This document shows positions 1 through 64,000 of a stretch of 64,000 bases of DNA, piece after piece. The stretch is from Owenia fusiformis (Eukaryota > Annelida > Polychaeta > Sabellida > Oweniidae), in NCBI GenBank assembly GCA_903813345.2, contig CAIIXF020000009.1, positions 30,726,740 through 30,790,739 of the forward strand. Reading direction: 5' to 3'. The notes below the pieces were generated by a model. It had not been told where the DNA came from and did no database searches. It saw only the letters and a program-made list of their open reading frames with translations. Each line of letters begins with the position of its first letter. Position 1 is the first letter of the stretch. The position numbers were made by a program, and so were the translations under genes.

Positions 1-2224
1 CATTGTTACTAGTTGGATCCACCGTTTTGGATATGGCTCTAACAAAGCGAAGGAACAAAATTGGCTTCATCCAGTATTTGGATAGTATTGCATGGAAATA
101 AAATGAGCTACAATCATGTTTGGATATTGCATACCCAAGCAAGAAATGAGCAACACATAGCAAGAAAATGAGCAACACATAGTGACTGGATATGGCACAA
201 GTAGGTCAGAAGACCCAACAAGCTATAGTTTGTATTAGGTCTGCCAAAGTAAATAGAAATGAACAATAAAGTAAATAGAAATGAACAATATGTAATGTCT
301 CTTGAGTAACACCATGGACCACTATCCCTATGGTAACATATACTCTTTGATATATGGCAATGGCCTACAAGCACTCATAACGAACCACTCATACTGGTTT
401 GATATGGCAGTGACTGGTTTCAGTTTAATGCAGCTGGTATTCAACTTATTAAAATAATTTTTATGACTAGCCTACATTCATTTTTACAATATACTTTGAT
501 TCATAAAATTCCTGGATTAAATGGATTGTATTATAAGCATGTTGTGGAAGTGTACATTCGTATAAAGTGAGTACTCACTTATTTATTGAATTCGTCCTGC
601 AAACCAATTTTTAAAACAGTATATGTTCAATAAAATGTTGAGTAATTACAAACAAATTATGTGTTAATTTATGTCTTGAAAGCAATTACAGATAATGAAT
701 CAAAAAGTCACTTAACAACATTTGAAATGAGAAATTGAAATGTTGTGTACCAGTTACTGCATATAGGTGGCACTGTGAGAACGACTGTTTGTATATATAT
801 CAAACATTTAGAGCACCTCGACTAAAGTGTAGCACAATAAATTGAGTGCTGTTTATATAAATGTAAAAATGTATAGATAAAATCCAATTCTAATTTGATA
901 TTTACATGTATGCTTATAATTTATTTGAGTGACACACATCTGTGTGATGTATATAAAATGTATCTATTTATAAATATTGAATTAATTGAACTAATCCACA
1001 CGATGTACGTTTAAATAGAACTACTAAAAGCCGTAGTACATTGTAGAATTATTTATCTTAGTAGTGGTTTATTTATTTAGTTTTATGTATGTCTGTTACA
1101 GTTAATATTTATATATTTAATACTACTAATCAAGGCAAAAACCGGGTATCGGTACTGTGTATCTAAAAGTAATTTTTCTGCAGTAACTGTTACTGGGATT
1201 GCCATTATCTTGTTTTGTAGAAACATGTTTATAAAAAGGATGCTTTCCATGTGTATGACTGTTATACACACAGTGTTCAAAATGACATTTCCATGTTTAC
1301 AAGTACATTATATTGATGTAAATGAATTTGAGCTATTGTTTTAAAATCATTATTTGTTATTTAGTATTTAATCATTGAATTACAATTGTTCTATTACAAT
1401 TTAATAAAATGCTACATATTAAACGTGTTTATTATATAACTATGTTGGGGCATGATGTAAAATATCCTGCAATAAATTACTAGTCATTTTTCCAATTTAA
1501 TATTTTTGTTTCATGTTTCGTAGTCCATTAGTCGATTTGGCATCACGTTAAAAGTGAGACGTATTCGTGCGTTGGAGGTGGTACATATTTTGAGCTCTTT
1601 TTGCCCGTACTATACTACTTTCAAGTGTTTTTTAGAATATTCATTAAAGACCCCATATAAAGTTTAAACCACTTTGGCTTATATTGTAGTCTTACCATGG
1701 GCTTTCAAGAGGTATAAATATACCATAGTCTTACCAAATATTATCAAAGTGCTATATACTTTTCTTTTTTTAATTTCAAAAGGTGGGTTTTGAAGGACTT
1801 TTTGTTCGAAAAATCGTGAATTTATTTAAAATTAACTTTTAAGAGCTATTTTAACAAGCGATAATTCACACCACTGCAGAGCATTCATCCTCATGTGTTT
1901 TCGCCAAGAAAAGTAAGAGATTAAAATAACTTTGCAAATAGTAAATAAATGAATGATAAAACATATGTTCAAACTATACATGGGGACTTTAAGTAATGTG
2001 TCGTCCCTTAAAGGACATTCATGCATATCAAATTAGATATCGCAATTCTTTTCATCAGAACTGTAATTAAGGATACATTAGCTTGCTTTCTGAAAGGATT
2101 GTTTCCGATATTTTACATAATCTATTTCTAACATTCCTCCAAATGACTTTTTGCATACTGTCATACTATTTTAATAGCAATTTCATGGTAATCTTTTTGA
2201 AGACTTGTATAGATGGCAGTATAA
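1..2224. other. AT-rich non-coding sequence, no gene seen
   Basis: I see no credible gene here; the short reading frames are compositional. Two small tandem duplications occur: a unit containing 'gagcaacacatag' near 147-182, and a unit containing 'gtaaatagaaatgaacaata' near 249-292. The last four bases, ATAA (2221-2224), are the left target-site duplication of the LTR retrotransposon that follows. Confidence 0.6.
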
Positions 2225-2656
2225 TGTAAATGGGCGACGGAAGGCCGTGGGTGGCAAATAATAAAACGTAAGATTTAAGTAAAATGTCTCAAAAAATATA
2301 TATTTCCAACTTCAAAACACAGTGTTCTGTACACAATCTATCATATACCTCTAGGCAACTATTGACAAATACTGGGGCAACACCCCAACTCCGATGTGAG
2401 TGAATAATACCAAATATGGAACATAAAACATAACATAAAACAAACACAGCATGACACAACATACAAAACAGGTTTAAACAAAAGAAAAGTAAGTGAAAGT
2501 GAACATACAAAGCACATACAAAAGAACATAAACAACGGGATTAAAACCTAACACACTGATGCAAAAGTAAGCAAAGGGACCTGTTAAAATGACCTGAATG
2601 GGGGTTGATCACCATGAATAGTAGAAATATAAAAATGTAAAAATGACCATGTTACA
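2225..2656 (-). repeat. 3' LTR (432 bp)
   Basis: It is a direct repeat of 26184-26615 in the same orientation with the same length, and differs by a single base in my reading. On the minus strand it starts TGTAACATGG and ends CATTTACA, the usual TG...CA ends. A small open frame inside it appears identically in both copies and is not a gene. Confidence 0.9.
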
Positions 2657-2907
2657 TCCACGCGGACACGTCCTAATGCGTCCCGCATTAAACCTTATTC
2701 GGCCACTAATATCAAGTATACATTATGTAAAGTGTGAACATGAGAGTTTAAATACTACTAATTGTAAAGAAATATAACATCTCTGTATAAAAATGAGGGT
2801 ATATTACATATCTCTATAATTGAAGTGTTGATTAAGTTAAATGACAGGTAATTTAAATTTCAAAGAATATTTTAAACAAAACCATTTCAGGCTTATATAT
2901 ACGTGTT

Positions 2908-3178
2908 TAACACCATAAAAGGCAAATTGTAACACCATATAGGCCATATGAGTACACCATTTATAAGTCTATAAGTACACCATGTAAGGCTATGAGTACA
3001 CCATTTAAGGCTGTAAGTACACCATTTAAGGCTACTAATAACACCATTTAAGGCAATGTTAGGAAACACCATATTGGCTAATATACACCACATAAAGGCT
3101 TGAAACACACTATTACAGCTTGAATTACACACCATGTTAGGCTTAAAGTACACCATTATAGGCCTAAAATACACCATG
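2908..3178 (-). repeat. Minisatellite of about 24 bp near the 3' end of the LTR element
   Basis: About eleven imperfect units of roughly 20-26 bp share the phrase 'acaccatttaaggct' or close variants. They lie between the end of the gag frame and the 3' LTR. On the minus strand each unit reads TGGTGT followed by a few bases. Units vary in spacing and in the middle bases, so the array is not freshly amplified. It makes an apparent open frame of repeated Met-Val-Tyr/Trp-Cys blocks that I do not regard as a gene. Confidence 0.8.
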
Positions 3179-4280
3179 AAATGTTCTGATAGCTAAAGGT
3201 TTTTCATTCAAATGAATCAACCCTTTAAATAACATGTTCTTAATGCAAAATATGCTAGAATAGTATGAATAAATGTTTGCAGTTCTTATGAGTTTGTGCA
3301 ATGACGTAATCAAGTAACTTCTTGTTCCATTGTAGATAAAATGTTGATCTTCTTAAGACCTACATATTGTGTTGTCGAATGGCTGCTCAGTGGTTTTAGT
3401 TTTACACTTACTTGGGGCTATATGAGGCAACTACATAGGTACCCGTATAGATATCTCGAGTGTTATTGACTTTTCGGCTTATCTCTACTAATCCACTCGA
3501 GTTAAGCCTTTAAGTCAACAAACCGACCCTTCGCTAACCCTAAGGCCCGATAAGAGGCTTCCTAGCCCCCGAAAATCGACCCTATTTCCCTCCCCCACCA
3601 CGCCCCTACCCAGGGTATAGTTAGGGGTGAAGTCTTCTAGGCCTAACCTAACCCCCCTAAACACTTTGGCGCGGGTCCCATCTCTCTAGCTCTTCCCGTT
3701 CGGGAGATAGAAATCGGGCTGTCGGAGCCGCTTTCTTTGATCTCGCCGACACCCCCTCCCTCGCATATTCAGGCAATTTCAGTTATACCCTTACTATACT
3801 CCTCCAGTCTTAACCCTAATCGCTATAACGGATAAAATTGGTTTTTACCGAACCTAACATTATAATAAAAAGTAGTAGACTGATTTCACGTCAAAATTCT
3901 CTTGATACCACACAATAATTGTAAAATAAAACTCCCTAATAAATGATGTCTTTCATTTGTCGAAATGTAGCCACATCCCCACATTCTAACTTCTGTGAAG
4001 TTTTACGTTTTAAATCATATTGTCCGTGCCTGCATGTATTTTTAGCTCAAAATAGTGGCTGAATTTTACGAACTGTACATTCGATATGTACATTAAATCA
4101 AAACTTGTAATCATAATAGCATAGTAGTCTACTAACATTTTCATTCAATAATGACATAACAATAATATGTTTTTAATACATAAACAACTATATTCTGATA
4201 TATTTTGTTTTTGTTTTCAATATTCTTGATGATTAAGTTAACTATCTTATCTAGCATAAAACAATATAACAAAAAATATT

Positions 4281-4830
4281 TTACACTACATAGTCTCTTT
4301 GAAAGGTGCAACTTTGAAAAGTATCAGAATGTGATCTTTGGATTCTGATCTGCATATCCGAAACATAACGCTTGACCAAACCATCGTTCAATTGCGTATT
4401 TGAACAGAAGTCTGGTAATATATCTTCTACACTTCTGCCCTTGCACCATTGTACAGAAAAGTATATGGTGTATTGTCCACACACTGATGAATCCAAGCTT
4501 TGAAGTCTAACTGAAGTCTAGATAATTTTTCTTTTTAGCTCTTTGCAAATGTTTCGAAATCTGAGTTGTAACAGTAATAAGACGGTGCGTGGCCGTAGGA
4601 ATCTACAAAATACACGTTTCTTCTGCTATCTCGCTATCTCTGGGTACTATAAAGAGGCACCAATGTTGACCCTCTTGAGATGTTTTGTCTGTATTACTAA
4701 CTAATATCTCGCACTTTGGAGCATTGTGTAGGACTAAGCTACGTAACTCATCGCTACCAAACACTCCGCAATGTTTATTTTTGGTTAAGTTTTTGCTTTT
4801 CAAAATACAATTAATCTCCTCCGTGTTCAT
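4281..4830 (-). pseudogene. Adenovirus/Polinton-type cysteine protease, copy A (left TIR), broken
   Basis: Mirror copy of 23822-24369. It carries the same GQHW block, the same frame break before VDSYG and the same in-frame stop. It also has a private 2-nt TA insertion near 4462 that shifts the frame again just before the GRSVED block. Both arms share the older lesions, so those predate the last copying of one arm onto the other. Confidence 0.66.
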
Positions 4831-5132
4831 TTCGTCGTTAAATCAGTTGAATATAACCTTTCTGGACTTGTCTATTTCGAAGACTGTGGGGAAGACACGA
4901 ACTGAAATGTTATCTTCGATATTGAGTTTACATGGTTAAGACTTACAAAGTTCAAGCAGTCAACTTATACCAATATTGCGTGGATTAAATGTAGTTTCCC
5001 GTCCATAATGACCATTATAATAAACCCATTTTCCCAAAACGCAAAGAACCATATTCTAATTGTGTTTTGTATTTTTATCGACTTTTTCATGTTTACAATA
5101 ATTTTCACTAATTTAACTATTAATAACAAATT

Positions 5133-5441
5133 TAATCCGCACATTCTCTTCGGAAGCTGTCAGAAGGTGATCTTTGCCTTTTTATCTGCATATTTGAACA
5201 GAAAGTTTAACCAAGCCATCGTTCACTTGGGTATTTGTACTGAAGTCTGATTATATATCTTGTACAGACCTGCCCTTTCACCATTGTACCGAAAATATAT
5301 CAGTATTGTACACATACTGAAGACAAGGCATACAGAAGTTGAGACAACGTTTCTTTGTAATCTCTTCGTAAATGTTTCGAAATCAGAGTTGTTATGAGAC
5401 TGTATGTGGCGGTATGAATCTATAAAATAGACGTTGGACAT
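5133..5441 (-). pseudogene. Protease copy B, C-terminal half only (left TIR)
   Basis: Mirror image of 23211-23519 with an identical 72-residue open stretch (5223-5441) and the same stop before the ND block. See the right-arm copy for the motif comparison. Confidence 0.58.
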
Positions 5442-5551
5442 TCCTCGCCTGTTCTTGTAGATAACATACTACATACGTGTTCATCGAAATTAATGCTATT
5501 GTTCAATATTCGGCCCGAATATGTAGAGTGCTTAACGCTTTCGAGGAAAGT

Positions 5552-6012
5552 TGTCATTAAAAGTGAATTGCATATTGGATTTTGAGAAAAACAATTGTTA
5601 TCTTGAAAGTGTTAACAATAAGGTGATACCTCTTACAGAATTTAAATAGACAATTTAACATTCTTTCAGCTCAATCTTCAATATTTGAATATAAAATTAA
5701 ACCATCAGTCCAAAGTAAAAGATTTATCTTATGACCATCAATTTAAATTTTACTCTCTTTTGCTAAATAGTGTGACAAATCGTCAAGGAAGTGGTTGAAT
5801 AAGTAATTACTTAGCCCTTTATGTCGGCATATGTCTCGAAAGTAGGGGCGATACCATCTTTGAGTTTCAGACAAGTTTTCGATTTTTTATCCATTCTGAA
5901 AAATGATTATATGAAACTAGTTGAATTAGGTCGTATATCCAGTTTGCATGGTTTACACATTAAACATATTAACATAATCGAACGCTTTTCTGAAGTCAAT
6001 CCTAATTCGTTA
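5552..6012 (-). pseudogene. Non-LTR reverse transcriptase fragment (left TIR)
   Basis: Mirror of 22640-23100. Motif A lies on the minus strand at 5971-6000. It carries the same frame breaks and the same degenerate catalytic motif. Confidence 0.7.
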
Positions 6013-6463
6013 TACTAGTTTCTTTTACTCGTCTATAGTGAGATATATGAGTGCGTAAGATAAATAAAGTGTGCTTTGTCTGATTTAGATTGCGTCGACA
6101 ACATTGCCTGTGCAAGCTTAAACATTTATTACTCTATAATTATCAGGATCAAACGTACTAGTATACAATCTTGCTTAGAAATAGTTTATAACATGCCTAT
6201 TCCCCATTCATTTGGGTAATCTACACTTAGAAAAGCATGATTAAAAGAATGGTGATATAGTCCATGGTATGAAATCTTTAGGACGTAGAATTCATGAATA
6301 ATTGAGAGAAATCGTTATCATTATCTTCCTAAAATCTGATTGTATCCAGCGGTAAGGTCAAAGAAGAAACAACCACCAGAAAACTTGATGATAGCCACAA
6401 GTAATGTCGCGGAAGAATTGTAAGGCGTTCGATTGCATATGTCTCTTATTGATTATTACACAT

Positions 6464-7955
6464 TAGTTAAACATTTTATGTATATATAGATATACAGTTT
6501 ACACTCACCAATCTTTATCTATTCTGATTTGTCCGAAAGAAAAATATTTTTACTATATGGCATAACAATCACTACAAAATGACCATATAAATTACAATTA
6601 GATTTGCCATAAAGTTCAAGGGTTAAGATATGTGGCCACACCTACTAATTCCTGTATGCTTTTCTTGGGGTAGGACACCACTGAGTCATCTAATCTTAGG
6701 TAAAATATACCATAACTTTCAAAAAATGCAATTACAGTATTGGTTAGACCCTATAAATGATTTCCAATAATGAAATTGTGATACAGCTACACACACTTTT
6801 TATTTGAACCTTTGACAGCAAAGATGGAAGACAAAACAAAGAAAAACGAATGAATTATTTTTTAATAATGGGATTTTTTCATAAAGGAACAAGATGTCAT
6901 CCTCCAACTTTTAAGCATATGATCAACATGTATAAAAGTATAATATAACATGACTAATTAAAACCAGAATATGCATATACCTCAAATTAAAAGGTAAATT
7001 TCTGAAAAATACAAGAAAATCTGAGAAAATGTCAAATATTTCTTTTTAATTTATTTTACTTCATAGAAATATCTGAGAAAGATAACTTGCCATGCATAGG
7101 ATGTCCCCTACCTCCCCCTATAATATGCATAATGAATAAAAAATATGTGATTTTTAATAAAACTAAAATAAGTTATTCTTTGTGGTAAAAGTGCGAAAAT
7201 AGGTGGCGCCACTATATTGAACTTCAAATCTTGACCTTATTTTCAGCCCGATCAACCTCGAATAAATTTTGCTCATTCCAATGTATGTTTGCCATAAAAT
7301 ATTGTTGGTATTTTGCTTATATTTTACCATTAACCTACATTTAAATAGATATTTATACCCCTACCCCCATATTTGAAAATAAATAGATGGCGCCACTTTA
7401 ATTGCTAATAGCGAATTCGTTTACCACTCAATTTTTACTCCACCCAAGATAAATTTACTATAGAGAGTGTCTGGAACAAAATGATACCAACAAACCTTTT
7501 TCCCCAGGCGAGTAACGAAATCGGAGCTGGGGACGGGATCATATTGTGCATCTTATGATTTGTGGCATAGATTTTATTCTATATAACGAATAATATACAG
7601 GTAATAGACTGATGCAATTCGGAGAAGTATTGGCCATCTCAGGTTTTGCATTTTCAACATGAGTTTTCTTTTAGACTTTAATATTTTAGACTTTAAGGTT
7701 TTCTCAGTGAATCGGACGTTGACTTCAATTTTATTCGAACCCCAGGCCAAAAATCCTTTCATAGTAATGCAGTTTTTCACCATACAGAACTTGAACTTTA
7801 ACATATAAAATCGAAGTTATCTTTTAATTAAACTTGTAAAGTTAATTATGTGTTTTACGTCCTGTTGAGTGAAGGTATCTTATCAAATTAGTGACAATAT
7901 ACCCATAAGATCGGAGATCACAATTGTAAATTTTAATTTGGATTCGTAAGAAGTA
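6464..7955. other. AT-rich interior of the giant element, no gene
   Basis: Low-GC sequence with frequent stops in all frames. Two short 'ggcgccac' phrases (near 7206 and 7389) are the only GC-rich landmarks. I recognise no Polinton core gene and no complete transposon. Confidence 0.5.
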
Positions 7956-8279
7956 CGAGAGGTGATCAATAAGTAATGGACGCTTTTTTTACACAGATAC
8001 TTTTTATAGACCAATCCCTTTGATTTTCCTACCAGTGATACGTCATTCAATTATCTATCAATCCTGAAGATTTGAAGACAAAATATATAGTCCCCGATCT
8101 GATTTCCAAAAGGGCTCTAGAAAAGGGGTTTTGTTGTCCGGTACTTTCCCACATAAAATGATTGTACCGTTTGAAAGAACAGACTTCCCTCTTAAAGAAA
8201 ACACCTCTTCTATTGATGTAAACAGGGGCAAAGGCACCAAAACGGGGTTAGACAAGGTGGCATTCTGAAGTCTCACTTT

Positions 8280-8790
8280 CTTGTCATCACGATTCCAGGT
8301 AAACCATTAGACGGATTTACTTCAAATTTTCACACATGTTACATGGTAAGAAGTTCTAGAGCTGATTAACTTTGCGGTGGCCATCTTGCATTCTGGTTGC
8401 CATCTTGGAATTTTTTTCAGATAAATATTGTCATCGCGATTCCACAAAACCACATAACAGATGTACTTCAAATGTTCACACATGTAACATTGTAAAAAGT
8501 TGTAGACCTCATTATTTTTTCGGTGGCCATCTTGCATTCTGGCAGCCATCTTGGAAGTTTAAAGATAAATCTTGTCATCACGATTTCAGGAAAACCAAAC
8601 GGATTTACTTCAAATTTTTCACACATTTTACATGGTAAGAAGTTCTTGAGCTAATTAACCTTTCGGTGGCCATCTTGCATTCTGGCGGCCATCTTGGAAG
8701 TTTTTTGGATAAATCTTGTCATTGTGATTCCAGGAAAACCACTTTACTGATTTTCTTGAAACTTTTACACATGTTACAAGGAAGGTTACA
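8280..8790 (-). repeat. 118-bp tandem repeats, left arm (about four units)
   Basis: Each unit contains 'gtcatcacgattccagg', 'ttcacacatgttacatggta' and a pair of 'ggccatcttg' cores on the plus strand. Reversed, the cores read CAAGATGGC, close to the YY1 site AAGATGGCGGC. Confidence 0.78.
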
Positions 8791-9714
8791 TGCTACCTTT
8801 TATATTGATATAAACAGGGCCAAAAGGTAGTAAAGTGGGGTTACACAAGGTGGTATTCTAAGGAGAATGTTATCTATTTTTTCTGTATTTTAAACCACAT
8901 AATTTGACATAAATGCATATTTGGTGTATGATATCATGTTTTATATTGATAGAAACATGGGCAAGAGGCGCTACAATGGGGTAACTCATGGTGATATTCT
9001 AAAATACATATTTTTACTCAGCTTCTGTACTTTATACCACTTAAATGCATTTTGTGTATGACATCGATTGATTTTTAGAATAAATAACTACATTTCATCA
9101 AAAAGAAAAAAGATTATTGAAAACGTCAAACATTTCTTTGAAATCCATTATTGCACAGCGATTTTTGAGTGCGAAATGTATGCTAAATTGGCCTTGATCT
9201 GAGTATATAACGGAATTAAAGCTCTTTTAAACGAAAATGTAAATGTGTGGAAAACCTTTCACTGTGCATCATGTCAACGAAATGTTCTTCATGCAGTTGA
9301 ATTATCTTCTGGACAGGTGATCACACAGAAGGAGAGACCTGCGTATCATATCCTTACTAAATATAAACAAAAATGACAAATGAGAAAGGAAAAAAGTGTA
9401 AAGCAACCTAGTGGGAAAAGCAAACTGTAAAGTGTAAAACTGGCAAACAAAAATCAAACCTGAATATCCCAAGACAATAATCTAATATGGGAATAAACAG
9501 CATCCACACCGTTCAATGACCAATTCCTCATCAACGACCACAACTCCGAGGGACATTCCATTCATACTGAAGTCATTAAAATACATGTTGAAGGAAAATT
9601 GAAAATAATGATATCCAATACTCATAAGATCAAAAATAGTTGTAGATACTATAGTACTCATAAAAGCTGCAGATAACGTTTCTTCATCGGGAAAGCAAGC
9701 GTCTCTTAGTCAGA

Positions 9715-9830
9715 TATTAACTAACGAGCTGGTTCAGAGCACCAGCATGTGAAACTATGTGAATGGGCTCTGTATCCACAATGTTGCGAGTTCGAGACAC
9801 ATGTGCTCTTTGTGTTTAATAATCAACAAA
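9715..9830 (+). repeat. Possible tRNA-derived SINE fragment
   Basis: The sequence has an A-box-like stretch 'agctggttcagagc' (near 9726) and, about 60 bases on, 'gttcgagac', which matches the RNA polymerase III B-box consensus GWTCRANNC. It cannot be folded into a full tRNA by eye and no 3' tail or duplication is clear. This is a weak call. Confidence 0.3.
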
Positions 9831-10369
9831 AATCACTTAAACCTGCACTAGAACTGTGTGTCAGATCGATATAAGTATCGGGTTTGGAAACTAATTGAAC
9901 CAACAAAAAGAACTTAAAAAACACTGCTACAATATCAACATAAGCTTTCAATAGTAGTGACGATGCAGAAACATGCAAAATGTCACCACACCTTGTTAAG
10001 TATACAGTACACATTAACTACTGAACAGTGTCAAGATAAACATTCGAAGCTATTACAATATGTCACCCAATCACTAGTGGTGGTGACATAAAAATAATGT
10101 ATAGAAAAATCTACTGAACCAAAATAAACTTTGCGATAGAAGAACTGATTGTTTACTCTAAGTTTTCAACTAAATATATTTCTAATAAGCAATGTTTTAT
10201 CGAAAAGAAAAAATAATTTGATGTTATATAAAATCAAATAAATTAATTATATTTTTTTTCGTTGTGTTAGTTACACCAGTAATAATAAACCTGTTTATAA
10301 AGTGGTGTTAACTAGACTATAGAATTTAACAGTCATAAAACCTAAAAAAAATATACCAGGAAGGGATCA

Positions 10370-11165
10370 TTGTGAATGTAAATGTATAAAGTGTGAAAAT
10401 TTGAAGCAAATCTGTAAAGTGGTTTTTCTGGAATCGTGATGACAAGATTTATCTACAAACTTCCAAGATGGCCGCCAGAATGCAAGATGGCTATCGGAGA
10501 GTTAATCAGCTCTAGAACTTCATACCATGTAACATGTGTGAAAATTCGAAGTAAAACTGTGAAGTGGTTTTTCTGGAATCCTGATTACAAGATTTATCTA
10601 TAAACCTTCCAAAATGGCTGCAAGAATGCAAGATGGCCACTGAAAAGTTAATCAGCTCTAGAACTTCATACCATGTAACATGTGTGAAAATTTGAAGTTA
10701 ATCTGTTAGGTTGTTTTCCTGGAATCACGATGACAAGATTTATCCCAAAATATCCAAGATGGCCACCAGAATGCAAGATGGCTGCCGAAAATGTATTCAC
10801 CTCTATATTTTCTTACCATGTAATATGTGTGGAAATTTGAAGTAAATCCGTTTGGATTTCCTGAAATCGTGATGACAAGATTTATCTTAAAACTTCCAAG
10901 ATGGCTGCCAGAATGCAAGATGGCCACCGAAAAAATAATGAGGTCTAGGACTTTTTACCATGTAACATGTGTGAAAATTTGAAGTACATCTGTTATGTGG
11001 TTTATGTGGAATCGCGATGACAATGTTTATCTGAAAAAAATTCCAAAATGGCCGCCAGAATGCAAGATAGCCGCCGCAAAGTTAATCAGCTCTAGCACTT
11101 CTTACCATGTAACATGTGTGAAAATTTGAAGTAAATCCGTCTGATGGTTTACCTGGAATCGTGAT
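10370..11165 (+). repeat. 118-bp tandem repeats, right arm (about six to seven units)
   Basis: These are the same units as at 8280-8790 in the opposite orientation. Each has two CAAGATGGC-type cores, 'catgtaacatgtgtgaaaat' and an 'aatcgtgatgacaagattta' spacer. Units differ from each other at many positions. Confidence 0.8.
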
Positions 11166-11355
11166 GACAAGAAAGTGAGACTTCAGAATGCCACCTTGTC
11201 TAACCCCGTTTTGGTGCCTTTTGCCCCTGTTTACATCAATAGAAGAGGTGTTTTCTTTAAGAGGGAAGTCTGTTCTTTCAAACGGTACAATCATTTTATG
11301 TGGGAAAGTACCGGACAACAAAACTTTTTTTCAGAGGGTCCAGATCAGGGACTAA

Positions 11356-12186
11356 TATGATATATGTTGATATATCCTTATTTCCGTGAAGGAGGTACAG
11401 GTACCCCGGGACCGACATTTACGTCACATATTCTCTTTTAGCCAGTTTGGCAAATTTCAGTTAGATTTGAACTTTTTATATGCAACAAGTGTTGTGTTGT
11501 TTGAAATTTTTTGCTGACTGGTAACACATAAACAGAAAGTATTGTGATGTCAGAGTGTTGAATGGAAGGGGTTTGCAGGTCAATTTGAGAAAGCATTGTG
11601 GAAGAAAGGGATGGTGAGAGAAAGGAACACCCTACTCCATATGGACAATGCACCTGCCCACAGATCTCAAAATGTTTAGAAAACAATATCTCTGGACCTC
11701 AAAATTGAGCCCTTGGCCAATGCACCTTATTGTCCAGACCTGCTCACATGTGACTTATTCATTTCTATACTACTTATTTCTATAGAGAAAGGACGCAGGT
11801 TTATTGCCATTGATGAAATAAAACAACCTGTCAGTGTGCAACTGCATCTTGCTACCATGTCAGAGAATGGATTCAGCCTTGTCTCACAATCTTGAGTTAA
11901 GAGGATGAGGAATTGTGTACATGTAGCACTTGATGTAACCCATGTAGAGGGCCCTGTTGAATGAATGTGGCATGAATACCACATAGTGATGATAAAATAT
12001 TCAAAATCAACTATGGCATAACAAAGTAAGGTAATTTATGACCATAATGGTTTGTTTTGTTCAGCCTACATTCAACTGCATTGCATGTTAAACAAGCTAA
12101 AATAGCTTCAGAATGTTTGACGTCATGTCGGTCCCGGGGTACCTACACATCCTTCACGGAAATAAAGATATATCAAAATATATTAC
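11356..12186 (+). mobile_element. Mariner-like remnant inserted in the right arm
   Basis: Inverted ends of about 65-70 bp contain 'ggtaccccgggaccgac' at the left and its mirror 'gtcggtcccggggtacc' at the right. Both sit next to a 'tttccgtgaagga' block. Comparison with the left arm of the surrounding element (around 8075-8100) shows that this whole segment is extra sequence. Confidence 0.68.
11560..11895 (+). pseudogene. Mariner transposase fragment, broken
   Basis: Mariner transposases use three acidic residues in a DDE/D fold. Here a frame through 11638-11663 encodes HMDNAPAH, the second catalytic Asp block, and is then stopped by TAG. About 60 bases on, an APYCPDLLTCDLF block matches the family's HPYSPDLxPSDxxLF third-Asp region. 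After it comes a block of the type GRRF...DEI. Stops and frame changes separate these pieces, so the gene is dead. The N-terminal DNA-binding half is not recognisable. Confidence 0.72.
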
Positions 12187-12318
12187 ATGTTTTGTTTTCA
12201 AATCTTCAGAGTTGATAGATAATTGAATGATGTATCACTGGTCAGAAAATCGAAGGGATTGGTCCATAAAAAGCATCTGTGTAAAAAAGCGTCCATTACT
12301 TATTGATCACCCCTCGTA

Positions 12319-14140
12319 CATCTGTTTTAAACTAACCTTTGTTGTATGGAAAAGATCAATATTAATAGACTGAGGTGATCGTGGAAATATTGCTAAGAAC
12401 AGCTTTATTAAAGATTCATCGATATATTACGTTTTCAAGAGTTATTTTATGGTTTGTGTCCTACCTCAATAATGTTTAGATATCGATTAATTGAATGGTC
12501 AACATACTTAAAATAGTCATAAGTGATGATTGCCCAATGCACTATATTTTTGAATCAAATATGAAATATGGACGGGGCACTTTATTTCGAAACCTTATGT
12601 AATTTAAATTTATCATTTTTTGACAGAGCTATTGTTTATTAAGACTTCTGAGATCAGCTTCACATACCCGGGCTCACATATCTCGTACGATTGTTAACAA
12701 AAAATGTAAATTGTGAAGTTACAAACAACTCGGTTAAATTATCTCATTGGCTATTAAAAAGATAACTTAGAAGCCAAATTTTCTATCCAAGAAGCTAGAC
12801 TTAAACCCACTGTGGAACCATTACTTTATTATTTACCAAGTGAAAGTTCATAGTACGTATACGATATTTTTACCATTGGTATTAATTCCCCATCAGCGAT
12901 GTCAATAACGATCAGCAATGTCAACATATCATCAATAAATATTATATGATATACGCTCTTTCTTTGAAAATCTTTTCAGTGATCATTATTCAAAACCGAT
13001 CATCATATAACTAATTTATCCTATGACAAGTGAGGTTTTACAAGTGAAGTTTTCAGGACACCCTGAATATTAAGGTTTGTTTTCTAAGCGTTCTCATTAT
13101 TTTCGAGAAATTTATCATCATTTTGGTTAAGAAAAATTCTACGGTGTGCTGGATCTATTTTGACAGTTTTGCTTCAGCAACATATTCTAACAAATTGACT
13201 GTTTCTACACTGAATAAAAACATTTTCCCGGGACTATTTGGATCGGGAGATACGCAGCGGGAAATATACATTGGAATATATCAATTCTATATCCCGATGT
13301 TTTCATGATTGTATAATATTTTGAAGATACGATCTTATATGACTTGCAGAAATAAATAGGAAGTAATCGTGTTTAGTTGATTGAATTATGGGAGTAGTGA
13401 AGTCAATGATTTAATGAATAAGAGCAAATCTTTTTAATTTGAACAGGTCATTCATCAAATGACACTGAAGATTAACTTAAAATAGATTGTCTATCTATAT
13501 ATTCTTATGCATGAGAGACATGTTATAATGTTGGAGAACCAATGATTATGATAATTTCACCCGTTCACATGCAGTTCCCATTATGATTAAAAATTGACAT
13601 GGAGTAATTGCACATTTGAAAAGGTAAAACTTACAGCAATCAACCGAGGATTTACATGTAAACTCAATTGCATTTGTTTTTCGCGAGAAAAAAGTTTCTC
13701 TCATTGACGTCACAGATTTTTAAGCGGCTCATTATAATATTCATGAGCTGACTTTATGGAAAGGTAAATAACTGGAAACAAACAGCTCCTCTGAATGAAA
13801 TTCCCATTGGAATGGAATTGATAACAAGGCACTAGACGAGATACAGGTGTTCAATGATTAATAAGATGTCAACAGTATTTTAATAAATAAAAAGCTAATC
13901 ATGAGATAAGTTATTTTGTGTTGCAGAACAGAGTGGTCTATAATGATAATTCATTTCTTAGCTGACAAGGGGGCTGGCTAGAGTTGACCAATCACAAAAA
14001 CTTAATCCGCATGTGGTTTATGTCCAACACTTCATTATATCAGTATTCATTTCTCTGGATTAGGAGAATATACCTGTATGGTATTATACTCTAAAATATA
14101 TGATTATCTAATTTACATTGGATTATAGAAGTGTATATAC
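12319..14140. other. AT-rich interior, no gene seen
   Basis: Non-coding stretch inside the giant element. The frames found are short and unlike known proteins. No clear repeats or transposon ends are visible. Confidence 0.5.
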
Positions 14141-14141
14141 A

Positions 14142-16810
14142 GGGTGTTCCAAAAGTAACAGGACTGGTGCTGGCATTTTGTCAATTCTGCAACGAGTGTG
14201 TTCAAATTTTCACAAATTGTACTTTGACATAGTGCAACTAAAATTGTAAAGTTTCAGAAAAAATGATAATATGCGGGTATCTTATTATTGAAATATCGCA
14301 TTTTTTCAAAATATATTGTTTATCAGGCTGGCAATACACTTTATTATTATCGTGTCCTTGCCTCTGTTTTAAGGGTCAATGAGTCAGATAATATTAAAAT
14401 ATGCCACAATTACTCATTAGATACTGTGCAAAGATGCAAATTAGCATATTTTATAATTTAAATATAGCACTTATTCAAAATATTTTGTTTATCAGGCTTG
14501 CAGTACAATTTAAATTACTGACTAATTCAGGGTTTCCTTAGTGGTTTAAATGGGTTGCCAAAAATTTACTATAAAAAAGTATATATGCACATTAAGGCGG
14601 CCATTATTGAAATATCAAATTTCATCCATATCTTAAAAAGTAAGAATGATAGCATCACAATTGTTGTGTCCTTGCCTATGTTTTAAGGGTCAATGAGTCA
14701 TATAATATTAAAAGATTAAAAATTTACATTATTTTATAATTAAAATATCCCACTTATTCAAATATTTTGTTTATCAGGCTTGCAGTCATACTATGTCCCG
14801 ATCTCATGTACATTTACAGAATTACTAACACGCAATGGTACATCTATTTTCGGACGACTCTTGAACAATGGTTTTAGCATAATATATAACATGTTAGATA
14901 TCAAAACATAGGTAATTGAAATGAAAATTATATGGTATATTAATATTTAATTTTTATTTCCTATTTTTTAGATAAGGGACGCTTAAAAGACTCTATTGAG
15001 TTTTAAAGTGCACATTTTTACCATGTAAAACGTTGCATTTGATAATTTTGAAATATGGTAATTTGGTCATAACTTTTTTATTCCTTAACCAATTTAGTTC
15101 AAATTCGGTATGGGACAACAATTGCTGATGGGCGTTTATGACGTCACATGATATTGTGACGTCATCAACGCATATCCGCCATCTTGGATGCCCAAGAAAT
15201 AGTAAAAATGTGTAAAACTCGAAAAATAAATGTTGGTAAGGACCTTAGGCCCTTATTATCTTATTCAAAAATCAAACCTATGAAAAAGATGTCATTATTA
15301 CTTATTCTATATATGTTCAACTAGAACTTAACGTTAAAAATATATGTTTTGTATAAATTTTGTTTACATAGCAAGCATTTTGCGACTTGTGTCTGTTTTG
15401 TACCTAGAAAAAAATTGATAGAAATATGGCGGGTTTCAAAGACTCTCGTCATTTAAATACACGAAATTATGTTTTTCTAGTGACATTCAACTAGATATTT
15501 TATAATGTCATAAAAGTATTGCCCTTGTACTACATATACTATAATTTTAAGTTCAGTTGCATTGCTTTGCATGTATTTGGACCAGGTAATATGACTTGGT
15601 CAAATTCAGCATTCTTTTGTTCCAAAATATTTTGACGTTGTAAAAATTGATTAGGGTGTTTTTAATAGCAGTCTAAAATGATATCAGGAAAACAAATGAT
15701 AACATATTTGGTATGTAGAGAATGCTCATAGCCCATATTTTATGATTCATCACGTTTAACATCTTTAGATTAAGCTAAGTATGAGATTTTCCTTAAAACG
15801 TGCGTGACAGAGAATTGTCCCATCTCGATTTTTTTTCCTTTGAATTTTAGAAGGCTGAATCCAGGGAAGAAAGGAATGAATATAAACTTTGAAAATACAT
15901 GATATTATATTATCATAAAAATGCTCATAAACTCAAGATTCCAATGATATATCACATGACTATCATCCCTTCATAGATCTTTAGTTATTGTTTAATATGT
16001 GCGTGACATAATTTGTCCCATCGACGATTTTTTTTACAAAAATAGAGAAATACGACGTCATATCAGCGCTACAGCAAATCGTGAAGAACAAAATATCTCT
16101 CAAGTCATGGCATGATAGTATTTTGAACAAAATATTCTAAATGATCGGTTTTTGAGGACGGTAGTGAATTAGACCATTCAAGGGGTTGTATAGAAAGATT
16201 CTTCACATGTAGTTCAGACAATTTTAATTATTCTGAGTAGCGGATAGTCATTAATACTGATAGCGGAAAGTCATTTATCATGAATGTGTTCATATTTAAT
16301 TTCGTTATTTTATTTCAATTTGATACCCTATTAACACGTGTAATCTAGCGTTCTTGTTCAGTTAATGACTAAAGTGCATATACGACCTGAAAGCCCGTGT
16401 CTAAATCTACAAAATAATGTTTACTTTATTTGGATTAAATAACAATTGATGACACCTCAAAGCATCAACAGGCGGCCGTTTTAGCATTATTTTCACTGTT
16501 TGCAACGTAAATGTACATGAGATCGGGACATAGTATGAGTACAATTGAGACTAACAATACAGACTAATTGAGTGTTTCCTTTTAGTGATTTACTTAGGTT
16601 TGCGAAAATATGCAAATTTGAGAGGCCATATCTTCAAAAGTAAAAATGATAGGATCACAGTTGTTGAGCCCTAACCCAGGTTTTAAGGAAAAATGAATAA
16701 GATAATGTTTAAAAATAAAAGAATAACAATAGATATTGTGCATATATGCAAATTTTATAATTGACATTTCGCTTTTATTCAAAATATTTTGTTAATCAAC
16801 CCTGTGATGT
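14142..16810. repeat. Diverged tandem repeats split by a TIR element
   Basis: A phrase close to 'attcaaaatattttgtttatc' recurs near 14310, 14470, 14760 and 16775. It is accompanied by 'aagggtcaatgagtcata' (near 14365 and 14685) and 'gactaattcagggtttcctt' (near 14520 and 16562). Units are about 200-300 bp apart and well diverged. The left edge carries 'cagggtgttccaaaagtaac', which resembles a mariner-type end. The array is interrupted by 14787-16537. Confidence 0.6.
14787..16537. mobile_element. TIR element of unknown superfamily (1.75 kb)
   Basis: The 31-bp ends are exact inverted repeats starting CATACTATGTCCCGATCTC. They are flanked by the possible 3-bp duplication AGT (14784-14786 and 16538-16540). 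The inside is non-coding and holds a palindromic pair of TGACGTCA sites. It also has two similar blocks beginning 'gtgcgtgaca' (near 15800 and 16002). No transposase frame is present. A 3-bp duplication fits several superfamilies, so I leave it unassigned. Confidence 0.65.
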
Positions 16811-16942
16811 CTGTACTGTTCAAATGTAAACCTCGAACTATAGATAAAACTATAGATATACATGCATTCTTCTGTCTGACGAGCGCTTGTAGCCTTTTGG
16901 ATTGCATGCACTTAGTAGGTGTGATTCCGTGTCCTATCCGTT

Positions 16943-17266
16943 TTGCGAATGATTAAAGCTCTTAAATGCTCTCAATGTATATGGCTTTCCTGGATATTAC
17001 ACGAGGTACTAAGTGAATTTGAGGATTCAACTGAAGATCTGATGGAAACAGGGTATCATTTTTTGCCAGCACTGTATGGCCAGCCACCATGGACATCAAT
17101 AAAAATGGCTCGCTACAAAAAATATTCCAAGAAGAAGGGCAAGCCTATGCGCTTCATGGCATTACCTCCAACCGAAATGAATTTAATTCTCCACGTGCTA
17201 CAAGCACATTTGCAAGTGATGCTGTGGAAAGATGTGGAAAGTGATAACTTGATAGATGTCATGTAG
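16943..17266 (+). pseudogene. Fragment of an unknown transposon-associated protein
   Basis: A 107-residue open stretch includes 'KMARYKKYSKKKGKPM', then 'LPPTEMNLILHVLQAHLQVM' and 'LW'. The pattern LPPT...H..RAHLQ...W is one I recall from unnamed, repeated invertebrate proteins, probably encoded by mobile elements. I cannot name the family. No intact gene structure surrounds it, and the frame closes just where the family usually continues with a short Pro/Asp-rich stretch. It lies between the TIR element and the satellite array. It could be an exon of a host gene, but the repetitive setting argues against that. Confidence 0.35.
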
Positions 17267-17561
17267 GTGCAAAGCTCAAGGCAAAGCCTGTGGGAGTGAA
17301 GATGATGATGTTCATGATCAACCGTTGTACATAATATATAAGGATCTGTTTTTAAGATATTGTCTCATGATGTGACTGTGAAGACTGTGATACTTCAATA
17401 ATGGCTGCGCTTATTTGCATAATCACAATAATTCTTGCTCTAATCTTGGGTTTTTAATTTTATCATTTAACCTAGAAGACCTGGGTTTAGGTATCAATAC
17501 TTTGATGCTTCTCTTCTTAGTCTCCGAACTATATTATTGAAGATTATCAATAAATGGATGT

Positions 17562-19210
17562 AATTAGATCTTTAAAAACAAACTCTGGAACTGTATCCTC
17601 AGATGCAGAGATAATGTAAGAGGAGGTTCTCTTCTATAAAGAATTGTATAAATCTAAAGCTTGCACTAACGAAAAGCTTGTTACATACTTTAATAGCATT
17701 AATTTTCCAAAAATATTAGATGAAAATGACAAAAACTTTTTGATTGGAAAAGTAACAAATGAAGAATGCTTAAAAGTGATAACAAATATGAAGTTAAATA
17801 TATCTCCTGGGTCAGATGGATTTACATCTAATTTTTACAAGTTCTTTTGGCAGGATGTTAGTTTGTATGTTATAAATGCTATAAATGAATCCTATGAAAC
17901 TGGCATACTGCCACCATCTTTTAGAAAAATTATAATTAGTTTACTTTTTAAAAAAGGAGATAGGGAACTTTTGAAAAACGTTAGACCTATCTCACTCTCT
18001 AATACATACTACAAGATACTAGCTTTTATTTTGGCAAAGCGAATGCAAAAAGTAGGCCTAATTGCAAAAATAATTGGGTCTCAGCAGACTGCCTATATAA
18101 ATAATCGTTTTATTGGAAATAGTTGTCGACTTACGCTTGATATTTATGAATATGCTGAAAATTTTGAAAAAGAGGGCGCTATTTTATTCATTGATTTTAA
18201 AAAATCGTTGAAACATTCAAAAAATTCAATTTTCCTGAACAGTCTTTTTAAAAACTTTGAATCTCAATTGCATGCTCTAAAAGCTGCATGGATTCCAAGG
18301 TTATATGATAGAAAACAAATGATGAATAAAATACCATATCTCTATTTTGATAATATTGTAAATGATTTTGATGTATTATTGAAAATGAATAGTTTTGATT
18401 TGCAATACTTTCAGAAAATACCAATTTTTTTTATCAGCAAGTATTATGTGCTCATGCCAAATGTAAAGACAAAAAAAATCTTGAAAATATGAAAACATGT
18501 GATATCCTGCAAGAGACTATATGGGGTAATAGTTTGTTTACTGTAAACAAAAAAACTCTGTATTTTAGAAATTGGATTGAAAGTGGTATTGTCTATGTAA
18601 AGGACCTAATAATAGAGGATACATTTAATGATACCAACCACATATTTCAAAAGTTACAGGAAAAACAAAACTGGATTTCTGAATTTTATCAAGTTAACTC
18701 AAGTATGAATATTGCAAGAGGTTTTATTGATGTCAATAAAGCAAAATACACAAACATTCCAAATTACAGATTGAAAGCAAATAATGTTTTATTCCAAATT
18801 AGAGATCAAAAATCAAAATTCTTTTATGAAATTTTGAAAAATAAGCAATCTGAAAAATGGTTCATGAAAAATAAATGGGAACGTGAATTTTGCTTCTTAA
18901 ATAATGAAACCTTCGATGAAATAAATTGGGGAAACTTTTTTTTTTACAAAGATAAAATGTAAAGAAAAGAAGATAGCTAATTTCAACTATAAGATTATAA
19001 ACAACATCCTTCCTAGTCTTACATTTATATGGAAAAAGTGAAACATATAATTGCAGTTTGTGCGGAGAAGTATGTACATTAAAACATTTGCTTTTCACAT
19101 GTTCACTCTCCCAAAATGTTTGGAAATATATCTTTAATATATCAGGTTTAAAGATAACATATAGAAAGTTGGTAATAGGCTATAATGGAAATGACAACCA
19201 GACTGTATTT
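17562..19210 (+). pseudogene. Tx1/L1-like ORF2 fragment with a deleted RT core
   Basis: The polyprotein normally carries an endonuclease, RT and a C-terminal zinc finger. Here coding begins inside the region before RT. Recognisable blocks are SPGSDGFTSNFYKFFW, then RPISLSNTYYKILAFILAKR, then IDFKK of motif A. Immediately after, the sequence jumps to the C-terminal region, so the palm with the catalytic YADD is missing. A stop lies near 17617. The frame changes at 18489-18492, where the open stretch 18489-18962 continues the C-terminal region. A zinc-finger-like C..C...H....C block survives near 19050-19095 in broken frames. The copy cannot move by itself. Confidence 0.82.
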
Positions 19211-19437
19211 TATTAGTATTGTAACATTTGTGATCTATAAAGCATACATCCAAGAATTAAATAATGGAATAAAACGGAATTTTGAAGGAATTGTTAAAAC
19301 TCTAAAATTCGAAATTTATGTAAAAATGTATTTTTTAAAAACAAATGGAATATGATAAGATTGTAATTGATTTACTACTGCTGTATCTGTACTTACTTTA
19401 GAAACTGAAATAAACTATATTGAAAAGAAAAAAAAAA
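17562..19437 (+). mobile_element. Tx1/L1-like LINE insertion, 5'-truncated and internally deleted
   Basis: The 15-bp direct repeat TCAATAAATGGATGT flanks it exactly (17547-17561 and 19438-19452), and it ends in an A-rich tail (about 19424-19437). That is the signature of target-primed reverse transcription. The insert is 1.88 kb and sits in the satellite array. Confidence 0.9.
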
Positions 19438-21060
19438 TCAATAAATGGATGTCCGCCTTGATTTGCTTGAACACATTTGCTTTGGCCACCTTTGATCTCT
19501 AAGAGGAACCCCATGCTATATTAACCCGCAAAACATGCAACGATAACAAGAGCAAAAAAGAAAACATGTGTCATTTGCAATGAAGCAGTTACAAGGGGTG
19601 ATTAACAAATACTTCTCTGCTTAGTCTCCGAACTATATATTGAAGATTATCAATAAATGGATGACCGCCTTGATTTGCTTGAACAAAATAGCTATTCTTC
19701 AAATCCTATTTATGTAAGTTAATCTTATTCTCCGATCCTGAGAACCTGAGTTTAGTAAAATAGATAACAATTGTGATGTTATTTTATTCTTAGTATTCGA
19801 TAATAGACACCCTAATTAAATTTGCATAATCACAATCATTATTGTTTTAATCTTTTTTGTTAATTTACCTTTTATTCGTTGACCCTGGGTTTAGGCACCA
19901 GTATTGTGATGCTTTATTGATTAATCTCCGAAATATTGAAGATAATCAACAATTTCATAATGACCGCCATAATTTGTACGATCACAATCATTATTGTTTT
20001 AATAATTTTTATCATTTTATCTTATTTTTTGACCCAGAAAACCTGGATTTAGACACCAGTATTGTGGTGCTACTGTGGCGAGTCTCCAGAATATTGAAGA
20101 TAATCAATGACTTGATAATGGCCGTCCTAATTTGCATGATCACAATTATTTTCGTTTAAATACTTTTTTCATCATTTCATCTCATTATTGCCCTGAAAAC
20201 CTAGGTTTAGACACCAATATTTTGCTGCTACTGTACTAATATTGAAGGTTATCACTATTCCGATAATGGCTGTCCTTATTTTGCATTAAGAATAAAATTA
20301 GTGCTCTAATCATGATTTTAATAATTTCATCTTATTCCCTGACCCTGAAAACCTGGATTTAGACACCAGTATTGTGATGCTACTGTGCTGAGTCTCCAAA
20401 ATATTGAAGATAATCAATGACTTGATAATGGCCGTCCTAATTTGCATGATCACAATTATTTTCGTTTAAATACTTTTTCATCATTTCATCTTATCTTATT
20501 ATTGACCCTGAAAACCTAGGTTTAGACACCAATATTGTACTGCTACTGTACTATTATTGAAGGTTATCATTATTCCGATAATGACTGCCCTTATTTTGCA
20601 TTAAGAATAAATGCTGTAATCATGATTTTAATAATTTCATCTTATTCCCTGACCCTGAAAACCTGGATTTAGACACCAGTATTGTGGTGCTACTGTGGCG
20701 AGTCTCCAAAATATTGAAGATAATCAATAACTTGATAATGGCCGTCCTAATTTGCATGATCACAATTATTTTCGATTAAATACTTTTTATCATTTCACCT
20801 TAGTATTTGACCTTGTAATCCTAGTTTTAGACACCAATATTGTCATGCTACTGTACTAAGTTTACAAATATTGAAGGTTATCACTATTTCGATAATGGAT
20901 GTCCTTATTTTGCATAGAGAATAAAATTAGTGTTCTAATCTTGATTTTTTAAAAATAATTTCATCTTATTCCCTGACCCTGAAAACCTGTGTTTAGACAC
21001 AAAAATTTTGATGTTTCTGTGCTTACTTTTCAAAATATTAAAGATAATCACTTTTTTGGC

Positions 21061-22188
21061 AACCCTGCTAAATCGCTTCAGAAAACCCTTATTGTGGTGA
21101 TTTCTAAAAATAAAACATCGTCTTTTTTACAAATTCATACGTTCAGAAAATGACAAACGGACTATATACATTTAATTTATGTGAAAGAACATTTAGTATT
21201 TATTATACGTTTCTTTCTCTGATTATTACTTGACATTGAAGAATACGGGAGTTATTTTGTACTGCATTTTTCGAAAACCACCCATTCCCCACCACTATCC
21301 CACTGTTTTTTTATTGCCCAACTTACAATGATCCATTGCGTTTACAACTAAATACCATATTCTATTATTTGGCAAAACAATTTATCTAGTTTTGTTACAT
21401 CATTGTAAACGAGCAGAGACAAGTTTGGTGTTTGTAGTTCAAGTACACAAATGAAATTGAGTGACAATATTGGAAATAACAAGATTCAAGAATAAGCTGA
21501 AGTGTATATGGCTTTAAATAGAGTTAATAAATTATGATAAAGCTGCTGGAATAATTGATGGTTTACCCTCAAATATTATTAAAACTGCAAATCACTCATT
21601 CCTGATATTAGTTCATGGTATGATTTCCGAATAATAAATATATATACTATAGCGCAGCAACATTTGAACCAATATTTATGAAGGTGTATATGTCTCGATT
21701 CTTTAAAAATACCATTTGCTGAAAAAGTTCCGGCTTTCGGGTCGAAAAATGTCTTTCAACACAAGGGGTCAAAAAACTTAAATATTTTGATTCGAACTTT
21801 TATACATTTTATAAGACACAGACCGTTATTCTAAGCATACGAGCAAAAAATTGATTATCATAATGTAAACATATACTATGATTTTACTGTAGATGTCGGT
21901 GTTTGATTAATGTAATTACGCAAGTGTATTTTTCAGATTTTGTTTGAATTTTCAAATATGATTCAACAGAATTGTGTGGAATATTTAGGTAATTTATGAT
22001 TGGGAACATATTAGTTTTCCTACCATTTGAAACATTTTATTACCAGAAATTTTCCATATAATTGCAAGGAGTTTAACAACAAATTATTGTTCATGTTTTA
22101 TAAAACATAATACAATAACAAATAGGTATAAGATATATATCTAATTAAATGTTACAGAGGTATTGGAATGTTCATATATTCCAAGGGC
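21061..22188. other. AT-rich interior, no gene seen
   Basis: Non-coding sequence between the satellite array and the right TIR. I recognise no coding motif and no complete repeat. Confidence 0.5.
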
Positions 22189-22639
22189 ATGTGTAATAAT
22201 CAATTAGAGACATATGCAATCGAACGCCTTACAATTCTTCCGCGACATTACTTGTGGTTTTCATCAAGTTTTCTGGTGGTTGTTTCTTCTTTGACCTTAC
22301 CGCTGGATACAATCAGATTTTAGGAAGATAATGATAACGATTTTTCTCAATTATTCATGAATTCTACGTCCTAAAGATTTCATACCATGGACTATATCAC
22401 CATTCTTTTAATCATGTTTTTCTAAGTGTAGATTACCCAAATGAATGGGGAATAGGCATGTTATAAACTATTTCTAAGAAAGATTGTATACTAGTACGTT
22501 TGATCCTGATAATTATAGAGTAATAAATGTTTAAGCGTGCACAGGCAATGTTGTCGACGCAATCTAAATCAGACAAAGCACACTTTATTTATCTTACGCA
22601 CTCATATATCTCACTATAGACGAGTAAAAGAAACTAGTA

Positions 22640-23100
22640 TAACGAATTAGGATTGACTTCAGAAAAGCGTTCGATTATGTTAATATGTTTAATGTGTAAA
22701 CCATGCAAACTGGATATACGACCTAATTCAACTAGTTTCATATAATCATTTTTCAGAATGGATAAAAAATCGAAAACTTGTCTGAAACTCAAAGATGGTA
22801 TCGCCCCTACTTTCGAGACATATGCCGACATAAAGGGCTAAGTAATTACTTATTCAACCACTTCCTTGACGATTTGTCACACTATTTTGCAAAAGACAGT
22901 AAAATTTAAATTGATGGTCATAAGATAAATCTTTTACTTTGGACTGATGGTTTAATTTTATATTCAAATATTGAAGATTGAGCTGAAAGAATGTTAAATT
23001 GTCTATTTAAATTCTGTAAGAGGTATCACCTTATTGTTAACACTTTCAAGATAACAATTGTTTTTCTCAAAATCCAATATGCAATTCACTTTTAATGACA
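22640..23100 (+). pseudogene. Non-LTR reverse transcriptase fragment (right TIR)
   Basis: Read on the plus strand, 22652-22681 encodes IDFRKAFDYV, a classic RT motif A. Downstream lie a frame resembling the palm segment after motif A, a block like the LFN...DDL segment (near 22850), a decayed catalytic motif reading WTDG where YADD is expected (about 22940-22951), and a block like 'CKRYHLIVNTFK' of the following region. Several frame changes and stops separate them. It is a short dead fragment of a LINE-type RT, captured inside the TIR. It is not part of the known Polinton gene set. Confidence 0.72.
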
Positions 23101-23210
23101 ACTTTCCTCGAAAGCGTTAAGCACTCTACATATTCGGGCCGAATATTGAACAATAGCATTAATTTCGATGAACACGTATGTAGTATGTTATCTACAAGAA
23201 CAGGCGAGGA

Positions 23211-23519
23211 ATGTCCAACGTCTATTTTATAGATTCATACCGCCACATACAGTCTCATAACAACTCTGATTTCGAAACATTTACGAAGAGATTACAAAGA
23301 AACGTTGTCTCAACTTCTGTATGCCTTGTCTTCAGTATGTGTACAATACTGATATATTTTCGGTACAATGGTGAAAGGGCAGGTCTGTACAAGATATATA
23401 ATCAGACTTCAGTACAAATACCCAAGTGAACGATGGCTTGGTTAAACTTTCTGTTCAAATATGCAGATAAAAAGGCAAAGATCACCTTCTGACAGCTTCC
23501 GAAGAGAATGTGCGGATTA
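23211..23519 (+). pseudogene. Protease copy B, C-terminal half only (right TIR)
   Basis: This stretch aligns by eye with the C-terminal half of copy A (24036-24350). It has a 'tctattttatagattcatac' block parallel to copy A's VDSYG coding block, then 'gatttcgaaacatt', then a 'gaacgatggcttggt' block parallel to NDGLV. The conserved Gly of the DSYG motif is changed to Arg. A stop at 23427-23429 falls just before the ND block. Copies A and B lie in tandem about 830 bp apart, so the TIR holds a local duplication of the protease gene, with B more decayed. Confidence 0.6.
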
Positions 23520-23821
23520 AATTTGTTATTAATAGTTAAATTAGTGAAAATTATTGTAAACATGAAAAAGTCGATAAAAATACAAAACACAATTAGAATA
23601 TGGTTCTTTGCGTTTTGGGAAAATGGGTTTATTATAATGGTCATTATGGACGGGAAACTACATTTAATCCACGCAATATTGGTATAAGTTGACTGCTTGA
23701 ACTTTGTAAGTCTTAACCATGTAAACTCAATATCGAAGATAACATTTCAGTTCGTGTCTTCCCCACAGTCTTCGAAATAGACAAGTCCAGAAAGGTTATA
23801 TTCAACTGATTTAACGACGAA

Positions 23822-24369
23822 ATGAACACGGAGGAGATTAATTGTATTTTGAAAAGCAAAAACTTAACCAAAAATAAACATTGCGGAGTGTTTGGTAGCG
23901 ATGAGTTACGTAGCTTAGTCCTACACAATGCTCCAAAGTGCGAGATATTAGTTAGTAATACAGACAAAACATCTCAAGAGGGTCAACATTGGTGCCTCTT
24001 TATAGTACCCAGAGATAGCGAGATAGCAGAAGAAACGTGTATTTTGTAGATTCCTACGGCCACGCACCGTCTTATTACTGTTACAACTCAGATTTCGAAA
24101 CATTTGCAAAGAGCTAAAAAGAAAAATTATCTAGACTTCAGTTAGACTTCAAAGCTTGGATTCATCAGTGTGTGGACAATACACCATACTTTTCTGTACA
24201 ATGGTGCAAGGGCAGAAGTGTAGAAGATATATTACCAGACTTCTGTTCAAATACGCAATTGAACGATGGTTTGGTCAAGCGTTATGTTTCGGATATGCAG
24301 ATCAGAATCCAAAGATCACATTCTGATACTTTTCAAAGTTGCACCTTTCAAAGAGACTATGTAGTGTAA
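23822..24369 (+). pseudogene. Adenovirus/Polinton-type cysteine protease, copy A (right TIR), broken
   Basis: The family is a papain-like-fold cysteine protease that matures virion proteins in adenoviruses and Polintons. Motifs in order: a GQHW block carrying the catalytic-type His (near 23985), a VDSYG block with the family's Asp-Ser-x-Gly arrangement (near 24049), a block resembling the C-terminal GRSVED region (near 24210) and an NDGLV block (near 24263). The first part is open from ATG at 23822. The coding frame then shifts by about 24037, and a TAA lies at 24115-24117. The catalytic Cys-Gly pair cannot be placed with confidence. The gene is therefore inactive. The family assignment rests on motif order recalled from knowledge and was not tested by a search. 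Confidence 0.68.
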
Positions 24370-25158
24370 AATATTTTTTGTTATATTGTTTTATGCTAGA
24401 TAAGATAGTTAACTTAATCATCAAGAATATTGAAAACAAAAACAAAATATATCAGAATATAGTTGTTTATGTATTAAAAACATATTATTGTTATGTCATT
24501 ATTGAATGAAAATGTTAGTAGACTACTATGCTATTATGATTACAAGTTTTGATTTAATGTACATATCGAATGTACAGTTCGTAAAATTCAGCCACTATTT
24601 TGAGCTAAAAATACATGCAGGCACGGACAATATGATTTAAAACGTAAAACTTCACAGAAGTTAGAATGTGGGGATGTGGCTACATTTCGACAAATGAAAG
24701 ACATCATTTATTAGGGAGTTTTATTTTACAATTATTGTGTGGTATCAAGAGAATTTTGACGTGAAATCAGTCTACTACTTTTTATTATAATGTTAGGTTC
24801 GGTAAAAACCAATTTTATCCGTTATAGCGATTAGGGTTAAGACTGGAGGAGTATAGTAAGGGTATAACTGAAATTGCCTGAATATGCGAGGGAGGGGGTG
24901 TCGGCGAGATCAAAGAAAGCGGCTCCGACAGCCCGATTTCTATCTCCCGAACGGGAAGAGCTAGAGAGATGGGACCCGCGCCAAAGTGTTTAGGGGGGTT
25001 AGGTTAGGCCTAGAAGACTTCACCCCTAACTATACCCTGGGTAGGGGCGTGGTGGGGGAGGGAAATAGGGTCGATTTTCGGGGGCTAGGAAGCCTCTTAT
25101 CGGGCCTTAGGGTTAGCGAAGGGTCGGTTTGTTGACTTAAAGGCTTAACTCGAGTGGA

Positions 25159-26058
25159 TTAGTAGAGATAAGCCGAAAAGTCAATAACACTCGAGATATC
25201 TATACGGGTACCTATGTAGTGAGGCATTCCAAACATATGCAGTCCAAGTTTCCATAGGTCCAAATTTGAATCCGTTGAATTTGTTGCATAATCACATTTT
25301 CCAACCAGTATATTTCTCTGAAGTTGATTGTCGAGTTTAGCATTCATATCACGTATCATTGTCGAGTATTCGTTGTTCCGAGATTGAAGAGATGTAATAA
25401 GTTTCTGCGATTCCTGTAGTTGAGATATTAGATGATCTGGATTTAAATCAGCTTTTTGATCATTTGTTGCATATGCAGTGAGTTCCTCTTCTAAAGATAA
25501 AATACGTTTCTTTTGTGACTTCAATTGTAATTTAAGATTAGCTGTATCCGTCTCCATTGTGCGAATTTTCTCACGATAAATGTCATTACCATGTTTTTGT
25601 CCATAAAGTTCGCTTTCTATTTTCTTGTAGTTTTTGACAGCAGTTATATATTTATCCATGTCAAACGTCTGTGTCTGCGAATACTTGCTGTGGTTCGGTT
25701 TGTCAGTTTCCTTTATTTTCTTGGTTTGCACGGATGCCGTTTTAAGGTCAGGGTGCATGTTGTTCGGAATTTTGATGCAATTAGTATTCGAAGTTGGCTC
25801 ACAATGATCCTTGTTACGGTGTCCATATGTGGCGCATAATGAACAATAGTGACGTGCCATCTTGTATCTCTTACATGTTGCTTTATGATGTCCAGGAATT
25901 TTGCAAAACCAACAAGTTTGAATTGAAGAGTATTGCGTGTCACGAAATAAATATCCATTGATGTTTTCCAAATCACTTCGCATTTTATCCAAGTGTTCGA
26001 GGAAAGATGACATAAGGTTAGTCATTGTTTCTAAAGTTTCAGAAATCGTTTTCTCCAT
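25159..26058 (-). CDS. Gag-like protein with zinc knuckles, C-terminus cut by the giant insertion
   Basis: Gag packages the retrotransposon RNA. The frame starts at ATG 26058, about 105 nt after the primer site, and stays open for 299 codons. The last 20 or so are encoded by the right TIR of the inserted element. Residues 49-62 are CWFCKIPGHHKATC, a perfect CX2CX4HX4C zinc knuckle. A second, CSLCATYGHRNKDHC (CX2CX4HX5C), follows about 10 residues later. After that, residues of about 140-240 look alpha-helical and coiled-coil forming, rich in Glu, Lys and Leu heptads. The usual capsid domain before the knuckles is absent, so this is a short, atypical gag. Beyond the insertion the same frame resumes at 3423 and ends at a TAA (3353-3355), confirming that the insertion split it. 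Confidence 0.78.
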   Translation of the reverse strand: MEKTISETLETMTNLMSSFLEHLDKMRSDLENINGYLFRDTQYSSIQTCWFCKIPGHHKATCKRYKMARHYCSLCATYGHRNKDHCEPTSNTNCIKIPNNMHPDLKTASVQTKKIKETDKPNHSKYSQTQTFDMDKYITAVKNYKKIESELYGQKHGNDIYREKIRTMETDTANLKLQLKSQKKRILSLEEELTAYATNDQKADLNPDHLISQLQESQKLITSLQSRNNEYSTMIRDMNAKLDNQLQRNILVGKCDYATNSTDSNLDLWKLGLHMFGMPHYIGTRIDISSVIDFSAYLY

Positions 26059-26164
26059 TTTGACAGCTTCTTGTTTACTAATTGAATATCCTTGATTGCC
26101 TAATAATATATCTGCCTTACCCCACTGTTGCTCGTGCTCACCCCACTCGCTGATATTTGTGCCT

Positions 26165-26182
26165 ACCCCACTCCTGGTACCA
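26165..26182 (-). other. Primer binding site complementary to tRNA-Leu
   Basis: One base inside the 5' LTR, the minus strand reads TGGTACCAGGAGTGGGGT. Its complement, ACCCCACTCCTGGTACCA, matches what I recall of the 3' end of animal tRNA-Leu(UAA) with CCA. Leu-primed elements are known among animal Gypsy/Mag-type retrotransposons. This site fixes the minus-strand orientation. Confidence 0.8.
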
Positions 26183-26183
26183 T

Positions 26184-26615
26184 TGTAAATGGGCGATGGA
26201 AGGCCGTGGGTGGCAAATAATAAAACGTAAGATTTAAGTAAAATGTCTCAAAAAATATATATTTCCAACTTCAAAACACAGTGTTCTGTACACAATCTAT
26301 CATATACCTCTAGGCAACTATTGACAAATACTGGGGCAACACCCCAACTCCGATGTGAGTGAATAATACCAAATATGGAACATAAAACATAACATAAAAC
26401 AAACACAGCATGACACAACATACAAAACAGGTTTAAACAAAAGAAAAGTAAGTGAAAGTGAACATACAAAGCACATACAAAAGAACATAAACAACGGGAT
26501 TAAAACCTAACACACTGATGCAAAAGTAAGCAAAGGGACCTGTTAAAATGACCTGAATGGGGGTTGATCACCATGAATAGTAGAAATATAAAAATGTAAA
26601 AATGACCATGTTACA
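26184..26615 (-). repeat. 5' LTR (432 bp)
   Basis: Partner of 2225-2656, with TG...CA ends and the target duplication ATAA immediately to its right (26616-26619). Because the element is on the minus strand, this copy would carry the promoter. I do not identify a specific TATA box. Confidence 0.9.
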
Positions 26616-26619
26616 ATAA

Positions 26620-28640
26620 CAACGTCCTGTTGACAGTTGCATTGGATAACCTATATATTACTTGGATAAAAAAGAAACCCCAGAGGCGTCCATTGACCCC
26701 CCCCTGTCAGCATTATGGTTAAGGTGCCACTTTAGATGCTCGAAATGATCTAAAGTCCAATGTGAAGCTACTACATATATACAAACATGTATTTGAAACT
26801 TTTTAACATTGTAACCATGGGGGAGTGGACGTGGGTTACATTACAAATCGAATTAACAGAATAAGAATATAAAAATGTATTTAAAATGTATTCAACCCTA
26901 TAATCAATCAAATGATCAAAATGTTATACAAATGAGCTAAATCTCTCAACTGATCTTAATACTCAAGCTACCTAAATCACTAACTGATCTTGTACTCAAG
27001 CTACCTAAATCACTAACTGATCTTGTATTCAAGCTACCTAAATCACTAACTCACTTAAGACCAAAACCACAAATGCTGAAGGCTGTGCACCTAGTTTGTA
27101 CCCCAGAGCTGCAAATAAAAGTAATGTACCAATAGCTGTTTGTAAAGCAGGTAAAATACAATAATGAAACATACAGTTTTATGATAAACTTCTTAGTACT
27201 AAGGGCTATGGGACTTAAAGGGCCCTTATTCTGTTCCCAAGAAAACCCTTATACTGTGCTTGACGCACTACATACATTTCTCTATTGAAATTACCAAATA
27301 TAAATATAATTCAGTTACTTTATGCAAAATGTACCATGAAGGTTTACAATTGAGCAATATAAAATAAAATGTGGAATGTACCTTATAAAATAAGCTATAC
27401 AGTCTCTGAGTGCTAGCCATACATCTTTAGTACGCACACAGTGTCTCCTGTAAAACGTGTGTACCAAGATAAGTCATATGAAATGACATAAATGGTGGTT
27501 TTAATTGTAAATGAATAACGCACAGGTGCATGAAATGAACATCACCTTATGGACAATTGTTCCAACACATTGTTCAAGTTTTACAAAGAAATTACTCAAA
27601 AGTATTTGAAACACAAAATAATATTTACATCAAATTGGAGCTAAAGTTATGGAGAATAAAATGAATACAATTGGCATAATGTTGGCATATTCTAAAGGGT
27701 AAAAAGTGACAAAAATATATGAAAATTTCTTACCATGTCTTTACAGTTCAAAATCAAGGCTAGCACTGGTGATTTGGAAAGTAAATGCAATCAAGGTTAA
27801 TCCCCTTGCATGTGCACACTGTGTGTAAATCAAAGCTATTCTCTTAGCAGGGTTTGAAAATATAATTGAAATACATAAAAATATAACTCTCCACAGTAGG
27901 GTTTGAAAATCTAAAACATCCTGTCACAACATGTTATCGAATGCTAATTACATAATGTGTATAATGTAGGTTTTAATCTGATTCTCTATAATTCAACAGC
28001 AAAATAGAAAATTAATCAACACAACCCTACCAATTTCTTCATAGTAAATTTCGTATTCAGGCAAACATTCAACAGGATGAAAAACACATTAAGTAAATCA
28101 TTTGTTCAGTTTACCTTATGAAATAAAAGAAGTTTATGACATAATACCATAATAGTTTTAAGCATTATTTTATAGGGTTTATATGACATTTAATAACTTG
28201 GACACATAAGAGTTGACTTTAAAATGTCCTTCAAATCAGTTAATAAGATAAATATGTAAAAGACTGAGAGAGAGAATAATTTAGATGAAACAAAGGGCAA
28301 CATTACAAAACAAGAAAAACAAATTGATATGAATCATGGTCAACTTCTTTTAAAAAATTGAAAAATATTTATCAAAACTACAACAATAATATTTGCTAAA
28401 AAGTGCAAGAGCTTCATTTCTCAGAAATTCATTTGTATCATGGCCCATATGTATGGTCAATAAAATGTCTTCTTCATATTTGCCATTACCATAATATTGC
28501 AGATGTTCTGGAAGAACTTTTTGGACGACTTATCGTATTCAAAATATATAAAGTCATTCAGAGAATGTTTTCATCATGATCGTAATATAACATATTAATA
28601 ATATATTAATATATAATATATTATTTCAATTTCCGACAGA
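26620..28640. other. AT-rich intergenic sequence, no gene
   Basis: No coding motif is recognisable. The only structure is a three-unit tandem repeat at 26949-27049 (listed separately). An AT-only run precedes the LINE at about 28590-28625. Confidence 0.55.
26949..27049. repeat. 33-bp tandem repeat, three copies
   Basis: Units start 'aactgatcttgtactcaagc' at 26949, 26982 and 27015, and end 'tacctaaatcact'. They are nearly identical. Confidence 0.9.
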
Positions 28641-28677
28641 ATCTCATTTTTATTTTATTTCAATATAATCACACAAT

Positions 28678-30175
28678 ATGAGTAGAGCTCGAGTAGAGCA
28701 GACGTGTATTATGGCAGCTCCGCCCGATACCGATCACATAGAAAGGATTCTGTCAAGATTATCAGAAGAAGACAGAGACACTATTATCAATGAGTTCATG
28801 GAAGTAACTACGCCTGAAGATTACGAACCACTGAGGATTCTGTATTTTGGATATGCGAAAGAAAGATTATTTAACATTTACTTGGACAAATTCGGCCCCA
28901 TTGCTGGACGAAAGCAAAACGAAATTCCGAATTTTGACACTAAAAGCACGGAAGGGAGCGAATAAGGATGTCTCGTTTTTGAATGACATTTGTGATCTAT
29001 ATATGTATGGTTCGAACATTTCGGACACTTTCCCACGTCAGACGATCTCTGCGACAAGTTTTCTACCGAATCTGGGTTCTTCTGAAGCTGATACAATCAC
29101 AGATCAGTCGACGCGCTCAATTGAGATCGACATACGGGTCGTTTGTCTTAGCCAGCGGGTAAGTGAATTGGAACGTATGGGAGACTCGAAGGATGAGCAG
29201 ATATCAAGGATGCAGAAGGATATTGCAGAGCTTCAGCAACAGGTACAAAAGTTGCTACAAGCAGGTCAGTGTGACTTTTCTAAACGTACACAAAAAAGCG
29301 CTACTGTAACTGTACCAACGCAAACTTCATCCACGCTAAATTCTAAGCCGGCCAATAATGGGACTAATAATTCGACTAACACGCCAATAACTGATTCACA
29401 CCTGAATAACAATACTTTGCCTATAAGCGACCTCGCTAATAAGCAAAACTCACTACGTAAGCCTACTGAGCCATGCGAGTCTGTCGCTATACCGCCATCT
29501 TTGAAAATCGCCTCGCAACCGCTGTCTGCAAAGTCAGTGCAACCAGTGCCTAATGTTTCGAAACCTGTCACTTATTCTAGCGTAGTAAGTGAAAACATAG
29601 ATGATTGGTCCATTGCTGGCCCTAAAGGTCGCCATTCCCCTCCACCAACTCAACCTAAAGAGCCTCGACTTCAAGCCCACGGTAAATATAACCCTTCGCA
29701 ACAACGCCGGAAGATGGTTACCTTAAAGGGGATCCAAGAAGTCGAAGGTGCTTTCGTCTACGTCAGCAACATTCGTAAAGATGGGAACGTTAGCGATGAG
29801 GACCTCCGTTCCACGATAGTTGCGTAATTTAAACAAAGAGGCATACGTGTCATGAAAGCAGACATCGTACATAACCGAGTTTGCGATGATAAGGTTGGAT
29901 GCAAAATTTATATTCCCAATGATCAAGTAACCCTTATACTTGACGAAAATTTCTGGCCAGACGCCGCTATAGTTTGCCGAAGATGGGAAAAACGAACAAG
30001 ATATAATAATAAAAATTCTACTTACCAACGTGCTAATGCAATTCCTGTCTTCACAGGGCACACCTATTCTAATGCGCGTGGCTATCATGCACAATATGAT
30101 CCATACAAAACTGATGATGACTATGCATCAGACTGCTTCGCGTTTGACGAAACTGATCGACAACAGGCTGTTTAA
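28678..30175 (+). pseudogene. LINE ORF1 (nucleic-acid-binding protein), one frameshift and one stop
   Basis: ORF1 proteins coat the element's RNA. The start ATG at 28678 opens a frame with a charged helical N-terminus (a DTDHIERILSRLSEEDRD block) that runs to 28965. Sequence continuity shows that the coding frame shifts at about 28930-28960 into the frame ending at 29827. This second part has a coiled coil (LSQRVSELE...ISRMQKDIAELQQQVQKL, near 29150-29260) and a long Ser/Thr/Asn/Pro-rich linker. After the TAA at 29825-29827 the same frame stays open to 30175 and encodes a compact C-terminal domain with GCKIYIPNDQ and WPDAAIVCRRWEKR. So one indel and one nonsense codon break an ORF1 of about 500 residues. 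No zinc knuckle is seen. Confidence 0.78.
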
Positions 30176-30176
30176 T

Positions 30177-33100
30177 ATGTGTGAAAATCTAAAACTGTTG
30201 TTGTTTCTCATTTTATTTTCTGCTTTATTCAATAAACAGACCATAGCTTTTAACAATCAAGGTAATAGTGAGTTAAGACTAGCACAATGGAATTGCCGAG
30301 GTTTCAATGTATCTACTCTATATATTAAACATTTATTGTCACATTGCGATATCTTGGCTCTCTCAGAGCACAAACTCTATCCCTGTAACAGATTCAAGCT
30401 TGACTCCGTGCACTCGGACTTTCGGTGTTACAGCACAAGTAGCAAGAATCTAAACGATTTTAACTGTGGTAAAATATGGGGAAATGGTGGTGTTGCTATT
30501 TTCTGGCGTGATTCGTTGAGCAATTATGTTATTCCTGTTAAAGATATGTCAACAGACAGGATCGTTTGTCTAAAGGTATCAATAGTGCAAACTGCGCCTA
30601 TTTATATATTTTCTGTTTACTTACCTCAACAAAATTGTGAAATTGACATGTACGACGATGTTTTATTCTCACTCGAACACTTTGTGCAAAAGGCTAGCAT
30701 GGATGGCAGTGTTATAATTCTTGGCGATGTAAACAGTAATTTGGGTACGCTTACGGGTTGTAGGGGTCATGGTAATCCCTCATCTAATGGTATCAAATTG
30801 TATGATTTTATGCAACGAAATCTTCTAACCGCAATTGATATGACAGACTTAGCGTGTGGTCTAAGACATACATTTGAAATGACTCGAAACAATGCTCTTC
30901 ATGTTAGCTATATTGATCATGTCATTTTGTCTTACACTTTACGTGAATGTGTTTTATCGTGTACAGTCCTGGAAGATGAGCCTGACAATACATCAGATCA
31001 TCTTCCAATTCAAACTATATTAAATTTAAATGCTCAAATAGAACGTTGCCCAGATATTGAAGCCCCAAAAGGATTTGCTTGGAACAAACTCAACTGTAAT
31101 GAAATAAAGGACTCGTACACTAATTCGGTTACATTGAAATGTAACGATATTTTACTTGAACTGCGTTCTATCTTGTCCAGTCGGACACTAAACGCAGCAG
31201 AAATTGATCATTTCATCAATAGAATAGTAGAGAGTTTAATTTTATCATCAAATGCTCATATACCAAAGAGGAAATTCCTGAAATATGTTAAGCCCTTTTG
31301 GAACTCAACTTTGACGTCATTAGCTAAAGATAAAAAGGCAAAGTGGCATAAATGGGTGTCTCAGGGTAGATCACGTGACCCTTCAAATGATGTTAGAAAA
31401 CAATATAAAGAGTCAAAGAAAATGTTTTCAAAAACCTATCAAGCTGCACAACTTGAGTATGAAAGAGAGGAATTAGAAAAATTGTATACATCAGAACAAT
31501 CAGATCAACGCTTTTACTGGTATCTGGTCAATAAACACAGAAGATCATCAAAGAAATCTGTTAATCCAGTACTTGCCGACGACGGCCATTTAATTACAGA
31601 TGCTAATGAAATCAGAGAACAGTGGAAGTGCCATTTCGAAAAACTAGCTACCCCTTTAAACAAATCGACGTTTGATAGTCATTTTAAATACGAAATTGAA
31701 AACAAGGTCCAAACAATTTTTAACAGTATATCGAATGATAGCACTATTTTTAAAATTACTCCTGAGATGGTTCATAGTGCAATAAAAGCTCTCCATTCAA
31801 AGCGTGCATGTGGTTATGATCAGATCAGCGCAGAACATCTAAAATATGGCGGGGATTCCATGGTCCAAACAATTTCAATCATCTACAATATTATACTTCA
31901 GTCCGTCTACATTCCATGTAACTTCTGTATCGGCACAATGATCCCTCTTGTTAAAAACGGCAAAGATCCACTTGTAAAAGACAACTCAAGAGGTATTACG
32001 CTCATGACAATGCTTCGTAAATTATTTGACAACATTATTTTAACTCATGTAAAAGCACCCGTTCTAAATGCTATCCCTAAATTACAAGGGGCAGCTGTCG
32101 AGAAATGTTCATCAATCCATACATCATTACTTGTACAAGAAACTATTTCTGAAAATGTAGAACAAGGTAAAATGGTAGTTTTAACAGTAACAGATATCCG
32201 AAAAGCTTTCGATTCTGTATGGATAGATGGCCTACTTTTTAAACTTCACAACTGTGGTATTGGCGGTAAGATATGGAAAATTTTGTATATGCTATATAAG
32301 CGGTATAGTTGCTCGGTTTTAGTAGGCGGAAAATGCTCTGACTTATTTCCAATATTACAGGGTGTCCATCAAGGCGGTGTCCTGTCCATGCTATTTTACC
32401 AACTTTATATGGCAGATATAATTGACTCCATGATTAAGCTAAACAAGGGATCAACCATAGGTTCGTTAAGTTGCGTTAGTCCTTCATATGCCGATGACAT
32501 GTGCATCTTGTCGAATTCCTTTGAAAACATGCAAGTGCTACTTGATCTACTCCATGCTCATAGTAATCAGTGGAGATATGAAGTTCATCCCGATAAGTGT
32601 TCGTTTCTCGTTTTTAATAGTAAAATCGAGCTAGGTGCAACTCAGAAACTTAATATCGGAGGTAAATCAATTGCAAAATCTGACTATGTGAAGCATGTCG
32701 GAATCCCAATTTCAACAAATAATGATATTTCTGATTATGTACAGGATAAATGTAAGAAGGGCAAATCGCAGTACAATGCTCTGCTCGGTATAGGTAGTGG
32801 CTGCGGAGGCCTAATCCCAACATCTGCATGTCAAATATACAAAACGTACTCCATACCTACAATGACATACGGTGCCCATATTATCAACTATCAACAGAAT
32901 GATATAGTTGTTCTAGAAAAGACACAACGAGAAATAGGACGGAGAATTCAATCTCTGCCTCCCTCAGCTAGTATTCCCATTTCAACTTTGCCCCTGGGCC
33001 TAATGGACGTTGAATTTTATATTGACTTTTTAAGAATGATGTTTCTCTGGAGTTTATTGCAACTCCCGAGCGCAAATATATATAAATGTCTTTTCACAAT

Positions 33101-33764
33101 GAGATTCGTAAAAATGCTGCATGTTAACAATGAATGTAATACCTTCTCTCCAATAAAATGCATGTTACTGACATCAAAAAGGTACGATTTATATAACCAT
33201 GTTCTAAATATGGTAGACTGTAAAATGTTCATCCCCAAAAATAGGTGGAAGAATATTGTGTATAGACAAATCGCAGCCGTTCAGATGCAAAGGACATTTT
33301 TCCAATCGCTAATGTACAAGGGCCTAAACTATTTTAGAATGGGTAACTTTGAAATTCTGAGGCCAATTATATGGTGGAGAGTTGCAAGACTGTTCCCTTT
33401 TGCTTTAAGTAGTTGTAAAATAATGGTGAAACTGCTAGCAGATGAACATGCGCTTAGATCAAAATATAGAGGTTCCGAAGATAAATCAGTTATATGCTCA
33501 ATGTGCAGCACTTATGAAAAAGAAGACGTAGATCATTTCTTACTTAAATGCCCAGCAAATATATATCTTATTTATAGAGAACAACTTAGCAATCATTGCT
33601 GCGAATGGGGTATCCAAATGAACACTAAAAACATTCTTGGCATAGGAATTGAAGAGTTGCACTTTACAAACGAACAACTACTTGTATTTTTAAAAGATAT
33701 GGCATATATAGTTATGCAACAATATTTGTGTCGTCAACGGTACTTGACAAGTTTACAAACTTAA
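30177..33764 (+). CDS. LINE ORF2: APE endonuclease and reverse transcriptase, 1195 aa, intact
   Basis: It nicks target DNA and reverse transcribes the element RNA. I choose ATG 30177 because the ORF1 stop is only one base upstream (TAATATG), an arrangement suited to termination-reinitiation. The same frame is open back to 30030 but there it overlaps ORF1. Endonuclease motifs: AQWNCRG near residue 37-42, SEHKL near 75, GDVNSN near 185, YIDHV near 255 and SDHLP near 283. RT motifs: IPLVKNGKDP, DIRKAFDSVW (motif A), LQGVHQGGVLS (motif B) and YADD at about 771-774 (motif C), all intact. A CX2CX9HX4C zinc finger lies at about 1107-1126. The first 24 residues are unusually hydrophobic (LKLLLFLILFSALF). 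The enzyme could be active, but ORF1 is broken in this copy. Confidence 0.92.
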   Translation: MCENLKLLLFLILFSALFNKQTIAFNNQGNSELRLAQWNCRGFNVSTLYIKHLLSHCDILALSEHKLYPCNRFKLDSVHSDFRCYSTSSKNLNDFNCGKIWGNGGVAIFWRDSLSNYVIPVKDMSTDRIVCLKVSIVQTAPIYIFSVYLPQQNCEIDMYDDVLFSLEHFVQKASMDGSVIILGDVNSNLGTLTGCRGHGNPSSNGIKLYDFMQRNLLTAIDMTDLACGLRHTFEMTRNNALHVSYIDHVILSYTLRECVLSCTVLEDEPDNTSDHLPIQTILNLNAQIERCPDIEAPKGFAWNKLNCNEIKDSYTNSVTLKCNDILLELRSILSSRTLNAAEIDHFINRIVESLILSSNAHIPKRKFLKYVKPFWNSTLTSLAKDKKAKWHKWVSQGRSRDPSNDVRKQYKESKKMFSKTYQAAQLEYEREELEKLYTSEQSDQRFYWYLVNKHRRSSKKSVNPVLADDGHLITDANEIREQWKCHFEKLATPLNKSTFDSHFKYEIENKVQTIFNSISNDSTIFKITPEMVHSAIKALHSKRACGYDQISAEHLKYGGDSMVQTISIIYNIILQSVYIPCNFCIGTMIPLVKNGKDPLVKDNSRGITLMTMLRKLFDNIILTHVKAPVLNAIPKLQGAAVEKCSSIHTSLLVQETISENVEQGKMVVLTVTDIRKAFDSVWIDGLLFKLHNCGIGGKIWKILYMLYKRYSCSVLVGGKCSDLFPILQGVHQGGVLSMLFYQLYMADIIDSMIKLNKGSTIGSLSCVSPSYADDMCILSNSFENMQVLLDLLHAHSNQWRYEVHPDKCSFLVFNSKIELGATQKLNIGGKSIAKSDYVKHVGIPISTNNDISDYVQDKCKKGKSQYNALLGIGSGCGGLIPTSACQIYKTYSIPTMTYGAHIINYQQNDIVVLEKTQREIGRRIQSLPPSASIPISTLPLGLMDVEFYIDFLRMMFLWSLLQLPSANIYKCLFTMRFVKMLHVNNECNTFSPIKCMLLTSKRYDLYNHVLNMVDCKMFIPKNRWKNIVYRQIAAVQMQRTFFQSLMYKGLNYFRMGNFEILRPIIWWRVARLFPFALSSCKIMVKLLADEHALRSKYRGSEDKSVICSMCSTYEKEDVDHFLLKCPANIYLIYREQLSNHCCEWGIQMNTKNILGIGIEELHFTNEQLLVFLKDMAYIVMQQYLCRQRYLTSLQT

Positions 33765-34745
33765 TGTAACTTTATCAGCGTGAAAGGGTGGTCCTCAAGG
33801 GAGGAACATGGGCTGACCAGGGGGTAATATGCAATAAGTATTTATTCTGAGTGTACCGACCTTGGGGAAGGTACAATAATAAGCAATGCTTTATGTTTGT
33901 TTTTTCTTGATTGGTAGTTGCAACGTCAACACGGCAGCCTGACGTATTTGCAACAAACGATTATATCTCTTAAGCAGCTATAAATACATTTTAGTTTTAC
34001 TCGCATATTTGTATTTATATTTATGTACACTTACTATACACACTAATTTAGAATTGCACCATAGGGCAACACCACCTTTCTTCAATTTACAAAAATTGTA
34101 TATTTCTTTTACTAGCTTACAAGATATTGAAAGCATCTCATACTTTCATACAGTACTGCAGTACCTACCTTGGGGAAGGTATGATGATATGCTATGTCTT
34201 CCTTTTTATCTTTATAGAAAATGCAGATCCATAATGTCATTATTTATTAATCTCAAGAGTGTTAGGTAACATGTCTATCTAGGCCTACGGCGTGCGTCTA
34301 CGCGGTAGCTAGGCGTCGTCGTCAGTACAAAAAAGCAACAACAAATTGCAGCCGTTCAGATGCATGTATGTCTTCCTTTTAATTTTATAGAAAATGCAGA
34401 TCCATAATGTCATTTTTTATTAATCTCAAGAGTGTTAGGTAACAGGTCTATCTAGGCCTACGGCGTGCGTCTACGCGGTAGCTAGGCGTCGTCGTCAGTA
34501 TAAAAAGCAACAACAAAACAATGAATGTTTGTAAAATATAGTCATTTTTTTATAATTGCGTTACAACTAGGTGCTAGGCCAATTTTGGTCGGCGACGTGC
34601 GTCTACGCGGTAGCTAGGCGTCGTTGTCAGTCAAAAACAGCAATATTGTTTGTTTGTAAATAGTGATTATTTTCAATTTAACATTTACATAATTTGTATA
34701 CATGTATCTCCTTTATATAAAGGGCAATAAATATATACATACATA
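33765..34745 (+). repeat. LINE 3' UTR with internal tandem repeats
   Basis: A GC-rich block, 'gcgtgcgtctacgcggtagc' followed by 'taggcgtcgtcgtcag', occurs three times (about 34286, 34461 and 34594; the third is slightly changed). The first two belong to a duplicated unit of about 170 bp (about 34196-34365 and 34366-34530). A second pair, 'accttggggaaggta', is at about 33858 and 34165. The phrase 'gcagccgttcagatgca' at the unit junction (about 34349) also occurs inside ORF2 (about 33274). Confidence 0.82.
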
Positions 34746-36150
34746 CAATACAGCATCTGCACTCAACTAGCCTGGTCTAACCTGACCGCACTAGTTCGAG
34801 TGATGAATTTATAGATTCTCTCATAACCAGAAGATTGTGCACAGCTGCTTCAATAGCTAATGGTATTACAGCACATCCAAAATAGACCTGCTTATTCTGG
34901 ACCTAATGATGGAATATGTAACTTAGCCTTCCTGCAGATATGATGGAACCAGAAATACACACCATACACGTTAATGCTACACAGTTTTGTAGCTAACTGT
35001 AGAGCTCTGTAGAAAAGTGTGAATGCCTGATAGTTGCAAATATGAAACAAGAGGAAATTTTTAAAAATACTAAGAACGCTAAAAACACCAATTCATAAAC
35101 CTGATCCACAAAACAATAGCTGTAGCTTTATTTTTCATTCAAAACGTATTACAGGGTGGACTATGTTAATGGTGACAAATTAACTTTGTTGTTTGGGATG
35201 ACAGAGATCATTTCGAACATTTGAGTTCAAAACATATTGCCAAAACTCATTGTACTTTGTTGGGGAATGTGTCAAGAACGCAAGGAGTGATTTTAATGAA
35301 ACATCATAATACTACATGCATATATCGACTCAAAGAGCCAAGAAAAGTGCTATTCAATTCAAAAAGACAGTTACATATCCAATGTTAAACTCTTTTGAGT
35401 AGGTAGTATATTGTTCACATATTCTTAATAGTCTTAAATGGATATTGGTGATGAACACTAATTCTGCCTTGCATTAGATATAAGTTTGTATCCATGCATC
35501 CATAGCTCTATACACGAAGAGATATTCTTTATGAAGAAAGTCTAGACCACCAGCATATTTTAAGAATCCATATATGAAATACATAAATATTTGATAAAAC
35601 GGATTATTTCAATAATGACAGGTTTTACAGTCAGATGAAGCGAGTGTTCCTAATGCAAAATACAGGGGAGGATCGCCATTTTGTTTAAATAATAAGTATT
35701 CTCTTAATGACCATGTTTACTGCAATTTAGCTTGTATTTAGATCAATTATATCAAAATCAAAAACCAAATGCCTCAGTCACATTTGACCTACGACAACCA
35801 TACGGCGGCCGTAGCTTCCCAAAATCGAGAGATATATGCAGTATAAAATATAGGGCTAAGCAGTACGATGAAGATTTTCTATATCGATTCTATTGAAGAC
35901 CGACGTACGGCCGCTTTATGCAAATGTGACTGACGCTTGACACTCATAAGATTTACAAAAACACAAGTGTTTGCATTGATAAGAGAAAATCATTGAATAT
36001 CCGTTTTATTTTAAAATTTCAGAAAATCCAAGCAGAAAATATGCTATTTCAACATGAAATCTTATCTATAACCAACATAACCAACGGATAATTCATATAT
36101 CCACCCCAGTTAAACGTAGTGTACGTTAGGATATAGGAGTGAATCTAGAG
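34746..36150. other. Intergenic sequence upstream of the coiled-coil gene
   Basis: No gene recognised. It contains the small inverted-repeat element at 35775-35932 and otherwise AT-rich sequence. The stretch just before 36224 should hold the promoter and 5' UTR of the next gene, but I see no definite TATA box. Confidence 0.5.
35775..35932. mobile_element. Short TIR element (MITE), 158 bp
   Basis: Ends CAGTCACATTTG and CAAATGTGACTG are exact inverses. GC-rich inverted blocks 'tacggcggccgta' and 'gtacggccgc' lie just inside. No clear target duplication is visible, so the superfamily stays open. Confidence 0.6.
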
Positions 36151-36223
36151 CCTGGACCGACGCTTTAACTTTCGACCAGAGCCATCTCTTTCTTCAGGTC
36201 TCTAGTTAACTAGGGGTGACACC

Positions 36224-39200
36224 ATGGATAGGACGGTAAGTAGAGTGTTATACATTATGTGATTCGATAAGAACTTTAAATCTAAATTCCTTGATTAGAA
36301 CAGCTGATTTGATTCGACTTTATCACTGTGATTCAACATAAAATAAATAATTTCAAAAAAATAATATCTATACAGTGTATAATATACTATATATATTATA
36401 TTATACTTGGATTGTTATGTACAGGTAACAACAAATACAAATCATATATTTTGAAAAATCTAGGATACATTTACATGTCCGTGTATTTAATTTTGAAAAC
36501 AATGAGGAAAATAAAAAAACAACATAAACAACAACGCATTGTGCAAATTATTTTTAGAAAGAGAATTGATAAAAATAAAATACTATACATTCAATATGTT
36601 TCTTCCAAATAGTATATTAAATCTGTTATTCATTCGCTTCGCTAATTCAAACTCGTAGATGTAAATATAGATACGGTTGCTACCTTGGATGATATAATAC
36701 GCCTATTTTTAAAAAAAACATTTGATATAAAAGAGCATTTTAAAAAATATATCATAATGCTTGAATTAATGGACTATTTTGTTAATATGTTTAACCAAAT
36801 ATGAAATGCATTATAGACTAAAAGTGTATTAATTTTGATCGAGATATCTATCGATATCGATATCGGATTAAAAAGATTATTACAAAAAATGTTATTCTCT
36901 GTGCGATAAAACGTAGATAATTTGCTGTAATTGGATGGCAATTATATCCTCGGGGTGATAAAATATATAAATGCTACCATTTTGCATTACCCAAATGTTT
37001 GCTACTACATAATAAGTATAGTTATACGTGTACATTAATACACGACCTCTTCCAGAGCCAACCAATCTGCCTAAGAAATCGTAAATGTAAAAATATCATC
37101 ATCCCTGGTCCGCTCTGAAGGCCGGGAGTGATGTATGCTGGAAATCATGTTTACTATAGGTATTCCTTCGGCCGACTTAAATTATACATTAATTTTTACG
37201 AGACTAAGTTATTGGCTTGAAATATGAAGAATTTAAAGAAATACTGAGGTTGGAGGTTTCATTTTCAGTATAAACAAAATTCAGTTATAGTTCGGTAAAA
37301 TGTGGGAAATATGGGATATACGAACATCATGTTTGTACTTTACTGACCGCATCCGAGTTATTTCGACGTCAGATTATCTTGTTGGAATCAACTTCACAAC
37401 ATTTTCGTCGTTTTTTCTGTTTCACAAATTTCCGACTTACCATGATATTTCTGAACCTGTTTTTTCTTTCATTTCTTCTCGTTTGTTCGTATGATTGTCT
37501 GGTTGTGTGTTTGTTTGTTTGTTTGTTTCTTTGGTTGTTCGTTTGTTTGTCTGCGTGTTTTTGTTTGTTCTATCAAATATCAGCAGACCAGCATTTGGTT
37601 TGATAATATTATGCAATGGATTTGCTCGTCATAAAATTACTGTTTCCTACATTTCACGATCCCTGTACTAGTACTTGGATTATTGTGTGTCTTTTCTCTA
37701 TTCTATAGCGTGTGCACCCCTCAAAGTCACCACATTCTGCATGGAACCGCTACATGGACGAGGAAATCGCACGCAAAAACAACGATGCCATTTATAACAA
37801 AGTCTACAACAATAGTATGAAAGAGTACTACAGGAAGCAAGCGCAACAACGGTCTAAGCAACGCATGAATGACATCAAACGAAACGATGCGAAGCAACGC
37901 ATGTATGATGCTATCCGTAAACAGGAACTTGAATCGCATCGGAAATGGATACAGGAGCAGGATGAATCAAGGTCTAGGAATGAAGTCAACAAAGCCCTAA
38001 AGAGACAGCAAGATATTAGAGCCGAGCTAGTTGCAGACCAGTTCTGGAGGCCTAAACATGAGGAAATCGAGCAAAATCGCAATATTAGAGGTTCTAGGAA
38101 CGCCATGTTGGTATGCATGGTCCTCTATTAAAACTATCGTCGTGTTTTCTTGTATCTTGAACGTAGCATACTGTATCTTTTCTGAACATAGATAAAGTTG
38201 GCTATTTTTATGTATAGTAAACGTTTTCTGATTAACATACGACCATGGCATTTATGCCATTATCTATAGCTACACTCCTTTCCATAAGTTTGGCAACCAA
38301 ACACCCTTATACTCGCTATATGCTGTGATCTTTGCAATGAAACCATCACTTCCCATTGGTTTGCAAGGAATGGTAATTTTCAAAAGGGCAGAGCATACTT
38401 CCATGATAAAAATAGTTTTCTGCTAAAATCTGACCTAATTTAGCTTTTCAATACCAAAAATCCATTGCACAGTGTCATTCCGACCTAGTGTTCACCATAT
38501 TTGACCTACTTCGTAACAAAATTTGACGTGTACTCAATAGATTCTCGCAAAAGCTTCTGAGCTTCCATTAATTAAATCATTTCATCGACATTGCCAAAAT
38601 TATGGAGGGGAGTATAGTTCTTCATGCTATCAGTGTGTGTAGAAATGTTTTCGTCTAACTGCCCTATTTTCATACTCTAGGAGTATGACCTGTCCGATCG
38701 ATTAAACGACGAAGGGCGTTGGGCCGAAATTCTTCTCAACCAAAAATACAGAGAAAAGGACAAACAAAAGCATGAACGTCACCATGACTTTTGGGTATGG
38801 GAAAAAGATAAAAACTTTAAGTTTTTCTATTTGTATTCAATTAAAAAGTGAAATATCAAAAAATGGTGCTCATCTGCGGAAAATCCAGGTCTACTCATTT
38901 ACTAAAGTAACTCATAGTATACCATTGGAAAAGTGAAATAACAGATATAGTGTACAGTATATAAAATTGATTCTGTCATAAATATGAGCCTGTGGTTAAC
39001 TTTTTCAAAAATGCTAATTCCTGGCAGAGGGTTACCTGAGAATGGGATCTTACTTGTTACGATACTCATCCAATACTGTTGAAATATAGCCCTGAAATAT
39101 AGGATGTAATGACCAAACGAACACTCAAATCTCAGATGTCATCTCCAGAGTTTCGATATCGCAATATAATTATTTTAGTCCTAGATTTTCCTTCAATCTG

Positions 39201-39637
39201 TACCAAATTTTAAGTCACATTTTCTAACACTTTTCCAGCTTTCGGATATTCTTGGCCTACAGAAACGCCGTGATTTCGAGGTAGAACGTCTGGCCCAACA
39301 GCGCGAGGATCGCAAAGAACGCCAAAAAGAACGCCTGAACAACCTTTATGCTGAACATCGTCGGTTGGGTGTAAGTCAGCGTGAGGTTAAAGCGAGAGAC
39401 CAGGAGAGATTAAGACGCATATACCAAGACGCCTCTGATACGGAACTCGGGATGCAAGACGTGGAACGTCGCTACGATCTACAACAGCGACGACTTCACG
39501 AGTTGGCGCTGGATAACACTCGCATCAACTCTGAGGTAATGTCATTGGGAGAAAGGCTCAGGCGACAGGCAATTCTGAACACTGGGTACGTTGAGCCCAT
39601 ACCTAGAGTACGAAGAGCAGTTAGTTGGTACGTGTGA
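36224..39637 (+). CDS. Four-exon gene for a charged, probably coiled-coil protein of about 308 aa
   Basis: I do not recognise the family. Exons: 36224-36235 (ATG in GACACCATGG, donor GTAAGT), 37709-38110 (acceptor TTCTATAG, donor GTATGC), 38681-38794 (acceptor CATACTCTAG, donor GTATGG) and 39239-39637 (acceptor TTTTCCAG, stop TGA). All junctions are phase 0 and the total is 927 nt. The protein is almost entirely Arg, Lys, Glu, Gln and Asp, with long helical runs such as QAQQRSKQRMNDIKRNDAKQ in exon 2 and RRDFEVERLAQQREDRKERQ in exon 4. There is no signal peptide or membrane segment. Such proteins are often cytoskeletal or ciliary; that is a guess from composition. GC content of the exons is well above the introns, supporting real coding. 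A further upstream non-coding exon is possible. Confidence 0.8.
37500..37575 (+). repeat. TTTG-rich microsatellite in intron 1
   Basis: Repeated 'gtttgtttgtttgtttg' with interruptions, about 130-200 bases before exon 2 of the coiled-coil gene. Confidence 0.85.
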
Positions 39638-40169
39638 AGCAAACCCTTCTCATACCTATGATTATTTCTTTGAACGACCTTCTTTGAAACCAAGCAGCAA
39701 ATCAACAAGCTGCTTTCATAGGAGACCCTTACTCTGCAGTTATAGTAACCACAAACATCCCCAAAACGAACTCAATTTGAGATATTTCGTACTGTGTGTT
39801 TGACTGAGTGCTATAATGTGGAGAAGCATATAAAGAATGTAAACGAATATTCAGTGTCAGTCCTGGATGTGCCAGTCCCAAGTAGAAATCAACTCCAAAT
39901 AGACACTTACTAGTATAGAAAGAAACATGTTACACCAATTAAATCAGCAAAATTGCTTCTCTGGGAGAATAAGAGCTACGTGTATCTCCTTCAGTTTAGT
40001 ACAATGCATGAGGAATACAACTATTTCTAGACGAGACCATGGTGTCAGTTTTATGTGGATGATAATGTGGATGTCCATAAAAAGATCTACCCAACAATAA
40101 TACTTGCAGTATACAAAACCCTATGTAACATTTGCACCCATTTTTGCATGTTCTATTGTATGTAATTTA

Positions 40170-40810
40170 CAGGGTGTCCCGAAAGTATGCCCCCCCCTAG
40201 GCAGACATATACCAGTGTCGTCATAGTATGTGTGATATATCATTTTAAAGCTTATCCAAAGTTACATTGATTTGCCAAGTATCATGGTTCAACTCTCAAA
40301 TGTGAAAAAATTACAGGCATTTCAAAATTTAGTGTTTGGTCAAAATCAAGTTCAATTTTACACCAAATCACTAGTCAATGTGTCCTTCCGGGCCATCTTA
40401 ACAGCAGCAATTCATTTCGGGTCGGATGGATATTGAGTTAGAAAAAGAGAACGGTGAAGGTAGAAACTCTAAGTAAACTCTTCTAAAGTGCCTTAATAGG
40501 TTTTAAGAGGGATATAAAATTCAACACCCCTATTTGAAGGGCTTTTAAGGTCATATCTGAAGATAATTGCTGCTGTTAACATGGCCAAGGGGGGACTCAT
40601 TGACTAGTAATGTGGTGTAAAATTGTACTTTATTTGACAAAACACTAACTTTTAAAATGACTGTAACTTTTTCCCATTTGGGAGTTAAACCATGATACTT
40701 GGCAAATCAATGTAACTTTGGATGAGCTTTAAAATGATATATGACACATACTATGAGGACACTGAAATATATCTGCCTAGGGGGGGGCCCAATACTTTCG
40801 GGACACCCTG
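40170..40810. mobile_element. Mariner-type MITE, foldback, 641 bp
   Basis: Ends CAGGGTGTCCCGAAAGTA and TACTTTCGGGACACCCTG are exact inverses abutting TA on both sides (40168-40169, 40811-40812). The arms pair, with scattered mismatches, for over 200 bp, including 'gatttgccaagtatcatggt' against 'accatgatacttggcaaatc'. No coding capacity. It lies about 530 bp downstream of the coiled-coil gene's stop. Confidence 0.9.
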
Positions 40811-41105
40811 TATATACACCATTATACAATGTATATACACCATTACCATACTTTTTGACATTATACATCCAGGGACTTTTAACCCAATGAACATTTTATC
40901 AGTTACTAAACAATGAAACATTAAACACATTTTTCAAAAATTAAAAGATATGCATATATTTTATTGTAAAAAGTGTAAACTCATATAAATAAATCCATAC
41001 ATTGACACTTTGTGGAATATAAAAACCTACTGAGGAACTAAGGAAGGATACAATACTATTAAACATTTAGACCATCAGTAGTGTCTACAGCATGACTTTG
41101 ATGTA

Positions 41106-41282
41106 CAGTAAAACCTGTCTTAGTAAATACCCCTTTCTAGTGAACACTTGGGTTTAGTGAAAACCACTTCAAAACACATTTGATATGGAGTCCTGTATAA
41201 AATCCCTCTCTGTAGTGAATACCCAACTGCAGTGGACTCTTTTTATAGCTCCATAAGTGTTCATTATATATAGGTTTTACTG
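41106..41282. mobile_element. Pogo/Tigger-type MITE, 177 bp
   Basis: Ends CAGTAAAACCTGT and ATAGGTTTTACTG are inverted and abut TA on both sides. Ends beginning CAGTAAAACCT with TA duplication are typical of pogo/Tigger relatives. Confidence 0.78.
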
Positions 41283-41289
41283 TACATGT

Positions 41290-43290
41290 AAAACATGAAT
41301 TTAATACAATATATATATTAATTGATTTGATATTATAATGTGTATGATTAAAATCTTGGACACTCATAATATTATGAACCTTATATAGGATACTCTCAAC
41401 ATATAGAATGTACAATTATATTACAATATACATGTATATGTACAGGGTGACCCAAAAAGGTCAATAATTTATTCAGGTCTCATTTTGCTTAAACTTTTTT
41501 CATAATGCATGGAATTTACAAAAAGTTTTGAAGGGAATGCAGCAATCAATTATATGATGACAAAAATGGTAAGTGTATTGGTAGTGGTATTTTAATGGTA
41601 TTTCAATGAGTAAGGTCAACAGTAAATAGTGGTGTGAATGTAATATCCCACTTTTATGGTACGGTAATATTTGATGGTACAATTTCACAGTGATTTTAGT
41701 TAAGCCCAGTTTAGTAAAACTAGGTAGACATCTTAAGAGTCTTTGAGAGAAATACGTTATGAAGACCTATGAGGGTATTGAGGCAAATAAGGAAGGATAG
41801 ATGGACCGATTCATTATCAAGAAAATCTGAACTGGTAGGCTTTTGTGTCAAAATTGAATGAGTCAATTTTTCATTTTTTTGTCAGGAAGATTAGCAAAGT
41901 ATAATTATGAGTTCTAAAGAAAAAACAAGTTCTTTTTGTAAGCTTAATCTAGCTACTTACTGATCTTTTATATCAAATAAGATCTCGGAATAATCTTCCA
42001 ATCAGCTTTTTTCTTTTTTTTCTTCCGTATATATGAGCCTGTTCATCTTCCTAAAGGTAGATTATGAGAAAGACATTGTACCTTGTACATCTATTATACT
42101 GAGTATAATATAAAAAAAGAGTAACGATAAATGCCAGTTCTCCATTGAATTACAAATACAAACAAGACCAACACAGAAGTGAACAAGACTGGCTTATAAT
42201 CCATGTCAAATAGGTGACATGAAAAAATCTTTATATTTGAACTGTCATGGAATAGCTTCCAGATATATAAAAAAAAGTTTAAAGGAGTACCAGAATGTAG
42301 GAGTGTTTAGTGTTTTATAGTAGGAGTGCTATTGTTTGGAACAGTTAAGGTCATGGTGGCCATGCTTTGAAATGAAGAGTGGGATCTGAAAGGAATACTT
42401 TACAGGCAAGTACTTTAATTTGATTAAATAAGGCAGTTCATACATATTTAGAGAAGGCGGGTCTGAAAAGTCATGACAACAATGACAATAGGCATGACAA
42501 CCAAGACTGTTGGCATGACAACCAAGAATGTAGGCACAACTTTCATGACTATAGGTATGACTACCTTGACTGTAGGCATGACAACCATGACTGTTTTTAT
42601 TAGAATCCAAAAGTGTGATGAATTGTTTATTTGTATAAATTACAGTGAGATTTTGAGAGCTTATTTATACTTATTAATAGGATCAAAATGTATGAGCTCA
42701 CATATGAGGGACATTTTTAAAGAAAACTGAAGAAAAATCTCTCAATTGTATTTCAGTAATCCTTACAACTAATACTTAAAAGTAAGCTTGCAAATTCCTT
42801 TTAATATAATTATTTCTCCATTCTAGACATCATTGTACATGTATGACTGGAATAGAGAGATCAAATTAAGTTTTATCTGTCAGTGATTGAACATGAATAT
42901 TATTGTTTCATCTTACCAACCTGTGTTTTAAACATGATTGTACCTCATGAAAATTGTTATTTGTAAATACACATCTTTGTTATGTACTCCATATCTTTGT
43001 TGTTTCATTGTCAAAGCAAAGTGTCCAGCACGTACCATATACACTCAGTTTACTGTGAGGTATATATGTATATATACAGGTATATTATCTTCATTTCATT
43101 GTTATTAAGTCCATCATACATGTAGTCCATCTCACCCTATCATAGCATATAATATCATGCCATATACGAGATATTATGCATAATTCAGTGATCTCCCCTA
43201 AGAATTGGTGCTCCACCCACTTGAGATTTACAAGAGCTTAATTTGCATACACTTAAAAATGAGAAAAATAGAGCAGAATCTCCTGGGGAG
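41290..43290. other. Non-coding flank downstream of the first ADPRH gene
   Basis: No gene seen. It contains a lone mariner-like end 'cagggtgacccaaaaagg' (41444) and the short minisatellite at 42470-42600. The part near 43190-43350 resembles 53985-54115, so the tandem duplication of the two ADPRH genes extends past their stop codons. Confidence 0.5.
42470..42600 (+). repeat. Imperfect 20-bp minisatellite
   Basis: About six units like 'ggcatgacaaccaagactgt' with substitutions. The open frames across it, in both directions, are repeat artefacts. Confidence 0.85.
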
Positions 43291-43438
43291 AAAACAGTTT
43301 TGTTTTATTTACAATATATTTTTGTTGACCTATTAAACCAAGGCCTGGTATTAGAACTGTATTCTAAGTAAAGCCATTTATATCATTAATACCTTGTCAT
43401 CCAAGTTTCACTGTCACATTGCATCACATTTTTGTTTT

Positions 43439-46400
43439 TTATTGTTTTCCATCAGCTGCTTCATTCTGACTCAAGGCATACAACTTATCAGCACAATCTA
43501 TGAGTCGTTTCTTATACTCTAGCTTCTACAAATAAAATTAACATGGTTCAAATGGTCTGATGCTATAGTAGATAGCAAATTTTTAATCAATGATGTATGG
43601 CTATTTTAGAAAGATTTTCAATTAGGGGTTGTCTTGGATGAAAATTTCGCCAAGGTGATGCCTTCTCATTTTATACTGAAGAAGCAAATATTGAGATTTA
43701 CACTATGATTTTCTTGTACATCTAAGATTTTATTCTGCTCATTGTTAAGACTGAGATCAAGCAGTTATTGATTTCTTTGGCAATAGCCAAAATAAAAATG
43801 TCCAAGAATCCTAGAATTGAGGTATTTGTTGTACGATTCTAATATGATCACAGCATGCCATTGTGACAGCCGTTACCATGACCTAAAATAAAACCTTAAT
43901 GTCTTTCATAACTCATTATAGACCAGTAAATAAATTTTTCTTTTTATTTTGACATCACATGATATCATGTTCGAATTGCAAGGAACTAATTTTTACTAAT
44001 CTCATATTACATAATCATTGAATTGCCTCAAAAAAATCTTGAATTGACAATACGATGATCATATTGACAAGTTTTGTACCAATATAGAACAGTCATCATC
44101 ATAAGACAAGGGGCCAGTTAGAACCGTACAGTCAGACAGGCCACTTGAAATAGAAACACTTGTAAATCATAGTATCCAATTATCAAAGATACAGGGGGTA
44201 TAATATCTACTGGCATTCTCAAAGTCATGTTTATGTTTATAATTATTGAGGAATGTCTGCAAAATGATGTGTAGCCTGTTTCATTACATTCAATGAAAAA
44301 TTTGACCTGACAGAACAAGAGTGGAAATCTATTTTTAGACTACCTTTTCAAGTTGCGCGAGAGCCAAAGATCCAAAGTTTCCAATACAAACTACTACTTA
44401 ACCTCACCCCTTGTAACTTATTTCTGTTCAACAGAAAAATTAAAGAGTCTAATCTATGTGATAAATGCAATCGTGGTGCAGTAGATGACACCCAACACTT
44501 CTATATAGAATGCGCGACAGTCGCGAACTTTTGGAATGAAATATCCGTTCTATTTGACAATATACTTTTGAGAGACCGGGATATATTATTAGGAAAAATA
44601 GGCAACCGTGACGATCGCGATACAATTCTAAATTATTGTTTGCTATACGCGAAAAACTACATTCACAACTCCAAAATTGGAAACTACGACATTAGTGTGA
44701 ACGGTTTTAAAAATACTTTAAGAAACAAAATTAAAGATGAATTAAAAATATCTACAGAAAACAAAAACCGGCAACTTTTTATCGGGAAATGGAACTCAAT
44801 ACTGAATAAATTAGACATACCTTTTTAATTACAACAATGTATCGTTGCACAAACCTGTATTTTATTATTTTTGCTGTCTGTACTGTGTATCTTTTTTGCT
44901 TTTTTATTCGAAATGAGATCATGTAACTGTTATGTGCCTTAACTCTATATTATCAAATTGTCTTTACTATCACCAATGTATGCACATGTATGTAAATTTA
45001 TAGTGTGAGAAATAAATAATGAATATTAAAAAAAAAAAAAAAAAAAAGTTTCATTACATTACCTTGATTGAGGCATAATAAATGAATTAGCCAATCAATC
45101 AGTTTATTAACTAAAATTCCAGGAGATCTCAAAATATTCCGTTACATCATGGCATGTATGACCTAATGATTCGAAAAGAAAGACAGCATGGTCTTGGAAA
45201 GTTGTATTTTATTTATTTATCAATGTCTCAGCATTTACAAAAGTGCATCGTAAAAGACTCATTTAAAAGCACAGTCCCAGCCAGTGTCAGGCTTATGCCA
45301 GATATAAGACGGATGACTGAATCAGTCATCTTGAGAGCCAAATAAATATTGCAAAGCTGACACATTTTTGAGTTAAACCCAACTCATCCGTGATCTTTGT
45401 TGCCCCTTTAATCTTAAACATTTTTTCACTTACTTTATAATTGCATTCTGGCACACCTTGAAATCCATAGAGGGCACCAAACCAGCAGCAAGCATTCACT
45501 CCTGTACTATCTGAGTCACCACCATGTAACGCTGCACTAAAATAAAATTAAGTTCCCAACTAAAGTAAAGTTAATTAGATTTTTTATGTGCAGAAAAGAC
45601 TTGTTTTGAGATATAGTAAATATATAGTAAATAATATAATTTAATAGTTTAATAAAATATTAAACTAACAACTTTAATTGTGAAAACTGTAAAAATATTT
45701 GATGTACAAAGAAATAAATGGGCTCATTGCAAGAATTTGTTTTATACTTTAAAATTATACCCCATTCCTCACCTTGAAAGAAAGAACTGATTGAGATGAA
45801 TTTATTTTTATTAATATTTTTTTCTATCATCATTTCGTGACATGCATATATTCTAGAATAACAACAGTTCTGATAATCTTTAGATTTGCAATTTTAACGA
45901 CTTGAGACATTAATGCTTCTAAGATTTTAGGAAAACATTGACATGATTGTCAAAAAGATTTTTATATTTAACTTTATCCCTTTTAATTCCCTTAAATATA
46001 ATTGAAAAGACTAAGCAAAAATGAATGGGGTTAAGTTCACCTTTTTAACTAGATAACGGTAACTCCGCGGAGTAGCAAATCCCAACGAACAAAATATCAA
46101 TTACCGAATTCCAATCAATTATACTCATTTCTTTGGTTAAAATTGAAAAAATTAGATTTTAGAATTGCGTATTCCTGCAAAGCAGCCATTCTGAAATTTC
46201 TGTTTTTATGACCCCCCATACACGGCCCCTGGGGGTCAGGATGAAAAACACGGAATATATGTGAAATAGATAAATGTTGACAATATACTACCAAAATTTC
46301 AAACAATAATATTAATTACTTTGGTTTAGAATGAAAAATTTATGATTTTTGCGAAAAAGTCCCGTTGTTTTTAAAGTGGTGCGTAAAACTATTCACCAAT

Positions 46401-49400
46401 ATACATCTTTCTGCTAAATATGAAGAAAATCCGTCAACTAGTATTTGAGTTATCTTCCGGACGGACGGACGGACGGACTGACTGACAGATGGACAGCTTC
46501 ACTATAATATCCAAACTTCGTTCGTTGGGATAATAAAGCAAAGAGAAGCATGTCTAATTCTATTTTGCAAAACAAACATATTGATATTTTGTCATGGCCC
46601 CTTATGCTTACTGTTTACATAATTTCTCCCAGTCGTTACCAGCACAGAGTAGAGCATCATAAGCAATCATTGGAGCGTCATGACCACTGGAACCTGCAGT
46701 ACCACTAAAGCTCAAGGTCTTATAGAACTTGTCCCTCGCTTCAATGCCATAGTCAGCAGGAAAACTTGGTTCTGATTTGCCATCAGTCAGATTTCGCAAA
46801 GCAAGATATTTCTCCCAAGAAGTTTTGAAATAATCCCTGCAAAGATATGGATACAACGGATATAATATATTTACTCCTTCTAATATTGCCCATGTGGGGA
46901 GGTCAAAATACAATTGCCATCTGATTCTTTCTCTGTATGACCTTTCTAGTCTTTTTTGTTTCTAAAGACATAATATGACAGTTCCCCTACCATTTCTCTA
47001 TGTTGTCTTTCACATCTCTGCCCTGGTCTTTAACATATTGTAAGGCTTTGGGTAGCACATCCATCAATCCACAACCCCATTCCAGCACTGGTTTACCTGG
47101 TGTACAAAATATTTAAGTATAACTGTGGAACATGTTATAAGTTATAAGCATCTTTATTTTGCTAACAAGTCTATTAACATGTTGCAAATAAGTGTTTTAC
47201 TTTTCTCGATTATAAAACAAATACACAATCCATTCCTGCCAATAATTTTCAGAAATAAGATACCTTGAATTGCATATGCAGTGAATAGCGCTGCAGCCAA
47301 TGCACCAAGGTAACCTGTTGGATGATTATGTGACATTCTCCCTGATTCTATGGCAACGGCAATCAGTTGACTAACATCTTCTTCTCTGTAAAATAATAAC
47401 AAGCAATTCAAAATTATGAAAGAACTGAACTAAAGACTTCTTCCTCGTGAGCAACAAATATCAATCAAATAAACTATGTCTATAGTGTGATAGTATTACA
47501 CACACATCAATGAGTTTTAAGGGATATGAAATGGATTATATCCCCTAGTGTAATTATGTCACCACCATCAGTTGTGACAATTTCTTATGTGACATTGGTG
47601 ACATTTTGCATGTTATTGCCTTGTTATGTGTTGGCCAAGTACGTAAGTAACATTTTTAAATCAATTTTCAAATGTGTGATAAACATAACCCATATCCCAT
47701 GGCTATTCTTTTTAGTATGTTCAAAGCACTCACTTCGGATAGCGTAGACCTATACACATTGCTCGCATACAGGCTCCACATCCACCTCCCCTATCATAAA
47801 TAAAAAAACAAAAACAATGAACAGTTAACAATTACTGCCTATCCTCAAGAACACAGAAATAAACCCTTCGCTAATCTATATATGAAATATATTTTTACAT
47901 TAAAACTTGTCACTATATTGATAAATTAGTAGTGTTTTATTAGATAAATGACACTTACCTCGCGTTGAAGGGTATATTCAAACCATCCTTCACAAGGGGA
48001 CGTAGACGATGAAGTTCTGACATGCATGTAAGACCTAGAATGAAGCAAGTCATAAATCTTTACAATAAAGGACATCGTCATTTCAATCAATGGGGAGGCT
48101 TGGGCTATTGTTTAATACGGTTTTTAAGAAATTTAAAGGCAGAATCAGATCTATGGAGTGATAAAATTGCCTGCAACATGTACAACTGATCTGAGCAATC
48201 TATTCCTTCTGATATCAATGTAATAAGTGTTATTAATTAGTGACGGTATAAAGGCTTCAAAGTGTAAACATGGGGAGAAAATGTTTTACTTATTTTATCG
48301 AAGTGTCACCTATTGTACAAAATAATAACGAAGCATTAACATGAAAATTTCATCACCTGCCATTTTGCTATAGACATTAACACCGAACTCTGAACACCAA
48401 CTGCCATCATTAAAAAGTTGGACAGCATAACAAAGGCACCGCTTTTGGTGGTGACATAAAAAAGGTAACCATATTTATAAAAAAGTTATACATTATGGTG
48501 AAAATAGGTTTCCTGAAATGATGAGCCGAAAATATTCTAAAATTGAAACAATTTTCGTTACACTTGCTTGCTAGATCTGATTCTCTCTTTAAACTATTTA
48601 GATGAGTATTACCTGGTGCCCTGCCTTTCATGTCTCGCATGCATTCTTTGTATTTGGTTGCAAGATCAGTGTATAATAAGCTTATGTCTTTTCTCGTTCC
48701 ATGTTTAATCAAAGCTAAAAATATAAATATATACACAAATCAGAAGCACAAAGGTAATATTTACACTGTTTGTTGAGTTAAGACCTCATTTGTGCAGTGC
48801 AATATAGGGTTTGACCTTTGAATCTGTAGTTTTCTCATTTACATGTTTCATTATCTGTAACATTTATCTTTGTGTTCTAGCAGTTCTACATTGGATTTTA
48901 GACCCAGGTATTTGTGTTAAAATTCATAAAAAATGTTAGACTGCATATTTCGTACTTCGCCTATTATGATTTTTGTCATACCCTGACAATTTGACAATAC
49001 ATTCATGGCATAACCTTTAAAATACTCTTAGACTCGTAATTATGTTTTCAGAATTTGCATACCTTCAGCAGTTGCAAGGTGCATGACTGTGTCATCGCTG
49101 ATCATCCAATTGGGTACTGTAATACAAAAAGAAATAATTAGCAAATCAGATATTGCAAAATTTGATGCTTGAAAAGTAAAAGATGCAATACAAAATGAAA
49201 ACAACTGGAAAGTCAGGTGATATGATTGTAAGATCAAAATATAATGGACAAAATACTGTTCTCATACATAAGATCATTTAAATAAGAACTCCTATTAAAC
49301 ATGTCAGGTAAGCATAAAGTCATATTTTGAACTTGATATCTGTCCACTGAAATAAACTCTTTCCCTTTCATTTTTGTAAGAGTGCATTTAAGGGGTGATA

Positions 49401-49634
49401 TCAACAAAGTGAAACTGTCAATGGGTAACTACAGTACATACACTTTATCTTAATCTTTTCAAGTCCTCCTAAACTTTTCAATTCTTCTTGTATCGCTTTT
49501 CCAGATTTGCAGAATTCCCAGGATCCATTCTTGTAGCCCAATGCATCACCTACTCCACTGAGGACCATGGCAGCTTCATATCTGACTTTCATAGGAATCT
49601 TTAACATGTTTAATTGTTCTGCTGAATCACCCAT
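43439..49634 (-). CDS. ADPRH: ADP-ribosylarginine hydrolase (ARH1-like), gene 1, ten coding exons, 374 aa
   Basis: The cytosolic enzyme removes ADP-ribose from arginine, using two Mg ions. Coding exons in order: 49442-49634, 49063-49116, 48613-48714, 47959-48034, 47734-47790, 47264-47385, 46991-47096, 46612-46836, 45434-45536 and 43439-43525. Phases agree throughout and the sum is 1125 nt. Family motifs: [17 protein letters not shown] (about 20-36), [13 protein letters not shown] (71-83), [51 protein letters not shown] and HGGDSDST (316-323). The metal ligands of ARH1, the SDD pair and the DSD pair, are all present. The length is close to the 357 aa that I recall for human ADPRH. An AG (CATTACAG) six bases before the ATG points to an upstream non-coding exon. 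Minus-strand AATAAA lies at 43304-43309. Probably active. Confidence 0.93.
44291..45047 (+). mobile_element. Tx1/L1-like LINE 3' end in ADPRH gene 1 intron 9
   Basis: The insert is 757 bp, severely 5'-truncated, and ends in a clean A tract (about 45028-45047) after AATAAA. It is flanked by the 13-bp duplication GTTTCATTACATT (44278-44290 and 45048-45060). It lies antisense to the host gene. Confidence 0.93.
44292..44828 (+). pseudogene. C-terminal fragment of a Tx1/L1-like ORF2
   Basis: The 178 codons are open from the insertion point to TAA. They encode the region after RT: blocks [20 protein letters not shown], then a zinc finger [19 protein letters not shown] followed by VANFWNE, and a Lys/Asn-rich tail. 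There are no internal stops, so this insertion is fairly recent. It lacks the endonuclease and RT. Its sequence differs from the LINE at 17562, so it is a different subfamily. Confidence 0.85.
46060..46535. repeat. Interspersed repeat with inverted ends and a GGAC run, ADPRH gene 1 intron 8
   Basis: The left part has 'caaatcccaacgaac' and the right part 'cgttcgttgggataataaa', partly inverse. A 'ggacggacggacggactgac' microsatellite lies near 46457. This type of sequence is common in mollusc genomes as far as I recall; I cannot assign it to a class. Confidence 0.6.
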
Positions 49635-49639
49635 TTCTC

Positions 49640-52600
49640 ACTGTAATGTAATAAAGAAAATGAAGAATCTAATGATATTTGTAAATTTTGGACACATGCT
49701 CACATGTGCATGCAGCCATGCCTGGTGCTTCATGCAGGCCCATTGCCAGCTTTTGCTATGGGATTTCAGTTTTTAAAAATTCTAGAGAAAATGGTAAAAC
49801 TGCATATTAAAATCAAAACTTGTAAGAATTATGTTTTTATTTTTGCATACACATTATGTTGCAATATGCTCCTTTGAACGCTTATTTTTTCATGGGCAAC
49901 CAGGGAGTTTCTTTTCAATTTTAAAATGAGCTGAAACCAAACAATAGATCTATTTTTTAAATCTTAGGTTTAAATTATATTCTATTCAAATTCTATTACT
50001 GTCAACCTATATATCTGCTTTAAATGGGCTTACTAACCTTTAGCAGATCATTCAATAGAAATATGAATCTGGCTTTAGCCTAGCAAGCATTTTGCAATGA
50101 TTTTACATTTGCAGTGGCATTATCTGGCCAGAATAGCAAGACTGAGAAAGGAATTACAGGGGTTTCATTAGCAGCAGGCAACAGGCGATTTTCACCAGTA
50201 TTTTTCACAAAATTGCTTGTTGTTTTAAGGGACTTTTCAACTTTACCATGTTAAATTTATGATTTTCATTCAATCCAATCCGGATAAATTTTATCTTGGG
50301 ATAAATCTTGGATTACTAATATTGGTGAATTTGTACGATCTGAGGATTATAAGGGGGAATCCCCAAGATTTATCCAATTTGCATCGGAATTTGGATAAAA
50401 TTTATCCAAAAAATACATGTAATCTACCACATGAGATGGATTGAGCTTTATCCCGAGATTAATTCCAGCATCGTACGAATTCACAGATTTTTGGATTAAT
50501 TCTTGGATTAATCCCACAATGCATCATTACCATGACGAAATTTATCGGGATTGGATCCCAGATCCCCTGGGGGTTGACTCTAAATAATTTGGGTCTAGGT
50601 ATGTGCAGCACAGGTAATTTTGGCTAAGGCCATAAACCATGGAACCTGGCCAATCTGAGAGGAAAAAAATTGTCAAAGAGAAAACCCTTTTTCAGTCAAA
50701 AATCAGTTTTTCTACAAAAAAATGGTTATAAATTGATTAAATCAGTTGGCGAAGTTTGGGCCAAATCACCTGAGAAGTGATTTTGAAGTCAATATACCAA
50801 TATTTCAGGAAATTTAGTCCCTTTTACTGGTCTGAGAGGAAATTGACATGGAAAAATTGCTCAAAAAGGGGGTCTTTGGCGCGGCACATAGGTATTAACT
50901 ATCATGAGTTATATAAGAGTGAAGCCCCCGGGCGCGGATCGTACAAATTCACCACCCTAGGACTCTCTGGCTTGTATGATTGCCAAATGTGGATAATCAT
51001 GATAATGATAGATCTAATTCTGCAGTTGAAAATTTGGGTTTGGGAAATTTTAGATCAAGGCTAGCTAAAGATAACTTGGGGTTGTAAATAAGCTGGGTAG
51101 GTGGTTATTTAGATAAAATTCAGCTTTGTGTCAACTACTATTTAAAACAACGCTTTACAACCCCAAGTTTTCAATTTGAAAAAATCAACCCAATAATTAA
51201 TTATCATGGCATAGATCTAGCCTAATTCATAAAAATTACAGTGGGGGACAAAAATAAAACTCAACGTTCACAAGTTGTCACAATGAGCTAATTTCCAAGT
51301 TTCGTGTTTCAAACTCTCCCAAGCGGTAGAAAAATAATTCCCGTTCACTAAAGTAGCACAATAAATGAATCCAAAGCTTCATACCTGCAAATAATGGATA
51401 AATCCCTACCAAATCGAATGAATGTTTTCATGAATCGCCATGTTTGTTATCCAAGGACGGTTGACTCCCAGAATGCAACATCAGTTAACCGTATTTACTC
51501 ATGACAGGTTTCAAAATGGCGGAACAGCATTTTGAAAGCTGGCACGTGTCATGTTGCATTCTGGGAGCCAATCCTCCGTTCCGGCGCAATCGGGCAACAA
51601 AATCACCTCCATATTTGAAGAGTCAGCATAACATATGAATATCCACTTCAACTTTTGAAGTTCTTATTTGTCATTAGAGACACAAATTCCACTATATTTG
51701 GACTTACTAAGACGGAGGAAATAGAGCACTGAATACACTGAGGTAAGAATTTATTACATGTGCGACAGCATGTAATTTTCATAGCTTTTGCAATTCTTTA
51801 TGATCCCCACTGTAAGCATGTAAATGGGTTGGGCACAAAAATTAAAATCGACTTGTTTTGATCTCTCACTTTCACCAAAATGATCAATTCTACATCATAT
51901 AGATCAAACGTTGATTGTGAAATATTGATACACTACCTTAAGAACAGTTACTGCTATCGAGCATGTTCATCCAGGAAAAGTTTCGTAATTCTGTTTATAA
52001 AAACTTTCACTGCTATAAACAGGAAATGCTTTACAGTGTATGAGCGAACAGCACAAGAAAAACCGAACAGAATTTCGTTCGGACTTTTATCGATAAATGC
52101 GGTATCTTTACATCCAGCTACGCAATGGGTATGTAAAGCAAATTTTTATTACACCCTATGCAGACAGAGAATGTGGGAAATATTGGGTGCGGAGCAAATG
52201 AGCGGAGGGTGCGGAGCTAACGGTCATTTTTGAATTTAAATTTGGGATATTTCTGAAACTAAGCCGTTTTGGGACTTCAAATATACCAAGATATGTGTAT
52301 TTGACACCAAATATCAATAAAATTGTGAAAATAGTAGTGCAATTCATTTTATAGCGACGCAGTATGCCTTTAACATTTCCCAGACCTATATACTTTGAGA
52401 CTATCCTTTTAATACTGCGTCCCCAGCATTCATAAAAAATGGTGTTCAATGGTGTATTATCTAATTAATATTATCTTTTTAAATATACCCTTAGTTAACT
52501 ATCAATGATATAATTAATTCCAAAGGAGAATTAATTCAATATGGGACCAGATAGCGAATTATCATCCACAGTTAAGCAAACAATAACACTGTCGTGTGTT

Positions 52601-53028
52601 GGGCTGAATGAAGGGTCTCTGAGACTAAACTCATCGTTACCCTATTGATCAATCGTTTGAATGGGAATTTTGGCAAATAATAAAAAACTCAAATTCTGGC
52701 TATTTTACTCTAGATCTATCTATCTTTGACTAGACGAATTTCACATCTTTAAATACCAAGAGTGCATTAATGGCAAGTAAGCATTAACGAAGACTAAATA
52801 ATCTTTAAGAACTTGACTTGAACCCTTCAAAGACTGTATCACGGTATGAGGAACGCGGTGTTTATAGCCCCCCCCCTCCCTTACACAAAGCCCTTTACTA
52901 TTTTTTAATTTATTTCTGTTTTTATAGACATATTAATACAGACAAATCATTTGATAGAAAATACAAAGCAGCAAAATGCACTGGTGATACAAAAAGATAC
53001 AATAGAATTCAGGATAAACATTAGTTCA
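49640..53028. other. Upstream flank of ADPRH gene 1, foldback repeats
   Basis: No gene seen. A foldback at about 50265-50535 has 'ggataaattttatc' against 'ggataaaatttatcc' and 'gaatttgtacgat' against 'atcgtacgaattc'. Another at about 51455-51580 has 'ttgactcccagaatgcaaca' against 'tgttgcattctgggagccaa'. At 52067 an inverted CCGAAC...GTTCGG block has a relative upstream of gene 2. The 5' non-coding exon and promoter of gene 1 should lie in this interval but I cannot place them. Confidence 0.5.
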
Positions 53029-53035
53029 GTACAAT

Positions 53036-53572
53036 CATGGGCTTTCAACTAGAAGGGTATGCAACTCTATGTAATAACATGAGACCTTCAAAATGAGCAA
53101 TGACATGCTTCCCTTTTATGGCAATATTTCAAAAGGTATTAGATAAATGTATATGTTTTAGTATTATTTTGAATAAAAATCAATTTTTAATATGATTTAA
53201 GCATAAAATATATTCAATATCATATAAAAGTAAACAAAAGAGACCAATAAGAATAAGAGTTATCAAGATGTTCTCTTTGAGTATTGCATTGTGGGTAATT
53301 ATTCAAGAACACATTCCAATAAAAAGATAATTTGTGGGAGAATGTTCACTTTCTGTATTGTCATAATTAGGATGAATTCCAATTTTTATTAAATTATCAA
53401 GATGTATGTAGAAGATCATGTTTTTATTTTTGAGTTATTTCTTTTAATCATCAATAAAAAGTACAAAATAAGATTTTCTTGGAATGTGTACATTCTCCAA
53501 TTTTGAAAACCCATGGCAATGTTTATGTATGAAATATGGGAAGTTGCCTACCCTTCTAGTTGAAAGCCCATG
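53036..53572. mobile_element. MITE, 537 bp
   Basis: Inverted ends of about 35 bp begin CATGGGCTTTCAACTAGAAG. They are flanked by the 7-bp direct repeat GTACAAT (53029-53035 and 53573-53579). Non-coding. It lies between the two ADPRH genes. A 7-8-bp duplication could fit hAT, which I leave open. Confidence 0.8.
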
Positions 53573-54179
53573 GTACAATCCGTGTCTCCTACGAACGAAA
53601 TGAATTTTGAGAATGTGATGAAACCCATTCAACAAAATGCAGCTCACTATCAATCTTTGAAAACATATGTTTATAGTATGAAATATTTCTAAACATCACT
53701 AAATTAAGATCAATATTTTTCCATATTTTACTATCCTCCGACACCTCACACCACTTAGTGTAGATTGCCAAACAGATTATTATAATAAGAGTGTTTCTGT
53801 AAAACTTTACTGAATTTTATTGGGGTCACCTTTACTATATCTTCTCCGACCTGTTAGATTGGATTATACTGTAGGGGTTGAATGAATATGCCTTTAAATG
53901 CTGAACCTGTAAGCATTAACTCGTGTCACTGTTGATATGATATGTAACACCGCTGGTGGATCTTCAGTAATATAATTCAGTGATATCCCAAAACAACTGG
54001 TGCTGCACCCACTTACGATTTAGAAGATTTGCACCCACTTGAAAATGAAAAAATAGAGATGAAAATCCTGTTTTTATAAGTATTCAATACTTTTCTTGTC
54101 CTTTCTTAACCAAGACCTGGTGGTGTCTATTATATAAGCATTCTCACTACAGCTATATAGTGTGGTCCATTTTCCACGC

Positions 54180-57100
54180 TCACATTGCATCACATTTCTG
54201 TCTTATAACATCTCGAATTGTTCCACTATCTTTAATCTGACTCAAGGCATACAACTTATCACCACACTCCACGAGTCGTTGTTTATACTCTAAATCCTTC
54301 AAATAAAATGTATTGTTTTTATACAGTCTGATACTCAAGAAGCTAGGTCGAGATTGGATTATCATGAAATAATGTCAGAAAAAGAGACAAGGTGATATGA
54401 AATGTAAAGAAGTAAAAATACAAGATATTGCAAAACTAACACATTTTTAAAAGTAAATTGTCTCTGTTGCCCCTTTATCTCAAAAGTTTTTAACTTACTT
54501 TATAATTGCATTCTGGCACACCTTGAAATCCATAGAGGGCACCAAACCAGCAGCAAGCATTCACTCCTGTACTATCAGAATCACCACCATGTAACGCTGC
54601 ACTAAATGCAAAATACAGTAACCTCATGTAAACTACAAAGTAACCTCAGTCACATAATACACGGTGACTATCCAGGCCCCGTATATCGCGAGCAAGCTCC
54701 CGCTGACATCGCGAGCAATGAGCTCATGTGAGACGTGGGGCTTCTAACATGAGCTCATAGCTCTCGATGTCAGCGGGGCCTGGATAGTCCACTGATAATA
54801 TACCGCACTAAAGCATTTGCTTGAGTATGTGAAATAAAAGAACATGCATGTATTTCACAATTTGTTTCAGTTGTTTTTAAATTCCCCAATGTTAGATGGC
54901 ACATGTGTTAGCATGGATCAACCTTCAAATTCCATAAATATTATAAAAAGACAACGCCCAAAATAAAGGGGGTTAAGCCACTTCAAGCAGAGGGAGTTTG
55001 TCTCTTATTTACATAACAACCATCATTTACTAATATTTTGGCCTGGTCACTTAAGTTATGCTTACTGTTCACATAGTTTCACCCAGTTGTTACCAGCGCA
55101 GAGTAAAGCATCGTAGGCAATCATCGGAGCGTCATGACCACTTGCCCCTGCTACACCGCCAAAGCTTAATGACGTATAGAATTCGTCCCTCGCTTCAATG
55201 CCATACTCGGCAGGAAAATTTGGTTCTGATTTGCCATCAGTCAGATTTCGCAAAGCAAGATATTTCATCCAAGCTTTTTTGAAATAACCCCTGCAAAGAT
55301 GTGAATGTTACGCGGTAAACACGATACAAAAATATGTCATATTCCGCAACGAATATGGCATATTCACTTGCGGTGTATGACAGATTCACCTGCGGTGTAT
55401 GGCATACACACTAACCAATGAGAACGTGATACGGAAGTACGCAATTGTCAATTTGCACCGATTGAACGAACAAGTTAAACTTTATAAATTATTATAATGA
55501 TTACTGAATCGACAGTTCTGTGTATCGAAAATATTAACTTATGCAGAAGTATCAGTCACTAATCTCACGTGATAAACTTACTCAATCAATCCAGAATCAA
55601 TATATTAGTACTCGACGCACTAACTATATTGGTAATCCAGCGTAGTTTTACATTTAGAGTCGATTCTCGCAACCAAGGCTTTCTGTATCACGTTTTCAAC
55701 TGCGGTATATGTCATATTCACCTGTGTTATATGGCATATTCCGCAAGTGAGTATGACATATTCCGCAGCTGAGTATAGCGTATTCACTGAAATCAATGTA
55801 TCGCATATTCACTGCGGAATATCGCATACTCACCTGCGGAATATGCCATATACCGCAGGTGAGTATGGCATATTCACCCGTATCACAAATACCGCGCAAC
55901 CATGAATGTATGCCATATACCGCGTAACAGTGAATATGATATACGATACTTTACATTACTATACTGTACAAACAGTATGGGTCTCCTGAATGTAGATTAA
56001 TCAGTTAGCTTAAATAGTTACTAGAAATCATTTACAACATCCAGTGGTCCCAAATTTCTCTATCAATATATAGATCACACAGTAATTTCATATCACAATG
56101 TTTCATTTTCTATATACTCTTCCCATTTCAAACACATAGCCATGTGCCATTTCCCCTACCAGTGTTTTACATTCTCTTTCACATCTCTGCCTTGGTCTTT
56201 AATATATTGCAAGGCTTTGGGTAGTACCTCCATCAATCCACAACCCCATTCCAGCACTGGTTTACCTGATGTACAAAACATTTGAATACTTAATGCTCTT
56301 TTGTCTTCAATCTGTGTAAACTCAATTTTTATAATAAACATGAACAATACCAACAATAAGAAGCTATTATTTAATATAACATGTTAAATATCACTGTGTA
56401 ACAAAACTGGACTTTCTGAGGCATCTGATGAGTATTCCCATCGACAAAACAAGTGTTATTGAGAAATGGCAGATCACAAGTACAAATTCAGTATAACTAC
56501 TAAGTGCAATAAAAACAAAATACAAATAAACTTAAAACTTAAAACAAATATACAATACAATCGCTCCATGCAAATAAATACCTTGAGTGGCATATGCAGT
56601 GAATAGTGCTGCAGCCAACGCACCAAGGTAACCTGTTGGATGATGATGTGACATTCTCCCAGATTCTATGGCAACGGCAATCAGTTGACTAACATCTTCT
56701 TCTCTGTCAAATATAACAAGCAATTCATATAGTTATAAAGAACTTAACTCAAATTTTTTTTTACAAATATCAATTAAAAAGACAATTTACGAGTAATACA
56801 TATACGCATACACACTGTTATACTTCCTTTTAAACTACATAGCCCACTGGCGGATTAGGGGGGGGGGGCTGGGGGCCCGGGCCCCCCCCCCCCTTGGGTG
56901 GGCCCAGAAAAAAAAATTGGGCCCAAAAAAATTTTTGGGCCAAAAAAGGCCTTAAGGCCCCAAAAAGTGGGCCTCTTTGATCATTACTGGGCCTTTTAAG
57001 GCCTTATTTTTTAATTTCAGGCCAAATTTTGAAGGAAAATGGGCCTCAAAATTTCAAAATTTGGGCCCACTTTTGGGTTTTAGGGGCCAAAAATTTTTTT

Positions 57101-60100
57101 CTCTGACCTGAAACTTGCCCCCCCCCCCTTATTGGTTCCCAGATCCGCCCCTGTAGCCTGCTATAGTTTTCTCTTGATGACCATTGTGATTATGGCATCG
57201 GGTTTGCGGATAAATGTTGACCCTTTGATACGTTTATAAATTTTGAGAATGGATTTTGTCCGTCCCTCATTCATGTGAGACTGAAAACTCTATATTGATT
57301 GAATGCTAGTACATATACAACTATTTTTGATGAGTATAGGTTATATCAATTTAAATTTATTCTTCAACGTGTATTGTAGTGACTCCTGTATTAATGAAAT
57401 CTCCCTTAGCTTGATATCGTGGTTTTGGATTGTGATAATGGTACTTGAATGGTGGGGGAGGGGGTTATTGGACATTTTTCACGTAAGATCATGAATTTGG
57501 TTTGTTTTCTTTATGACTGTAGTACTCGTGGGTGTTTTTTTTATAATTTTTGATCCTTTTCCTTTAGCACTTTGCATACATGATCAAAGCAGTTCAAATC
57601 ACTCACTTCGGATAGCGCAATCCTATACACATGGCTCGCATAGAGGCACCACATCCACCTCCCCTATTATATAAAACAACAGAGAATAGTTGTTTTGACA
57701 ATTGTTGCATATAATGTACCAAATGTTAACATTTATAAAGACCAACGAAATAAAGCCTCTCTGCTTATCTAATGCAGATGTGAAATATATTTTAACTTGC
57801 TATTAATTATAGACTAGTAGTTTTTACAACTGAAATGGCACTAACCGAGGATTAAAGGGTAAGTTCAGACCATTCTTTTCAAGTGGTCGAAGTAGATCTA
57901 CATGTGACCGACATGTGGCTCCTAGTAGTATAGAATGGAATTTTTTTTTAACTTTCTATTAATCGGAGACTAGTATTTTTATAACATAAATGGCACTAAC
58001 CGAGGGTTGAAGGGTATATTCAAACCATCCTTTTCAAGTGGGCGAAGTATACCTACATATGCCATACATGTGTCTCCTAGAATGGGACATCTCATTAGCT
58101 GATATATGTGCGATGAAGAACGTCATCATTTCAGTGAGGGAAGTACAATGTTGACAAGGTTTTTAAAAAAATCTTAAAGAACATCATCATTTCAGTGAGG
58201 TGACGTACAATGTTTGACAAGGTTTTTAAAAAATCTTAAAGAACATCATCATTTCAGTGAGGTGAAGTACAATGTTTGGCAAGGTTTTTAAAAAATTTTA
58301 AAGAACATCATCATTTCAGTGAAGTGAATACAATGTTTGGCAAGGTTTTTAAAAAGTCTTAAAGAACATCATCATTTCATCGAAGTGAAGTACCATGTTT
58401 GACAAGGTTTTTTAAAAACCTTAACGAACATCATCATTTCAGTGAGGTGAAGCACAATATTTGACAAGGTTTTTTAAAATCTTAAAGAACATCATCATTT
58501 CATCAAGGTGAAGTAACATGTTTGACAAGGTTTTTTAAAAACCTTAACGAACATCATCATTTCAGTGAGGTGAAGTACAATGTTTGACAAGGTTTTTAAA
58601 AAATCTTAAAGAACATCATCATTTCAGTGAGGTGAAGTACAATGTTTGACAAGGTTTTTAAAAATCTTAAAGAACATCATCATTTCAGTGAGGTGAAGTA
58701 CAATGTTTGATAAGGTTTTTAAAAAATCTTAAAGAACATCATCATTTCAGTGAGGTGAAGTACAATGTTTGACAAGGTTTTTAAAAAATCTTAAAGAACA
58801 TCATCATTTCAGTGAGGTGAAGTACAATGTTTGACAAGGTTTTAGAAAAATCTTAAAGAACATCATCATTTCAGTGAGGTGAAGTACAATTTTTGACGAG
58901 GTTTTCAAAACCTTTAAGAACATTATTTCAATGAGGTGAAGTACAATGTTTGACGAGGTTTTTAAAACCTTAAAGAACATCATTTCAGTGAGGTGAAGTA
59001 CCATGTTTGACAAGGTTTTAAAAAAATTAAACCATGAGTTTGTCAAAGAGTGTTTTCTCTTTAGTTAAAATATTACCCGGTGCTCTGCCACTCATGTCAT
59101 TCATGCACTCAATGTATTTGTTGGCAAGAGCAGCATGTAATGAGCCAGCATCTTTTCCAGTTCCATGTTGAATCAAAGCTAAAAATATAAAAACACGTTT
59201 TTACTAATCAGGTATAATAAACACAAATTTTACCCTTTAGCACAAAGGAAATATTTTTGACTTGGCTCTACCCACTTAAGCAGTATGTGGGGTTTGGCCT
59301 TTGCACCTATATTCTGGTTCTCTCTGTGCAAATTTCACCTTGCTTTAGACACTTATCTTTGTATTTGTCGAGTTGTATATTGGATTACAGTGTATGTGTT
59401 AAAATTCATTATTGATTTATTGTATCTATATATTGTGCTATTTTCTCATCTGTTCCCTTAAGAAAAAAGCCATGGTAACCATGGTATTCCATGGTGCGCC
59501 CATGGTAATCCATGGTTTTCCATGGAAATTCATGGTTTTCCATGTTATTTTCCATGGAAATTCATGGACGCCCATGGTAATCTTCCATGGATATTTACCA
59601 TGATTTTCCGTGGTAATTGTTGGTTTGGTAATTGGTTTTTAATGGATGTGTCATGGAGATGTAAAATCAACAATTTTGGTAGGATTTGTATTTACCAAAA
59701 TCTCGAAAATGAATGTTTTGTTAATATATCCCAGTTAGACTGAGACTTATCATTGAGAAAAAAGGGTGGACATTTTATTTTGAAGGTATAGCAAGAACAT
59801 TCATCGAATGTTAGACTCAGCTTACAAATGAGAAAATATGTGAAACAGCAGAGCAGAGAGTAGGCCACAAGATTTCAAAAACAATTGTGCAAAGGTCTTT
59901 TGTGTAGATCAAGACTTTGATAGAGATTGTTTATTTTTTAGGCCAAACACTTCTTTCCTTTGAAAAAGATTGAGTCAAACTAGCCCAAGCTCTGTTTTAT
60001 TTCAATACTTTCTTTAATTTTCAGTTTTAAAAATCAATATGAAGTAATTTAAGAAATAAATAACTCATTTTCTTAAATTACATTTCGTACATTTGAGAAT

Positions 60101-61887
60101 ACAATCAAAAACCATGGTTTCTTTCTTTGAAGTTGAGAAAACTGCAATCAAAAGCCATGGAAGACGGTTGATTGCAATCGAAAGCCATGCTTTTCCATGG
60201 TTCTTTCTTTGATGTTTTGGAAAGTGCAATCAAAAGCCATGGTTTTCCATGATTATTCTTTTGATCTTTTGAAAGTCCATGGTTTTCCATGGGCTATTTG
60301 TTTGGTCTTTTGGAAGCAGAAAAATGAATAATACATTATGTTTCTAAATGAACTTCTCCAAATTAAGTCCCATTCAACTTTTATAAGCATATTATCTGAA
60401 AAAATCCACAGAAAAGTATATACTTTTACAGAATTTTGACTTGAAATTGAGATGGGGGATTAAACACAAGCCTATGGCTGCAAACTGAAATGTTATACTT
60501 AAGTGATAAAAATTCAATTTGTCTATGTAAGAATATTATATTTAAAAAGAAGTTGCATGAAGGAAGGGGAGGGGGTTAACAACACCATTTGGCTTAAAAC
60601 ATGAAACATAGTATAAGTAATTAAAATTGATTCGTCTTTGAATAGGAATAAATAATCATTTGCATAATTTTTAAATATTTGGTTGCCATTATTCTATGTT
60701 AATTAGGTGTCTTAACTCTCAAATTAATGTCAAAAGATTAATCTCTTTACAACAGATTATAAGAGTTCATTTGCATAATTCTTAAATATTCTGATCTTAA
60801 TTGTTATTATATATGATAATCTTACTCTTTCTAATGCTCCCTCTTCAGTAATTATTATTGTCTGTGAGTGTAGACAGTGCAAGTCAAAAACTCATTGTTG
60901 ATCAAATAAAACCAAATAGGATTTACTCCAAGTAAAAATGTTTATTCAGTCTGCAATAAGGGAATCCAGTGAGCTGATTTTATCACTTATTTTGTCTTTT
61001 TTACATAAGTGCCAAAGTTAAATGATAGCAAATCCCAGCAAACAAATTATTACTTTTAATTGTGGGGTCAAATCATCAATTAAAAAAATATTAAGTAAAC
61101 AGTTCTTTGTCATATGACACTATGTACAGAATGTACAAAACATATATTCAGATTGTAAAAACATGGTTGTATTTCAGGCCTGAAAAACAATTACCAAACC
61201 ACCAATTACCACGGAAAATCATGGTAAATATCCATGGAAGATTACCATGGGTATCCATGAATTTCCATGGAAAATACCATGAAAAACCATGAATTTCCAT
61301 GGAAAACCATGGATTACCATGGACGCACCATGGAATACCATGGTTACCATGGCTTTTTTCTTAAGGGTAACATTAAATAATACCATGGTTATTGGCCAAT
61401 ATATGCATGGGATAGCCTTTAAAATACTCTTAGACTCGTAAATGTTTTCAGAATGTGTATACCTTCAGCAGTTGCAAGGTGCATGACTGTGTCATCACTG
61501 ACTCTCCAATTGGGTACTGTAAGACAAAATGAAACAATTGGGTAAAAGCAAAATATGGTATGGCTATAAAGGCATTTTACAAATTGCAATAATTTGGTGT
61601 GACATAGCAAGCAACGTTTAGTATACTTGATATTTTACCATCTAGCAGCCTAGATTCCCTGTCAATTTTTACTGTAAGTGTTTAACTACAGTGTACACAC
61701 ACTTTATTTCAATATTTTCAACTCCTCCTAAGTTCTTCAATTCTTCATGTATAGTTTTTCCATTATCGCAGAACTCCCAGGCTCCATTCTTGTAGCCCAA
61801 TGCATCGCCTACTCCACTGAGAACCATGGCGGCTTCATATCTGACTTTCATAGGAACAACCTTTAACATTTCTTCTAATTCACTCAT
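54180..61887 (-). CDS. ADPRH: ADP-ribosylarginine hydrolase (ARH1-like), gene 2, ten coding exons, 382 aa
   Basis: Tandem paralogue of gene 1 with the same intron positions and phases. Exons: 61701-61887, 61463-61516, 59077-59178, 58001-58076 (or its alternative 57846-57921), 57607-57663, 56582-56703, 56160-56265, 55066-55290, 54499-54601 and 54180-54296. They sum to 1149 nt. Metal-binding motifs are complete: SDDTVMH (69-75), [35 protein letters not shown] and HGGDSDST (314-321). It should hydrolyse ADP-ribosyl-arginine. The C-terminus is longer than in gene 1, ending [17 protein letters not shown]. Exon 1 is preceded by a good acceptor (TTCTCTTCCAG, exon from 61908), so an upstream non-coding exon is expected. 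Its introns are longer because of inserted repeats. Confidence 0.92.
54663..54793. mobile_element. GC-rich foldback MITE in ADPRH gene 2 intron 9
   Basis: 'gactatccaggccccg' at the left is mirrored by 'cggggcctggatagtc' at the right. Inner arms ('agctcatg' against 'catgagct') also pair, giving a near-complete hairpin of about 130 bp. The sequence 'ataata' occurs on both sides and may be part of a target duplication. Confidence 0.7.
55307..55928. repeat. Cluster of CATATTC/GCGG palindromic repeats in ADPRH gene 2 intron 7
   Basis: The ends carry 'gttacgcggta' and 'taccgcgtaac' as inverses. Between them, motifs such as 'ggcatattcacctgcgg' and its inverse 'ccgcaggtgagtatg' recur about a dozen times in both orientations, mainly at 55340-55410 and 55695-55930. 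Runs of open frame through it are artefacts of the repeat. I do not recognise the family. It begins only about 17 bp upstream of exon 8. Confidence 0.75.
56845..57153. mobile_element. Poly-G/poly-C MITE, 309 bp, ADPRH gene 2 intron 5
   Basis: The left end CACTGGCGGAT and right end ATCCGCCCCTG are approximate inverses, followed inward by runs of G and C. The flanking TAGCC is duplicated (56840-56844, 57154-57158). The inside is a low-complexity mix of GGGCC, AAAA and TTTT. There is no coding capacity. Confidence 0.75.
57846..57921 (-). CDS. ADPRH: Duplicated exon 4 of ADPRH gene 2, probably mutually exclusive
   Basis: This 76-nt stretch has an acceptor (CTACTAG) and a donor (GTTAGTGCC) like those of exon 4 at 58001-58076. 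It encodes the same kind of segment: [20 protein letters not shown], then PFNPR, against [20 protein letters not shown], then PFNPR. It has no stop. The length, 76 nt, is not a multiple of three, so including both copies would shift the frame; only one can be used. About 80 bp of intron separates the two copies. The alternative is a dead duplicate, but both splice sites and the frame are preserved despite many substitutions, many of them silent or conservative. Confidence 0.75.
58113..59030. repeat. Minisatellite, about 61 bp x 15, ADPRH gene 2 intron 3
   Basis: Units contain 'aacatcatcatttcagtgag' and 'gtgaagtacaatgtttgaca' and then 'aggtttttaaaaaatctt'. Central units are nearly identical; edge units are diverged or shortened. 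The array almost fills intron 3, ending about 45 bp from exon 3 and starting about 35 bp from exon 4. Confidence 0.92.
59462..61360. mobile_element. TTAA-flanked TIR element with CCATGG-rich ends (1.9 kb), ADPRH gene 2 intron 2
   Basis: Inverted ends of about 170 bp start GAAAAAAGCCATGGTAACCA. TTAA directly flanks both sides (59458-59461, 61361-61364), the duplication used by piggyBac, Kolobok and some Sola elements. The arms are made of repeated 'ccatggtaatccatgg' and 'ttccatggaaattcatgg' phrases. More CCATGG clusters lie at 60110-60300. No transposase was found, so it is non-autonomous. Confidence 0.78.
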
Positions 61888-61908
61888 TTCTCTTTGTAAT
61901 GTTCTTAA

Positions 61909-64000
61909 CTGGAAGAGAATAAAAGTAAAAGTACTAGACAGTAAAACCTAGTAAAACTCAACTCCAGTCTTTACTGATAGGGTGTTCTTCGGACTAATTA
62001 ATGTACTGTGTGTCCTGTTGGCAAATGAAAATGGTGCATAATCATAGGGGGGTGCGATCTCCCCCCCCCCCCATAACCAATAAAAATGCTTTTTATCTAA
62101 AGCTTCTAGCTAAATTTTGAAGGAAGTTGCATCAATTTTTGTAAAATTCAAGGTGAATCTTAATTTTCTGGCTTGTTTATGTCACAATCTCACCCCCCCC
62201 CCCCCAACTGAAAGCCGAATTTTTAGGCGATCCACCCCCCCCCCTTACTGAAAGCTTGCTACGCCCCTCATAATGTTATAGTTCTTATCCTCGGTTTCTA
62301 ATATGTCTCCACTATTATAATTTTCTGCTATGAACAAAATTTCAGTGAGTTGGTGTGTTTGACTTATATACAGTTATAGATACGCCAAAGACAAATACGC
62401 GACTCGTGTCACGAGCAACATAGTCAGAGTACTAGATATAGTATTAAAGTATGACTCTTAAAAAGTGAATAAAAATGTGTTTAGTGTTTTTCTACATAAA
62501 CAATGTTTTCTTTGTGTTTAAAAAAGTTCAGTTTGACTTTGTGTTTATAAGGATACATTACAACATTATCAAAATATATTAGTTTTCATTTCTTTCTATC
62601 CTTACATTATATACACTTTTCAATATTCTGCTTTTTGTTTCACCCTTGTTACAGTGACCCACCTGGAAGAACAGGGGCAACCTGTAGCCTGACCATTGTC
62701 TCTTTAAAAGTTCTGAAAACAATTTTAGATCTAGGCCTATATCTTTGATCGATTTTGATAAAAGTAGATCCATCGTGTACGTAAAGCATACATTGTAAAA
62801 TGCTATTACATTACCTTAAAACAGATATATTGTTATCACAGTTTATCCAGGAGTTTAGTTTTCTCTCAACCAGGAAGCAGCTCTGCTGATGCGAACCCTA
62901 TGTCAGGATGCGTACAAACTTTTGAAAAAGCGAACAAAATTACGTTCGGACTTATAATGATTTTGTTCAAAGGGTGTTGCCTGCTGTATACAAGGGCGTT
63001 ACAATACCCGGGAATTTATCGGTTCGTCCAGTACTTGTTTGTGATAGCGCCCTCTGTAGGTCACTGTGCTTATAGCCTAATTATATTGGATAATCACATT
63101 TATGCGTGCGCGCGCAGCTCATCCAATGAACGAAACGCCACTTCCCGCTGAAATCACCGGGTATTGATCTTTCCCTTGCTGTATACACGGTGATTAATAA
63201 TATCGAAGCCACGGACGTTCTGCGATTCGCTTTCAACTCAGTTAAGAGGAACATTCAGTCATGCTCCCAGCGACTGACTAGAGAACTGACAAATCTGCAT
63301 GTTTTAAACAGTGTTGAAATAGTGTCCATTCGTTGGCGATTAAGAGATTATTCTCTTTCCATTGGTTATATAGGGCGGCTAACTATGGACGTTTTGGCGT
63401 GCTTCCGATTTCTTAACATTTATAAATGTTCAAACCAAATGAGATTTGACTGAGTACAATCTGTTTGGATCACTCTGTAAAAAATGACTGAAAATAGTCT
63501 CAGAGTCTGCTATCTGGTTATCTCAGTGGCTATCTGGTTGTTTGATACAGAAAAATTCCGAACATGCACCCTGGCCCAACAAATTTTTCTGAAAAACGTA
63601 CAATCGCGTATCATCATAAGAGGCCGAAGTTATACTCACTCGAAATCCCTTGTCTTTGTCTACTATAAGCTCATATTTGCTCACATTTAATCATTTTCAT
63701 GAATTCTAGATTTTATTTCACTGTTAAAATGCTCATTTGAAATCAAATACACTTTATTTATACAGATTTAAAATGATTCAAAAGTACCAAGTAAAGTATG
63801 TATGAATACTTTCTGTTCCCGGGAAAATCAAATTTCGTTAGTTGTGTGTTTCGTTCGGTGTATAGCAAAATGGCAGCCACCATGGTCAGGAACTTTATTT
63901 CAAAATCTGAATAATTTTAGTCATTGTGAGTGTAATCTCTGTGATTGAAACAATTATTGCACAAGGAATATAAACACTGACATTAAGGAGTGCTCTAGAG
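61909..64000. other. Upstream flank of ADPRH gene 2
   Basis: No gene I can support. A C-rich repeat (62045-62275) has three runs of C, with 'aggggggtgcg' and 'gctacgcccct' near its edges, and resembles a MITE. At about 62932 a 'cgaacaaaattacgttcgg' block resembles one upstream of gene 1. A GC-rich stretch with 'gcgtgcgcgcgc' and 'atccaatg' near 63105-63130 could belong to a promoter. The open frames at 63190-63453 and 63484-63690 have no recognised motif. Confidence 0.45.
62045..62275. repeat. C-tract repeat, MITE-like
   Basis: Three long C runs (near 62060, 62195 and 62237) are separated by AT-rich sequence and the phrase 'actgaaagc', which occurs twice. Its edges carry 'aggggggtgcg' and 'gctacgcccct', an imperfect inverse pair. 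Confidence 0.55.

Follow-up and report, generated by a model that had tools for sequence, protein, structure and literature searches.

How a 21.8-kb block of DNA could have inserted as a single unit, and apparently recently, when all the coding remnants recognised within it are broken, and to which kind of transposon such a block belongs, are the questions raised by this locus of Owenia fusiformis. The window, meaning the whole 64-kb stretch of DNA that was analysed (64,000 nucleotides), contains the block together with the retrotransposon into which it went.

Boundaries of the block and its insertion site

A repeat search and an alignment of the arms show that the block is bounded by two terminal inverted repeats (TIRs), the left one of 3,034 bp (3430..6463, forward strand) and the right one of 3,032 bp (22189..25220, reverse strand), in exact agreement with the size, arm lengths and coordinates given in an initial annotation. 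Directly outside the arms lie two perfectly matching copies of the 6-bp target duplication GAGGCA (3424..3429 and 25221..25226), which that annotation had also recorded. When the inverted copies are aligned, they differ by nine substitutions and one 2-bp indel, the latter being a TA that lies in the left arm (4462-4463), within the protease-like remnant described below. The terminal sequence is 5'-ACTACATAGG; it opens with ACTACA, and hence with AC rather than AG. A 7-bp duplication, TGAGGCA, can also be read, in which case the ends would be unequal; the simplest interpretation is a duplication of exactly 6 bp, which keeps the ends symmetrical. The C-rich outer end of the arm (3430..3760, forward strand; drawn from composition and sequence, its inner limit being a guess) is perhaps the original short TIR. 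The G+C content is 51 % in the first 250 bp of the arm as against 34 % for the window overall, the predicted fold of the outer 200 nt is unremarkable (z -1.57), and the first 20 bp had no match among the viral contigs searched. Chance would not come close to producing inverted repeats of 3 kb with a target duplication on either side, and a chance origin is rejected on the strength of the 3-kb arms, the exact duplications and the nesting of the block inside an LTR element.

That LTR element, which the initial annotation had overlooked, is a young retrotransposon. Its first LTR (2225..2656, reverse strand; 432 bp, TG...CA) and its second (26184..26615, reverse strand) are direct repeats identical at 431 of 432 positions (one difference, 0.2 %), and a short target duplication, ATAA, flanks the pair (2221..2224 and 26616..26619), as expected of an LTR retrotransposon. 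The block splits an open frame of this host element (25227..26247, reverse strand); in the reconstructed empty site, the frame runs continuously for at least 343 aa across the junction, the joined piece ending at the LTR edge. The frame is presumably gag-like, from the look of a zinc knuckle and a coiled coil, and Pfam returned weak coiled-coil matches alone (best E=0.017). Because the block is nested in a young LTR element and interrupts an open frame, its insertion is a real integration and probably a recent one; the surrounding element is the best evidence on both counts, with the estimate of recency depending on a single LTR difference. The LTR pair and its ATAA duplication enclose the whole composite, as they would also do had the block inserted elsewhere and then been retrotransposed along with the LTR element as a 24.4-kb composite, so that LTR identity would date the retrotransposition. 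However, a 24-kb RNA with 3-kb inverted arms would be an improbable template for reverse transcription, and a prior DNA integration is required in any case; we give this course of events scarcely any credence.

Broken genes in the arms and the interior

As the initial annotation had claimed, both arms contain gene remnants. These are a frameshifted protease-like gene and reverse-transcriptase debris. Open reading frames and a motif search place the protease-like remnant of the left arm, in pieces in different frames, at 4281..4842 (reverse strand; codon starts for His at 4665, Asp at 4603 and Cys at 4481), and that of the right arm at 23810..24369 (forward strand; His at 23987, Asp at 24049 and Cys at 24171). 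The ordered His-Asp-Cys motif (HW / DSYG / CGQY) occurs only at these two arm copies in the window and in 0 of 400 dinucleotide-shuffled windows, for a motif that was chosen after the sequence had been seen and would also admit Ulp1-type proteases. We take the NTD...GQHW and CGQY stretches of the remnants to look adenovirus- or Polinton-like rather than Ulp1-like. The remnants are putatively protease-like, at motif level.

Searches with the protease pieces in Pfam, NCBIfam, PDB, a protein database, phage records and contigs gave no significant relative. In viral contigs, two of the pieces had 25 and 26 pattern matches, none confirmed; a degenerate CGQYC-type motif was found in 0 stretches, and an NTD...GxHWV motif in 12, with a Cys-Gly motif in the same open frame in 0 of the 12. 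One piece had 135 pattern matches in GTDB contigs, again with none confirmed, the search of phage records returned 0, and the protein-database search yielded one candidate below threshold, another search yielding none. In PDB, a non-significant match (E=1.6) to 8oi3_A, a chain named Type III effector, was aligned over the HW motif, and the C-terminal piece had no match; the one NCBIfam match was unrelated and sub-threshold (E=0.014).

A partial second copy of the C-terminal part of the protease lies at 5160..5435 (reverse strand; 75 % identical to 4324-4618), and repeat comparison places its right-arm counterpart at 23217-23492. Read in the frame that the first fragment uses, this second one contains stops. 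Over two blocks of known frame, the fragments differ at 7, 9 and 13 sites, out of 50 each, at the first, second and third codon positions, a mild third-position excess from few counts that leaves room for past selection on the protease; a third block (4527-4569; 3, 3 and 2 differences among 14, 14 and 15 sites), probably in the wrong frame, was left out, and an alignment of two protease sequences is uninformative. Since the protease fragments are 75 % identical and the second contains stops, against an LTR divergence of 0.2 %, the jump seems to be far more recent than the gene content.

The remaining content is transposon debris. A reverse-transcriptase remnant occupies the inner right arm (22619..23071, forward strand; tblastn, and Pfam RVT_1 at E=1.7e-4, below the curated cut-off), and its left-arm counterpart, by arm correspondence, lies at about 5581-6033 (reverse strand). 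In the interior, the repeat search found older nested inverted-repeat elements (7949..12323) and a small nested element with 64-bp ends (11355..12188; ends 89 % identical), which is probably a mariner-type remnant and holds, at about 11617-11820, a weak match to DDE_3 that falls short of the curated cut-off (E=0.043). A decayed LINE reverse-transcriptase remnant follows at 17620..18489 (forward strand; best tblastn E=7.8e-20, with a Pfam RVT_1 match that at E=1.6e-4 falls short of the curated cut-off). Elsewhere in the window, outside the element, a LINE at 29973-33764 matched 32 proteins. A Pfam scan of 6464-25220 in six-frame translation, with stops written as X and matches taken at E<=0.5, conditions under which heavily decayed remnants could escape detection, gave no match to protein-primed DNA polymerase B, to packaging ATPase and capsid families or to a retroviral-type integrase, the sole weak DDE_3 match being that of the small nested element. 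The original statement that Polinton core genes are missing thus holds for polymerase B, integrase, ATPase and capsid, and needs amending for the protease, since each arm holds a broken protease-like remnant. Pfam matches to CdsD_PD1, SCP2_Rv3818, WAK_assoc, Gp7_helical and DotU (E 0.05-0.21) were sub-threshold and were taken as chance, and neither Rfam nor a tRNA scan found anything in the window.

An interior of LINE, mariner-like and repeat debris with no Polinton match is what would be seen if two inverted copies of a truncated 3-kb Polinton end had enclosed 15.7 kb of unrelated host DNA and been moved as a unit by an integrase acting at the outermost ends. Yet two independent fragments would be nearly identical only with later conversion, and a dead Polinton overgrown by nested insertions would account for the interior just as well; such a composite is distinctly improbable. 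A further alternative is that a fragment of a dead Polinton was captured by a foldback-type element or by a non-autonomous cut-and-paste transposon from a different superfamily whose target duplications are 6 or 7 bp long, such as Dada or IS3EU, and that this element was moved in trans by its own kind of transposase. Against it are the duplication of exactly 6 bp with symmetrical ends as the simplest reading, a size within the Maverick range, and remnants close to both ends with the protease look described above. For it are the AC termini, the Polinton integrase and polymerase that were not found, the formal possibility of the 7-bp duplication, the long expanded TIRs of cut-and-paste elements such as Galileo (PMC3573991, in the part cited here) and the fact that the motif would also admit proteases of the Ulp1 type, known from other DNA transposons (PMC2836005). 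Overall, we regard an origin in another superfamily as unlikely, though deserving of serious attention.

Divergence along the arms and a proposed history

All nine arm-arm substitutions are confined to 5755-6447 of the left arm, within its inner 709 bp (5755..6463, forward strand), and the 2,323 aligned bases farther out are free of them (P about 2e-6 for the clustering), which suggests that the outer arm ends were equalised. The inner-arm divergence of 9/709 is not significantly higher than the LTR divergence of 1/432 (P=0.10), so that the inner differences may or may not predate the insertion. A tblastn search to find the source arm gave no convincing continuation of the reverse-transcriptase remnant past the inner arm edge, the only matches there being weak (E 0.046-0.14, at 8008-8880 and 21384-21479). 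Near-perfect identity of 3-kb arms might also arise from misassembly or a chimeric molecule, but the exact 6-bp duplication at the outer ends, the continuous frame in the empty site and the clustered, non-random arm differences all speak against an artefact, which is highly improbable.

The explanation towards which we lean, by a modest degree, is that the element is non-autonomous and Polinton-derived, with ends grown by inverted duplication, and was mobilised in trans. Mobilisation in trans, as already proposed in the initial annotation, is supported because an apparently recently jumped copy has no recognisable intact gene. The description as Polinton-like keeps the 6-bp duplication and the protease-like remnants on its side; membership itself is not established, given the AC termini, the core genes not found and a putative protease recognised at motif level. 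In such a history, a Polinton copy would have died and gathered other transposons; one end may then have been copied over the other, lengthening a short TIR to 3 kb and thereby carrying protease and reverse-transcriptase debris into both arms; and the Polinton integrase of another copy would have acted on the outermost bases, inserting the block as a whole. Equalisation may have reached the outer 2.3 kb of the arms at a later date than the inner 0.7 kb; the mechanism would be either ordinary gene conversion or end-templated (panhandle) copying in protein-primed replication. Adenoviruses and poxviruses are known to show both terminal duplication and panhandle repair. As a more daring and less probable proposal, the dead giant Polinton may be a very large non-autonomous element in which protein-primed replication, through end-templated panhandle repair, keeps the two ends alike. 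This process would have lengthened the TIRs to 3 kb, so that they took in decayed genes and debris of retrotransposons, and would keep the outer 2.3 kb identical, while a living relative still mobilises the element in trans.

Eroded Maverick copies are usually regarded as fossils. Among vertebrate Maverick loci, 96 % are eroded (PMC8097293, in the part cited here). If a gene-dead 21.8-kb copy did insert recently as an intact unit, this would show that Polinton-type integration can act in trans on non-coding cargo, and that growth and equalisation of long transposon ends are possible; the young LTRs on either side of the block provide an internal clock by which the order of events becomes testable.

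Comparison with known systems

The element resembles Polintons/Mavericks in its 6-bp target duplication, its TIRs, its size of 21.8 kb and, at motif level, its protease-like remnant, and differs from them in having no match to polymerase B, integrase, ATPase or capsid and in carrying gene debris inside its arms; TIRs this long with protease genes inside them are not the textbook Polinton layout. CACTA-type ends were rejected under the end rule of that group, since the left end does not open with C and the target duplication measures 6 bp. Ginger1, with its 4-bp CCGG/CCGT duplication and TGT end (PMC2836005, in part), was also rejected, the element having the 6-bp GAGGCA and an AC end. According to the portion of PMC8097293 cited here, intact vertebrate Mavericks are 12.7-24.6 kb long, a range that includes the present element, and have TIRs of 46-1,447 bp (mean 402), as against 3.0 kb; their common ends are (AGT)2 or (AG)3, in contrast to the 5'-AC found here, and swamp eel Mavericks have an AC-type end, (AC)3A, to which that of the element is not an exact match. 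A literature phrase search on non-autonomous, defective or derived Polintons/Mavericks gave matches to 'polinton-derived' alone. Teratorn is likewise a giant composite DNA element with long inverted repeats, but it carries a piggyBac-type transposase and herpesvirus genes (PMC6431247, in part), families that did not appear in the Pfam scans of the element. Galileo, of the P superfamily, and foldback-like elements are similar in that their TIRs extend by recruiting internal sequence; in the part of PMC3573991 cited here, the Galileo copies with the longest TIRs are non-autonomous and conversion between arms is proposed, although Galileo belongs to another superfamily, has another target duplication length and has shorter TIRs (18-1,250 bp). 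The same text, citing others, mentions reports of inverted-repeat expansion in Polintons.

The insertion and its target

The candidate Polinton-like DNA transposon measures 21,791 bp (3430-25220) and ends in terminal inverted repeats (TIRs), or arms, of 3,034 bp on the left (3430-6463) and 3,032 bp on the right (22189-25220), inverted copies of each other that differ by one 2-bp TA indel and nine substitutions. GAGGCA stands on both flanks (3424-3429 and 25221-25226). The initial annotation, which had described an element with inverted arms of these lengths between GAGGCA flanks, is borne out in both its coordinates and its description.

Self-comparison of the window shows that the element lies between two direct copies of a 432-bp sequence (2225-2656 and 26184-26615), which differ at one of 432 positions, begin with TG, terminate in CA and are flanked on both sides by ATAA; these are the LTRs of a retrotransposon. 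Removal in silico of the element and one GAGGCA yields an empty site whose junction is spanned by an open frame of 343 aa or more, the limit being the end of the joined piece at the LTR edge. From the appearance of a zinc knuckle and a coiled coil we take this frame to be gag-like; Pfam returned weak coiled-coil matches only. Without its insert (2225-3423 plus 25227-26615), the host retrotransposon is approximately 2.6 kb, with 432-bp LTRs and one recognised, gag-like open frame, and has the look of an LTR element that is short, young and non-autonomous. The simplest order of arrival is the LTR element first and the 21.8-kb element into it later.

Elsewhere in the window, two long open frames at 28835-33764 (330 and 1,263 aa, the longer with endonuclease and reverse-transcriptase domains) apparently constitute an intact LINE, and collinear blocks of 68-87% identity (43180-49649 and 53972-61902) apparently derive from an old duplication several kb in length. 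There is also a 62-bp unit repeated in tandem about 15 times (58116-59027), and a pair of inverted copies of about 190 bp that share 96% identity and have many CCATGG-type repeats (59451-59639 and 61183-61372).

Content of the arms and interior

From outside inwards, each arm consists of a C-rich end (51% G+C over the first 250 bp), a protease-like remnant split over several frames (left 4281-4842, right 23810-24369), a second fragment of the protease C-terminal part about 835 bp further inward and 75% identical to the first, and a reverse-transcriptase remnant matched by tblastn and by Pfam RVT_1 (E=1.7e-4, below the curated cut-off). The remnant is called protease-like from its ordered HW, DSYG and CGQY motif. 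Loose forms of this motif at the expected spacing occur exactly twice in the 64-kb window, once per arm, and are absent from all 400 dinucleotide-shuffled versions of that window, for a motif that was picked with the sequence already known and that the related Ulp1 class would also pass. Profile and database searches gave no significant support for the protease pieces.

Nested inverted repeats lie at 7949-12323 in the 15.7-kb interior, which also contains tandem arrays, a decayed LINE (17620-18489) and a small element that DDE_3 matches weakly. Related tandem-repeat sequence lies on either side of this LINE (17398-17560 and 19609-21056), the arrangement that insertion of the LINE into an array would leave. 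A 113-aa open frame (16925-17263; weak, sub-threshold Pfam match, E=0.023) may resemble a repeated protein of animal genomes, and a stretch of about 100 bp (9549-9647), 78% identical in inverse orientation to 57313-57406 outside the element, is probably a dispersed repeat. A Pfam scan of 6464-25220, translated in all six frames with stops written as X, gave no match at E<=0.5 to polymerase B, integrase, ATPase or capsid families; the scan recovered the decayed reverse transcriptase yet not the protease-like remnant and may therefore miss heavily broken genes.

Arm history and age of the content

The inner 709 bp contain all nine arm substitutions; among the 2,323 aligned bases of the outer part there are none (P=2.1e-6 under a uniform expectation; P=2.0e-6 by Fisher's test). 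This means either that the outer arms became equal later than the inner arms did or that the inner part has a separate history. Since inner-arm divergence (9/709) is not significantly higher than that of the LTRs (1/432; P=0.10), the inner differences are not shown to be older than the insertion.

Apart from the 2-bp indel, located in the protease remnant, the decayed content is common to both arms, and was therefore broken before the arms arose or were made alike. In two ungapped blocks of known frame, the two protease fragments differ at 7, 9 and 13 of 50 first, second and third codon positions, respectively, and, read in the frame of the first fragment, the second is interrupted by two stops; the third-position excess, mild and from small numbers, suggests that selection may have acted on the fragments during part of their history. 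We infer that the block moved after its content had decayed, into a retrotransposon with a very low LTR divergence of 0.2%, an estimate that, coming from one difference, has a wide range. As none of the recognised coding remnants is intact, the enzyme that moved the element was probably supplied from elsewhere.

Comparison with Mavericks, Polintons and Galileo

For intact vertebrate Mavericks, PMC8097293 reports sizes of 12.7-24.6 kb, TIRs that range from 46 to 1,447 bp and average 402, and three end motifs: (AGT)2, (AG)3 and, in the swamp eel, (AC)3A. The element is alike in size and in its 6-bp duplication; however, its TIRs are about twice the longest of that source, and its end, ACTACA, is an exact fit to none of the three motifs. 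Because neither a Polinton end motif nor the core genes were found when tested for in the element, we do not claim that it is formally a Polinton. Among open papers, a search by phrase found no use of 'non-autonomous' or 'defective' with Polinton or Maverick. The element, known here as a single copy, behaves as would a non-autonomous derivative of a Polinton that is mobilised in trans. Growth of TIRs is not new in kind, since those of Galileo grow by recruiting internal sequence, the copies with the longest TIRs being non-autonomous, and the Galileo authors mention a reported expansion of Polinton inverted repeats (PMC3573991).
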